A DNA stretch of 64,000 nucleotides from Mesostigma viride (Eukaryota > Streptophyta > Mesostigmatophyceae > Mesostigmatales > Mesostigmataceae), in contig RPFO01000264.1 in assembly GCA_009746045.1 (NCBI GenBank), positions 122,001-186,000 on the forward strand, read 5' to 3'. Positions 1-64,000 of this stretch are shown piece by piece (the stretch's first letter is position 1; every line of letters starts with the position of its first letter). A program made the position numbers and the translations under genes. Below the pieces are notes generated by a model. That model did not search any database. It was not told the origin of the DNA and saw only the letters and a program-made list of their open reading frames with translations.

Positions 1-776
1 CCATGCAAGGGCAACCCGAATGTTGGTTCTTACAGGTTGCTGTATATATGTTTTCTAGTGCTTGTTTCCAACCTGTTGCTAATAAAGAACCTGGTTGTGT
101 GACCATGTGGAACATGGTTGCCAGGGAGCCACATTCTGGGTTATATATTGCTTGAATAAAACATAACCATGTCATGTCATTCTCATGTTGTTCTCATGGT
201 TGTAATGTTTCTCTTGTGTAAAGTTCCAGGTCATCTATAAACCTGGAGGTTGGGGTGGGGTTCAATTCCCCAGCAGAGCCACAGCCTGGCATGAGTGATT
301 CCTGGGCTTAACACCCAGTGAAGACATGGGCTCCCCAATAAGGCAGTATTTGTAAGGTGCTACCTGAGTCTCTTTGAGCATAAAAGGGAAAGGCTGGCCA
401 AGGCGGGCGCCATAAGAACGGGCGCCTGTGATAACTGTGAAAGATCAGGAACTCACAATAATACGTTCTTGGCATCCTTTAATCCCAGCCATTGGACTAG
501 GTAATGTGCCTTGACTTTAATCTAACACCAAGTTCCCAAGGAAAGGTTGGGAGCTGACCAAGGGGTCAGGGGATAACCTGGGGTGACCTCTGATTCACTG
601 GCCAGTACACCTAGCCTGGTCCAAGGGCGTATATGTTGTTTCCCAAAAGGAGGCAGGACCCTGGGCCCTATCAGGTCTGATCAACCCCAAGGGACCAAGC
701 GGTCTGTGGCTGAGTGGGCACAAGCAAGGTTAGGCTTGTTTCAAGCTGGTCCAGCTCCAAAAGAAGAAAGGGTTGG
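1..776 (+). mobile_element. 3' noncoding end of a family A element (left edge cut by window)
   Basis: This stretch matches the 3' noncoding region that follows pol in the A copies at 5816-6362/14224-14694 (+) and 36216-37225 (-). It holds, in order, the T-arm-like motif GGGGTTCAATTCCCC (257-271), the paired GGCGCC motifs near 405-425, and a hairpin whose loop reads CAATAATACG. That loop is one base different from the CAATAGTACG of the other A copies. A purine-rich tract (AAGAAGAAAGGGTTGG) abuts the LTR and should be the plus-strand primer. The pol of this copy would lie to the left of the window. Confidence 0.85.
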
Positions 777-1421
777 AGTTAGCATTTTGGGCAACCAATA
801 TGCTAAGTGGATGCAGTTTGGAAAGACCTTTCCAACGCCGTGCTGACCGCCTGAAACAGACAAGGGACGAGAAAGATATCAAGTCCCGAAGTCCTAGCCG
901 TCCGTGGCCGACTAGGGTGCAGTCCTCTGGTGTAGTGGACAGGACACGTGGCAGGCCGTGCCTGCACAGGCTTAGCCTGTCTATCACGTGACTGTGGTCC
1001 ACGTAGACCAGGAGGAGCAGCAGCCTGCAACTAGTAGGGTACCGGAGCTGGCACAGGGCTGCAAGGATACTAGGCCTTGCAGGCTTGTGACAGGTCCTGT
1101 ACTTCCTAGGTTGCAGAGTCTAGGCAAATCCAGTTCGTCCTGGCTCTGCACTGATGCCAGTGGACGTTGAGGATTTGCTTGCACGCCTGCACGTGCCTCG
1201 TCACACCGATGGGAACGAGGAACAACGCAAAGGATATAGCTTGGTCATGGGGGATGACCAGCTATCTCGGAAAGCACGAACCGTGGGTGCCACCTTGGTC
1301 GTGGAAGTGCCCATTGTGGTCGTGGCCTGGTGAACAGATTTAAGGTTGCTGCCTTGCAACATTGGCTAAGACGCGCTGTGAAAGATCAAGAGCTCACATA
1401 CGTTGAGAGCTCTTTCTAACT
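777..1421 (+). repeat. LTR, family A (3' LTR of the copy entering from the left)
   Basis: It begins AGTTAGCATTTTGGG right after a purine tract and ends CTTTCTAACT. It is closely similar to the LTR at 14695-15342, especially in the first 400 bp. The last part, with a stem AAGAGCTC/GAGCTCTT, has drifted. What follows is a piece of D leader and not an A leader, so I read it as a 3' LTR. Confidence 0.85.
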
Positions 1422-1512
1422 GACGGACCCTGCGGCCTCGCCACTTGGCGTATCTGTGTGTTCGCCCGTGCGGCTCCGTGTACCGGAAGCCATCGGGATT
1501 TTTATGAATACA
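1422..1512 (-). other. Truncated 5' leader of a minus-strand family D element with its primer site
   Basis: On the minus strand this follows the D LTR directly. It starts TGTATTCATAAA (1512-1501), the position of a primer-binding site. The reverse complement, TTTATGAATACA, occurs in the 3' noncoding region of the D copy at 28506-28517. The leader is cut after 91 bp by the A LTR at 1421. Confidence 0.65.
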
Positions 1513-1857
1513 AGTTAAAGCCCGACCGGCTCAGCTATGGCGGTCGGTCACGTTGAGCTTGGGATAAGGTGAACACAGAGAACTACTGTCGGAGCTGGCC
1601 CACCACTGGTTTATGTCTTAGCCAGCAAACCCTATCCGGTTAGCCGTAACCGTGGGACAAGCTAGCCGTCCGTACTGACCCGGATAAGGCCCCGGACTGG
1701 GGCCTAGGTGGCGCCGGCCCTAGGCGCCGCCCTTAGACCGGTCGCCCGCATCGGACCGCCGGATTATAGCCGGCGGCTGAGCGGACGCTAGCGGATGGCG
1801 TGCGGACGGACATGGGGAACTCAGAGCCAGATCCTAGGGCTCTAGAGTTACTCAACT
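1513..1857 (-). repeat. LTR, family D (5' LTR of a truncated minus-strand copy)
   Basis: It is the inverted counterpart of 28859-29206 and highly similar over its whole length. On the minus strand it starts AGTTGAGTAACT and ends CTTTAACT. The rest of this copy is missing. Confidence 0.8.
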
Positions 1858-2128
1858 GATGCTCCTCTTGAAGTCTCCAACATGGTCATGTTTGGAATTT
1901 TTTTGATCATATTTACAATATATGAAAAGAGACAACAAACGTGGAAGCATGGCACGCCGAGGCCGATAATATATGTGTGAAATATGAAAAGAGACAACAT
2001 CTTTGGCAAGCATGATCATATCATGCTTGCCAAACATATGAATGATATCGACCATGTCCAGAAACCATGTTTGCCAATGGTGCATTTAGGATACATTTGA
2101 AGCTGTGCAAATGTATCCTAATCCGGTA
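1858..2128. repeat. AT-rich spacer with perfect hairpins
   Basis: I recognise no gene here. There is a perfect 14-bp inverted repeat with a 3-nt loop (TTGGCAAGCATGAT, about 2011-2042). An 11-bp inverted repeat around an 8-nt loop (GGATACATTTG, about 2089-2118) lies against the start of the A pol fragment. The string TATGAAAAGAGACAACA occurs twice (about 1921 and 1983). This could be a small inverted-repeat element or debris at a deletion joint that removed the A 5' LTR, leader ORF and gag. Confidence 0.45.
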
Positions 2129-5100
2129 AAACCACCCTCCCCTGTAAATAGTCAATCACCCCTTGGGGAAGGTGTGTTGGATGTACATAAGGATGGGGGT
2201 GTGCCCCTTGTGCAGCACCAAGGGTGTAAAGATGTTGTTCTTCCACTGGATTGCAATAACAATGCTGCAGCTGAATTCCCTATGCCTCATGCAGGTGGTG
2301 GGTCTCCAGCAGGTGCTGGCCTGGAGGGCCAAAGGACCTTGCTGGAAGGGCCTGGAGCGGTCCAGGGAGCAGGGCCTGGCTTGGGGAGTCAGGATGGCCT
2401 GCAGGAAGGCCCTGGAACCTCAGGAGTGGATCATGTGTCCCCACACACGGTTCAGACGTCTCGCCAGGTCAGTACTGACAGAGTGCTGAGCTATGCTGAG
2501 GCTGGCCATAGATTGCATCATATGTTTGGGCATTCTGGGCAGGCAGCAATGTTTGCTTGGAAGCTAGGTAGGGAGCCTTTGTGGGAGGCATGCCAGGCTG
2601 CTGCTGAGAACTGTGGTTGCCAGGAGAATGCTGTTCACCCACCTCAGTCCCATGCTAGGGAGCCTGCTAGGGAGCGTGGCGACATCCAGATGGATATCCA
2701 GCATATCAGGGGCTTGTATATTTTGATAGGTATTAATTTCTTTAGGGTTATTCTCCCAGTTATCGGGTTTTTCCTTATGTTGCATGCCTATCTCACCTCC
2801 GTAATCTATCATTCTCAATGAATATATTGGTAGGGGTGGACAGGTTCAGCAGATACAGGCTGATAGACGTTCTGCCTGGTATGCAGGAGCACCACTTGTT
2901 GTTGGGTATGAAGGCCCTGATCCCAGGCTTTGGGGTGTGCAAGAGTGTGCAGGCAGACTTGCAGTTTGACTGTTTGCTCAAGCATCAGGACCAGCTGCCT
3001 TGTAAGCTGGTAGTAGTCCCCAGGGAGAGTCATGGGCAGCAAGGGGCTGTAGAGAGATCCATACGTGAAGTGAAGACAGTGGTGCTAGCAGCAGAGTCAG
3101 TGCCACTTGTGGCATCTGCCTTAGAGAGGGCAGCCTGGTGTAAGGGGATAGAAGAGCAGCTGAACCACAGGGTTAACTATTACTTTGATGGTGTGGCTGT
3201 CTCTCCCCTGGCCCTGCAGTATAGCTTGCTGCCTGAGAACGTGGTGCAGGCCAGTCTTAGGAAGGCAGATAGGTTATTTGCCCAGCTGAGACGTAAGGAC
3301 AAGAACTGGAATGTGCTGAGGCCTCAGGTGGGGCTGAAGGTCAGGATGTGGAAGGAACCATCTATTCCAGGCAAGCGGGGGAAGTGGCAGGATGGGGTTG
3401 TCACTCGTGTGGAAGAAGCTAACAGATCTTGCCTGGTGGCTTTGGAAAAGGATCCAAGGCACGTGTACAGGTTGTCCTGGGCTCATGTCAAGGAAAGAAG
3501 GCCACATGCAATCTGGTCTGCAGACGGGCCAGGCCCTCCCAGCTGGGTTGAGGAGCCAGGCCAGAGCCAGGCAGCAGCAGCTAACAATCCTCTGGTGGTG
3601 GATGATGGTCTGTCCCTGCTGGAAGATGACGAGCAGGAGGAGGCTGCTGAAGCAACTGTCACAAGGCCAGAGGGGACGGGGCAGCCACCTAAGGCCCGGG
3701 GGCCTCTCATGGCGGACGTCATCCGAGCACTCATGCGCAGCAAACATGATCCCAAGGTATCCAAGCTCACGGGGTGGGGGTCATGCTGGGCAGCTACAAT
3801 GCATGGAGGTAGATACCAACTCACAAGTGTCTGTCATCAGGGAAGAGGATGCTGTAGGCTTACAGATGTCCCATCCCAGTTGCCTTGCTGTGTCTGATTT
3901 CTCAGGAAAGGTGTCCATGAAGATCCTAGGGGAAGTGAGTGTGCCTATCTTAGGGGTGCCCACCACGTTCTGTGTGGTAGAGGGCTATAAGGGGCCTGCC
4001 ATTCTGGGACAGAACTTCTTGTGCATGCCAGGGGTTACTTTGACCTCTGATGAGTTGGCACTAGAAGGCAGGGGCAGCCTCCCCCTTGAAAGATATCACT
4101 ATTCCCAGGGTCTTGCAGTGGCGGTGAAGGCTGTTATTAGGAGTCAGCCAGCTGAGGGTCCTCAGAGTCAGGAGCCCATAGCTGAGGACTTGTTGATAAT
4201 CCCAACCACCTTTGATCCAAGGCAGTTAGGGGTAAACAGGTACCAGATAGCTGCTCACAGTCCTATTCCCTGGCGCCAGCTAGTCGAGATGATGCAGAGC
4301 CCCAAGATGGCTAAGGCATGGACTCTTGGCTTTGTTGCTTCTGGGCATGAGTGGATAGTTTCCAACTGTGCAGAACCTGTGGATGAGCTGCCAGAAGTTC
4401 ACCAGCTGCTCAGATTGATGTTTGTCCTCAAGCTCAAGGAGGTTGATGGTGTCCAGGTGCCACATGTCAGACCAGTTGTAACCGAGTATCATGGCACTGG
4501 CCAGTTGTTAGATGAGGAGCTCTATACCCCAGGGATGCTGCATGACACGTGGAGGATTCTGCTGTGTATATTTCTGTCTTTTCTGGTTAAGGGTGTGCCC
4601 TATAGCTCTGTGCTGATTGATTTCAAGAGGGCTTTTCTCAAGGGTGACCAAGATCAGGCTAGGCAGACTTGGAGAGATATCCCTCCTTTCTTTGTGACTG
4701 TACCTGCTGTATGGAGAGCAGAGATAAAGGCCAGGTACCTGAGAATTCTGAAAGGGTTGGAAGGTCTCAGGTCCAGTCCCATTATCTGGAGAAAGAGCCT
4801 AGAGAAATTCTTAAAGAATACTTGTGGGTTCTCGGTGTCTCCAGTGGATCCCTGTTTGTTCCAAGGGTCCTACAATTGCCTTCCTGTCTTTGCCTCACTG
4901 CATGGTGATGACCTGCATCTCATAGGTCCACCAGACTGGGTTGAGGCTGTCTTGGCTAAGATCCAGAAGCGGTTTGAGCTGGGTAAGATACAGCACATGG
5001 TGGAGAATGAGCCTATGGTCTTCTGTGGCATGCAGGCTACGTTGTTCCAAGCCAAGGGCTCGTGGTTCATCAGGATGGAGGGTGGTAAGGACTACCCACA

Positions 5101-5815
5101 GCAGATTGTAGATGCATTGCAGGAGCCCATCACGCAGGCTAGGTGTGCTACCATCAGGGGCATGCTGGCATGGCTTGCAAGTATATGTGCCCCTGACTTG
5201 CTGGTTCTGAGTCGACTTACTGATTCCCAGCTGGTTGAGGTGGGTGCTGAGAGTGTGGTGCAGGCTGTCATGATGTCTCCCCCTCTCATACTGGGTCCTG
5301 TGGATTTGTACAAGCCCCTTGACATGGTTCTTAGCTATGTGGACAGTTCTATGGATAATAGGAAGGTCACAGAGGTCAGGGGCAGGGCAGCAGCATTAGT
5401 TACCCTGGAGCAAGATCACACCTCACTTGTTACCTGGTACAGTCGGTTGCAGAACAGGGTTACACCCAGCAGTGATATTGCTGAGTGCAGGGCAATCTGT
5501 GAAGGGCTGCATACTGCTCTTTACTTGAGGGAGCTCTTCTACCAGCTATGTCAAGTGGCTTCCTGTAGGTTGCAGCTGCACACACTGGTGAGGACTGATA
5601 GCATGGGCATGGTGCAATTTGTGCACAGGCAGCTGGCCAGGAGCAGGGACCTTGACTACTTGTTGCTCAAGGAGATGTCCTACCTAGCTCACATTGAACA
5701 TCATGTGCCTGGTGTGGACAACCCTGCAGATGCCCTCACCAAGCTGGAGGAGAAGGCAGAGAGGCAGTACCCCCTGCTCCGTGGGCTCATGGACCCCTTA
5801 CATGGGCGGCCATAG
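2129..5815 (+). pseudogene. pol: Family A pol, copy A1: integrase - protease-like - RT - RNase H, broken
   Basis: The polyprotein is almost identical to the minus-strand copy at 37226-40794. In order: a zinc-binding HHCC region (HHMFGH ... CGCQ, about 2515-2630), a DDE integrase core (MDIQHIRG, QADLQFD, GQQGAVERSIRE), and an SH3-like integrase tail (WKEP...GKRGKW...GVVTRV). A retropepsin-like segment follows (EVDTNSQVSVI near 3810, AILGQNFL near 4000). Then come the RT (DFKRAFLKGD, SLHGDDLHL near 4900) and the RNase H ending in VDNPADALTKL. The reading frame is broken by a 104-bp insertion at 2721 and by 4 extra bases at about 3801, so it cannot make a full product. Gag and the upstream ORF are missing. 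Confidence 0.9.
2721..2824. repeat. 104-bp insertion inside the A1 integrase
   Basis: The sister copy on the minus strand reads without a break from GGCTTGTATA to TATTGGTGG. A1 carries about 104 extra, AT-richer bases here. They contain a subterminal inverted pair TGATAG/CTATCA. The length is not a multiple of three, so integrase is disrupted just after its first catalytic Asp. Edges are uncertain by a few bases because of TATA repeats at both sides. Confidence 0.7.
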
Positions 5816-6362
5816 AGACCAGGCCTTGCTTCAGCTTGGGTGCCCCCAGTGGGCTGCTTGACCAAAGTACCAAGTGGTGACTGGTGCTTACTGGTTGACA
5901 GCCGGTCCTTCAGGGTTAGGTACACCCTCCTGGACAGGAGTTGGTGTGGAATGTCACTCCTACCAGCTGAGAATCATGCCTGGCCCTCCCCATGGGGTTC
6001 AGAAGAGTCGCCAGGACTTAAGTCGACGCCTTTGGCCTCAAACAGTTAGGCCATGCAAGGGCAACCCGAATGTTGGTTCTGACAGGTTGCTGTACATATG
6101 TTTTCTAGTGCTTGGTTCCAACCTGTTGCTAATAAAGAACCTGGTTGTGTGACCATGTGGAACATGGTTGCCAGGGGGCCACATTCTGGGTTATATAATG
6201 CTTGAATAAAACAAAATCATGTCATGTCATTCTCATGTTGTTCTCATGGTTGTAATGTTTCTCTTGTGTACAGTTCCAGGTCACCTATAAACCTGGAGGT
6301 TGGGGTGGGGTTCAATTCCCCAGCAGAGCCACAGCCTGGCATGAGTGATTCCTGGGCTTAAC
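5816..6362 (+). other. Family A 3' noncoding region, first part (before the B insertion)
   Basis: This part holds a CCAGGT/ACCTGG hairpin directly upstream of the T-arm-like motif GGGGTTCAATTCCCC at 6307-6321. It ends with TTAAC (6358-6362), the 5-bp target site duplicated by element B. The region continues at 14224. Confidence 0.8.
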
Positions 6363-6979
6363 AGTTAACGTAAAGGATTTACGTTAGATGGATAGAGATT
6401 GTTACGCTCTTTCCAGCGGCACCTTGAACGCCTCATTTGGTTAAGGAACGTAAAAGTTATGACGTTTCCTAGACTGTGCCGACAGTACCCGGCGCGCCAC
6501 TGTGGGCGCGTACGGACACAGGATGTACAAGTGTCACTTTGATAGTCCGCAGGACGTTGACAGGACTTGTACAGGACTTGATGGTCAATTGATAGGTAGG
6601 CGCGCTGTAGCGCGCCAGGACCTATGAGACAATTGATGCTGAGTAGTGTACGGATAGGTCCACAGGACTAGCCGTATGGACAATTGATAGATCTGCGCGC
6701 CAAAGGCGTGCCAGAGTCTGTGTAATCAATTGATTGACAGTTCAGCTGTGACAGAGCAGCTGAATACTTGGACGCGTCCCTAGCAACCTATATGTGTGAC
6801 TTGGTAGCACCGGGACGCTAGTTCTTGCGTGCACGTTCTCTTGGCACTGCGACCCTGTCGTCTGTGCTGCGTGCAGTCTTGGAAGTGACGTGACTTACGT
6901 CTGTGTTACTTATTCTTAATAAAGGCAACATTCCTGCAAGAACCATGGCGGAATTCAGGGCATTCACTCTCTCGCAACT
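6363..6979 (+). repeat. 5' LTR of element B
   Basis: It starts AGTTAACG and ends TCGCAACT. A poly(A) signal AATAAA lies at about 6919. Near-palindromic blocks containing GGCGCG and CAATTGAT recur inside it. It is nearly identical to 13607-14223. Confidence 0.93.
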
Positions 6980-7049
6980 CGTATTACTCGCCTTTTTCCA
7001 AACATGCCAAATTCTGAGGAATTCCGCATTCCAACTGATGAGGAGGTAG
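6945..7049 (+). CDS. Possible short upstream ORF spanning the B LTR/leader joint
   Basis: An ATG in strong context (ACCATGG) lies 35 bp before the LTR end and opens 34 codons. They run through the primer site and overlap the start of the next ORF in another frame. The peptide is hydrophobic in the middle (LSQLVLLAFF). If transcripts start upstream of it, it could reduce initiation at 7004. It may equally be chance; I see no second family with the same feature. Confidence 0.2.
   Translation: MAEFRAFTLSQLVLLAFFQTCQILRNSAFQLMRR
6980..6987 (+). promoter_or_regulatory. Primer-site position of B (CGTATTAC), complementary to 13157-13164
   Basis: The eight bases directly after the 5' LTR do not begin with TGG, so they do not fit the CCA end of a tRNA. 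Their reverse complement GTAATACG lies in the loop of a hairpin in the same element's 3' noncoding region. Confidence 0.55.
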
Positions 7050-7753
7050 CTGCTCCGCCGGCTGACCCCTTACCGGCTCCGCATCTGCGCGAGCCAAGGC
7101 CGGCCGCGCCATCGTGGCAACAACTGCTTGACGAGGTCACGATTTCGCTTGACGAACTCCATCGTCGGCAGCGCGCAGCACTCCCATTGCTCGGGGATTT
7201 TCCCGAGAACCCCCAACTGCCGCAGCTGGTGCCGGCCATTCGTGGGCCGTTGGACACCATTCGAAACATTCTTTCGCAATTTACGGTCCAGGTCCGTGGC
7301 GGCTTGCGGTCGGTAACTGAGGTCACCACCGCTATCGAGGAGATCGACAACGCCATTTCCTCGCTGACCGGCTACCAGAGAAATTTGCAAAACTGGGCAT
7401 CGACACGCACGGGGGGCGCGCCGGTGGTCACGACGAATTTATTTCAAGACCTCGCATTGCTGTCGCTGCTTACACGCGGCGTGCGCAGTCGAGAGCGACA
7501 GGTGCTCATCAACCTGGTCGCCTTTCTCGCAGCCTTGCGCGAGTGGATTCCCGCAGGCTGGGAGTTGCTTTCAATTTTTACTCATCCTCTGCGCCTCGTC
7601 GCGCGTCGGCGAATTGCAATTTTCGAGCCGACGCAAAACGCAGCGAACACACCGGTGTTGATTCATACGGGTGCAGGTCCGGCCCACACGCCGGATATGG
7701 AGGATCCAGAGTACACCTATCAGTACTGTGATTTTCGCGGCCTCGATTACTGA
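7004..7753 (+). CDS. Family B upstream ORF (249 aa), unknown function
   Basis: This intact ORF lies between the primer site and gag. I recognise no domain. The N-terminal third is acidic and proline-rich. The middle (about residues 40-140) is rich in regularly spaced hydrophobic residues and likely helical or coiled-coil (IRNILSQF, VTTAIEEIDNAISSL). The C-terminal half has basic LRLVARRR. ORFs in the same place occur in families A, A2 and C, so it is probably an element gene. It shows no clear similarity to the A/A2 version. The start is the first ATG of the frame, 24 bp after the LTR. Confidence 0.65.
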   Translation: MPNSEEFRIPTDEEVAAPPADPLPAPHLREPRPAAPSWQQLLDEVTISLDELHRRQRAALPLLGDFPENPQLPQLVPAIRGPLDTIRNILSQFTVQVRGGLRSVTEVTTAIEEIDNAISSLTGYQRNLQNWASTRTGGAPVVTTNLFQDLALLSLLTRGVRSRERQVLINLVAFLAALREWIPAGWELLSIFTHPLRLVARRRIAIFEPTQNAANTPVLIHTGAGPAHTPDMEDPEYTYQYCDFRGLDY

Positions 7754-7917
7754 ATAAATCGGCCCGTTTTCACGTACAAGTCGGCATTTTGTCGATTTTT
7801 CAGCGGCGATTCGCGGGGGCGGCGGCGACACCGGCGCAGGCGGCACTTGAGACAGTTTTTGTACATACCTTCTTCCGCTGCTTTGCTCGGTGTTTTTTGG
7901 ATAGCTTGTAGTGAATA

Positions 7918-9031
7918 ATGGCAGACGGGCGCCGTAGCAAGGGTGCTCCAGCCAGCGGGAACAATGGTGGTGCTGGTAGTGGGACAGCTCACGTAGATGA
8001 CGTGGGTGTCACCGGGGAAATTACCAATGTTCATCACAACCCTAATAATACACAAGCTGTTCATGGCTATGACCTTACCACCCAGGGTTTGCTTATTGTG
8101 AATCAACTGCAACCTGTCACGTCAGACTCAAAGCCCAAGCAGGCTGAGGAGTTTGTGGAGGGGCTAGAGGGGTTTCCAAGTTTGTACGGTGGTACAAACT
8201 ATTACCAGATCTGGATAGGTAGCCAGACTTTTGGCAAGTGTACAGATCAGATAAAGGACCTCACTAGAGAATGCAAGAAGGCCAACAAGGCCTGGTCAAG
8301 CTACGTGGCAGAATTAAAGGAGCTGCTAGAGGATCAGAGGAAGAAAGTGGGGATCCATTGGCAGGATAAATACCAGGGGTGGGAGGTCAAGGAGACCTGA
8401 TCCAGAACTTCCTTAACTATTGTAAAATGGTTGAGGAGGGCAGGGCTCACGGCTTTAATGTTGCTGACAACATAGCCCTGACAAACTGGCTCAAGGTTTC
8501 TGGGCTGGACAAGGCTACACGTGGCTCCTTAAAGGTCATGTGTGCCCCACACTCAACCCTCAAGGCCTACAAGGTCATAATCAAACAAGCACTCGAGGCA
8601 GAGGAGCTGTTTGAGGGTGGAGTGCCAGCAGTGAAGGCTACCCAGGCAGGTGGGCGTACCCAGGGGGCTCCAAGACGTCTGAGGCTGACAGAAGCCAAGG
8701 AGGGCGTAGGGGCAACCATAACAAGCGGAAGGCCAATCATTCACCCGACCCTGACGGGAGGTCACACTCCAAGTCGGTGTTCAGGCGGGTGGGTGGTCAG
8801 CCCAAGCAGGGCAACGCGTCTGACAACGGGGGCAGTGGCCAGGGCAAGTCAAAGATACAATGCTACCTGTGCAAGGGGTGGGGGCACATCAAGAAGGAGT
8901 GTCCCAGCTTCAAGAAGTCCCAGGGCCAGGGCAGCAACAAGAATAACAACAACAACAAGAAGAACAACAACAAGTCCCAGGCAGGCCAGCCTTCAAAGGG
9001 CAGTCAGCAAGAAGACAACAAGGAGCAGTGA
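7918..9031 (+). CDS. gag: Family B gag with CCHC zinc knuckle, two frameshifts
   Basis: The protein starts MADGRRSKG. The capsid-like part runs to about 8380 in one frame. It continues as LIQNFLNYCKMVEEGRAHGFNVADNIALTNWL, written here only in part: key blocks NYCKMVEEGRAHGF and VADNIALTNWL. The last part is in a third frame and carries the knuckle CYLCKGWGHIKKEC near 8862-8903, then an Asn/Lys/Gln-rich tail coded by AAC repeats. Shifts lie at about 8340-8400 and 8650-8750. The gag proteins of A and C read through equivalent regions, so these shifts are probably mutations. The frame ends with CAG TGA CTG, and pol continues in the same frame. Confidence 0.8.
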
Positions 9032-9034
9032 CTG
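9029..9034 (+). promoter_or_regulatory. Probable gag-pol stop-codon readthrough site (UGA CUG)
   Basis: Gag and pol of B share one frame and are separated by this single TGA. From 9032 to the first pol ATG at 9173 there is no other stop. The context UGA-CUN recurs at the same place in A, A2 and C. UGA followed by CU is a known leaky context. Confidence 0.6.
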
Positions 9035-12000
9035 TCTGAGGCAACCCCTACACACCTTAATTCACCCAAGGGGGAGGCCAGGTGCTCCAATGCAGATTTT
9101 ATATCTGGGCAACAAGAGGGTGATCTCCAGGTTCAGGGTGGCCCCAGGTCACCTGGAGAGGTACAGGTTCCTATGAAGACGTCCTTGACAGCTGGTGCAG
9201 CTGTAAGAATGTCTGACCCCATGCATCCTCGTGCTGGGCACGAGGGTGGACCTCTCATTTTGAGAGAAACCAATGTACAACCACAGAGGGGTGTGAAGGC
9301 CTCTGGTGGTATGCATGTGGTCCCTGCTGGCGGTCCAGGTGTTGGGCATGAGCAGGGTGACTCAGGCTCTGAGTCAGAACAGGATGGAAGTCAGCATGGT
9401 GATGCTGGACAACCTGACAGCACAGTCCTGACTGTGCCAGGGACTGCTTCCTCTGTGTACCAGGAGTTGGGTGCCCGAATCCACAACATGTTTGGGCATG
9501 CCACTTCTCTGTCAAACAACTTTGCCTTCCGTATGGGCAGGGCACCCCTTCTCAAGGCGTGTCAGCAAGCTGCCTCACGGTGTAAGTGCCAGTTGTCCTC
9601 CAACAAGCCCAGGAAATCACATGCCAAAGCTCTACCTCAGAGCATTGGTGATCTGCAGTGTGATATCCAACACATCAGGGGCATGCAACTGTTGGTGTGC
9701 GTGGACAGGTACACAAAATACAAGGTGCTGGAGCATTTACCTTCTATGAAGAACAGGTACTTGCTGGCTGCCCTGCAGAATGTAAGAGCCAAGTTTCCTA
9801 CCACAAGGATCCAGGTGGACATGCAGTTTCAGCATCTCAAGGGTGATCCTACCCTTCCTGAGTTGCTGGTTACACCTAGGGAGGCTCATGGGCAGCAGGG
9901 TGCTATCGAGAGGGCAATCCAGGAGGTCAAGAAATTGATCATCTCTGAAGACTGGGTACCCTTGTCTGCACCTGCACTTGTCAGGAGTGCATGGCTGAGG
10001 AACGTGGAGCAGCAGCTGAACAGCAGGGTTAACTTCTACTATGATGGAGTTGCTGTCAGCCCAATGGGTCTATATCATGGCCTGTGCCCACCACATGTGC
10101 TGGAGGGCTGGAAACATGCTGCACATGTCACCTTTGCCAAGCTGAGGGAGAAGGACCGGGGTTGGAAGATGCTGGAGCCACAAGTGGGTCAGAAGGTCCT
10201 AGCTTGGAAGGAACCTAGCCTTTATGGCAAACGTGGTAGCTGGAGTCCTGGGGTGGTTACCCAGGTTGATGAAGCTAGCCACGCATGCTTGGTCAGCATG
10301 GAGGACGAACCAAAGCATGTACACCGGCTGAGTTGGTCATATGTCAAGCCTAACCTGATGAATGAGGGCAGTCAGGCACAAGGCTCACAGGATCTGCAGG
10401 ATTTTCAGGTCCCAAGTGACATCACTGACGCAACGACCACATCTGTTGCAGGGGAATCTGTCAGCCCTGGCCAGGTTGCAGAGGTACTTGTTGAACAGGC
10501 TGCAAGGTCAACAGCTGGGGAGTCAACTGTCAAGCCCAAGGCACTAACCAAGCCCAGGGGGACAAGTTTGGCTGGATTGATTGGGGCTCTACAAAGAGCC
10601 AAGAAGCAGCCCAAGGTAGCCAAGCTCAGGTGGCATGGCAATCTGGGGCTGGACACTGCCTTAGAGGTAGACACTAATTCTCAGGTTTCCATCATTGGGA
10701 CCAGGGCTGCAGCAGGGTACAGCATGACTGAACCCAGCTATCAGTTTGTGTCTGACTTCAGTGGCGGGGTACACGTGAAGGTACTGGGTGAGGTATCTAT
10801 TCCTATCCTTGGACAGGACACTGCATTTTGTGTCTTGGAGGGCTATCAGGGACCTGCTCTTCTGGGGCAGAATTTCCTATGCCAGGATGGGGTAGTGATC
10901 ACGTCCTCTCTCCTGACTAAGGAAGGGGCTGGTCAGGTCCCACTGATTAATTTCAGGACCACTCACCTATCACGTGCAGTAACCAGGACGGTTAAGCGTG
11001 TGCAAGTGTGCCAGGGGCAGGAGCCCTTGGTTGATGACCTCATACTGCCAGCTGCTAGTCATCCAAGCAGTTTGGGCATTGGTCCTCACTCACTTGCTGG
11101 ACACAGCCCTATCAACTACCAAGGCCTGGTGAAGCTCATGTCCTCTCCCATTATGTGTCCCCAGGTCACACTGGGTCTGATTAAATCTGGGGAGGACTGG
11201 ATCTCCAAGAAATGCGTGGAACCTGTCAATGACCTGCCTCCTGCACGACGTCTACTCAAGCTCAAGTTTGTCATCAAGATGAAGGAGGTGGACGGGGTCA
11301 AGGTACCACATGTCAGGCCAGTGCTGAATGAGTTCAAGGGTACTGGTGAGTGCACTGCTGAGGAGTTGTATACCCCTGGCATGTTGCATGACACTTGGAG
11401 GCTGCTGCTGTGTGTATTTCTAGGCCTTCTCAACAAGGGCTTGGACTATGGCTCAGTGGTGGTAGACTTCAAGAGGGCATTTCTGGAGGGGGATGCAGAT
11501 GTGGCACAGGAAAAGTGGGAGGGCAAGACGCCTTTCTATGTCAGGGTGCCTGCTGTATGGAAAAGGGACATTCACACTGAGTTCCTTAAAATCCTCAAGG
11601 GCCTGGAGGGCCTGAGGTCAAGTCCAATAATCTGGAGGGAGACTCTCAACCGTTTCCTGAAGGAGCATTGCAACTTGAAGGTCTCTCCTGTAGACCCCTG
11701 TCTGTTTCTGGGGCAATGGGAAGGCCTACCAGTGTATGCTTCGCTGCACGGGGATGACCTACATCTGATAGCTCCCACGTCGTGGCTTAAGGAGCTGATC
11801 TCCATCATTAAGTCCAAGTTTCCTCTGGGTAGGGAGCAATGGCAGGTGGAGAATGAGCCTCTGCTGTTTGTGGGCATGGAGGCCACACTGGTGAAGAAGG
11901 GGGGGAGTGGCGTATGCTGCTGGTGGGGGGCAATGATTATCAAGAGACCCTCATTAGCAAGCTTCCTCCAACCATCACACAGGCACTGTGTCCTATGGTG

Positions 12001-12657
12001 AGGGGCATGGTTGCTTGGGTGGCAGGCATTTCCAGGCCAGACCTTATGGTCATAGCCAGGTTGCCTGATGACATGCTGGTGGAGCTAGGGTCTGCCAAGG
12101 TGGCTGATCAGGTCAGGGCTTCATCTGGCATTCTGTTGTCTGCAGTGGATTTATCACAACCCATTTGCATGGAGCTGTATGTGGATAGCTCAATGGACAG
12201 CAGGCAGGTCTCCAAGGTCAGGGGCAGGGCTGCAGGGCTCTTTGTGCTCAGACAGGAAGGCCTGGGGAGTTTGGTGAGCTGGTTTAGTCGCCTGCACAAA
12301 CGGGTGGCTGTCAGCAGTGATGTGGCAGAATGCAGGGCTATTTGTGAAGGCATTCACACAAGCCTTTATCTGAAGGAGTTGCTTCATCAGATGACTTCTA
12401 ACACTCCTTGGCCACTTCAGGTTACCACTCTTCTAAAAACAGACTCCATGGGGATGGTGCAGTTTGTGCACAGGCAGATGGCCAGAAGTAGGGACTTGGA
12501 TTATCTCCTTCTTAAGGAATTGTCCTCCTTGGCCAATATTGAGCATATCCCTGGGGTTGACAATCCTGCTGATGCTTTGACCAAGCTAGTGCAGAAGGCA
12601 GCAGTGCAATACAAGGTTCTTCAGTCTCTGATGGACCCATCTCAGCAAGCTGTCTAA
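9032..12657 (+). CDS. pol: Family B pol: integrase - protease-like - RT - RNase H
   Basis: The domain order is readable in one frame to about 11900. Zinc-binding region: IHNMFGH and CKCQ near 9480-9590. Integrase core: CDIQHIRG, VDMQFQH, GQQGAIERAIQE; tail: WKEPSLYGKRGSW. Protease-like domain near 10665-10880: EVDTNSQVSII, SDFSGG, ALLGQNFL. RT: DFKRAFLEGD and SLHGDDLHL near 11750. RNase H: YVDSSMD, SDVAECRAICEG and VDNPADALTKL, stop at 12657. A G7 run at about 11898-11904 appears one base short, so the last third is in another frame. Length and motifs otherwise match family C. Confidence 0.9.
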
Positions 12658-13606
12658 GCTGGTGCCTGGTTATAGGGCATTGGAGAGCAGATTGTGTGGT
12701 AGTGTCAGCATTGTGACTGGCATAATACCTGTATTTTAGTCTGTACTAAGGCTCATGGACCATGGTACACTCACTCTGATTTTAATCAGGATACAGCCAG
12801 GTTTTGGCTGGGGTTCATGCTGTTGACTACACAAGGTTGACAGGTCCATTACAGACCATGTATTCTATTTTAAAAGAAATGTATATTTGTACATACCTCT
12901 CACAATGGTCTGGGAACCTTTATTCTGGGGTTTATAGGGCGGGGTTCGATTCCCTGGTATTATGTTTCTACAAGCTGGCCTGTTCAGGTGTTTGCCTGTT
13001 CAGACTTCCCTAGTTCCCCAGGGCAGGATTTAATTGTTGCCTATGTGTTTCATTTTGTCATTTGTTTGCTGTGGCAGTTTACCATCTGGCAAGTAGACGG
13101 GCGCCGTAAGACGGGCGCCAATAGACCCCTGTTGAGAGAATGACAGGCAAACTATTGTAATACGCCTTACTTTGTCAAGTGGTATTTTAATTGTCATGGA
13201 TTTATTGTACTTATATTGAATATGTACTGGGTTTTATGGGATTAGTATCTGGGATTAATGTAACTCACCGCCAGAAGGTCATTGTACTGGAGGCTCTACC
13301 GAGGTGATGGGATTAATTCCTGGAGAAGACCTCATAGAATTAACCTGTATGTATTTAATTTTGTGTGTTCTAATATCTGGTGGTACTCTGTAATGCCACT
13401 TCCATAGGTTTTTATCCATTTCTCATGGAATGGTTTTCCCTGTGGCAGATCTGTTTCTTTTCCAGTTCCTTAAAAGAAAAGGCTGGGGGAATGGCAATGG
13501 CCATTAAAGACATCTGTTCAAGCTTCAAGCTGGAGTGAAGGACATTTCAAGCTACTTCAAGGGTCCCTGGCAGGGGATGTGATCCCTAAAGAAAAGAAGG
13601 GATTGG
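12658..13606 (+). other. Family B 3' noncoding region with structured motifs
   Basis: The T-arm-like motif GGGGTTCGATTCCCT is at 12941-12955. It lies in a 22-bp block identical to family C, although the flanks differ. The two GGCGCC motifs (13100-13105, 13114-13119) can pair as a hairpin. The hairpin at 13141-13175 (AGGC/GCCT, outer TGAC/GTCA) shows GTAATACG in its loop. The purine tract AAAGAAAAGAAGGGATTGG ends at the 3' LTR. Confidence 0.75.
13141..13175 (+). promoter_or_regulatory. Family B anti-primer-site hairpin
   Basis: GTAATACG at 13157-13164 is the exact reverse complement of the primer-site position 6980-6987. It is presented between short inverted arms AGGC (13145-13148) and GCCT (13164-13167). 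Confidence 0.5.
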
Positions 13607-14223
13607 AGTTAACGTAAAGGATTTACGTTAGATGGATAGAGATTGTTACGCTCTTTCCAACGGCACCTTGAACGCCTCATTTGGTTAAGGAACGTAAAAG
13701 TTATGACGTTTCCTAGGCTGTGCCGACAGTACCCGGCGCGCCACTGTGGGCGCGTACGGACACAGGATGTACAAGTGTCACTTTGATAGTCCGCAGGACG
13801 TTGACAGGACTTGTACAGGACTTGATGGTCAATTGATAGGTAGGCGCGCTGTAGCGCGCCAGGACCTATGAGACAATTGATGCTGAGTAGTGTACGGATA
13901 GGTCCACAGGACTAGCCGTATGGACAATTGATAGATCTGCGCGCCAAAGGCGTGCCAGAGTCTGTGTAATCAATTGATTGACAGTTCAGCTGTGACAGAG
14001 CAGCTGAATACTTGGACGCGTCCCTAGCAACCTATATGTGTGACTTGGTAGCACCGGGACGCTAGTTCTTGCGTGCACGTTCTCTTGGCACTGCGACCCT
14101 GTCGTCTGTGCTGCGTGCAGTCTTGGAAGTGACGTGACTTACGTCTGTGTTCCTTATTCTTAATAAAGGCAACATTCCTGCAAGAACCATGGCGGAATTC
14201 AGGGCATTCACTCTCTCACAACT
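13607..14223 (+). repeat. 3' LTR of element B
   Basis: It has the same length (617 bp) as 6363-6979 and about four differences. It is preceded by the purine tract and followed by the target duplication TTAAC. Confidence 0.93.
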
Positions 14224-14694
14224 TTAACCCCCAGTGAAGACATGGGCTCCCCAATAAGGCAGTATTTGTGTAGGTGCTACCTGAGTCTCTTTGAGCATAA
14301 AAGGGAAAGGCTGGCCAAGGCGGGCGCCATAAGAACGGGCGCCTGTGATAACTGTGAAAGATCAGGAACTCACAATAGTACGTTCTTGGCATCCTGTAAT
14401 CCCAGCCATTGGACTAGGTAATGTGCCTTGACTTTAATCTAGCACCAAGTTCCCAAGGAAAGGTTGGGAGCTGACCAAGGGGTCAGGGGATAACCTGGGG
14501 TGACCTCTGATTCACTGGCCAGTACACCTAGCCTGGTCCAAGGGCAGATATGTTGTTTTCCCAAAAGGAGGCAGGAACCTGGGCCCTCAAAGGTCTGATC
14601 AACCTCAAGGGACCAAGCGGTCTGTGGCTGAGTGGGCACAAGCAAGGTTAGGTTTGTTTCAAGCTGGTCCAGCTCCAAAAGAAGAAAGGGTTGG
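14224..14694 (+). other. Family A 3' noncoding region, second part (after the B insertion)
   Basis: This resumes the A sequence interrupted at 6362. It contains the GGCGCC pair (14323-14328 and 14338-14343) and the hairpin 14363-14388 (CAGGAAC/GTTCTTG). The loop of that hairpin carries CAATAGTACG (14373-14382), complementary to the A primer site at 43371-43380. The purine tract ends at 14694. Confidence 0.8.
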
Positions 14695-15342
14695 AGTTAG
14701 CATTTTGGGCAACCAATATGCTAAGTGGATGCAGTTTGGAAAGACCTTTCCAACGCCGTGCTGACCGCCTGAAACAGACAAGGGACGAGAAAGATATGAG
14801 GTCCCGAAGTCCTAGCCGTCCGTGGCCGACTAGGGTACAGTCCTCTGGTATAGTGGACAGGACACGTGGCAGGCCGTGCCTGCACAGGCTTAGCCTGACT
14901 ATCACGTGACTGTGGTCCACGTAGACCAGAGGAGCAGCAGCCTGTGACCGGTGGACTACAGGAACTGGCACAGGTCTGCAAGGATACTAGGCCTTGCAGG
15001 CTTGTGACAGGTCCTGTACTTCCTAGGTTGCAGAGTCTAGGCAAATCCAGTTCGTCCTGGCTCTGCACTGATGCCAGTGGACGTTGAGGATTTGCTTGCC
15101 TGCCTGCACGTGCCTCGTCACGCCGATGGGAACGAGGAACAACGCAAAGGATATAGCTTGGTCATGGGGGATGACCAGCTATCTTGGCAAGCACGAACCG
15201 AGGCTCCCACATTGGACGTGGAACCGCTCACCGTGGTCGTGGCTTGGTGCACGGGTTAAAAGGTTGCTGCCTTGCAACTTTGGCTCATCCCGTTGTGTGG
15301 CGTGAGAGACCAGGAACTCACAGTTCTGGCTGCTCGCTAACT
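14695..15342 (+). repeat. 3' LTR of family A copy A1
   Basis: It begins AGTTAGCATTTTGGG and ends GCTCGCTAACT. A hairpin near the end (CCAG-GAAC/GTTC-TGG with loop TCACA) resembles the hairpin in the A 3' noncoding region. The sequence changes directly into chromovirus DNA at 15343. Confidence 0.88.
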
Positions 15343-16155
15343 ATGAGAAGTCGGACGCCTTGTCGTTCGCGTCCGAGGCCACCGGGTCTGTAACGACCTC
15401 GCGTCTCGACACTAACGACCCACCACCCGGGCCCCCGCCATCATGGCCCTCCACCCAAGGCTCCGCTGACTGCTGAGCCTTCCTCTTTTTCTTGGCCTTG
15501 GATGCACGTGCCGGCAGACCGCCCTCAGCTGTGGAACCAACTGACAGAGTGCTGGAATCGATGACGGGTTCACCCGTATGCTGACTGCACACCGGCTCAC
15601 CCCTGTCGACCGACTGATCGTCAGCCGCGGTCTCCAAGGGTAAGTTGGACAACCACTTATCATCCAGCTGCCGCATAGCCGTCGCCACCAGGACTCGCCC
15701 AACATATCTCAAGGCCGGAGTCTCGGGCTCGGCCGGAAAGAAATCCAGCCAGTAGCCACCGTCCTGGGTCTTGAGCACCTCAAATCCCGCGTCTGTTAGC
15801 AGTCCCGATGCCAACCTTGGACACTCCTGGATAGAAGCCAACTTCCCTGGACAGCTGGGCACGCACACGACGCCTCATGTTCGCCAACACTGGCACCCCC
15901 ACTCGGTCCCAGGAACGAGACGAGGGGGGCCGCGGTGTCGCTGAAGCGCGTCCGCTCCTCCGCAGACAACGGGCGAAAGGCCCGTGAGAACCGCGCAGAA
16001 TAATGGGTCAATGCAACACTGGCCATGTGGTAGAACCCGCAGGCCTCCCAGGTGCGGCGTGCCTCCTCCTGCAAGTGAACACGGGAGGGGCAGAAGACAA
16101 CACAACAACGCGCAACGCACGGTTTTCCAACCATCCCAGCCATGCCACACACACA
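15343..16155 (-). pseudogene. ORF downstream of the chromovirus integrase, unknown function
   Basis: Two overlapping frames can be read from about 16155 down to 15343, with a shift near 15890. The first part is helical (VHLQEEARRTWEACGFYHM, ALTHYSARFSRAF). The second contains GFEVLKTQDGGYWLDFF, then a basic stretch KAKKKRKAQQ that could be a nuclear signal. I recognise no domain. It may be a third element gene or unrelated sequence next to the element; the 3' end is lost at the A1 LTR. Confidence 0.4.
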
Positions 16156-16173
16156 CGAAATATAGGTAGTAAC

Positions 16174-17847
16174 CTACGTAAGTGAGTGTCGCGCCTTGTA
16201 CTCGCTAAGAAGGCGTGCACAACCATCTAGCTGGGACTCAGGCAACCAGCTGCTGTCATGTTGCGACCGGTGGAACATCCAACGGATCAGGAACTGTCGT
16301 CCTCGACGCGTATCGCGGTGTCCTATGATGGCGTCCACCTCGTCCTCACGCTCCCCCGTCTCTGGGTCGTGCTCGATAGGCGCCGGAGCGTCCACCCTGC
16401 CTTGAACGGCACTCTCCTTGTACAACTTAAGTTGATCCCGATGAAAGAGATTAGACTTAAGGTTCCAGGAGGAAGGGACTCGGACATAGTACATGACCTC
16501 GTTGAACCGCTTCTCGACTAGGTAGGGTCCCATGAACAGTGGTCGCAACTTGGTCTTGAGGCCTTCTTCGAATTTCTCTCGGAAGCGCCCCACGCGCGGA
16601 CCTTCCAGCAACACCAGATCACCCTCCTTGATCTCCGGAGTCCGTGAGTCCCTGGCTGCCAGGGTTCGCGCTAAGTACTTGTCTCGAGCCTTGGTGTACC
16701 CGGCGATGGCACAATCATGGGCCAGTGGCAGGTTCTCCAACAGCTCCCGCACCCCTGCATCGGAGTTCCGTAGAACCGGCTGCTCCAACAGGGTGCCGGT
16801 CAGAAGGTCGGCCGGAGTGAGAGGGTGCTGACCCGTGTCCAGAAAGAACGGGGTATACCCATGTGCTGCGATAGGAGAATTGTTGAGGGCAAATTCCACC
16901 ATCGGCACGATCTCATCCCAGTCGCCTCCACCCCTATCCACGTAATGACGCAAACTCTCCTGCACCACACGGTTAAGTCGCTCCACCAGATGTGAAGTCG
17001 AACTGTGGTAGGCGGTGCCGAGCGTTACCTTGGTACCAAGGGCAGAAAAGAAACTCTGCCAGAACTTGGATGTGAACAACTTGTCCTTGTCGCTAATGAA
17101 CTGGCGACTCATTCCGTGGAACCGGAAGACATTGTTCAGGTAAAGCTTGGCACATGCCTCAGCCGTGAGGTTCAGAGGACACGGCAGTAAGTGACAGCGC
17201 CGTGTCATCCGGTCTAGAATGACTAGAAGTTGCTCATTACCTGCCTTGGTCAACGCGAACGGTCCCACAAAGTCCATCATGACGCTGTCCCAAGGGCGCA
17301 CAGGGTCCGGGATGACTAAGGGGATGGCAGCTGACCCAGTGTTCCTAGGCTTCATGACCTGGCATGATCTGCAGGTACTGACGTATTCCTCAGCATCGCG
17401 CCGCATACCTTTCCAATAGAACGTTCGCTGAAGTAAATCAACAAGACGTTGGGTACCGCGGTGTCCGCTATGCTGCTCGTCGTGAAGCTCATGGAACAAG
17501 GCAGATCGACAGATGAGGGGCACGTATAGCCGCCACGTGTCAGGTCGAACCTGTACGTGTAGAAAACCCATCTGGAACTTACACGGGAGGCCGTCCATCA
17601 TCTGAGGATGGGACGCTATGGCTTCCCGTGCAGTAGGCTCGGTGATGGTGAATCGGCTGATCGCCCTTTCCAGATCGGACTCGACTGTAGCTACGCTGTT
17701 GAGAGCAGCAGCAAACAAGTCGATTGACTCACCAATAGGGACCAAGGGGTGGTAAACCCCGCTAGAGGGCGCAAAATGGCTCAAAGGAAGAGCCGACCTG
17801 CCCTCCCGAGCTACCGAGCTAGACCCCTCCCCCCAAGGGGGATCCAA
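16174..17847 (-). CDS. pol: Chromovirus integrase with C-terminal chromodomain
   Basis: The HHCC zinc finger is intact (HDEQHSGHRG ... CRSCQ). The DDE core shows DFVGPF, SDKDKLFTS and HLVERLNRV. After the GPF/Y-like region (LRPLFMGPYLVEKRF, LFHRDQLKLY) a chromodomain occupies roughly the last 60 residues (VDAIIGHRD, FLIRW, SSWLPESQL). In this family the chromodomain guides insertion to marked chromatin. Only two of the usual three aromatic cage positions are obvious by eye. The frame overlaps the RT frame by about 37 bp, indicating a frameshift. Confidence 0.9.
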   Translation of the reverse strand: MDPPWGEGSSSVAREGRSALPLSHFAPSSGVYHPLVPIGESIDLFAAALNSVATVESDLERAISRFTITEPTAREAIASHPQMMDGLPCKFQMGFLHVQVRPDTWRLYVPLICRSALFHELHDEQHSGHRGTQRLVDLLQRTFYWKGMRRDAEEYVSTCRSCQVMKPRNTGSAAIPLVIPDPVRPWDSVMMDFVGPFALTKAGNEQLLVILDRMTRRCHLLPCPLNLTAEACAKLYLNNVFRFHGMSRQFISDKDKLFTSKFWQSFFSALGTKVTLGTAYHSSTSHLVERLNRVVQESLRHYVDRGGGDWDEIVPMVEFALNNSPIAAHGYTPFFLDTGQHPLTPADLLTGTLLEQPVLRNSDAGVRELLENLPLAHDCAIAGYTKARDKYLARTLAARDSRTPEIKEGDLVLLEGPRVGRFREKFEEGLKTKLRPLFMGPYLVEKRFNEVMYYVRVPSSWNLKSNLFHRDQLKLYKESAVQGRVDAPAPIEHDPETGEREDEVDAIIGHRDTRRGRQFLIRWMFHRSQHDSSWLPESQLDGCARLLSEYKARHSLT

Positions 17848-19787
17848 GCGTCCTCGCGCACTACCTCACTGGCCCAATCCACACCGGTGGCGAAGAGCGA
17901 GCGATAGGTCGGCGAGTCCGGTGGTGCCCCGTAAGGTTCGACGGGGCCCCATAGGGGCACCTCCACCGTGGCTAGAACGTCCAAGGTGTCGTGGAACCAA
18001 TAATCGGACCTACGGGACAGGGCATCTGGAACGACGTTGTCCTCACCCTTCACATACTGAATGCGGAAGGGCTCAAACTGGGACAAATACTCCAACCACC
18101 GCGCTTGCCTGGGAACTAGCGTGGGTTGTGTGAGCAGGTGAGTCAGAGGACGATGATCTGTCTGAATGACAAGTCGGTAAGGATCCTCCTCGCTAGGCTG
18201 GCAGATGGAGACATCAAACTGTGCTCCTAGAAGGAGGTGGCGCCACGTATAGCAGCAGTAAACCACCGCGAGTAGTTCCTGCTGGTGTACCGGATAATTG
18301 CGTTCCGCCGCTATCATCGTCCGCGAGATGTACTCGATAGGCTGAAGGCCATTACCGAAGTCCTGCATCAACACGCCTCCTATCGCCACCTTGCTGGCAT
18401 CCGACGCAACCACGTACCCCAGAGAGGGGTCCGGTAGGGCCAGGACTGGAGCGGTGAGAAGCCGCTCTTTAAGGCACGCGAACGCGCCCTGGCACTCAGC
18501 TGTCCAGGCCCAAGTGGTTTCCTTCTTCAACAGATTGTTGAGAGGAGCAGCCAGGGTGGCAAAGCGAGGAATGAAGCGACGATAGTAAGATGCCATGCCA
18601 AGAAAGCTGCGTATCTGACTAACGTTGGTCGGGGCAGGCCAAGTCTGGACTGACTGGACCTTCTCGGGGTCGGTTGCGACCCCTTGTGCAGATAGCACAT
18701 GTCCCAGGAAAGGTACACTGCGCCCCGACCGAATCTTGGCACGGCGTGCGGACAACTGATTGTCCCGCATGATACCCAAGACCGCCGCTACATCCTCTAA
18801 GTGGTCTGCGAATGAACGCGAATAGACGAGAATGTCATCCAAGTACACGGCGACACACGTGCGCTTGTAAGGCGCGACAGGAACGTCTGTGTCTTTAACT
18901 CCCGGATCCCGAAGATCTTGAGACACCTGCGGTAGCCGTGTAGTACCCATGACTGGGCGAAAGATGTGGTTCATCAACATCTGGAAGGACGCTGGTGAAT
19001 TGCACAGTCCCATGGCCGCCACCTTGAACTGGAAGTGGCCATAGGGCGTGGCGAAGGCGGTCTTGTGACAATCTTCTGGCGCAATGCGCAGCTGCCAAAA
19101 CCCATCGGCACAGTCAAGTACCGTGAAACAGGTGGCTCCCTGCACCTTGGCGAAGATGTCGTCGATCCGGGGCAACGGATACTTGGATTTAACCGTAATC
19201 GCATTGATCATGCGATAATCCGTCACCAGCCGCCACTTACCATGCGGTTTGGGGACAAGAAGGACCCCAGCCGAATACGGACTGTTACTCTGCTCAATCA
19301 GGCCAGACTCCAATAATGAAATCAGAATCTTCTTCAGTTCGGCCAACTCAGACGGGCCCATGCGGTACATAGGCGACGTGGTTGGGCCCGCTCCGTCCTT
19401 CAGCTGGATCCGGTGTAAAACGGGGCGAGCTGGAGGAAAGGTGGGGTTCTTATCAGCAAAAACCTCAGAGAACCGATCTAATACCTGATTGTACGCCTTA
19501 CCCTCATCGTCGGTGAAATCCGCACAGAGAGAGTTAACCTCGACTACGGCCCGCAGATCGTCGGGCCTAATAGCATAAAAATAAGCACCCTTGCGAACTA
19601 GGCGGCGAACCTCCTTCTTGGAACAGAAGATTTTCTCCGCTGGACGCATAGGACGCGCCGGCTCTGATCGATCCGCTACGGTGATCCCGTTGGCAGCAAA
19701 ATGGCGCTCGGGCCCCACGAGAAGCCGTCGGCAAACCAGACTACACCCGTGCGATATTGAATCTGCACGTCGTGTTCCCGGTGCCAA
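17811..19787 (-). CDS. pol: Chromovirus reverse transcriptase and RNase H
   Basis: RT motifs are in order: LIEQSNSPYSAGVLLVPK, WRLVTDYRMIN, LDCADGFWQL, FQFKVAAMGLCNSPASFQ and the catalytic AVYLDDILVYS. Then FLGMASYYRRFI and RNase H (ASDASKVAIGGVL, QELLAVVYCCYTWRH, TDHRPL, DALSRR). About 30 extra residues (GTTRLPQ ... VAPYKRT) lie just before the YLDD box, where most gypsy RTs have only a few. Coordinates follow the longest open frame; the real product would be joined to the protease by a shift near 19700. Confidence 0.9.
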   Translation of the reverse strand: MAPGTRRADSISHGCSLVCRRLLVGPERHFAANGITVADRSEPARPMRPAEKIFCSKKEVRRLVRKGAYFYAIRPDDLRAVVEVNSLCADFTDDEGKAYNQVLDRFSEVFADKNPTFPPARPVLHRIQLKDGAGPTTSPMYRMGPSELAELKKILISLLESGLIEQSNSPYSAGVLLVPKPHGKWRLVTDYRMINAITVKSKYPLPRIDDIFAKVQGATCFTVLDCADGFWQLRIAPEDCHKTAFATPYGHFQFKVAAMGLCNSPASFQMLMNHIFRPVMGTTRLPQVSQDLRDPGVKDTDVPVAPYKRTCVAVYLDDILVYSRSFADHLEDVAAVLGIMRDNQLSARRAKIRSGRSVPFLGHVLSAQGVATDPEKVQSVQTWPAPTNVSQIRSFLGMASYYRRFIPRFATLAAPLNNLLKKETTWAWTAECQGAFACLKERLLTAPVLALPDPSLGYVVASDASKVAIGGVLMQDFGNGLQPIEYISRTMIAAERNYPVHQQELLAVVYCCYTWRHLLLGAQFDVSICQPSEEDPYRLVIQTDHRPLTHLLTQPTLVPRQARWLEYLSQFEPFRIQYVKGEDNVVPDALSRRSDYWFHDTLDVLATVEVPLWGPVEPYGAPPDSPTYRSLFATGVDWASEVVREDAWIPLGGRGLAR

Positions 19788-20270
19788 TCGATACCTAGAA
19801 TGATATCCGCGGCCTCTAGGGGTGCTACTGTCGCTTGAACCTGCAACGATCGTCCCTGCACTGATAGTGGTAAATCCACGCGCCCAGGGGAAGGGCGCGT
19901 GCGACCGTCGGAGTAGCGCACCAAGATCTGATGCGTGTGAGGGGTTGGGAGTAAACCCAAGCGCTGGACTAGCACATCACTAATAAAAGTGACCGCCGCC
20001 CCACTATCTACTAACACTCGGACGGACAGAACCTCCGACTCACGAATGAACGGGTCTGCAGCCGAACGAGTGACCGGTACCAAGCCTGAAAATAATAATA
20101 ATGATCGAGGGTTGACATCACCAGAGGACTCACCGCTGACCGCGTTGTGATTACAGGGTAGACTAAACTCGCCCATCTCAGGTGAAATCAACTCTCCCTC
20201 CTCCCGTAGGGGCAAGGGGACTGCGGAGGCAGCCTTGGGCCCCGGCAGGAGACCTCCACTATCCTGCGGG
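19676..20270 (-). CDS. pol: Chromovirus aspartic protease
   Basis: A standard retropepsin: the active site VLVDSGAAVTFIS, a flap-like region (RYSDGRTRPSPGRVDLPL) and the closing motif IILGIDWH. It follows gag and precedes RT, the normal Ty3/gypsy order. The frame overlaps the end of gag and the start of RT in other phases. It makes a useful contrast to the misplaced, Gly-lacking protease-like domain of the copia-like elements here. Confidence 0.85.
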
Positions 20271-20271
20271 C

Positions 20272-21871
20272 CTACTCTTCCCCCTCCTGCGTGTCCTCTC
20301 CCTCCTCCTCGTCCAAATCCGTAATACTGAAACGGATGGTGGGATCCGGCCGCGGCGCCGTCTGGGGTGTAACCCCCTGGGTGGGCGCCGGCGTATCCGC
20401 CTCCTGGAAGGACAGGGCCAGCTCGTTGAGGGCCTGAATGGCCTTCTGGAGTTGGCTCTGTGGCGCGCGCGGCTGCTGAAACCGTTGTGGCTGTTGAGAT
20501 GCCTGCCGCAAGGTCTGGCTGCGGCCTGCTGCTGACGCGCGCCCCCGACCCCGTCCGAACTGAGGGCGTGGCCCAAAGGCAGGCGGAGGGGCAGGGCGGT
20601 TGAGGGGAACTCCTGTCAAGTCCGGACACTCGCGTTTCAGGTGACCCTCCTGATTGCAGTTGAAACACCGCAGGTGAGTCACATGAAGTTGGTTAACCAT
20701 AACCGAAGGAAGCTCTACACCCAACTCCTCTACCAGCTCCCATGAGTTGGTACTGATAGCGTTGTTGGCAACCGCCTTTGGAGGGGCGATTGGGGGAATC
20801 GTGTGAGCGACCTGCATCAGGTAGTCCTTGACCTCCTGAAGATCGTAGTCCACCCACTTCTTCTGAGCGAAGAAGCGATGAACCTCGGCTTGAAGCTCTG
20901 GGCGTAGACCCTCAAAGAACCGTGCCTTGGTTTCCGCGGAGCCCAGATCCGGTACCCGTAATGCGCGCACATCAAACTCTGCGGAATACTCCTGCAGGGT
21001 TTTAGTGCCCTGCTTGAGAGCAGCGAACTCGGCGCGATCCAGCTTATCCTGATTGGGAGCAATGTACCGCCGCCGAATCCTAGTGAACAAATCCTGCAGA
21101 TCCCTGATTGGGGCCTGAGCCAGTGTCTCCTCCCTCTCTAGCACGTTGCGTACCGTCTGATGAAGGGCTAATGCTAATACCAGCTCGACGACCATCCGTG
21201 GGGCAAGGACCTGCTTATTGTATTCCTGCCATATCCGCAAATAGCTGCTGACTGCAGTTTCCCATGCCTCAATCTGACTGGGAGTAGGCGTGGGTGGGAA
21301 GGCGGGAATATCCTTGAGGTTGGGAAGGGGCGGTGGCTTGCCTATGCGAGAATGCCCAGCCCCCGGGGACTCCGGGGGTACCGCTTGATTAGCGGGCGCA
21401 TAACCACCCATATCTCCTACGCTGGCACGACGGTGAGCTACTGCAGCGGGATGATCGCTAGTGTCCCGGGTCCGCGAGCTCGTGGCTGCAACGCTGAGGG
21501 AGCCGGTGGCGTCAGAAAGGTGACCAGCCCCCGACGGGCCCAAGGGGCGCCCGAGGCGACTCTCGGCGACCGCGACCTGAACTGGGTCCCGCCATGCACC
21601 ACGTCACTGGAGATGCCGTTGCCGGAGGAGCAGGAAGCTCCACTGACAGCGACGGGCGAACACCTGTCCCTGCCCCTGACCCTTGTGCCCCTACACCTGC
21701 CGCGACCGCTGCTTGAGCCTGTTCTACGGCTAACTGAGCGATAGCCGCGGCCATAGCCTGTTGTGCTGGGGACAATACGGGCTCTAACCTACGTCGTGTC
21801 GTGCCCTGCTCGGGTGTCAGCTGAAAAGGAGCCTCATCATTGGTCTCCGAAAACGTTTCGTTGTCCCCCAT
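20272..21871 (-). CDS. gag: Chromovirus gag with CCHC knuckle, one frameshift
   Basis: It starts MGDNETFSETND and is Ala/Gln-rich (AMAAAIAQLAVEQAQAAV). It shifts frame near 21530, then reads through a gypsy-type capsid region (LQEYSAEFDVRAL, ARFFEGLRPELQAEVHRFF). The knuckle is CFNCNQEGHLKREC near 20650. After it come Pro/Arg/Gly-rich and Gln-rich tracts and an acidic end (DLDEEEGEDTQEGEE). Confidence 0.85.
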
Positions 21872-21993
21872 CGTATTACCGGTTAAGTTTTGAAAATAAT
21901 ATTAACAGCAATAAAGCCACCACCTGATTGGTGGTAAGTTGGGCTGCGGATGCGATACCCTGAACTAGTCCTGTCTACCCCTACAACAATGTC

Positions 21994-22684
21994 CTAACTG
22001 TTGTTGGCTCCACCCCGGTCCGTGGAAGGGGCGGTGATGTAGAGGTTTTGGATAGAAATCACAACAGGAACGCCACTCTCCCGAACGGGAGTGGTGAGGG
22101 GAGAAAAACCACTTGCCTGAGGAGACGAGGCAGCAGTGGGGTGAAGTACAGTACCACTAGCCCTGGGAAGAGGGGCGGAAGTGGCGGCAGGACAATCAGA
22201 ACTACCCACTAAAGGAACAGCAGAGGTGGGGGAGATCACACTGGAGATGGTGGAAGATGAAGAGAGGGGTGGGGGTAGAGCCAACCGGTCGCCCTGAGTG
22301 GAGACCGAAGTATGCCTGCGAATGACGGCGTCTGCACTACGTAAATCCGCGAATGATTCCCTCGAACTTTGCCCCCTGGTATCCCTGAATAGACTCCTCA
22401 CACTCTTCCCACGTATAGTATATCCCTACTGCGCGCCCCCTGGCCACTGCGTAGTACCTTTTTCTTGACCTGGTGGGTTGATTGCCCCTCACGTGTAACC
22501 CTAGCCCCCTACTGATTGTAGTGTTGCGTAGGATATATTGCTCTGCTTCCTCTAGGCTTTGAAAATCCTGAGACAGATATAGGTCTGGGTACTCAGGAGC
22601 CTGATTTTTGGCAAAGACAGCATCCCACGTGTAAAAGATACCCCGCCATCTACCTTCTGCTATAGCGTGATAGGGAGGTGGCAT
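21994..22684 (-). CDS. ORF with two viroplasmin/RNase H1 N-terminal-like domains, upstream of gag
   Basis: Residues about 3-60 (YHAIAEGRWRGIFYTWD ... FQSLEEAEQYIL) and about 80-125 (RYYAVARGRAVGIYYTWEE ... YQGAKFEG) each fit the short beta-rich fold that binds RNA:DNA hybrids. That fold occurs in RNase H1 N-termini and in the caulimovirus inclusion protein. In the second copy the frame slips near 22345; the expected ending (SFADLRSADAVIRRH) continues in the next frame. The rest is Ser/Pro/Thr-rich. It lies 5' of gag on the same strand. It could be an accessory element gene that handles hybrids during reverse transcription, or a captured gene; I infer the former from position only. Confidence 0.7.
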
Positions 22685-23973
22685 GTTGCATTATTATTAA
22701 ATAAATTTTCTTTTTATTATTAAATTAAAGTGGCTGAATGCCCATAAGAAAATTTCGGCATTACGACGCCTAGGGCATCAAGCACTGCCGAAAATTTTGA
22801 ACAGGTTATGTTTTGAACAGGGAACGGATCGCAGTATATGCTTCAAAAAATGCAGTAAGAAAGATACAACATACATACCAATCACTACATATACTATACT
22901 TTATTAAAATACAAGTCACTGACCTCTATCTAGGTAAAACGCCCCTACTCCCCGCCCCTATTCCCCGTTTACCTGCGTCCGGGGCTCCTGTGGCTGATTG
23001 CCTGAAGCCGCGTCCATGGCCGGTGTTGGGGAAAGCGGTGTCGAAGCAGGAGGCGTCATTCCCTCGATTCTACGCCAGTGACCCCACCCCCCTATAGGCA
23101 ACCGGTATAGAGGTTGGAGGACCCCTCTACCGTTGCTGAATGCTGATGATGGTAGCTGCTATCTACGCCTGTAACCTCGCTCAGGCCTGACTGGCCTAGC
23201 AATGACTCAGGTGCCAAACCTCCGATACCAGTTTTACATCCGGCTGACTGCCGGCTGCGAAAGATCTACACCTGATCCACGACTGACTGTCGTGGACGAT
23301 GCTCGACTTCATGGTAGGAACTAATCCCTGGAGCAGGATGTGCGATACATTTATCAGGACATTCCGGATCGTGATAATGGCATGTAACTTGTACGTCAGG
23401 AATTGGAATCCATACTTTATCCCAACCCGCGGGCAGAGCCCCCTCGGAAAGTAGACGTGAGTCACTTTATGCCATTGCAATTAACCGAGAGAGAGTAGGT
23501 AAATAAAACACCAACACCTATATGCCCGCCGTCGTGCACGTTGGAAGACGATGCACAACGCGGGTATGCATGATGCATAGATGATCGGCCCACAACCGGC
23601 CCAATAACAACACTCCCGATTGTGGACTGTTTCGGAATAACAGTGGGTGGAAACCCACCCTCCCGACTAGCCACGAATGATAAAACACTGGAATGTGTTG
23701 TAAACCTGAAAGCCACCAAACTAGCTACGAATGGGCGTACACTGGAAAATGCCCTAGACTAAGGCTCAGCCCACCACGTGGCTCGGCCTAGCTAGCCGGC
23801 GCTACACCACAGCACCGGGCCCTGACCTACACATAATGTGCTATTAAAAGCAACGTAGGCCAACCCCTTGGAAAAAGGGTGCGTAACTAGCTACACAAAT
23901 CTGATGACAGTATATTGTTACGGCCAATATGTCCACTAACGAACCCTAAGTAAACAAGCTTGGACGTAACACC
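22685..23973. other. Unassigned noncoding stretch between chromovirus and D element
   Basis: The first 230 bp are very AT-rich and hold an imperfect hairpin (TTTCGGCA/TGCCGAAA, about 22757-22792). The 5' LTR of the chromovirus should lie here on the minus strand, but with no second LTR to compare I cannot draw its ends. I see no convincing ORF, tRNA or repeat in the rest. Confidence 0.4.
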
Positions 23974-24390
23974 ATGATGTGCTCACGCAATCCGTTGATG
24001 CTGCCCTGGCCGGCACTGTCGCGACAGGATCACGTGCTTCCTGAGCACGGATCTGCAATGCGTGACCTAAGCAATGTGGTGCCTTCTAGGTCGGGTGTGT
24101 ACAACGCCGAGCGACCAAGCACTACTGCAGCACCCCAGCTAGTTACTGGGGCGGTTGGGCCTATGAGGAATGTTGTGACAGTGCAAGAGAATGCTGGGCG
24201 GGCAGATGTTCTCGGTACACACCACCCTAGTGTGGATCTTCACTGTATTGGCAAGGTACCGTCACACGGGCGGCCTTTCGTGCAGCCTCTGAAGCTGCCC
24301 AGTTAGCCAATGTCACTACCCCAGTAGTCACCCCACCTGTTGACAATCCTGACAATGCCACTGCACCTCAGGCTGTCACCCTGAAACTGT

Positions 24391-25605
24391 TAGCATACAG
24401 CAGATGCACCGTGCATACGGGCATGAGGCCCGAGCCGAAGTAGAGGGGGCACACATGTTGGGGGCACCTTTATACAACGAGCTGAAGAATGTGCGTGCTC
24501 AGTGTCCTGCCTGCATCAAGATCAGGAAGAAGTCGCGTAGGCGGCATGCCAAGACTCCACCCTTGTAGCGAGGGTACCTCGTGGGGGATGTCATGCACAT
24601 GGAAGGGGGGGACACCTATTTCATAGTCAAGGATAGGTTCAGCAAGGTCACCTACATTGAGCCGCTGCCTCACATGTTTGAGGCTGACTTGCACAGGGCT
24701 ATCAAGATCAGCCTAGCTTTCTTTCATCCCGTAGTGGAGCTCATGCTAGACCAGCAGTTCCGCTGTGTGCAAGGTTTGCCGGCGATGGAGGCCGTGGTCA
24801 TCGTGGGGCGTGAGGATCACGGCAATATGGGCATGATAGATCGCACTGTAAGCTATGTCAAGACTGTGGCAGCCAAGCGATCGACAGGATAACCCACATG
24901 GCAAATCCTACGCGGTCAAGACGGCGTGGTGCAAGGAGCTCATGCATGTGTGCAACCATAGGCACGTGCTCGATGTCAAGGGCTTTGGGCTGGTCACGCC
25001 TCGGGGGCTGTCAGCGGGCACCTACTCACCCGAGGTAGTAGAGGCATACCAACAGCATTTACAGGATACCGCCGCCAAGCTGCGGCTCAAGGATGCCACG
25101 CTGCCTGATTTGTCTAGCGCTTTTGAGGTCGGGCATGCAGCTGGTCATGTTCCACAAGGAGAGCTTGCCCAGCGGCAAACGGGGCACCATGCAGGGGCCT
25201 GGGGTCATCACACAGTTAGACTGACCGCTGCGGGTCATAGATATAGAGTGGAATGATCGGGTGTATAGGGTACCATGGGCATCGGTGGCAGGCTATAAGC
25301 AAGGGGATGGCATGGAGAGTGAGCTGGCAGCCAACAGGACACTGGGGTGGGTAGTGAAGGATAATGCGCCTGTCGTAGCATCTGAGGTGGTACCCCAAGG
25401 GTCGCTCCCAGGGGCAGACACAGCTACACCCCCCCCTCCCCTGGGCCCCAATATGACCCCGTGGATGGGTGGGATGAGGATGGGGTGGGTTTGACGGGAC
25501 CTAGTGCACGTAGTGACTCACCTCCTGTGCTAGCCACGGATAATGTGGGAGGCCCGCCTAGCGTGGCCTCGCCGGAGGGTCAGGGTCCTGCCCATGCGCC
25601 TCGCC
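24391..25605 (+). pseudogene. pol: Family D integrase, broken
   Basis: Zinc-binding region: MHRAYGHEARAE ... CPACIKIRKK (24405-24530), followed by a stop at about 24567. The core follows (GDVMHMEGGDTYFIVKDRFSKVTY, shown in blocks: MHMEGGD and VKDRFSKVTY), then LMLDQQFRC and HGNMGMIDRTVSYVK. The second conserved Asp and the Glu seem replaced or shifted (GMIDR where the others have GAVER). A frameshift follows near 24890, then helical sequence (QQHLQDTAAKLRLKD). The frame runs into the miniature LTR element at 25606. The product is not functional. Confidence 0.75.
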
Positions 25606-25683
25606 AGTTATATACAACGATTCCTTACGGAACCGATACTAAGCGCTTAGTATCGGTTCCGTAAGGAATCGTTGTTGATAACT
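25606..25683. repeat. Left palindromic terminal repeat of the miniature element
   Basis: 78 bp, arms of 39 bp meeting at AAGCGCTT. The arms differ at only a few positions near the outer end (GTTGATAACT instead of GTATATAACT). Confidence 0.9.
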
Positions 25684-25707
25684 AAGACTGCTGCGACACG
25701 CCGGCAT

Positions 25708-25725
25708 CCCGGGTTCGAATCCCGC
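25708..25725 (+). other. T-arm/B-box-like motif in the miniature element
   Basis: CGGG-TTCGAAT-CCCG forms a stem-loop with a 7-nt loop of tRNA T-arm type. I looked for a matching acceptor, D arm or A box in the preceding 70 bp and found none, so it is not a tRNA gene. Similar motifs occur in the 3' noncoding regions of A, A2, B and C. Confidence 0.55.
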
Positions 25726-26054
25726 TAGGATCGTTCCGGGGGTGGATTTTTCGCCTAGAAATGCGAATAACGTTGCGGACGCTAATCGTTCGGCCTAATA
25801 TGTTGATCGAATAAGGCAAGTGCTCTCCGCTGGCTAGGCGGAGTACTAGCGCTAGCTATTTGACTGATATGATGTGCTCAACCGGCTAATCATCTGTGTT
25901 GTTCGACGTCGCTCCGAAAATCGGCTACGTCCCCGAAATCGGCTAATTTCCACGCGATGTCTCGCTATAATCGACTAGGCCTAGTTCGGTGGCTCGCTGG
26001 GCACCGAGTATGATAGGCCGCTGGCCTCTGACCCCCTGTCTCGAGAATAGGAAA

Positions 26055-26155
26055 TTTCGACAATCGAATAAGGAAAATTCGATAATCGAATAGGAAAGGT
26101 CGATGGTCGAATAGGCAACTTCGATAATCGAATAGCCAATTCGATGACCCGACTA
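26055..26155. repeat. Degenerate ~21-bp minisatellite in the miniature element
   Basis: About five units of the type TTCGATAATCGAATAGGAAA, each itself partly palindromic (TTCGATNATCGAA). Sequence drift between the units suggests it is old. Confidence 0.75.
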
Positions 26156-26193
26156 GTATCGGCCTTAGCCTTGCCGGCGCAAGCAAAAGTTTT

Positions 26194-26271
26194 AGTTATA
26201 TACAACGATTCCTTACGGAACCGATACTAAGCGCTTAGTATCGGTTCCGTAAGGAATCGTTGTATATAACT
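26194..26271. repeat. Right palindromic terminal repeat of the miniature element
   Basis: A perfect 39+39-bp palindrome by eye, AGTTATATAC ... GTATATAACT. It is followed directly by the target duplication TCGCC. Confidence 0.9.
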
Positions 26272-26276
26272 TCGCC

Positions 26277-28479
26277 CACCTAGGGACCTGGCTTCAACGG
26301 TCACGGCCTTGTGGCGTGCTCAGGCGCTTAAAGCGCAAGCTGCATCAGGGGTGGCTCAGGTCAAACTCTCTCACAGACAGGGGGTCAGTCCGGTTAAGTC
26401 AGCCTTGTTTCCTACGTGTAGACCGTGGCAGCTGGTGGCTGTGGACACGCAAGCATCCGTGTCAATTATCTCTCGTCGGGCGGCCACCCTGTATCCCGTG
26501 CTAGAGTCGCCGTACAAATCGGTGACCGACTTTGCAGGTACTTCGGCATATCAAGTTACCGGGATGGTGGTGCTGCCGGTGTTGGGCATTGACACGCCGT
26601 TTCACGTCGTGGATGGCTACGAGGATGTGGCCTTGCTGGGCGAACCTTTCGTATCATACCCGGGTTTTTCAGTGTCCACTGACTTGCTGTCGGTCGCGAG
26701 GGTGGGCAGCATCCCGCTTCGCGAGTACCACGCTCCATTGGGGGTGGTGGTAGGGCAGCCCGGCATCGTGCGGCGCTTACCGATGGCGGCGTTTTCCACA
26801 CCGCCGCTCGTCCAGTCAGTCATTCAGCCTCAGGATTGGCACCCGCGCAGCTTCGGCCTCCACTCACACTCACTGGCGGCGGATAGCCCTGTGATGTGGG
26901 AGCAACTTGTCCTGGACTGTCAAGATCCTGTCAAGTTTGCTTTGTGGCGCGACGCGTTCATTCGAGCCAAGGAGCAGTGGCGGGAGCGCGAGGTCTACCG
27001 AGGATTGGAGAGTGTGCCAGCCGGGGCCACGCGGTTACGGTTGAAGCTCGTGCTCACCTACAAGCCGGACGAGACCAACTCTTCGGTGGTGTTCCGGGTT
27101 AGGCCTGTGGTCACGGAGACAAAGGGGTCCTCCCCGCTGGATGCCAAGGATCTTTATACCCCTGGGCTCAACCATGTTTCGCATCGGCTACTGACGGCCA
27201 TCTACTTGGGCAAGCGGATCAACGCGGGGAAGGACTACGGGATGTGGTGCGGTGACTTTCAGCGGGCATTCCTCCACAGCGACGCTGGGGTCGCGCAGCA
27301 AACATGGCAAGGCACCCGCTCTGTGGTGAAGGTCCCGGTGGTCTGGCAGGATGGCACCATTGGCAGCGATCGAGTATATCGAGCTGTTGACAGGGGCCGG
27401 TGGAGGGGCTGCAGAGCTCTCCCATCATCTTCCGCATTTCCGCGGAGGAGGTCTTGCAGAGCTTAGGGGCCACGTACCATCGCGCTGATCCTAACTTCTT
27501 TGTGGTCCCCACCGGCGTCCCTGGCGAGCCAGCCCTCTTCGTGTGGCATGGCGACGACGACTTCAAGCTGGCGGCACCTCGCACCTTTGCTACCCAGTTT
27601 CTTGCTGCAGTGGCGGCTAAGTTTCCCCTGGGCAGGGCGGTGGATCATGAGGAGGGTAAACCCGTGGTGTTTTGCGGGGTGCAGTCTACGTTGCAGCGGG
27701 ATTCGCGTTCTGGCGAATGGGTCATGCACATGCAGGATAGCCGCAACTACTGTATGTGGTTGACCTGCTGGCTGACCTCCCGTCCCCGCTGCTGGCAACC
27801 CATGGGCCCTCGCCGTTAAGGGCAAGCTCGGGTGGTTGGCGGACACGGTGGCACCTGATTTGGCAGTGCTCGCTCGCCTGCCCGATGATGTGCTGGAAGG
27901 ACTAGGGTCCATTCATGTTCGGCGGCAGCTGGCCATGACGCCCGGCATTGTGCTTCGTGGGCTCTATTGCTCACAGCCGGTGCACCTCGAGATAGTGACG
28001 GATGCTAATCTAGAGACGCGCACAGTCAGCCAAGTGCAGGCCCGCATGGGGGCACTGTAGTCTTTATCGGCAATGAGGGCCAGCCTGGCATGTTGTTAGA
28101 TTGGTACTCGCGCTTGCGCAGCCGCATTGCCACTAGCCCCAACACGGCTGAATGCGGCCGGGGCATTGTTTCAGCTATCTCACATGGCATGTGGCTGCGG
28201 TACTTGCTGGGTTGGGTATTTGGCTCGTGTGGGTTCACTCTTCACTGGACTAGCACGGTGCACACTGACTCACAAAGTTGTTTGGCCTTCCTTGACAATC
28301 CCTATGCGCGGTCACAGGACGTTGATTACCTCGTACTCGCTGAGGCGGCCTCCTGCGTCACGCGTCTCCAGCACATCGCGGATGAACTCAATCCCGCGGA
28401 CGCACTCACCAAGGAGGCGCGGGAGGCTGCCCCGCAGTACGCAGTGTTGCGCAAACGCATGACGATGCAACACCCGTGA
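26277..28479 (+). pseudogene. pol: Family D protease-like domain, RT and RNase H, broken
   Basis: Protease-like domain near 26438-26655: AVDTQASVSII, VTDFAGT, VALLGEPFV; again it lies before RT. RT: LVLTYKP, VRPVVTET, DLYTPGLNHV, GDFQRAFLHSD, then after a frameshift at about 27390 LQSSPIIFR and the box VWHGDDDFKL near 27545. Further shifts occur at about 27800-27830 and 28060. RNase H: TAECGRGIVSAI, LNPADALTKEA, stop at 28477-28479. The region is more GC-rich than A, B or C. Confidence 0.85.
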
Positions 28480-28858
28480 GCGACACAGGGTTACGGCTCG
28501 GGCACTTTATGAATACAGCCATAGCACCCTGTGTTGCTAGCATTCACGAGTATCTTGGTAGTAGTTTTTTTGCTTGTCCTGACCATACCCTCGCCACGTT
28601 GGACGGTGCCTTGGGCCCGTCGGCGGGTCACTGGTCCTAATATAAGGGTCACCTTTTGTCTGGTGGCATAGTTGTTTTTTTTTTCCTCGCTACTTATTAC
28701 ATCACTATTCATGTGTGATCACAAGGGCACGGGTCGATACCGTGGTGATTTTGACGGCCTTGAGGCCCCCTTGAGTTCCCTACCTTAGAGGGTTTTGTAT
28801 GGTCTGCATTTCATGTAATTATTTTGATAATTAATCAAAGAACAAAAGAGTATGTCGG
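28480..28858 (+). other. Family D 3' noncoding region
   Basis: Directly after the pol stop is a strong hairpin with stem ACACAGGGT (28483-28491) and ACCCTGTGT (28526-28534), plus inner GGCT/AGCC. Its loop holds TTTATGAATACA (28506-28517), the 12-nt reverse complement of the D primer-site position at 1512-1501. Further on, CACGG-GTCGATA-CCGTG (about 28728-28744) is a 5-bp stem with a 7-nt loop that resembles a T arm less closely. The purine tract AAAGAACAAAAGAG lies about 9 bp before the LTR. Confidence 0.7.
28483..28534 (+). promoter_or_regulatory. Family D anti-primer-site hairpin
   Basis: A 9-bp perfect outer stem and a 4-bp inner stem present TTTATGAATACA in the loop. This is the longest complementarity (12 nt) among the families and the clearest hairpin. 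Confidence 0.6.
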
Positions 28859-29206
28859 AGTTGAGTAACTCTAGAGCCCTAGCATCTGGCTCTAAGTTCC
28901 CCATGTCCGTCTGCACGCCTTCCGCTAGCGTCCGCTAAGCCGTCGGCTATTATCCGGCGGTCCGATGCGGTCGACCGGTCTAAGGGCGGCGCCTAGGGCC
29001 GGCGCCACCTAGGCCCCAGTCCGGGGCCTTATCCGGGTCGGTACGGACAGCTAGCCTGTCCACGGTTACGGCTAACCGGATAGGCTTTGCTGGCTAGGAC
29101 ATAAGCCATGGTGGTTGGCCAGCTCCGACAGCAGTTCTCTGCGTTCACATTCTCCCAAGCTCAACGTGACCGACCGCCATAGCTTAGCCGGTCGGGGGCT
29201 TTAACT
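28859..29206 (+). repeat. 3' LTR of family D
   Basis: 348 bp, starts AGTTGAGTAACT after a purine tract and ends GGCTTTAACT. It is inverted with respect to the D LTR at 1513-1857. Confidence 0.85.
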
Positions 29207-29222
29207 GGGGCAGCGATCCTGG

Positions 29223-29853
29223 GTGCTGTGGGCCGGGGTGTGGGAGGAGTTAGAGTGTGCCCTGGCCTTGGCTCCCATGCTAAGGGTTGACCGAAGCGCA
29301 CCTTTGGCACTTGAGGTGGTTGCATCCGACGCGTCCACCTCCGGGCAAGGTGTCGTGTACGCAACAATGGAGCCGGGCGATGTGACGGAGCTGGCGAGGG
29401 CACGAGAGGTGCCGGGGGTACCTAACTTTGCTCATACCAAGCGAGGTGGTCTACGCTGGCCCTAGGCCACTGAGCGCACGGGCGCAACAAGCAATCACTA
29501 GCCAGCAATGGCGGGTTGGGGTCAGGAGTCGTTGGCGGGATCCGGGGATGCACATCAACGAGAAGGAGGTGCGGGCTGCAGTGAAGGGCGTGGAGAGGAG
29601 TGCGCGCAGCTTGGCAAACCGAGGCAAGCGGGTGGTGAGGTTGGTGGACTCCACCGCGGCGTTGGGCTGCTTGGCTAAGGGGCGGTTCTCATCCCACAAG
29701 CTCAACAAGCAGTGCCACCGCTTGTGCGCGCTGACCCTCGCCACTGGGAGTCGTTCCCAGCGGGTGTGGACGCCGAGTGCACTTCAACCAGCCGATGGCG
29801 TTTCTCGCGGCCAATCCATGGCGACTTTCTTGGCACTGAGGCTGGGTGCGTGA
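29223..29853 (+). pseudogene. DIRS-like RNase H, one frameshift
   Basis: VVASDASTSGQGVVYA (first catalytic Asp) near 29320. After a shift at about 29430-29460 come INEKEVRAAVKGV (Glu), VRLVDSTAALGCL (Asp) and WTPSALQPADGVSR. This is the arrangement of the RNase H that follows RT in DIRS elements. Confidence 0.75.
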
Positions 29854-30836
29854 CCTGACCGCGGAAGGCATCCATTCTAACCCAGGGCCTCCTGCACCTG
29901 TTAGCTACCTTCCATTGCTAGAGGGGAAAGTAAAGCCGGCTACCTTACTTGCCTACTGTCGTGGTCTTGATTCCCTCTTGACTTGGTGGGAGGCTGGTGG
30001 GCGGGCGGACAGGTCATCGTCACGAGCTGACACCCTTGATGAGGAGACATTTTGTGCGTATGTCACCTGGGCTCATTTTCGGGGATACAGCCGCCAGACG
30101 TGTGTCAATGCCTTGATGGGGTTGCAACTTTATTATATCCCGGTATGGTGAAGCGGTGGGACTTGGCCCGTGGCGTCGATCCTCGCTGGGTGGAAAACAC
30201 TTGTGCCCCCCCGTGCCCCTCCTCCCATTCCATGGGAGGCGGCGTTTGCACTTGCCAGCACGATGGTCATGCAAGGTCAGCGCCTTGCGGGCCTGCTGGA
30301 GGTCACAGTTGTGTTCCGCCATTACCTGCGAATCTCGGAGGCGCTGAGCCTCCGTGTTGGCCATGTGCGCCTCCAGCAGGCTGACGTTCGGCTTGGGCCG
30401 GCTCAACGGGGGCGCCCTACTGTTGAGGTCTACCAAGACCTCTAAGGGCAAGACTCAGTCAGTGGTGGTAGAAGATGTGATGTCTGAAACCATCCTCCGC
30501 CACTGCATCGCGGGTAAGCCCGCTTGGGAGGCCGTGTTCCCTTTCACCTACCCGAAATTCAGGCGCATTTGGCAGGATGCGTCTCAGGCCTTGGGGGTCG
30601 CCCAGATTTTCACCATTCACGGGCTGCGGCATGGGGGTGCCACTCATGATTTCCTCGAGGGTCGCAGCATGGGGGACATCCAGGGCCGGGGGCGCTGGCT
30701 TAGCAGCTCCACGGTTGCCCATTATGTGGGCTTGCACCGCAGTTTGGAGGTGGAGTTTCCTGAGGTTCTTCTTCGGGCCATGGCCGCCTGCCCCCCTAGG
30801 GCCTGGCGGGCTATTTTGAAATTGCCCTCCACCTAG
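29846..30836 (+). pseudogene. Tyrosine recombinase of the DIRS-like element, two frameshifts
   Basis: The N-terminal SAM-like part (KPATLLAYCRGLDSLLTWW) is followed by the catalytic domain. The Arg region is HYLRISEALSLRVGH, a Lys KTSKGKTQ, the HxxR motif HGLRHGGATH, and the terminal part GRWLSSSTVAHYVGLH with the Tyr nucleophile. Frames change near 30150 and 30420. Such enzymes insert circular cDNA without DDE integrase or target duplication. Just before the domain the frame reads EGIHSNPGP, like the NPGP end of 2A peptides but without the usual Asp. Confidence 0.8.
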
Positions 30837-31069
30837 TTTGGTTGTTCATTTCTATGTCATTATGCTAGGTTCTTTGCCCCTGGCATGAATCGCCAGCTAG
30901 GGAGGGATATAAGGGTAAGGCTAGCCTTTGACAAGCAATATAATAAGTGTTCCCATGAGCATCGGCGGCCGGGATGTGACCTGCCTTTTGTATGTGCTCC
31001 ACTCATTGTTTTAATAAAGAGTCTGGTTACCCTGGAGTTCCACGGTTAATAGGATCGCTTAATTGTTAG
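30837..31069 (+). other. 3' tail of the DIRS-like fragment
   Basis: No ORF. Contains AATAAA at about 31013. The joint with the reversed A gag fragment is at about 31070. Confidence 0.5.
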
Positions 31070-31554
31070 GCCGTGCCCCACTGCGGGCTGGGTACCCGGG
31101 GACATCACCTTGGCCCTGCACAGCGGAGGTGGCATTCCTGCCGTGGGACTGGATGGCCTTGCAAGCAGGATCTGGCTTCCTGATGCTGAGGATCCGACAA
31201 GCTCCAGAGCACGCAAGGAGCCATCAGTCTGGTTAAGAAACATGCGTGCACTGTTCCTACCATCCACACTCAAGCCCATACGGTCCAGGAAATAGTCTGC
31301 TAAGGCCCTATCTGCGACCAGGAAGCCATACTTAGCCCCCTTGTCTCTGATACTGTTGAGCCTGGCCCACTCCTCTGCCACAGGGCCTATTATCTCAAAG
31401 GTGTCATACTGGTACAGTTTATAATAGTTGGTGAGGTTGAGGACCTTGTCAGAGAACTCTTCCCTCAAACCCTCCAGGAACTGTGCCCAGGTCAGCTTAT
31501 CCTTGACAGCTGTCCTAGCCTTTTCCCTGACACGCCCTGACGAGTCCCTGTTAC
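31070..31554 (-). pseudogene. gag: Family A gag fragment (capsid region)
   Basis: The minus strand encodes REEFSDKVLNLTNYYK, DRALADYFLDRMGLS and RMFLNQTDGSLRAL, closely matching the A gag at 41100-41590. Small indels disrupt it (KLYQYDT where the other copy has KHQYDT). It is bounded by the DIRS-like fragment and by the A2 LTR at 31555. Confidence 0.85.
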
Positions 31555-32213
31555 AGTTAGCATATTGGTTGGGGCACCAATGTGCTAGATGGATGCAGGT
31601 TGAGGAGACCTTTCCAACGCCATGTCAACCGCCTAGAACAGACAAGGGACGGGAGAGATATCAGGTCCCGAAGTACTGCCGACCGGCGGGCGGAGGCGGT
31701 GCACTCTCAGGGCATAGTGGACAGGACACGTGGCAGGCAGTGCCTGCACAGGCTTAGCCTGAACCCTCACGTGACTGGGACACAGTGTACTGAGGATGCA
31801 ACGGTCCTGTGGCTAGTAGAAGCCAGTAGCCAGCCAGCAGGTCTGCAAGGATGTAAGTCCATGCAGAACTGTGGCAGGTCCTGTGCTGTCCTAGACACAG
31901 GATAGCCAGAGATTCCTGTATGCTGCCTGCAACGAGGATGCAGGGCAGCGATACGAGGCTCTGGCAAAGTAGCGTTGCCCAGCGTTGCTCATGACCGAGG
32001 AACAAGGATGGAACGAGGTTGCATATAGCTCGAGGCTCAACGAGGCAACGAGCGTCTTCACACGTACGAACCTTGGTCGTCACGACGAGTGGCGAGCCTA
32101 TCGAGGGTCGTAGGCCTGGTGTGATGATAAAGGTTGCTAGCCAGCAGCCTAGGGTCATTCCAGCCAGCAAGACCAGGAGCTCACAAGCTCTGCTGACGAG
32201 TTGCTGTGCAAAT
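31555..32213 (+). repeat. LTR, family A2 (5' LTR of a truncated copy)
   Basis: 659 bp, starts AGTTAGCATATTGG and ends TTGCTGTGCAAAT. It is followed by a primer-site position and an upstream ORF in the same orientation. A stem AGAGCT/AGCTCT with loop CACA lies near the end, at the place of the A LTR hairpin. The end AAAT departs from AACT in the other families. Confidence 0.8.
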
Positions 32214-33288
32214 GGTACTATTGCTTCCAAGCGTTTTCATGTCTGCATGGTTCATCGTCAAGCAGCCGCGGTGCTGGTGAGGCGAGTGAGCAGCGGGATT
32301 TGCAAGCGTTTTACCCATACCGTAACCAAGCGAACGCCCCTACGTTCGTGCAAGCGGCCTACTACGTATTGAGGCACTTGGCAGAAGAGGGGTGGGTGGC
32401 GGTTTGTGGGGGAGGCAACAGGCCAGCGGCGGCGGACCCAATTGTTCAACGGGCTCGCGTCGTGATTTCCCCGGGTGAGACAGGGCGGGTGGCGGTGGAG
32501 GAGTTGGTGCGTATTCGAGACGCGCTAGCTGCCAACAACGTAGAGGTAGCCTATCAGGGCGGCCATATAACGTTAGCCGGTCTCGACCTAGCCAGGGAGG
32601 CGCTTAGCCAGATTGTGGCGACAGCGTTGGGCAGCACAAGGCTGTTCAACCACTAGCTAGCTGGGTGGCCACAGCTGTGCTGGGGGAGGGGGTACCGGAC
32701 GCCGACATAATCCGGAACGCCAGAGCTCGCGAGGTTGTAAATCCGTGGAGCACGGCGGAGGTATATCTGCTCAAACCATTGAGAATCTGGTTTCGGTCCT
32801 TTTGCAAGAGTCGAGAGGTTACGCCGCCGGACAGGTTCTATATTACCACACAGCCTTTCGGGGTGTACTCCAGCTAGGCTTGACACACCAAGGCCGGAAA
32901 CCACCTCAGCGTGGGGTCCGGAGGTGGAGATAGTCACGGGTGTCGAGAAGACGCCTGAGGACGTCCATTACGAGTGGACCGACAAGCCAGAGGGCTCCGT
33001 AAAGCACTCAGCCCAGCAGATCAACGAGGGCGACGGCACTACAGCGACCTACGAGGAGAGGCGGCGAGCAAGTCTGCACGTCCCTCGGGAGGAAACTCAC
33101 CATCGAGTACGATCGTTACGGCTGCGGCGAGCAGAACGAGCTTGCTGGGGGCGGTAAGCGGTGGGTACGCAACCTCGCCTGGCATCGCAATCCAGGTGCA
33201 TGAAGAGCAGCACCCGCGGTCGAACGCAAGGAAGACGGGCGACCAGTAACCTGCGTTAATTCTGGGAGAGTTCAACCCGGACCTCCAG
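32214..33288 (+). pseudogene. Family A2 upstream ORF, decayed
   Basis: The first ten bases (GGTACTATTG) sit at the primer position; nine pair with the A2 3' loop sequence CAATAGTAC. The ORF, from about the ATG at 32239, aligns with the A ORF at 42170-43348: FVQAA, LAEEGWVAV, SPGETGRV, EVAYQGGH, LDLAREAL, GSTRLFNH. After a stop and frameshifts at about 32655, 32760 and 33110 the similarity goes on (LGEG, INEGDGT, KRWVRNLAWHR). Protein-level conservation with many nucleotide differences shows that this ORF was a real gene. The E LTR cuts it. Confidence 0.75.
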
Positions 33289-33717
33289 AGTTGAATGCCC
33301 TTCACCGCTGGCTAGCACGCCGGCGATGGAGACGGGATTTTTGTTGTTTGGGGAACCGATTGTGGGAGGCTGAGCCCGCAGCCGCCACTGATTGCTATTG
33401 AACCCTTGCAGCTGGCCAGGCCGCAAGGAGCTCAGCGGCGCGGCGCTAACCGATAAGGCACGCTCGAGCCTCTAACCCGAGACTACCGGTAGGCTACCCG
33501 ATAGTGCATGCTCGAGCCTCTAACCCGAGACTACCGGCACTCAGCGGATCTGTGCTACCGAGGGCGACGGTTCTCTGACCGTCCCGGCGCGCACTGGCTT
33601 CCGTACCTTGCTTAGGCACCGACTAGCATCTAGACACCAATCTTTGATGCCCACCTGACTAGGCGCCCAGGCCGGCGACTACCGGCCAGCAGATAGATGC
33701 CACTCGGGAGCACAACT
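33289..33717 (-). repeat. 3' LTR of family E (inner edge clear, outer edge uncertain)
   Basis: On the minus strand it starts AGTTGTGCTCCCGAG after the purine-rich AAAAAGAAAGTATGGG. The far end may be at 33269 or 33289, where AGTT occurs on the plus strand. It is the only copy in the window, so the length (429-449 bp) is inferred. Confidence 0.55.
33462..33537. repeat. Two-unit direct repeat inside the E LTR
   Basis: A 28-bp block starting GCTCGAGCCTCTAACCCGAG occurs at 33462 and 33510, a 48-bp period. Repeats of this type are common in LTR promoter regions; function here is unknown. Confidence 0.8.
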
Positions 33718-34054
33718 CCCATACTTTCTTTTTAAATCATTATCATAAATTATTTAAAGCGAGGGGCAATAGGGTAGCACTGACCCTACGTACGTTCAAG
33801 TAGAGAAACACGTAACGGCACACTGGCCGTCCCCAAATCCTAAACCCCAAGGAGGGTGCCCTACACTGGGATCTGAGCACGCCAAAAAACACCCGGGCTT
33901 TGCTCCCGGCCTCCTTTTCTACTTGGGTGCAACTGCACCACATGCATCATTAGTAGGCACACTGGCCGCCTGTCAGGTCTAGGGAAATGTATTCACAGAT
34001 GAAAGAAGCGCCCATTCCCATGCAAAAGACGACAGGTCACACTGTAAAAAAAAC
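33718..34054 (-). other. Family E 3' noncoding region
   Basis: There is no ORF. The polypurine-like tract lies next to the LTR. The E 5' leader is absent from the window, so primer-site complementarity cannot be tested. I saw no T-arm-like motif. Confidence 0.5.
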
Positions 34055-35880
34055 TCATGTCATCATGAGCTGCCGCAGCAGCTTGTACTGAGGCCCCGAC
34101 AGCATCGCTGGCTTGGTCAAGGCATCGGCAATATTCTCGCTCTCGGGGATCCACCGCCGCTCATCCAACACCGTGGCGGACTCGGCCAACAGCCCAACAC
34201 AAGGTAATCCAGTTTGGTGGTGGAGGCGAGCGGGTTATTCAGAAACTCAATTATTGACTTGCTATCTGTGCACAGCCGCATGCGGAGCGACAGCGCCACG
34301 CGGGCCTTATCCGCAATCCATTGCAAAAGATGCTGCACATAACACGCATGGTCGACAGCGGAAATGAACGCGCGACACTCCGCGCGATTGCTGACAGTCT
34401 ACCACTACCCGCTGATGGATGCGGCTATACCAGTCGACAATAGTGGGCTGCCCAGTGGGGCTATCAAGAAAAAAGATGGCCGCCTCCCGCGCGCGCAGCT
34501 GCGTGATGGTACGCGATTCCAGGTTCGCGTCAGAGTAAATGGTCATTGCCACCGGGCGGGTGATATCAACCCCCCACACGCGCAGGCCCGGTGACGCCAA
34601 GACTTGCGTCCGAAGATGCTGCGCTCCCATGCCCGCAAGCACGGCGTCGGGCGGCGGGCGCACGCGCGTAGATGGACAGGTCGGGTCGCACCGTGCCCGC
34701 GAGCCACCCCAGCTGGCCGCGCAATTGCGGTCCCGCGGACGTATCCAGCCGCTCAGGCAGCGAGTGCGCGAGCTTGTCGGCGTATTCCTGCTTGGCCGCC
34801 ATGTCAATGCACCAGCCAACCGGTGTGCGGTGCAAAGTGTAGGTTAGGCCACAGAAAGGGACGGGGGTGTCGGGGTCCAGCCACAACGTTCGGCTAGTGG
34901 GCAAAAGCTTGGCCACAGCGGTTAAATGAACTGCCGGACCCACGCCCGGGGTCCAATTTAAGCCGCCAGTCATCCCCATGCCATTGCATGAACGCGGGCT
35001 CGTGTGGGTTGGGTGTGTGGATGTGAAAGAGGTTGCTATCGATGCGGGAAAACACCGCCCCCATGCTAGCAAAGATGCGTTCAGCCGTCTTGCGAAAGAT
35101 GATGGGGCTAGACTGCAGGCCCTCCCCACCAAGGAGAAGCCGCAAGTACACACACCGCAGCTCCCCCTGCCACACCAAAGGGACCTTGACCACATACACC
35201 GTGCCACGCCACACTTCCTCGGCCACTGCCGGGTCGCTATATGGAGAAAGGCCCGCTGAAAATCTGAGCAGGCCATGGCATAGTCCAAACCCCGATCCAA
35301 CAGCCCCAAGAACACCGATGTTAACACCCGGCTAGTGGTCTGCGACAGCCCGGGCGTAAACAATTCCACCTCCGACAACTCAGACGAGCCCCTGAACTCC
35401 ATAACACAGGGCCGTACATGAAATGTGACAGGGTCAGTGGGGAGGACCTGCTTATACTTGAGCACAAACTTCAAGTTCAGCTTTACCGCCCCTTGCGGCA
35501 CCTCCATCAACTCCCCATACACCCCATACATCGCCCACTCCAGCTGCGCGCGCAAGAAAGCCGCGCGCCACTTATGGACCTTGACAGGGTCACGGCAGTC
35601 CTCCTTAAACTGCAGATAACTAACAGGAGATTTAGTTAGTGGCGATGCTCCAGGGAAAAATGCCAAGACTGCTGGGGTGACACTTCTGCGGCTGCGTGAC
35701 ATCGGCTACCAGCGGCTCTGCCGTATATTCCGCCCCGCGAATGGCCCCTACTGCAGTGGCATAATCCTCAGGGTGATTAATAGCCTCGGGGGGACCCCGG
35801 CCCGTGAGGGCTGCAAGCGCTACGTGATATTGGTACAAGCCTATGCTCCCCACCCCCTCGAGGGTCACCAAGCCGGCTGA
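34055..35880 (-). pseudogene. pol: Family E pol fragment: end of protease-like domain, RT and RNase H
   Basis: Relative to D, it begins at the end of the protease-like region (GSIGLYQYHVAL, CHPSSLGIF). RT: KFVLKYKQ, VRPCVMEFRG, VELFTPGLSQT, CSDFQRAFLH, LQSSPIIFRKT, and the box QWHGDDWRL near 34970. RNase H: YSDANLESR, IADALTKPA, stop at 34055-34057. Several frameshifts and stops. It is closer to D than to A-C. Integrase, gag and 5' LTR are lost at the joint with the A LTR at 35881. Confidence 0.8.
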
Positions 35881-36215
35881 AACCTAGGAAGTACAGGACC
35901 TGTCACAAGCCTGCAAGGCTTAGTATCCTTGCAGACCTGTGCCAGTTCCTGTAGTCCAATGGTCACAGGCTGCTGCTCCTCTGGTCTACGTGGACCACAG
36001 TCACGTGATAGTCAGGCTAAGCCTGTGCAGGCACGGCCTGCCACGTGTCCTGTCCACTATACCAGAGGACTGTACCCTAGTCGGCCACGGACGGCTAGGA
36101 CTTCGGGACCTTATATCTTTCTTGTCCCTTGTCTGTTTCAGGCGGTCAGCACGGCGTTGGAAAGGTCTTTCCAAACTGCATCCACTTAGCATATTGGTTG
36201 CCCAAAATGCTAACT
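35881..36215 (-). repeat. 3' LTR of the minus-strand A element, truncated
   Basis: On the minus strand it starts AGTTAGCATTTTGGG after AAAGAAGAAAGGGCTGG. The similarity stops at CAGGTCCTGTACTTCCTAGG, about halfway through the 648-bp LTR, where the E fragment begins. Confidence 0.85.
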
Positions 36216-37225
36216 CCAGCCCTTTCTTCTTTTGGAGCTGGACCAGCTTGAAACAAACCTAACCTTGCTTGTGCCCACTCAGCCACAGACCGCTTGGTCC
36301 CTTGAGGTTGATCAGACCTTTGAGGGCCCAGGTTCCTGCCTCCTTTGGGTAACAACATATCTGCCCTTGGACCAGGCTAGGTGTACTGGCCAGTGAATCA
36401 GAGGTCACCCCAGGTTATCCCCTGACCCCTTGGTCAGCTCCCAACCTTTCCTTGGGAACTTGGTGCTAGATTAAAGTCAAGGCACATTACCTAGTCCAAT
36501 GGCTGGGATTACAGGATGCCAAGAACGTACTATTGTGAGTTCCTGATCTTTCACAGTTATCACAGGCGCCCGTTCTTATGGCGCCCGCCTTGGCCAGCCT
36601 TTCCCTTTTATGCTCAAAGAGACTCAGGTAGCACCTATACAAATACTGCCTCATTGGGGAGCCCATGTCTTCACTGGGTGTTAAGCCCAGGAATCACTCA
36701 TGCCAGGCTGTGGCTCTGCTGGGGAATTGAACCCCACCCCAACCTCCAGGTTTATAGGTGACCTGGAACTTTACACAAGAGAAACATTACAACCATGGAA
36801 CAACATGAGAATGACATGACATGATTATGTTTTATTCAAGCATTATATAACCCAGAATGTGGCCCCCTGGCAACCATGTTCCACATGGTCACACAACCAG
36901 GTTCTTTATTAGCAACAGGTTGGAAACAAGCACTAGAAAACATATGTACAGCAACCTGTAAGAACCAACATTCGGGTTGCCCTTGCATGGCCTAACTGTT
37001 TGAGGCCAAAGGCGTCGACTTAAGTCCTGGCGACTCTTCTGAACCCCATGGGGAGGGCCAGGCATGATTCTCAGCTGGTAGGAGTGACATTCCACACCAA
37101 CTCCTGTCCAGGAGGGTGTACCTAACCCTGAAGGACCGGCTGTCAACCAGTAAGCACCAGTCACCACTTGGTACTTTGGTCAAGCAGCCCACTGGGGGCA
37201 CCCAAGCTGAAGCAAGGCCTGGTCT
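36216..37225 (-). other. Family A 3' noncoding region (minus copy, uninterrupted)
   Basis: It shows the A arrangement without the B insertion: T-arm-like motif at 36735-36721, GGCGCC pair near 36586-36566, and the hairpin 36545-36520. The loop of that hairpin reads CAATAGTACG (36535-36526). This is the exact reverse complement of the primer-site position of the same element (43380-43371). Confidence 0.8.
36520..36545 (-). promoter_or_regulatory. Family A anti-primer-site hairpin
   Basis: Arms CAGGAAC/GTTCTTG (one G-U pair) and a 12-nt loop starting TCACAATAGTAC. Ten bases pair with the primer-site position of the same element. Confidence 0.55.
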
Positions 37226-40200
37226 CTATGGCCGCCCGTGTAAGGGGTCCATGAGCCCACGGAGCAGGGGGTACTGCCTCTCCGCCTTCTCCTCCAGCTT
37301 GGTGAGGGCATCTGCAGGGTTGTCCACACCAGGCACATGTTCAATGTGAGCTAGGTAGGACATCTCCTTGAGCAACAAGTAGTCAAGGTCCCTGCTCCTG
37401 GCCAGCTGCCTGTGCACAAATTGCACCATGCCCATGCTATCAGTCCTCACCAGTGTGTGCAGCTGCAACCTACAGGAAGCCACTTGACATAGCTGGTAGA
37501 AGAGCTCCCTCAAGTAAAGAGCAGTATGCAGCCCTTCACAGATTGCCCTGCACTCAGCAATATCACTGCTGGGTGTAACCCTGTTCTGCAACCGACTGTA
37601 CCAGGTAACAAGTGAGGTGTGATCTTGCTCCAGGGTAACTAATGCTGCTGCCCGGCCCCTGACCTCTGTGACCTTCCTATTGTCCATAGAACTGTCTACA
37701 TAGAGAACCATGTCAAGGGGCTTGTACAAATCCACAGGACCCAGTATGAGAGGGGGAGACATCATGACAGCCTGCACCACACTCTCAGCACCCACCTCAA
37801 CCAGCTGGGAATCAGTAAGTCGACTCAGAACCAGCAAGTCAGGGGCACATATACTTGCAAGCCATGCCAGCATGCCCCTGATGGTAGCACACCTAGCCTG
37901 CGTGATGGGCTCCTGCAATGCATCTACAATCTGCTGTGGGTAGTCCTTACCACCCTCCATCCTGATGAACCACGAGCCCTTGGCTTGGAACAACGTAGCC
38001 TGCATGCCACAGAAGACCATAGGCTCATTCTCCACCATGTGCTGTATCTTACCCAGCTCAAACCGCTTCTGGATCTTAGCCAAGACAGCCTCAACCCAGT
38101 CTGGTGGACCTATGAGATGCAGGTCATCACCATGCAGTGAGGCAAAGACAGGAAGGCCATTGTAGGACCCTTGGAACAAACAGGGATCCACTGGAGACAC
38201 AGAACCCACAAGTATTCTTCAAGAATTTCTCTAGGCTCTTTCTCCAGATAATGGGACTGGACCTGAGACCTTCCAACCCTTTCAGAATTCTCAGGTACCT
38301 GGCCTTTATCTCTGCTCTCCATACAGCAGGTACAGTCACAAAGAAAGGAGGGATATCTCTCCAAGTCTGCCTAGCCTGATCTTGGTCACCCTTGAGAAAA
38401 GCCCTCTTGAAATCAATCAGCACAGAGCTATAGGGCACACCCTTAACCAGAAAAGACAGAAATATACACAGCAGAATCCTCCACGTGTCATGCAGCATCC
38501 CTGGAGTATAGAGCTCCTCATCTAACAACTGGCCAGTGCCATGATACTCGGTTACAACTGGTCTGACATGTGGCACCTGGACACCATCAACCTCCTTGAG
38601 CTTGAGGACAAACATCAATCTGAGCAGCTGGTGAACTTCTGGCAGCTCATCCACAGGTTCTGCACAGTTGGAAACTATCCACTCATGCCCAGAAGCAACA
38701 AAGCCAAGAGTCCATGCCTTAGCCATCTTGGGGCTCTGCATCATCTCGACTAGCTGGCGCCAGGGAATAGGACTGTGAGCAGCTATCTGGTACCTGTTTA
38801 CCCCTAACTGCCTTGGATCAAAGGTGGTTGGGATTATCAACAAGTCCTCAGCTATGGGCTCCTGACTCTGAGGACCCTCAGCTGGCTGACTCCTAACAGC
38901 CTTCACCGCCACTGCAAGACCCTGGGAATAGTGATATCTTTCAAGGGGGAGGCTGCCCCTGCCTTCTAGTGCCAACTCATCAGAGGTCAAAGTAACCCCT
39001 GGCATGCACAAGAAGTTCTGTCCCAGAATGGCAGGCCCCTTATAGCCCTCTACCACACAGAACGTGGTGGGCACCCCTAAGATAGGCACACTCACTTCCC
39101 CAAGGATCTTCATGGACACCTTTCCTGAGAAATCAGACACAGCAAGGCAACTGGGATGGGACATCTGTAAGCCTACAGCATCCTCTTCCCTGATGACAGA
39201 CACCTGTGAGTTGGTATCTACCTCCATTGTAGCTGCCCAGCACGACCCCCACCCCGTGAGCTTGGATACCTTGGGATCATGTTTGCTGCGCATGAGTGCT
39301 CGGATGACGTCCGCCATGAGAGGCCCCCGGGCCTTAGGTGGCTGCCCCGTCCCCTCTGGCCTTGTGACAGTTGCTTCAGCAGCCTCCTCCTGCTCGTCAT
39401 CTTCCAGCAGGGACAGACCATCATCCACCACCAGAGGATTGTTAGCTGCTGCTGCCTGGCTCTGGCCTGGCTCCTCAACCCAGCTGGGAGGGCCTGGCCC
39501 GTCTGCAGGCCAGATTGCATGTGGCCTTCTTTCCTTGACATGAGCCCAGGACAACCTGTACACGTGCCTTGGATCCTTTTCCAAAGCCACCAGGCAAGAT
39601 CTGTTAGCTTCTTCCACACGAGTGACAACCCCATCCTGCCACTTCCCCCGCTTGCCTGGAATAGATGGTTCCTTCCACATCCTGACCTTCAGCCCCACCT
39701 GAGGCCTCAGCACATTCCAGTTCTTGTCCTTACGTCTCAGCTGGGCAAATAACCTATCTGCCTTCCTAAGACTGGCCTGCACCACGTTCTCAGGTAACAA
39801 GCTATACTGCAGGGCCAGGGGAGAGACAGCCACACCATCAAAGTAATAGTTAACCCTGTGGTTCAGCTGCTCTTCTATCCCCTTACACCAGGCTGCCCTC
39901 TCTAAGGCAGATGCCACAAGTGGCACTGACTCTGCTGCTAGCACCACTGTCTTCACTTCACGTATGGATCTCTCTACAGCCCCTTGCTGCCCATGACTCT
40001 CCCTGGGGACTACTACCAGCTTACAAGGCAGCTGGTCCTGATGCTTGAGCAAACAGTCAAACTGCAAGTCTGCCTGCACACTCTTGCACACCCCAAAGCC
40101 TGGGATCAGGGCCTTCATACCCAACAACAAGTGGTGCTCCTGCATACCAGGCAGAACGTCTATCAGCCTGTATCTGCTGAACCTGTCCACTGCCACCAAT

Positions 40201-40794
40201 ATATACAAGCCCCTGATATGCTGGATATCCATCTGGATGTCGCCACGCTCCCTAGCAGGCTCCCTAGCATGGGACTGAGGTGGGTGAACAGCATTCTCCT
40301 GGCAACCACAGTTCTCAGCAGCAGCCTGGCATGCCTCCCACAAAGGCTCCCTACCTAGCTTCCAAGCAAACATTGCTGCCTGCCCAGAATGCCCAAACAT
40401 ATGATGCAATCTATGGCCAGCCTCAGCATAGCTCAGCACTCTGTCAGTACTGACCTGGCGAGACGTCTGAACCGTGTGTGGGGACACATGATCCACTCCT
40501 GAGGTTCCAGGGCTTCCTGCAGGCCATCCTGACTCCCCAAGCCAGGCCTGCTCCCTGGACCGCTCCAGGCCCTTCCAGCAAGGTCCTTTGGCCCTCCAGG
40601 CCAGCACCTGCTGGAGACCCACCACCTGCATGAGGCATAGGGAATTCAGCTGCAGCATTGTTATTGCAATCCAGTGGAAGAACAACATCTTTACACCCTT
40701 GGTGCTGCACAAGGGGCACACCCCCATCCTTATGTACATCCAACACACCTTCCCCAAGGGGTGATTGACTATTTACAGGGGATGATGTAGCTAG
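37226..40794 (-). CDS. pol: Family A pol: integrase - protease-like - RT - RNase H
   Basis: The order is as in A1 but without its insertions. Linker after the stop: SPVNSQSPLGEG. Zinc region RLHHMFGH ... NCGCQ; integrase MDIQHIRG, QADLQFD, GQQGAVERSIRE; tail WKEPSIPGKRGKW. Protease-like domain: MEVDTNSQVSVI ... SDFSGK ... AILGQNFL (about 39225-39010). RT: DFKRAFLKGD and SLHGDDLHL near 38130. RNase H: YVDSSMDN, SDIAECRAICEG, VDNPADALTKL. Two single-base shifts break it: about 40545 (one G fewer than A1) and about 38205 (a few bases differ next to VSPVDPC). Confidence 0.9.
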
Positions 40795-40797
40795 TCA
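40792..40797 (-). promoter_or_regulatory. Gag-pol junction stop UGA CUA in the pol frame
   Basis: Upstream of SPVNSQSP the pol frame reads CAG TGA CTA, matching the UGA-CUN context of A2, B and C. In this copy the knuckle is in another phase and ends at a TAG a few bases on. I infer a single-base indel between the knuckle and this point. Confidence 0.45.
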
Positions 40798-42148
40798 CTG
40801 CTGCCCCGACTGGCCCCTGCCCCAGCAGGCTTGGCCTTCCTGTCAGGACACTCACGACGCCAGTGACCTTCCTTGCCACACACAAAGCATGCTCCACCCT
40901 TCTTCCCAGACCCAGCCCCACCCTTGCCAGGCTTCCCTGGCCTCCCTGAGACTGTCCACCCTGCTTGCCCTGGTTGCCTTGAGCTTGGCCCTTGCCTTGC
41001 CCTTGGCCACCCTTACCCTGCTGACCACCAGCTTGCTGGCTCCCAACCCCTCCTTGGGAACCTGCACCCTTGCCACCCTGAGCCCCCTGCCTCTGGCGCC
41101 TGAAGCGCTTACGCTTGTTGGGCCTTGCCCCATCACGGGCTGGGTACCCGGGGACATCACCTTGGCCCTGCACAGCGGAGGTGGCATTGCTGCCATGGGA
41201 CTGGATAGCTTTGCAGGCAGGATCTGGCTTCCTTATGCTGAGGATTACAAGCTCCAGAGCACGCAAGGAGCCATCAGTCTGGTTAAGAAACATGCGGGCA
41301 CTGTTCCTCCCATCCACACTCAAACCCATACGGTCCAGGAAATAGTCTGCCAAGGCCCTATCTGTGACCAGGAAGCCATACTTGGCCCCCTTGTCCCTGA
41401 TACGGTTGAGCCTAGCCCATTCCTCTGCCACAGGACCCACTATCTCAAAGGTGTCATACTGATGTTTATAGTAGTTGGTGAGGTTGAGAACCTTGTCAGA
41501 GAACTCCTCCCTCAACCCATCCAGGAACTGTGCCCAGGTTAGCTTATCCTTGACACCAGTCCTAGCCTTTTCCCTGACACGCTCTGACGAGTCCCTGTTG
41601 CACGTGGACGAGTGAAACACTTGCACTAGGTTGACAGTGGGGTCCACGGAGAGCACAACCAGCTCCATGTCCTCTAGCCACTTGTCTAGAGCTTCCTGTG
41701 CTAGTGGTGGGTTAAGAGGCTTTTGTCCATTCATAAGCGTGACTGCACTCATGTGAGGTCTCGACCCTGGCAGCGCTTTCACCGGCTCCACCACAGTGGG
41801 TGTCACAGCAACAACGCCACTTGGGCCAGCAAGCACAGGGGAGAGCACATCCACGTGAGGCCTCTTACCATTGCCGTCAGCGGAGGTGTCCCTCTTACGC
41901 TTCTCCACGGCAGGTTGCCCATTCGCCACCGTTATTGCATCAGATGCTCCTAGCGCCCGCGCCTTGCGCGCCTCCTCCACCGAGTCTTCGTGCCGTCTCT
42001 TGCTGCCTGGTCTCTTTCCCCCATCGCCCTCGCTGGCTGGGATCGCCTCCCCCACCAGCTGCTCCTTGTCTTGCCGAGGCTCCTGGCTCGCCCCAGCCGG
42101 TGCCTCCATCTCGCCCTTGTCGCCGTCTCCCGGTTTGCCACGAGGCAT
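40798..42148 (-). CDS. gag: Family A gag with CCHC knuckle, frameshifted near its end
   Basis: Starts MPRGKPGDGDKGE. A charged N-terminal region with KRRHEDS and EKRKRD is followed by the capsid-like part (LDKWLEDMELV, DPTVNLVQVFHSS, LTWAQFLDGL, YFLDRMGLSVDGRNSAR). Next is an Arg-rich block KRKRFRRQRQ and a long Gly/Gln repeat region. The knuckle CFVCGKEGHWRREC lies at about 40890-40850 in the next frame; the shift is near 40930. It matches A2 gag along its length. Confidence 0.85.
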
Positions 42149-42169
42149 TATATACAGTGGGATGACAAA

Positions 42170-43348
42170 TCAAAACAGGCGACAGACAAGGAAAACAGGC
42201 TCAAGCGCTGGTGCTGCCGGAAGAAGCCGCTGGATGCTCTCAGCTATGGCCTCCTCCTCACGCTCCTGCGCTGTGCGTGCCACCGGTGTCCCCACGCGTG
42301 GAACTGAGCGGACCTCCTCCGCGTTGTAAGGACCGAGCACACGGCTCACCGGCCTCCCGGCTGCTGTCTGCTCTACCGGCAGTCTAGGCGCACTGCCACG
42401 GCGATACCACTGAAGATTCCTGACCCACCGACTACCACCACCTCGCCGGTCGTTCCGCGAGCCCCGACCAATCTCCCCAAAATCGTGTTCCGGCTCAAAG
42501 GGGATGTTTAACTCTGCCCTGCGCCTGGCCGAGTATCCCTCGTTTGTGCCGTCACCCTCGTCAATCTGTTGTGACGAGCGGGCTATGATTCCCGTTGGCC
42601 GGTCCACGAACTGATCGTGGAACTCCTCGTCGGAGACGTCTCGACCGGTGATGACTGTCACCGTCGGCCCAGTCGCCCCTGGCCTGCTCTGCAACCTCGG
42701 AGTGTCCAAGGTCGACCAAATCCCCGGCGGCCGCGTAGTGATCACCCAGTGATCGGCGTGACCACGCGCCTCTTGGATCAGAATGTTGACCAGGTGCTCA
42801 CACGTTTGAGCCACCACCTCGGCCGAATCCCACGGGCTATCGGCCTCGCGCGTCTGCGCGTCCCGTATGATATGTGACGCGTCGGTCCCCTCCCCCAGCG
42901 AGCTTGTCGCCACCCAGTGATTATACAATCTGGTTCCACCTAAACAGATGGCCACCAGTTGGCCCAGCGTTTCACGCGCTAAGTCCAGCGCCTGGATGGT
43001 TACGTGCCCGCCCTGGTACGCAACTTCTAAACTGTAGATCAACGAAGCAATTTCGTCGCGAATGGCGACGAGGCGCTCCGTGCAGACCCGTCCTGTTTCC
43101 CCTGGCGACGTCGTCGCCCTAATCCTCATCACCACAGGGTCGTTTGCCGACGGCCCTGCTGCGTTACCGAACACAGCGACCCAACCTCCTTCCGCAAGGC
43201 CCCTTGCAACGTGGGCCGCTTGCACAAATGTAGAAGCGTTGGACGGGTGATTATAGGGGAAGAATGCGTCTTCGCGCGCCGGCAACTCTGGAGCTGCTTC
43301 GCGCCTGGGAGATGACTCAGGTAGAGTAACCCGAGCCTCGGCCGACAT
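42170..43348 (-). CDS. Family A upstream ORF (392 aa), unknown function
   Basis: An intact ORF between the primer site and gag, ending 21 bp before the gag ATG. I recognise no known domain. The core, about residues 30-190, is conserved in the A2 copy at 32214-33288 (FVQAA, SPGETGRV, VAYQGGH, LDLARE, RLYNH, LGEG). The C-terminal third is Arg/Gly-rich (DRRGGGSRWVRNLQWYRRG) and could bind nucleic acid, which is inference. The start MSAEARVTL is 33 bp after the LTR; A2 has an ATG at the matching place. A packaging, regulatory or envelope-like role cannot be chosen from sequence; there is no signal peptide or membrane segment. Confidence 0.75.
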   Translation of the reverse strand: MSAEARVTLPESSPRREAAPELPAREDAFFPYNHPSNASTFVQAAHVARGLAEGGWVAVFGNAAGPSANDPVVMRIRATTSPGETGRVCTERLVAIRDEIASLIYSLEVAYQGGHVTIQALDLARETLGQLVAICLGGTRLYNHWVATSSLGEGTDASHIIRDAQTREADSPWDSAEVVAQTCEHLVNILIQEARGHADHWVITTRPPGIWSTLDTPRLQSRPGATGPTVTVITGRDVSDEEFHDQFVDRPTGIIARSSQQIDEGDGTNEGYSARRRAELNIPFEPEHDFGEIGRGSRNDRRGGGSRWVRNLQWYRRGSAPRLPVEQTAAGRPVSRVLGPYNAEEVRSVPRVGTPVARTAQEREEEAIAESIQRLLPAAPALEPVFLVCRLF

Positions 43349-43370
43349 GAAACCTTTGCAAACAGAAATG

Positions 43371-43380
43371 CAATAGTACG
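43371..43380 (-). promoter_or_regulatory. Primer-site position of family A (CGTACTATTG)
   Basis: Directly after the 5' LTR on the minus strand. It does not begin with TGG. All ten bases are complementary to the 3' loop sequence at 36526-36535 and to 14373-14382 in A1. Confidence 0.55.
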
Positions 43381-43886
43381 AGTTAGCGAGCAGCCAGAAC
43401 TGTGAGTTCCTGGTCTCTCACGCCACACAACGGGATGAGCCAAAGTTGCAAGGCAGCAACCTTTTAACCCGTGCACCAAGCCACGACCACGGTGAGCGGT
43501 TCCACGTCCAATGTGGGAGCCTCGGTTCGTGCTTGCCAAGATAGCTGGTCATCCCCCATGACCAAGCTATATCCTTTGCGTTGTTCCTCGTTCCCATCGG
43601 CGTGACGAGGCACGTGCAGGCAGGCAAGCAAATCCTCAACGTCCACTGGCATCAGTGCAGAGCCAGGACGAACTGGATTTGCCTAGACTCTGCAACCTAG
43701 GAAGTACAGGACCTGTCACAAGCCTGCAAGGCTTAGTATCCTTGCAGACCTGTGCCAGTTCCTGTAGTCCACCGGTCACAGGCTGCTGCTCCTCTGGTCT
43801 ACGTGGACCACAGTCACGTGATAGTCAGGCTAAGCCTGTGCAGGCACGGCCTGCCACGTGTCCTGTCCACTATACCAGAGGACTGT

Positions 43887-45676
43887 TGTCTATCTACCTG
43901 GAAAAAGGCCTCAATTGAGGCCTTTTTATAAATTGGGTGTTGCATGTAATTACAATGAGCCAACAAACTTTATTCCAAATATGAGTGAAGGCCATGCATT
44001 ATTATGATTGTTTCGGGGTTCCCAGCACTTAACATCAGTCATATAGCCCTAATACATATTTAATTATGATTTAATAAAACAGGTTGTCGCTGCGACGGCA
44101 CCATCAACACAACATGACCATAGATACAAGCGACCAAAAGGCGTCAGTACTCAGTTCCATCTGCATGTAACGTGTCTTTTGGACCTTACGAGGTTCCCCC
44201 ACGACATGGTAAGCATGGCATGACATGGCATGCTCCCCAAGGGACCCCTCACACACACTTGCACGGCCGGGGCTGTCGCGCAGCACTGCAGGCAGCAATA
44301 GCCTGCCATGGGTATTGCACGTAACCATGAGGAATCCAAAGCCTCTATTACAAACACGCACAAGGATCATGCATTATAATGATAGGTGTGACCTTCCAAG
44401 CGCGTAGCTTCACTCACATAGCCCCAATATCTAGGTTGTTACGGTATATTATGACAGGGGTTTGCTGCCGCGGCAGCAGATGAACAGCACATGGCAAGAT
44501 ATACAAGCATAACTGGACAACATTTGCACAGCCTACTAGACCTCTTAGCTTGATTTCGGGCTTTGCAAGGGTTGCCTGAGACATGGCCAGCATGGCAGGA
44601 ACTGCCATGCTTCTTATGGAAAGCAAACACGTCTATAAGGCGGGGGCCAGCCGCAGAGCACTGCACGAAGTACTGTAACCTGCCTTACGTCACATCGGCA
44701 CTAGGCGCCGATAGGCAGCTAAAAACTGACGATATCACAAGCAAATCGATGCCATTACCTTACTACCACCAGGACGCACTTACCTTTCACACCCCTCACA
44801 CCCGGGATCACTAGGCACGCATATGCGCTGGCGCTGAACGTGGCTGCATTAGAAAAGCTGTTCAAGCTCGGCGTTTTCAAGTTGTCCGGAAGCGATGCAG
44901 CCCGCAAATCTGGCCGGACAGACGCTCCATGCGTCGTCCATTGACGTATGAAAGCGGCTGCAGCGGCCTCACCAGCGCTGTTCGCATAATGGCGCTCCCA
45001 TAGCTGGGGGCGCGCGCGCGTTTATTGTCCGCATCCCAGTTTTTCCTAGCTAAAAACACCCCTTCCTCTACCTACGGATCCACGCCAAAAGGCTCGAAAA
45101 TAGCCAGTGCCCCTTTAGTCACGGCTGCCCCAACATCCCCCCCCGCCGTTCCGCTAGTCTCTTCCCAGCATATCGAAGCACCGGCCTGCTGGCAGGCGCA
45201 CTATCAACGCCAATTACGCCCCAGCTAAATTTCACTAACCTGGCATTCAGCACACAAATAACGACCCCACGAATTTAGAAATTGACTTTTGACCCATTTA
45301 GCGATCGGGCTAGCTTCACGGATAAATTATCTACCCAACGAGCTCCTTACTGGTCGAAATGATGCACGAACGTGGCCATACGGTCTATTTTACTCGAGGC
45401 CGCCATGGTCGTGCATTCGTGAAAATTCGTCGTCCGGTTGCACGAAAGTGGCCAAAATAGGTACTTTTCCACCTCACATATCTTTCAGTAACCGTCGACC
45501 CCTGTCGACCCCAACGGGTCAGGACGCTCAGCACATATACCAGATTCGCGCCACTGGGGCCGGACGACCCATAGGACCGGTCCTTCCCGCCAAAATTACC
45601 GTCCCCATGTGACCTTGGTGAAAAAGGCCTCAATTGAGCCAAAAGGCCTCAATTGAGGCCTCTGGGTAAATGGACA
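43887..45676. mobile_element. Non-autonomous DNA transposon, 1790 bp
   Basis: It interrupts the A LTR with the 4-bp duplication CTGT (43883-43886, 45677-45680). Its ends are inverted: TGTCTATCTACC at the left and, reverse-complemented, TGTCCATTTACC at the right. Subterminally both ends carry the palindrome AGGCCTCAATTGAGGCCT, once at the left and about twice at the right. No transposase is visible. The superfamily is uncertain. Confidence 0.75.
43988..44700. repeat. Degenerate tandem duplication (~375-bp units) inside the DNA transposon
   Basis: Unit 1 (about 43990-44365) and unit 2 (about 44366-44700) share landmarks in the same order: CATGCATTATNATGAT, CACATAGCCC/CATATAGCCC, a CTGCNGCGRC-type block, AGATACAAGC, a purine run, GACATGG...GCATGG, and GCAGAGCACTGCA/GCGCAGCACTGCA. 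Divergence is high, so the duplication is old. Confidence 0.6.
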
Positions 45677-45822
45677 CTGTACCCTAGTCGGCCACGGACG
45701 GCTAGGACTTCGGGACCTTATATCTTTCTTGTCCCTTGTCTGTTTCAGGCGGTCAGCACGGCGTTGGAAAGGTCTTTCCAAACTGCATCCACTTAGCATA
45801 TTGGTTGCCCAAAATGCTAACT

Positions 45823-46122
45823 GGTTGTGGCGCGACGCACACACGTGTACGCAAGTTACGTAGCTAGCAACTAGTCTAGTGGACGTTGTGCGTAGTAACG
45901 TTGCTCCAGGTCTAGAAGCCTCTAGAACCTGGACACGTGGCGGACAAGTGAGCGTAGTCCAGTTGTCCTAGGGATCTCGTGTGAGTGAGGTGTCCACGAC
46001 ATATAATGTGTGCCCACATATGGAGTGAATAATGACAAGGAACGCCCGATCCCTGGCGTTGCTGCAGCCATCATTCTCACACTGAGTCCCCAACGTCTCC
46101 GACGTACATCTATATATCTAAC
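45823..46122 (+). other. Unassigned 300 bp, possibly the 3' part of another LTR
   Basis: It contains a TATA-like ACATATAATG, an AATAATGACA tail region and ends TATATATCTAACT, the type of end seen for A-D LTRs. There is no second copy in the window and no ORF. It abuts the A 5' LTR at one side and a truncated A2 LTR at the other. Confidence 0.3.
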
Positions 46123-46665
46123 TACTGCCGACCGGCGGGCGAGGGCGGTGCACTCTCAGGGCATAGTGGACAGGACACGTGGCAGGCCGTGCCTGCACAG
46201 GCTTAGCCTGAACCCTCACGTGACCGGGACACAGTGTACTGAGGGCTCAACGGTCCTGTGGCTAGTAGAAGCCAGTAGCCAGCCAGCAGGTCTGCAAGGA
46301 TGTAAGTCCATGCAGGACTGTGGCAGGTCCTGTGCTGTCCTAGACACAGGATAGCCAGAGATTCCTGTATGCTGCCTGCAACAAGGATGCAGGGCAGCGA
46401 TACGAGGCTCTGGCAATGTAGCGTTGCCCAGCGTTGCTCATGACCGAGGAACAAGGATGGAACGAGGTTGCATATAGCTCGAGGCTCAACGAGGCAACGA
46501 GCATCTTCGCACACGAACCTTGGTCGTCACGACGAGTGGCGAGCCTATCGAGGGTCGTAGGCCTCAGTGGTGTGAGGATAAAGGTTGCTAGCCAGCAGCC
46601 TAGGGTCATTCCAGCCGGCAAGGACCAGGAGCTCACAAGCTCTGCTGATGAGTTGCTGCGCAAAT
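46123..46665 (+). repeat. LTR, family A2, lacking its first ~120 bp
   Basis: It starts at ACTGCCGACCGGCGGG and runs to the end TTGCTGCGCAAAT. It is nearly identical to the matching part of 61580-62236. Confidence 0.85.
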
Positions 46666-46715
46666 CGTACTATTGTGAGTTCCTGGTCATCCAGTTATCA
46701 CAGGCGCCCGTTCAT
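46666..46715 (-). other. Primer-site position fused to an inverted A2 3' segment
   Basis: After the LTR end the plus strand reads CGTACTATTG, as expected for the primer site. It then continues with the reverse complement of the A2 3' noncoding region (TGAGTTCCTGGTCATCCAG ... GGCGCCCGTTCAT), where A and A2 leaders have CATTTC/CTTCC. On the minus strand this is a 50-nt 3'-region segment ending CAATAGTACG, joined directly to LTR complement. A 13-bp filler (46716-46728) separates it from the next block. Confidence 0.75.
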
Positions 46716-46728
46716 CCACGCCGTTCAT

Positions 46729-46912
46729 CACGGCCTGCCACGTGTCCTGTCCACTATGCCCTGAGAGTGCACCGCCCTCGCCCGCCGGTCGGCAGTACTT
46801 CGGGACCTGATATCTTTCTAGTCCCTCGTCTGTTCTAGGCGGTTGACATGGCGTTCGAAAGGTCTCCTCAACCTGCATCCATCTAGCACATTGGTGCCCC
46901 AATATGCTAACT
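46729..46912 (-). repeat. Start of an A2 LTR in inverted orientation
   Basis: On the minus strand it begins AGTTAGCATATTGGGG after the purine tract and covers the first ~184 bp, stopping in CAGGCCGTG. It belongs to the minus-strand A2 3' end that continues at 46913-47108 and 55195-55505. Confidence 0.85.
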
Positions 46913-47108
46913 CCAACCCTTTCTTGTTTTGGAGCTTGGACCAGCCTGAGAACCTATCAGCCACTGTCCCCACAGCCTTCAGACATCTGATCCCTCCCAG
47001 AGACCAGACCTGCCTTTTCTTTTGGAACCTGAGGTGCCTCCAAATATTAGCTAGGCCTGCTCATTGGTTCAAAGGTTGCCCTCTGACCCACATGACATCC
47101 CAACCCTT
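46913..47108 (-). other. A2 3' noncoding region in inverted orientation, distal part
   Basis: It matches 61365-61579 on the opposite strand, including the purine tract AAACAAGAAAGGGTTGG. It is interrupted at 47108 by element C and resumes at 55195. Confidence 0.8.
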
Positions 47109-47806
47109 AGTTAACGCCAAGCGCATTGGCGTGATCCTGATTCGGCATATCTCTGCGATTCCAACGGCACCGGAACGAGTTCATTCCGACAAGTATCAAG
47201 AAAGTTATGGCGTTCCGACTTCCCGGTCGCGCGCGAGCGCGAGCCGGCTGTTCTTCTAAGTCGGACGTGAATATTTGCCGACGGCATATGGGGTCGACAG
47301 TAATTCCTGGGCTGACAGGAATTAGGTGCTGTACCTACGACGGTATTGGATTAATACGTCGTACGCAGGAAATAGGAACCTTAACCTGTGGTCTGTTGGT
47401 ACCGCAGGATTAGTCCTGGACTTCTAGGTGCAGATGCAATAATCACTGTGGTGACTGTACTCTGTGGTCACTGTGCCTGTATGGCAGACCTACTGTATAG
47501 GAACTGGGCGCTGTACAGGTAGTGAATACTGTACCGGGGTGTTATTACTGAGCATACCTCTTAGGTTGCTCAGGACTAGCAAGCACAGTGCACAAGTATA
47601 TAAACAATAGGCCAGTGCCATTTGGGCAGATCTCTTGCGAGCCCGCCTCACGTGTTGTGCCTTGACTTGGCAAGCGCGTGTACAAGCCTCAAGTGTGTGA
47701 GCGCTGTAACATTATCCAATTTTAACAAAGCTCCGTTTCCAACCATATTCACACATTGCTGCATTGCAACCATATCCTTCACATTGCGTTGCTAGGAACG
47801 TTAACT
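47109..47806 (+). repeat. 5' LTR of element C
   Basis: It starts AGTTAACG and ends CGTTAACT, an 8-bp perfect terminal inverted repeat. TATA-like AGTATATAAACA lies near 47597. Confidence 0.93.
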
Positions 47807-47816
47807 CAAATTACAA
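47807..47816 (+). promoter_or_regulatory. Primer-site position of family C (CAAATTACAA)
   Basis: Directly after the LTR. All ten bases are complementary to TTGTAATTTG at 54255-54264 in the 3' noncoding region of the same element. Confidence 0.55.
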
Positions 47817-47898
47817 CCAGTCTCAGCGGAACGGCCAGGAGGGTCGTTGCCGGTTGCGGTGTGCAGCGTTGACGACGAAGGAGCTCGTCCGGTGGTGA

Positions 47899-48809
47899 AT
47901 GGTGCAGGAAGAACAACGGCAGCAGGATTTCCGGTTTCGGCAGTCTGCTGGGGGTTCGATTTCGCCTGAATTGCGTCGTGTCGTTCGGGATCTATCTTTA
48001 TTGCTTGCAGATCGTCCGCCTGTTAATCGCAGCTTCGTGCAATTCGTCGACGACCAGGTCGAAGATTGGGAGCGAATTCTGCGGCACGTACAAACCATCG
48101 TCATTCCGGAGCACCGGAGCATCGACGACCTCGAGCAGGAGCTTCACGGTTTGGTCGGCATCCAGACGGTGATTACAGCAGTAGCTGAGCGAGTGCGGCG
48201 GAGTTGGCGCAAGGCGAGGCGAGGTTGCGGAGGCAGCTGGCGCAGGCGACACGAGTTTGTACCGACAGCAGCGGGTGCGGGTACCACGTACTTTCGCAGG
48301 CGTCATCGGCGACGAGGGTGTTGCAGCGGGACCAGTTAGGCGTGAACGACGCGGAGCGGAGCATACAGGCGGCTTGCAGAGGTCGGGGCGACAGCGGAAG
48401 CCATCACCGGAGGACAGCGCGCGGCAAGAGTCGGCAGGTTTCCGGAGCGAGCAAGGTTCCTTTTCAGGAACTGCCCCCCCCTTCGCGTTCGTGTGACGCG
48501 TTGGGAAGAGTTTGCACCTCTTGGTACGATAGTGACCTTGAGGTGGGAGCAGGGGGCGTCGCTGGGCTAGGCGACGAGGCACTTGGCGACCACGAGGTGC
48601 CAAGATACAATCCGCGGGGTGCCAACGACGGGTTGTCACCTGTCTACTATACCAACGGTGACGATTCAGTCATCGCGGGCCGACAGCGGGTCGACGACGG
48701 CGCAGCGGGTAGCAGGGTGCCAGAGCTGATTGTGGTGAGCGACAGCGACGACGACAGCGACAAGGAGAACCAGGACGCGCCTGGGGCCAGCCGTGGTGGT
48801 CTTGCCTGA
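47899..48809 (+). CDS. Family C upstream ORF (~300 aa), one frameshift, unknown function
   Basis: It starts MVQEEQRQQDFRFRQSAGG and is helical in the first part (LRRVVRDLSLLLADR, VDDQVEDWERILRHV). The frame shifts near 48190; the next frame continues helically (ELAQGEARLRRQLAQATR). It ends in an acidic Ser/Asp tail (VVSDSDDDSDKENQDAPG). It lies between primer site and gag like the B and A ORFs. The helical character resembles B, but I cannot claim homology by eye. Confidence 0.6.
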
Positions 48810-48911
48810 GTGGTAACACTTGGCACTTTCCTTTCTTGTTCAGTAGCTTATATTGCTTTAATTGCTGCTTGGCCACTTGGCTGGCTGTAGCAGATCTGAA
48901 CAGAGGCCATC

Positions 48912-50099
48912 ATGGATGAGGGAGCTATCAACCAACAAGCGGGCTTTATGGGCTTTGCGCGGCGCGGCGCTGGGCTGGATGGACGAGATGGACGCGATGG
49001 ACGCGGTGGACGCGATGGACGCGGGGACGGCCAGGCGCTGGGAGACCAGGCTGAGGTGCCAGATAATCAGAGCCAAGGATCGCAGGGCGGTCAGAACGCG
49101 CCAGCCGCAGATCAAGCGGCGCCTAAGCGACCGACCGTGGCTGAGGGGTACGCGGTGCTAGGCCAGTTTCAGTCCATCAAGGACAATTGGCAGCCCCGGG
49201 ATGCTGAGAGGATGTTAGAGGACATGAACTTGTACACGGAGATATACACCGGTGACAAGCTTCGCATCCTGGCGTCTAGTGCCTACATAAGGCAGTCGGC
49301 GAGGCGGCTGTTCAAGTTTGTTCGGGAGCGACACGCGGCGGGGGACACCTGGGCGGCGTTTATGACGCGACTCAGGGTGTTCCTGAGTGACAAGAGGACC
49401 ATAGATGGGTCCCACCTGAAGCAAGAATACCTGGACTACAAGCCCATCAAGGGGCAGCTAGTGGTCCACGCCTTTGAAGACTTCGTCAAGCTGAGGGAGG
49501 ACGCCATGGCCAAGGGCTTCTTCGTCGCAGATCGGATGGCCATGGGCGACTTTCTCAAGTCGCTGCAGCTGGATCCGGTCACCATGGATAATGTGACCAT
49601 CCACATGCGACAGGTCCATGGCTGGGCAGCCATGACGGACCAGTTGTATGAGTGTTTCAGCGGCAAGTACGTGGGTGGTAAGCGCCCTCGTCAGGGTGAT
49701 GAGGAGGCCACTGAACCCACGGTTAAGTCCATGAGGGGATCGGGCCACGGGGGCCCAGCGCCCTCGAGAGGGCCTGAGACCTCTTCAAGGGGTCGAGGAA
49801 GGTCCAGGAGGGGGCGTGACAGAAGGGCTGGACGGGGGACCCCGCCGAAGTCGGGACATCCACAGTCCCAGTTTGACTTCAAGAGGGTGGGTGGTCCTCC
49901 CAAGGCTGGGCCCAGCAGTGGGACCTCACGGGACATCAGTCAGGTGGAATGTTATTTCTGCCAGGGGAAGGGTCACTTCAGGAATGAGTGTCCCTCGTAC
50001 CTGAGGCAGGAAGGTCAGAGCAAGCCAGCTCAGGGTGGCAGCAAGGACAAGGCTGGTCCATCCCAGGATAAGGGCAAGGGCAAGGCTGCTGATCATTGA
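48912..50099 (+). CDS. gag: Family C gag with CCHC knuckle (395 aa)
   Basis: An intact frame. The N-terminal RDGRDGRDGRGGRDGRG is coded by a short minisatellite (48978-49030). The capsid-like part has FQSIKDNWQPRDAERMLEDM, AFEDFVKLREDAMAKGFF and ADRMAMGDFLKSL. A basic Arg/Gly region (RGRGRSRRGRDRRAGRG) precedes the knuckle CYFCQGKGHFRNEC at about 49949-49990. The frame ends CAT TGA CTT, then stays open to 50501. Confidence 0.9.
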   Translation: MDEGAINQQAGFMGFARRGAGLDGRDGRDGRGGRDGRGDGQALGDQAEVPDNQSQGSQGGQNAPAADQAAPKRPTVAEGYAVLGQFQSIKDNWQPRDAERMLEDMNLYTEIYTGDKLRILASSAYIRQSARRLFKFVRERHAAGDTWAAFMTRLRVFLSDKRTIDGSHLKQEYLDYKPIKGQLVVHAFEDFVKLREDAMAKGFFVADRMAMGDFLKSLQLDPVTMDNVTIHMRQVHGWAAMTDQLYECFSGKYVGGKRPRQGDEEATEPTVKSMRGSGHGGPAPSRGPETSSRGRGRSRRGRDRRAGRGTPPKSGHPQSQFDFKRVGGPPKAGPSSGTSRDISQVECYFCQGKGHFRNECPSYLRQEGQSKPAQGGSKDKAGPSQDKGKGKAADH

Positions 50100-50102
50100 C
50101 TT
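50097..50102 (+). promoter_or_regulatory. Probable gag-pol readthrough site (UGA CUU)
   Basis: The gag frame continues open for about 400 bp beyond this stop into the pol linker. A stem CCCTGG/CCAGGG lies about 25 nt downstream, as at some viral readthrough sites. Confidence 0.6.
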
Positions 50103-53100
50103 GAGCCTGCACACATCCCTGAACCCTGGAGGGTGCCCCCAGGGGTGTGTAATGTAGCTGCTAGTGACGGCAGTGAGGGGCAGCCCCATGCTCTAGTGAA
50201 AGAGCCTATTGGACACGATGGGGCAAGCTTGGTTACCACAGAGAGTATGCCAGCTGTAGCTGCAGTGGTTACTCGCCAACGTGCCCGCCATGGCGGTGCT
50301 GAGCCTGAGGTAGGACCTGGTGATGTGGACCCAGGTGGATCTCAGAAGCATTCTGACCGTGCAGGACTGGCACAGGATGGTCAGGATGAGGATAGGGCTG
50401 GAGACAGTCTGACAGGCACGACCCTGGTGCCTCCTGTACATAAGGGATCTGTACATACCTTGAGTGCTAATAATGACAATAAAATTTTCTCTCTTGTATG
50501 ACATTGCCTCAAGGTTGCATACCATGTTTGGCCATGCAGCTCAGTCTTTGCAAGTTGCTAGACGGCTGGGAGGAAGTGAGTTGTACTCCATCTGCCAACA
50601 GGTTGCTCAAGCTTGCAAGTGCAGGCTAGTTGCTAGAAAGCCCAAGCAGTCTCATGCCAGGACTCCTATTTTGCAGCCAGGCCATGTGCAGGTAGATATT
50701 CAGAGAATCAGGGGTTTGAAGCTGCTGGTGGCAGTGGACAGATATACCAAGTACAAGACCCTAGAGATCCTGCCTGACATGGAGAAGCCTACATTGATTG
50801 CTGCTCTGAAGTTGACAAGGAGCAGGTACCCTGGGTTGGAGTTGTTGCAGTGTGACATTCAGTTTGAGTGCTGTGAGAACCTGCCAGAGTTTCCAGAGTT
50901 GCTGATTACACCCAGGGAGAGCCACGGCCAGCAAGGGGTGGTGGAGAGAGCCATCCAAGAGATCAAGACTGTGCTGCTGGTGGAGAGGATTCCAAGGACG
51001 TCATCTGCCATTGTGACATCTGCATGGCTACGTTCTGTGGAGGACAGGCTGAACCTGAGGACTCCCATGTTCTTTGGTGACATTGCCATCAATCCTCTTA
51101 TGCTGCATACCAGGATGCTGCCAGCTGATGCTGAGCAGGCATGGAAGGAGAAGCTAGAGGCCAAGTTCCTCAAGCTGAGGCAGAAAGACAAGGGCTGGAG
51201 TGTCCTAGAACCTAACGTTGGACAACAGGTTGTTGTGTGGAAGGAACCAAGCTTTCCAGGGAAACGTGGCAGCTGGCATGATGGGGTGGTGACCCGAGTA
51301 GAAGCCGCTGGCCATAAGTGCTGGGTGGCCATTGATGGCTCCCAAGCAGTGCACCGTCTGTCCTGGTCAAAGATCCGTCCCCGGGGAGGTAATCAAGGAG
51401 ACCTCTTCCAGGTGCCCGCTGGTGTACAAGGCGGGGGTGACGTGGAGCTTCCTGATCAGGGTGCTACAGCTGTATCGAGCCCTCAGGGTGACCCTGGCCC
51501 GGCCCCTGGGGTACCTTCACATACGGTGGTTGGGCAAGCAGGCGGACAGGCTGCACCTCCGGAACGGCCCGACACCAGGCCTAGGGGTGTGCGTCTATCA
51601 GATATTGTACAGGCTTTGCAAAGAGCCAAGAAGGAGCCTAAGGTGTCCAAGCTTGTCCAGTTGGATGAACCTGAGGTAGCTGCCATGGAGATAGATACCA
51701 ATGCACAGGTTTCTGTCATGGGACCTCAGCATACAGGAGAACTGCTGGTCGGAGAACCAAGTTGCCCCTGGGTGTCTGATTTCAGTGGTAGGACGCATCT
51801 AAGGGTGTTGGGAGAGGTTACTGCCCCTGTCATGGGTGTGGATGTGACCTTCCTTGTCCTAGAGGACTATGATGGCCCTGTGATTTTGGGTCAGAATTTT
51901 CTGGGCAATCCTGGGATTTCTATCAGAGCTACAGCTCTGAGAAGAGATGGCTGGGGGATGATTCCCCTAGAAAATTTCAGGACAACATTTCCAGTCAGGT
52001 GCAGGGCCAAGCCGGTCAAGGGTGTAAAATGGGATGAAGGGGAGGTGCCCCCAGCGGCCAGTTTGGTGATTCCAGCTGTGTTGCACCCCAGCAGTATTGG
52101 CATAACTCACAGGAGCCTTGCTGCACACTCTCCTTTGACATATGACCAGCTGGTCCAAGAGATGAGCTCGCCTACTTTGTTTGAGGCTTGGAAGCTCGCC
52201 TTCTCCAAGGCATTGGAGGAGTGGTTGCAGTTTGAGTGTGCTGCACCAACAGACAGACGTCCCCCAGCATCAAGGAAGCTTGCTTTGAGATTTGTGCTGA
52301 AGAGGAAGGTTGTGGATGAGGTATCAGTGCCCCATGTCAGGCCTGTCCTGAATGAGTATCACGGCACGGGGAGTCTGCCAGGAGAGGAGCTATACACGCC
52401 AGGGATGCTACACGACACATGGAGAATTTTGCTATGTCTCTACGTGGGGTTGCTGAACAGGGGAGCAGCTATGTCATCAGTGCTGCTGGACTTCAAGAGG
52501 GCATTTTTAAAATCTGATCCAGAAGTGGCCAGGAGGGTGTGGAAGCAGGATGAGCCTTACTGTGTTGAGGTGCCTGCCATCTGGAAGCTGGAGCTGCATC
52601 AACAATTCCTGGTTATTCTGAAGGGCCTGGAAGGACTCAGGTCGAGCCCAATCATCTGGAGACTCACGCTGCAGGAAGCTCTGATCAGTGAGTGTGGCTT
52701 GAGAGTGTCTTCAGTTGATCCCTGTTTGCTGCTGGCCCAATGGGAGGGTCTGCCAGTGTATGCTAGTTTGCATGGAGATGATCTGCATTTGCTAGCCCCC
52801 ACGACCTGGCTGAAGAAGTTTATTCCTGTCATCAGTGGCAAGTTTTCACTGGGCAAGGAGCTGTGGCAGGAGCCCAACAAGCCTGTAGTGTTCTGTGGAA
52901 TGCAGGCTACCCTGTTCAGGAGGGACGGGGAGTGGAGTATCAGGCTTCAGGCTGGAGGAGATTATAAACAGACCATTGTGAAGGCCTTGCCAGAGAAGAT
53001 CACCCAGGCTGCAGGACCTGAGTTGAGAGGCATGTGGGCCTGGTTTGCCAGCATCTGTGGTCCGTCTTTGATGGTCCATAGCAGAATGCCTGATGAGGTG

Positions 53101-53688
53101 CTTGAGGATGAGAAGCCTCGAGTCATAGCCCGGTTGGTGGAGAGTACCCCTGATCTGATTTTGTCTGGGATTGACTTTGCCCAGCCTATCACCTTGGAGA
53201 TCTTTGTTGACAGTTCCATGGATGCTCGCCAGGTTACCAAGGTCAGGGGGAGATCTGCTGCTCTGTTTGCTTTTTATCAGAGCAGGGCAAGTTTGTTCAG
53301 CTGGTACAGCAGACTGCAGAAGAGGGTCTGTATCAGTTCAGATGTGGCAGAATGCAGGGCCATATGCGAGGGGATCCAGTCCAGCCTGTACATAAAGGAG
53401 TTAATGCTGGAGCTGGCTTCAGTTACCCCTTGGACCTTGCAGATGGAGACGTTGTTGCTAACAGACAGCATGGGTATGGTCCAGTTTGTTCACAAGCAGC
53501 TGGCCAGAAGCCGGGACCTGGATTATTTGTTGCTGAAGGAGTTGGCCAGTTTGGTTGACTTGAAGCATATCCCTGGCGAGGAGAACCCTGCTGATGCATT
53601 GACAAAGCTGCCACACAAGGCCCCAGCCCAGTACAATGTACTGAGGAAGCTCATGAATGCTGACTGTCAAGTCGGTCTATCTGTCTAA
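50100..53688 (+). CDS. pol: Family C pol: integrase - protease-like - RT - RNase H
   Basis: From 50100 to about 50485 it is in the gag frame. A one-base slip in the A4T4 run near 50483 puts the rest in the next frame. Then it is open to 53688: RLHTMFGH ... CKCR, integrase VDIQRIRG, CDIQFEC, GQQGVVERAIQE, tail WKEPSFPGKRGSW. Protease-like domain near 51690-51905: MEIDTNAQVSVM, SDFSGR, VILGQNFL. RT: DFKRAFLKSD, SLHGDDLHL near 52777. RNase H: FVDSSMDARQ, SDVAECRAICEG, NPADALTKL. It is the best reference copy for domain order. Confidence 0.92.
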
Positions 53689-54494
53689 AAGCTGAGAGCT
53701 GGGTGCTTAAGTCTCTGGATATCAGGCTGGGAGCTTGATTGTACATAATCCTGAGCACACCTTGAGGGGTGAGACATGTCTCTGGTGTGGGAATGTCTGA
53801 CATTGTCTCTGATGGAGAGATGTCTATCTGGGGTTTTCATCTCAGTCTGAGGTTTCCCCAGATCTGTGGTTTGTGGGCGGGGTTCGATTCCCTGGTGCCG
53901 TCTTAAGGCGGAGTTTCACGGACTGGCTGACCCATCCACCATGCTGGTGAGGTGGCGACAGGTCCCCTGATTTTCCACGGTTGGAACGAGTATGGGAGCT
54001 TGTGTTTTGCATGTGCTTCGCGTAGATGTTGTGTCTGGTTCGATAAGGGGCAGCAGACCGGCGCCGACTCCCGTCTGGGGGTCAGCAATGTTTTCTGATG
54101 AGCTGTTGTGGGTGATCTGTGGGGTTTCGCCTAAGGTCCTGAAGGTTGTACATACTTCTCAAGTTCTTAGCTGAACACCTATGGGCTGCCACAGTTGGCC
54201 AACCTCTTGTACATGGGTAACACAACGAGCCTCCCGTGAAGGGATAGGGACTCATTGTAATTTGTTTGTGCTCCTGAACCAGTATGGGTGCTATGTACAT
54301 ATAATAAGGAATCCAAGCTGACTGTCATGCCCAGTGGGTGTGACTTGTAGTCAGGGAGGATGTCCAGGAATCCAAGCTGGCTGTCATGCCCAGTGGGTTG
54401 TGACTTGTAGTCGGGGAGGATGTCCAGTACCCATTGTGTGTGTTTGTATGTAGACTTGTGTGAGCTGCTACAGCTCAAGAAAAGAAAGGATTGG
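53689..54494 (+). other. Family C 3' noncoding region
   Basis: The T-arm-like GGGGTTCGATTCCCT is at 53879-53893, in the 22-bp block shared exactly with B. A single GGCGCC lies near 54060. TTGTAATTTG (54255-54264) pairs with the primer-site position; the flanks (AGGGAC ... GTGCTCCT) form only a weak stem. A tandem duplication and the purine tract AAGAAAAGAAAGGATTGG precede the LTR. Confidence 0.75.
54308..54426 (+). repeat. Tandem duplication (59 + 60 bp) in the C 3' noncoding region
   Basis: Two copies of a unit starting GGAATCCAAGCTG and ending GGGAGGATGTCCA, with about three differences. It may be a recent slippage event. Confidence 0.9.
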
Positions 54495-55194
54495 AGTTAA
54501 CGCCAAGCGCATTGGCGTGATCCTGATTCGGCATATCTCTGCGATTCCAGCGGCACCGGAACGAGTTCATTCCGACAAGTATCAAGAAAGTTATGGCGTT
54601 CCGACTTCCCGGTCGCGCGCGAGCGCGAGCCGGCTGTTCTTCTAAGTCGGACGTGAATATTTGCCGACGGCATATGGGGTCGACAGTAATTCCTGGGCTG
54701 ACAGGAATTAGGTGCTGTACCTACGACGGTATTGGATTAATACGTCGTACGCAGGAAATAGGAACCTTAACCTGTGGTCTGTTGGTACCGCAGGATTAGT
54801 CCTGGACTTCTAGGTGCAGATGCAATAATCACTGTGGTGACTGTACTCTGTGGTCACTGTGCCTGTATGGCAGACCTACTGTATAGGAACTGGGCGCTGT
54901 ACAGGTAGTGAATACTGTACCGGGAGTGTTATTACTGAGCATACCTCTTAGGTTGCTCAGGACTAGCAAGCACAGTGCACAAGTATATAAACAATAGGCC
55001 AGTGCCATTTGGGCAGATCTCTTGCGAGCCCGCCTCACGTGTTGTGCCTTGACTTGGCAAGCGCGTGTACAAGCCTCAAGTGTGTGAGCGCTGTAACATT
55101 ATCCAATTTTAACAAAGCTCCGTTTCCAACCATATTCACACATTGCTGCATTGCAACCATATCCTTCACATTGCGTTTGCTAGGAACGTTAACT
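54495..55194 (+). repeat. 3' LTR of element C
   Basis: 700 bp, same ends as the 5' LTR, followed by the target duplication CCCTT. Confidence 0.93.
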
Positions 55195-55505
55195 CCCTTT
55201 CTTTGGGAACCTGGTGTAGATTAAAGTTAGGTCTTCACTTAGTCAGAGGAGTTTGGATAGAGGAGTCCATGAACGTACTATTGTGAGTTCCTGGTCATCC
55301 AGTTATCACAGGCGCCCGTTCATATGGCGCCCGCCACGGAGCCTCCTTTATCTTTTAAATCCTTCCAAAGACTGAGAGAGCCCTGACAAATGTTAGCCAA
55401 CACATGGGGAGCCCATGTCCTCACTGAGGGATAAACTCAGGATTCACACATGCCAGGCTGAGGTCAGCTGGGGAATCGAACCCCACCCCAGACCTCCAGA
55501 TTGTC
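55195..55505 (-). other. A2 3' noncoding region in inverted orientation, proximal part
   Basis: On the minus strand: T-arm-like motif (55484-55470), GGCGCC pair (about 55340-55315), and the CAATAGTACG hairpin near 55284. It ends abruptly at 55505, just upstream of the T-arm motif, where A2 internal DNA starts in the opposite orientation. Confidence 0.8.
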
Positions 55506-55625
55506 GCAGCAGCAGCAGCAGCCACACCGGTTGCTGAGGGTGTTGAGGAGCGTCCAGACCGTGAGGAGGGGCAGGCGAGTGCAAGCCAGGAGGCGGCCTC
55601 GTCTGGAGTAAGTGCGTCGGCCTGA
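55506..55625 (+). pseudogene. C-terminal end of the A2 upstream ORF
   Basis: Forty codons, an Ala run, then TPVAEGVEERPDREEGQ, stop at 55623-55625. The A ORF ends similarly (GTPVARTAQEREEE). The rest is deleted. Confidence 0.5.
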
Positions 55626-55672
55626 GTGGTTCCAGCAGCCATATCTGCGTGTGTTGTCTGTAGTGTTTTATA

Positions 55673-57054
55673 ATGCTTCGTAACACGCGCGGGAGCGGCA
55701 GCGGGAGCGGGGCGGGGCCGGGCGGGGGATGGCGGTGGTGAGGCAAGGGCGGATACGGGAGGCCCAGCCAGCGTCGTGCCAGAGGGACAGGCAATCCCAA
55801 CGGCAGAGGGCGCCAATGGCAGGAGGGCATCCATCCGGAAGAGGAAGGAGGTGGCACAAGGGGAGGAGCGTGCGGGGTGGCCAACCGACGGCGTGGTGCT
55901 GACGGGGGAGGGCCAGGATGATGCTGAACGTCAAGCACCTGGTAAGAGACCACGTGTGCCTGAGTCTGGTGTCACTCCACCTGCAGCTAGTGTTCCTGCG
56001 CCATTAGCACCGGTAGGAGCTGCTGTCATTGGCAGTGACCCTCGTGCTTTGCCTGGGACTAGACCTCACATGAGTGCTGTGGCTGTGATGAATGGCCAGA
56101 AGCCTCTCAAGCCTCCTGTGGGACAGGAAGAGCTAGACAAGTGGTTGGAGAATATGGAGCTAGTTTCTTGCTCTGTAGATCCCACTGTCAACCTTGTGCA
56201 GGTATTCCACACATCGGACCACGACTAATAGGGATTCTAGTGAGCGTGTGAGGGACAAGGCTAGGCAAGCTGTCAAGGACAAGCTGACTTGGTCTCAGTT
56301 CCTGGAGGGCCTTCGTCAGGAGTTCTCTGATAAGGTACTCAACCTCACTAATCACTATAAGCTCAGCTATGATACCTTTGAGATCAAGGGCACGGTAGCT
56401 GCTGAGGAGCTGCAGCGGCTCACACGCATCAGGGAGAAGGGGGCCAAGCATGGCTTTAATCTGACTGACAGAGCAGTGGCAGATTACTTCCTGGATCGCA
56501 TGGGGCTGAGTGTGGATGGGAGAAATGCAGCTAGGATGTTTGCTGATCAGACAGATGGGACGTGGACAGCCTTGCAAAGGGTTATTTTCAACATCCGTCT
56601 ATCTGACAATGCTGCTTGCAAGGCAATCCAGGTGACTGGTGCCCCTTCAGCCTCCGCTCATCAGGTCCATGGTGATGCCCCTGCCCAGTGGGCAGGGTGC
56701 ATGCTCAGGCAGATCCCAGGCCTAGTAGGCGTCAGAGGGCTAACAGGCGCAGGCAGAATGGTAACCAGGGTGGCAAGGGCCAGCAGCAGGGATCCAAAGG
56801 CAAGGGTCAGCAGCATGCAGGCTGGGGGTCACCAGGGTGGTCAGCAGAACAAGGGTGGCCAAGGGCAAGGCAAGAGCCAGGGCCAGGGCACCCAGGCCAG
56901 TCAGAGCAGCCAGAACCAGGGTGGCCTGAAGAAGGCTGCTGCTGGGAAGGATGACAAGTGCTTTGGATGTGGCAGGACAGGTCATTGGCGACGTGACTGC
57001 CCAGACCAGGCCAAGTCTGCTGGAGCAGGCTCTGGCCAGGTGGGTAAGCCATGA
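55673..57054 (+). CDS. gag: Family A2 gag with CCHC knuckle, several frameshifts
   Basis: The ATG at 55673 matches that of the fragment at 62326. Extra bases near 55720 shift the frame. The capsid-like part reads LDKWLENMELV and DPTVNLVQVFHTS, then after a shift near 56210 LTWSQFLEGLRQEF and YFLDRMGLSVDGRNAAR. A double shift affects about 56690-56800. The knuckle CFGCGRTGHWRRDC is at about 56960-57001. The frame ends CCA TGA CTT and pol follows in the same frame. Confidence 0.8.
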
Positions 57055-57057
57055 CTT
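57052..57057 (+). promoter_or_regulatory. Probable gag-pol readthrough site (UGA CUU)
   Basis: The codons after the TGA (LDVLSPVNSQSP) run straight into pol without another stop. The context matches B and C. Confidence 0.6.
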
Positions 57058-60000
57058 GATGTGTTGTCCCCTGTAAATAGTCAATCACCCCTAGTGGGAC
57101 GAACAGTTGTACAAAGTAATGGGGGTGTCCCTCTTGTGCAGCAGCAAGAGGTTGGGAATGATGAGGTGCTTCCACTCAATGATTGCAATAACGCTGCTGC
57201 AGCAGTGGAATTCCCTGTGCCTGTGGCAGGTGCAGGGTCTCCAGTTGTTGGGGTTGACTCTGGGAGTCAAGCCGCCAGACTGGAAGGACCTGCAGCTTCT
57301 GTGGGAACCGGGGCTGGCTCTGGGAGCCGAGCTACCTTGGAGGAGGTCCCTGGAGCAAGAGAACAGCAGGTGGGTCGTGCTATCCCAAGCACACAGTCTT
57401 TGTCACGTTCCTCTCTGTGCAGCCAGGCTGACAGGGGGTTGAGCTATGCTCAGGCTGGAAACACTCTACACCATATCTTTGGCCACTCTAAGCAGGCAGA
57501 GATGTTTGCTTGGAAGATTGGCAAGGAGCCTTTGCTAGAGGCCTGCAGTGCAGCTGCTCAGAATTGTGTCTGTCAGGAGAATGCTGTTCGCCTCCCACAG
57601 TCCCATGCCAGAGAACCTGCTAGAGAGCGGGGGGATATCCAGGTGGACATCCAACACATCAGGGGCATGTATCTGTTGGTGGGGGTGGATAGGTTTAGCA
57701 GATATAGGTTGCTGACCATTCTTCCTGGAATGCAGGAGCATCAGCTGTTGATGGGTCTCCAGTCTTTGTTGCCAGGCTTTGGGGTGTACACCAAGGTGCA
57801 AGCTGACTTGCAGTTTGACTGCTTGATCAAGCTGGCTGACCAGCTTCCTTGTAAGTTGGTAGTGGTCCCTAGGGAATGCCATGGGCAGCAGGGAGCTGTA
57901 GAGAGATCTATACGTGAAGTAAAAACAGTGGTGCTAGCAGCTAGGAGTGTGCCTGTTGTGGCATCAGCTCTAGAGAAAGCAGCTTGGTGTAAGGGGATTG
58001 AGGAGCAGCCACAGGGTAACCTATTACTATGATGGTGTGGCAGTCTCTCCCCTGGCATTGCAGTTTGGTATGCTATCACAGGACGTGGTGGCAGCCTGCC
58101 TGAAGAAGGCAGACAGGGTGTTTTCCAGATTGAGGCGTAAGGACAAGGGTTGGAAAATGCTGAGGCCCCAGGTGGGACTGAGGGTCAGGATGTGGAAGGA
58201 ACCGTCATTACCAGGCAAGCGTGGCAAGTGGCAAGATGGGCAGGTAACCCATGTTGAAGAAGCTAACCATTCTTGTCTGGTGGCTTTGGAGAGTAATCCC
58301 AAGCACGTGTACAGGCTATCCTGGGCTCACGTCAAGGAGAGAAGGCCAACTGCAATCTGGCCTGAAGACGGCCCTGATCCTCCCTTGGAGGGAGATGAGC
58401 AGGATGAGAGCCAGGCAGCAGATGCTAACCCACCATGCTTGGATTATGGTCTGTCCTGGATGGATGAGGGTGAGCAGGAGTCTGCTGAGACGTCTGTCAC
58501 AAGGCCAGAGGTGGCCAGGGCTGCACCACAGTCCAGGGGGCTGCTTATGGCGGACATCATTCGAGCTCTGCAGAACAGCAAGCGTGATCCCAAGGTATCT
58601 AAGCTCACGGGATGGGGGTCATGTGGGGCACCAGCACTAGAAGTGGATACCAACTCACAGGTGTCCATTCTAAGGGTAGAGGATGCTGCAGGCTTGCAGT
58701 GGTCATCCCCTAGCTGCCTAGCTGTGTCTGATTTCTCTGGGAATGTGTCCATGAAGATCTTGGGAGAAGTGAGTGTGCCTATCCTGGGGGTGCCCACCAC
58801 GTTCAGTGTGGTTGAAGGGTATCAGGGGCCTGCCATTCTAGGTCAGAACTTCTTGTGCTTACCAGGGGTGAGGATATCCTCTGAGGAGCTAGCATTAGAA
58901 GGGCAGGGCCGCCTTCCCTTGCAGAGATATCGCTACTCCCAGGGTCTTAGTGTGGCTGTAAGGGCTGTGAGGGGTCTAGAGGCAGAGGGTCCTGATACAA
59001 AGGAGCCCATTGCTGGGGACCTGCTGATCCTCCCTACTACGTTTGACCCACGTGAGTTGGGTGTGCAGAGGTACCAGATCCCAGGAACGAGTCCTGTACC
59101 TTGGCGCAAGCTAGTGGAGATGATGCAAAGCCCCAAGATGGCTAAGGCATGGACTCTTGGCTTTGTTGCTTCTGGGCATGAGTGGATAGTTGCCAACTGT
59201 GCAGAGCCTGTGGATGTCCTCCCTGAGGATCACCAGCTGCTCAGGTTGATGTTTGTCCTCAAGCTCAAGGAGGTAGATGGCGTGCAGGTGCCACATGTTA
59301 GACCAGTTGTGACTGAGTACCATGGCACTGGACAGTTAGCAGATGAGGAGCTTTACACACCAGGGATGCTGCATGATACATGGAGGATTTTGTTGTGCAT
59401 TTACTTGTCTTTTCTGCAGAAGGGGATACCCTATAGCTCTGTGTTGGTAGATTTCAAGAGGGCTTTTCTTAAGGGTGATCAGCAGGAAGCACAGGATACT
59501 TGGCGCACAATACCCCCTTTCTTTGTTAAGGTGCCTGCAGTGTGGAGGGCAGAGCTGAAGACGAGGTATTTGAGGATTCTCAAAGGCGTGGAAGGCCTTA
59601 GATCGAGTCCCATCATCTGGAGGAAGAGCTTGGAGAAGTACCTCAGGTCTGTCTGTGGTCTCTCAGTCTCTCCAGTTGATCCTTGTCTGTTTCAGGGTAG
59701 CTATGAGGGGCTGCCAGCGTTTGCCTCCCTGCATGGTGATGATCTGCATCTCCTGGGCCATCCCACTTGGCAAGAGTTGACTCTGGCCAGGATCCAGAAA
59801 CGGTTTGAACTGGGTAAGATCCAGTACATGGTTGAGAATGAGCCCATGGTGTTTTGTGGAATGCAGGCGACCTTGGTCCATCAGCAGGGTACATGGTCCA
59901 TCCAGCTGGAGGGTGGTAAGGATTATCCTCAGCAGATCATAGATGCCTTGCAGGAGCCCATCACCCAGGCCAGATGTGCAACAATACGAGGTATGTTGGC

Positions 60001-60643
60001 ATGGCTGGCCAGCATTTGTGCTCCTGACCTGTTGGTACTGAGTCGGTTGACCGATTCCCAACTGGTTGAGGTGGGTGCTGAGAGAGTGGTAGAGGCTGTT
60101 CGCATGTCTCCCCCTCTCATGCTGGGTCCTTTGGATTTGTACAGGCCTTTTGACATGATGCTCTATGTGGACAGTTCTATGGATAGTAGGAAGGTCACAG
60201 AGGTCAGGGGCCGTGCAGCAGCATTAATATCCCTGGTGCAGGAACAGTCCTCTCTGGTCTGCTGGTACAGTCGGTTGCAAAACAGGGTAACTCCCAGCAG
60301 TGACATTGCTGAGTGCAGGGCAATCTGTGAAGGGCTTCATACTGCTCTTTACTTGAGGGAGCTATTTTACCAGCTATGTCAAGTGGCTTCCTGTCGGTTG
60401 CAGATGCACACACTGGTAAGAACTGACAGCATGGGCATGGTGCAGTTTGTGCACAGGCAGCTGGCCAGGAGCAGGGACCTTGATTATTTGTTGCTCAAGG
60501 AAATGTCTTGCTTAGCTAACATTGAACATGTGGCTGGCGTGGACAACCCTGCAGATGCTCTCACCAAGCTGGAGGAGAAGGCTGAGCTGCAATACCCTTT
60601 GCTTCGTGGGCTCATGGCCTCCAAGGGGGGAGGGCCAGAGTAG
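57055..60643 (+). CDS. pol: Family A2 pol: integrase - protease-like - RT - RNase H
   Basis: TLHHIFGH ... CVCQ, integrase VDIQHIRG, QADLQFD, GQQGAVERSIRE; tail WKEPSLPGKRGKW. Near 58010 a small deletion (EEQ then HRVTYYY; A has EEQLNHRVNYYF) shifts the frame once. Protease-like domain near 58640-58860: LEVDTNSQVSIL, SDFSGN, AILGQNFL. RT: DFKRAFLKGD, SLHGDDLHL near 59735. RNase H: YVDSSMDSRK, SDIAECRAICEG, VDNPADALTKL. Apart from that one shift it is open to 60643. Confidence 0.9.
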
Positions 60644-61579
60644 ACCAAACAGCCTTGCTCTAGGTGGGAGGCATCCCAGTGGGCTGGGCAGCCACGTGGT
60701 GGCTGACAGCAGGTCCTTCAGAGTTCAGACACACTCTGCTGGACAGGGGTCAGGGTGGAGTCACTCCCCTGGCTGAGAATTTCGCCTGGCTCTGTCATGG
60801 AGCTGCAGAAGAGTCTTAAGGACTTTGTAATGGGCCTTGGGTCTTCATGGAATGGACCCTGCAAGGGCAGCCCAAGTGTTGGCTCTAACAGGTTGCTGTA
60901 CATTTGTATATATTCTCTGTAACCAACCTGTTGCATGCTAATAAAATCCCTGGTTGTGTGACCATGTTGGACGTGGTTGCCAGGGGCCTCACTATGGGTT
61001 ATACTCTTTATAATAAAACATAATCTTGTTATTGTCATGTCTTGTTGTTTGTGATGCTCAGTTCCAGGAGCTGATCCAAACCTGGAGGATATGGGGTGGG
61101 GTTCGATTCCCCAGCTGACCTCAGCCTGGCATGTATGAATCCTGAGTTTATCCCTCAGTGAGGACATGGGCTCCCCATGTGTTGGCTAACATTTGTCAGG
61201 GCTCTCTCAGTCTTTGGAAGGATTTAAAAGATAAAGGAGGCTCCGTGGCGGGCGCCATATGAACGGGCGCCTGTGATAACTGGATGACCAGGAACTCACA
61301 ATAGTACGTTCATGGACTCCTCTATCCAAACTCCTCTGACTAAGTGAAGACCTAACTTTAATCTACACCAGGTTCCCAAAGAAAGGGTTGGGATGTCATG
61401 TGGGTCAGAGGGCAACCTTTGAACCAATGAGCAGGCCTAGCTAATATTTGGAGGCACCTCAGGTTCCAAAAGAAAAGGCAGGTCTGGTCTCTGGGAGGGA
61501 TCAGATGTCTGAAGGCTTGTGGGGACAGTGGCTGATAGGTTCTCAGGCTGGTCCAAGCTCCAAAACAAGAAAGGGTTGG
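60644..61579 (+). other. Family A2 3' noncoding region
   Basis: T-arm-like GGGGTTCGATTCCCC at 61098-61112, GGCGCC pair near 61248-61272, then the hairpin 61286-61316 (CCAGGAAC/GTTCATGG, one mismatch). The loop carries CAATAGTACG (61299-61308). The purine tract AAACAAGAAAGGGTTGG ends at 61579. Confidence 0.8.
61286..61316 (+). promoter_or_regulatory. Family A2 anti-primer-site hairpin
   Basis: Eight-pair stem with one mismatch and a 12-nt loop. Nine bases of CAATAGTAC pair with the A2 primer-site position at 32215-32223. The 5' arm GACCAGGAACTCACA is identical to 15 bases near the end of the A LTR. Confidence 0.55.
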
Positions 61580-62236
61580 AGTTAGCATATTGGGGCACCA
61601 ATGTGCTAGATGGATGCAGGTTGAGGAGACCTTTCCAACGCCGTGTCAACCGCCTAGAACAGACAAGGGACTAGAAAGTTATCAAGTCCCGAAGTACTGC
61701 CGACCGGTGGGCGAGGGCGGTGCACACTCAGGGCATAGTGGACAGGACACGTGGCAGGCCGTGCCTGCACAGGCTTAGCCTGACTCTCACGTGACTGGGA
61801 CACAGTGTACTGAGGGCTCAACGGTACTGTGGCTAGTAGAAGCCAGTAACCAGCCAGCAGGTCTGCAAGGATGTAAGTCCATGCAGAACTGTGGCAGGTC
61901 CTGTGCTGTCCTAGACACAGGATAGCCAGAGATTCCTGTATGCTGCCTGCAACAAGGATGCAGGGCAGCGATACGAGGCTCTGGCAATGTAGCGTTGCCC
62001 AGCGTTGCTCATGACCGAGGAACAAGGATGGAACGAGGTTGCATATAGCTCGAGGCTCAACGAGGCAACGAGCATCTTCGCACACGAACCTTGGTCGTCA
62101 CGACGAGTGGCGAGCCTATCGAGGGTCGTAGGCCTCAGTGGTGTGAGGATAAAGGTTGCTAGCCAGCAGCCTAGGGTCATTCCAGCCGGCAAGGACCAGG
62201 AGCTCACAAGCTCTGCTGATGAGTTGCTGCGCAAAT
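61580..62236 (+). repeat. 3' LTR of family A2
   Basis: 657 bp, starts AGTTAGCATATTGGGG and ends TTGCTGCGCAAAT. It is followed directly by A2 internal DNA from the end of the upstream ORF, so a second, deleted A2 unit is attached. Confidence 0.88.
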
Positions 62237-62680
62237 GGCCCGGAGGCGGCCTCGTCTGGGGTAGGTGCGTCGGCCTGAGTGGTTCCAGCAGCCATATCTG
62301 CGTGTGTTGTCTTTAGTGTTCTATAATGCTTCGTAACACGCGCGGGAGCGGCAGCGGGAGCGGGGCGGGGGATGGCGGTGGTGAAGCAAGGGCGGATACT
62401 GGAGGCCCCGCCAGCGTTGTGCCAGAGGGACAGGCAATCCCAACGGCAGAGGGCGCCAATGGCAGGAGGGCATCCAACCGGAAACGGAAGGAGGTGGCAC
62501 AAGGGGAGGAGCGTGCGGGGTGGCCAACCGACGGGGTGGTGCTGACGGGGGTGGGCCAGGAGGAGCCTGAGCGTCAAGGCACGGGTAAGATCGAGACCTC
62601 ATGTGCTTGACTCTGTTGTTGTCTCTCCACCTGCATCCAATGTTCCTGGGCCGTCAGCAGTGGTAGGGGCTCCTGCCAGC
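62237..62680 (+). pseudogene. gag: Partial second A2 unit: end of upstream ORF and gag start
   Basis: It aligns with 55592-56040. Gag starts at 62326 (MLRNTRGSGSGSG) and is open for 94 codons with KRKEVAQGEERAGW. It is then frameshifted, and similarity ends near 62680. The primer site and most of the upstream ORF are missing between LTR and this piece. Confidence 0.75.
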
Positions 62681-63050
62681 GAAAGACGGACGCGACGACT
62701 CGGATCTCAATGCATTTACATATGTATAACTATAATATATGCCATCAACCACTTATGCCATTGAAGACCATTCAATTCAGGGATACGAAGGAAACACCTA
62801 AACAGCCATGACCCTAGCTATATGTGTTACAATTCATAACACACGCCGAGTGCCAACCCGAGGGGTAGGACGTGCATAAATGATCACCAACGGTCCAGCA
62901 TGCTCGGGCCGACATGGCCCTTGTCTACAGATGCACAGATGCACGCTGGTCCACTACATTCTACACAAAGGATAAGGACCACTACTAAAGTACGCGGCGC
63001 GGCGCCGAATGCACCCAATGCACCACGGTACCGGGACACATAATCAACAT

Positions 63051-63175
63051 TCGTGAATCCATTGCTCCCACTCCACCAACTTCTTATTGAAAACATTAAG
63101 TGGTCGCTTAAAATGGACAGCAAAATGGCGTCCCCTGCCATTTGCAGTTCTCCGAGCAAAGTTTGCGAATCCCCA
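63051..63175. repeat. 125-bp direct repeat, copy 1
   Basis: It differs from 63665-63789 at two positions. Minus-strand ends read TGGGGATTCG ... TTCA, so a small LTR pair of TG...CA type is possible. The minus strand is open in both copies (ARRTANGRGRHFAVHF, KKLVEWEQWIHE), which might also be a duplicated exon. Confidence 0.7.
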
Positions 63176-63664
63176 GGACAACAAAACACAGGGAGGGTGG
63201 GTGGGCAAGAAAAAAAACCTTCCCCTAGTTCCTCGCAAGGTCCCTAAAAAGGCGACACAACACGCTACATGGCACCGCCCCTAAAAAACTCCCAGCCTTA
63301 CTGACACAACTCAAATGTCAGACCGGCAACTACGAAATGTCAGCAAAATGATTCGAGTCAGAACTTTTCTAACTACACTAGTCACCAATCAAAGGCAGTT
63401 TCAGGCCAGCATACAAAATTAAAAGGCCTTATAAATACGACCTTTTTAACCGCCTGAACAACAACGAAAACTGCCCGTAGCTAATCACCCAGTTACAAAA
63501 TCCAAACTGATTATCATCCGCTAAAAACGGCCCTAGTCGCCGGCCATGCCAGCGAAACTGGAACCCCAAGAGCGTGCCACGTAATCTTTGCCGCCGTCAG
63601 GAACACTTCGATTGCGGCGTTGGTTCTCGCCTATTATAAGAAACTATTTTCAGAGAAATCTGAT

Positions 63665-63789
63665 TCGTGTATCCATTGCTCCCACTCCACCAACTTCTTA
63701 TTGAAAACATTAAGTGGTAGCTTAAAATGGACAGCAAAATGGCGTCCCCTGCCATTTGCAGTTCTCCGAGCAAAGTTTGCGAATCCCCA
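63665..63789. repeat. 125-bp direct repeat, copy 2
   Basis: Spacing to copy 1 is 614 bp. Conservation stops sharply at both edges. No target duplication could be identified with confidence. Confidence 0.7.
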
Positions 63790-64000
63790 ACTCCCCCACG
63801 CCTGGCTGACCCAAAGCCGCTCCCCTCTCTCCAAGGACCGTGTGTCCACTGAGAATGCCCTGCCGCAATGGACCCCGTTTTAACACCAGCAGCTGTGGAT
63901 GCATTGATGCACTGTTATAGGTAACCACATTCTCGCGAATTGACCCTTTGCAGGGCCCGCCACCGACCCCAAAGAAGGCCTCCCCTCTGATCGGCAACAG

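Follow-up and report, generated by a model that had tools for sequence, protein, structure and literature searches.

The window analysed here, a 64-kb stretch of the 440-Mb genome of Mesostigma viride that consists largely of nested LTR elements, raises the question of how these elements prime their reverse transcription. None of the five primer sites, one for each of the families A, A2, B, C and D, starts with TGG, which speaks against the 3' end of an ordinary tRNA as the primer, and this mode of priming was rejected on that ground. The first-pass annotation had proposed that the positions directly after the 5' LTR pair with the 3' noncoding region of the same family, and that the pairing serves either an element-encoded primer or circularisation of the RNA. 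All eleven of the sequence strings quoted with that proposal were found in place and on the strand given.

The five families appear to be copia-like LTR retrotransposons, since weak matches to RVT_2 point to the Ty1/copia class. These matches, which lie below the Pfam cut-off, were obtained with an A-family copy (E value 1.1e-4), with B (E value 4.4e-6) and with a second B copy, and no RVT_2 match came from the remaining frames of A, A2, C and D that were compared with Pfam. A purine-rich tract, like the LTRs themselves a Ty1/copia-type feature, precedes the 3' LTR; the pattern devised for this tract gave 13 matches, which are no census because it missed the tracts of A, B and C themselves by one base. 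The longest pol matches of A2, B and C are mutually about 47–51% identical and D shares 28–38% identity with them, values that mark the families as old. After the LTR ends had been redrawn by self-comparison, the LTR was found to start with AGTT in all five families and to end with AACT in A, B, C and D and with AAAT in A2. A 5-bp target duplication, a further feature of the Ty1/copia class, is visible in B (TTAAC) and C (CCCTT) only, and marks the insertion of B into a copy of A and of C into a copy of A2, respectively. On its minus strand, the window also contains a second D-like pol fragment (34195–35883), 47% identical to D over 148 amino acids, and an element of the Ty3/gypsy type (16177–19787) that encodes reverse transcriptase, integrase and a chromodomain and for which neither LTRs nor a primer site were found. 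Few copia elements were present in a 200-kb sample adjoining the window.

Anchored at its first base, the sequence behind the LTR has an exact complement in the 3' noncoding region of its own family, 10 nt long in A, 8 nt in B, 10 nt in C and 12 nt in D, and located 230–442 nt upstream of the 3' LTR. The A site (43371–43380, minus strand) directly follows a 5' LTR of which 43886–43381 is preserved, and its partner CAATAGTACG (36526–36535, minus strand) belongs to the same element. The B site (6980–6987, plus strand) directly follows the 5' LTR at 6363–6979 and corresponds to GTAATACG (13157–13164); the C site (47807–47816, plus strand) directly follows the 5' LTR at 47109–47806 and corresponds to TTGTAATTTG (54255–54264); the D site (1501–1512, minus strand) directly follows an LTR ending at 1513 and corresponds to TTTATGAATACA (28506–28517). 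The two sites come from one element in A, B and C and from different copies in A2 and D. The anchored match was equalled at none of 194 control offsets in A, C and D and at two of 194 in B, while among 20,000 shuffled 3' regions for each family the match was contained in 16 for A, 312 for B, 37 for C and none for D. B alone is weak, with 8 nt and a frequency of about 1.6% by shuffling. In A2, the LTR ends with AAAT at 32213, base 32214 is a G, and the site (32215–32223, plus strand), which had been placed directly after the LTR, lies one base further in. Its exact complement, which is part of CAATAGTACG at 61299–61308, is limited to 9 nt and to this shifted position, whereas anchoring at the LTR end leaves 3 nt, a length equalled at all 194 offsets and in all 20,000 shuffles.

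The sites differ between the lineages while the pairing is kept, as the first-pass annotation had maintained: there are four different sites, and each is matched by the 3' region of its own family. Matches to the 3' regions of other families extend over 3–6 nt, with the exception of A against its sister family A2 (10 nt), and in A, B, C and D no other stretch of the whole internal region equals the 3' site as a partner. In each of the five families the longest partner in the LTR measures only 3–5 nt, and a Tf1-like mode, in which the transcript primes with its 5' end, was rejected for this reason. If the comparison is extended beyond the core, the match in C covers 15 of the first 18 bases, and that in D includes five more (CCCGA) after a gap of three; nothing notable was seen there in A and B. 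The A site reads CGTACTATTG in all eight of the A loci examined, which were the best matches of one search. A longer site is present at a normal 5' end of the C family (L059; G000:C14:325650-326150), where the exact match with the C 3' region extends to 16 bases, as though copying had brought a larger part of the primer into the site.

Each 3' site had also been placed in the loop of a hairpin. In the predicted folds this is the case for D, where a long hairpin (28478–28545, plus strand) would carry the primer in its terminal loop, and not for A, A2, B and C, where the site falls mostly on the junction strand of a branched fold. Given enough flanking sequence, the second A copy (14312–14398, plus strand; primer at 14373–14382), A2 (61238–61325, plus strand), B (13080–13180, plus strand) and C (54205–54300, plus strand) are predicted to form branched domains, with the primer core as an unpaired strand between two helices and the last primer bases in contact with the closing stem. 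For A itself the branched fold was predicted in one of three contexts, with another minimum-energy fold in the remaining two. Two B variants are also predicted to branch, their inner helix being altered; of three C copies, one (L039) is predicted to fold differently, with part of the site paired. Between A_1 and A2, two closing-stem pairs are changed on both sides (G-C to U-A and A-U to U-A), as read by eye from the predicted folds. Folding z-scores against shuffles, computed on shorter stretches, were -3.0 for A, -2.5 for A2, -1.59 for B, -0.58 for C and -4.8 for D, i.e., there is no folding excess in C and little in B, and all of these folds are predictions from few sequences. The presence of a known Rfam RNA was rejected: the scan of the window, the only one to include B, C and A2, returned nothing at gathering score, and the A and D 3' regions, scanned separately, gave weak matches only, far below that score. 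The end of the A LTR (about 43395–43410, minus strand) carries GGAACTCACA, and so does the 3' domain just before the primer (14363–14382). Because the same sequence occurs at both places, the pairing strand within the 3' domain could be contested by the A 5' end, which would free the primer; this arrangement is not evident in B or C.

The complementarity is accompanied by a second kind of sequence, in which the end of an LTR is joined directly to the reverse complement of a 3' region. The example in the window (46120–46711, plus strand) consists of an A2 LTR ending at 46665 and a copy of the A2 3' region (46666–46711) that starts exactly at the primer's last base. A search pattern composed of the LTR end, the primer copy and the bases that follow was run genome-wide, with the reversed pattern as control. 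For the A group, four exact matches (L009–L012) were obtained, the one in the window included, and 206 matches when up to two mismatches were allowed; the reversed control gave none in either case. Among the 100 matches listed of these 206, there were four exact, four with one mismatch and 92 with two, and all of the 92 listed begin with AGAACG and represent normal 3' regions on the other strand. The four listed with one mismatch form a subfamily, A4, with the LTR end TAAAT and a base change in the primer (CAATAATACG); all four were read and are fused in the same manner. The three A4 fusions compared upstream all differ, one having an internally deleted LTR and one a two-LTR junction. The latter junction (AAATT-AGTTAGC) lies directly upstream of the A4 fusion at G000:C2044, about 8650–9510.

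The A-group copies also differ in how far they extend. In L009 and L012, at least 1.5 kb of sense body runs up to the primer's last base and is followed by reverse-complement LTR. In L012 this terminus comprises nearly the whole LTR and reaches its outer edge, while in L009 it comprises U5 and the adjoining LTR, followed by a palindromic turn such as a fold-back of strong-stop DNA would produce. In L010 and L011 the primer copy halts after about 46–48 nt at a GGCGCC hairpin and LTR sequence comes next, preceded in L010 by a short filler. In the stretches L033 and L034, the 5' ends of L009 and L012 were not seen. The A2 fusion has the 3'-region base C at a position where the single A2 site seen has G, one copy being available of each.

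For B and C, the corresponding pattern gave 41 exact genome matches (22 for B and 19 for C), and its reversed control none. Ten of the 41 were read, of which eight are clean fusions with 175–433 nt of reverse complement of the 3' region at 95–100% identity; of the other two, one (L057) departs from the 3' region after about 22 nt and one is L059, the ordinary C 5' end with the longer primer site described above, with no fusion. Although the normal B site matches over 8 nt only, the B fusions track the 3' region from base 9 onwards. In one C copy (C1783), the reverse-complement body is still colinear at 3.7–4.2 kb from the junction, where the far end and not the intervening stretch was read, and this suggests that the primer was linked to a long piece of element RNA. 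Counting the A-group loci (A, A2, the relative A3 represented by L012, and A4) together with B and C, fused junctions are found at the exact predicted 3' end of the primer. The matches are not all independent: three in C2156 are spaced at 1,245 bp, and one C1783 and one C1435 match share a flank. The three in C2156 (G000:C2156:1088835-1091342) are B fusions on the same strand, and a single fusion apparently gave rise to this tandem array. At G000:C1783 (about 31250–43490), two C fusions face each other, with a reverse-complement and then a forward body between two LTRs, and the left LTR is fused to the end of a B LTR. A diverged C relative (L037) is too degraded for comparison. Within 361,639 bases at loci chosen for A, B or C fusions and partly overlapping, which does not allow a fair count, neither four reciprocal patterns (up to two mismatches) nor the D fusion pattern was encountered.

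Taken together, the pairing and the junctions make it probable that reverse transcription in these families is primed from the element's own 3' region. Between the two options left by the first-pass annotation, the element-encoded primer is favoured because in the fusions the reverse complement of the 3' region is attached to the LTR end and begins exactly at the predicted 3' end of the primer, and circularisation alone predicts no covalent joins. Circularisation may nevertheless accompany priming. In its strongest form, the competing explanation holds that the pairing circularises the RNA, as CYC5-CYC3 does in Ty1, that some other RNA primes, and that the fusions stem from plus-strand strong-stop DNA which mis-annealed to the 3' region and was extended. 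This is a serious rival, as it would account for the same junctions and for their one-way direction, and a 5'-3' pairing required for reverse transcription is known in Ty1 (PMC4974528). However, the copy of a separate primer should keep the 5' sequence past base 8 in B, where the fusions follow the 3' region from base 9; this, together with the base in the A2 fusion (C against the G of the one A2 site, one copy each), disfavours mis-annealing. Furthermore, no other partner for the post-LTR site was in sight when the internal region and the LTR were compared. We therefore regard this explanation as unlikely.

The fusions could also be ordinary recombination products or assembly artefacts at short inverted repeats. 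Indeed, each element carries its 8–10-nt sites as inverted repeats, nesting of copies is frequent, and duplicates occur among the matches. An inversion should, however, yield both junctions, and the reciprocal one was absent for family A from the genome at up to two mismatches, by which simple inversion was rejected for that family; moreover, the breakpoints recur at the same base across families, next to differing LTR variants and on many contigs, and we give this origin very little credence. The same holds for priming by a host tRNA fragment or other small RNA with the 3' match as a side effect, a scarcely probable reading despite the half-tRNA primers attributed to other copia lineages (PMC6317226), since no site starts with TGG, each of the four different sites matches its own 3' region and the fusions carry element RNA rather than tRNA. 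ARAGORN found no tRNA in the window and, with introns allowed, only three unlikely ones of about 0.87–1.1 kb in 264 kb.

For priming from the 3' region, the following course can be envisaged. The folded domain, 230–442 nt upstream of the 3' LTR, would present 8–12 nt to the site after the 5' LTR, either in cis or on a second packaged RNA, and the element RNA would be cut just 3' of the paired stretch. By analogy with Tf1 (PMC7175516), the enzyme responsible is perhaps the element's own RNase H; a host nuclease or a self-cleaving fold are possible alternatives. Extension of the end so created by reverse transcriptase, across U5 and R, would yield minus-strand strong-stop DNA with element RNA attached, and an intact second RNA would then serve for strand transfer. 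Plus-strand synthesis that runs past the primer site would copy the attached RNA backwards from its 3' end, and the product of such run-through would be an LTR followed by the reverse complement of the 3' region.

Parts of this scheme have counterparts in known systems, namely self-priming from the 5' end (Tf1), 5'-3' contacts (Ty1 and Ty3), and copia lineages with half-tRNA or predicted self-priming. In Tf1 of S. pombe, a member of the Tf1/sushi group, the first 11 bases of the transcript are described as the primer, RNase H cutting between bases 11 and 12 (PMC7175516). As proposed for the present families, the element's own RNA pairs with the post-LTR site in Tf1, and the cut falls where the duplex ends; the fusion junctions described here fit a Tf1-like cut at that position. 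The primer of Tf1 is, however, the 5' end of the transcript, whereas the match in A to D lies in the 3' noncoding region. In Ty1 and Ty3, an interaction between the 5' and 3' ends of the genomic RNA is reported to be needed for efficient initiation (PMC4974528), and the contact between CYC5 and CYC3 in Ty1, like the bipartite site of Ty3, resembles the pairing found here. Both elements are primed by tRNAiMet, with CYC5 downstream of a separate tRNA site in Ty1 and the tRNA pairing with both ends in Ty3. In A, B, C and D, by contrast, the paired site occupies the primer-site position itself, beginning with the first base after the LTR. Among plant copia elements, predicted self-priming or half-tRNA priming has been described for TAR, Osser, Bryco, Gymco-II and Bianca (PMC6317226). 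These likewise have no standard tRNA 3'-end site, and the accessible part of their description contains no primer from the 3' region. Fungal GalEa (PMC5445492), Dictyostelium Skipper (PMC5006619) and Cryptococcus Tcn2-5 (PMC7175516) are reported to lack the usual primer site, their priming being called unexplained or novel; as far as these accounts go, GalEa differs in having a hairpin directly after the LTR, and Skipper in having a pyrimidine tract. In the open-access literature, most subscription papers being outside the scope of the search, no description of a 3'-region primer was found.

Although the fusions and sites all come from one genome, that of Mesostigma viride, we lean, with rather less assurance than for self-priming as such, towards a second class of self-priming that is common to two or more copia lineages separated by a deep split (A/B/C and D). 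In this class, a cut of the genomic RNA within a folded 3' domain would create the 3' end that primes minus-strand DNA just behind the 5' LTR, with kilobases of element RNA still attached to it. With every cycle, the site could be rewritten as the primer is copied, and the two would then drift together. A primer from the far end of the element would provide a concrete answer for LTR elements without a tRNA site, among them Skipper, GalEa and Tcn2-5, whose priming is left open in the accounts cited above. Searches for tRNA matches or for 5'-end matches alone would miss such a primer. Fusions of an LTR with the reverse complement of a 3' region would record the primer's 3' end in genomic DNA and, like the partner in the 3' noncoding region, can be searched for in any such element.
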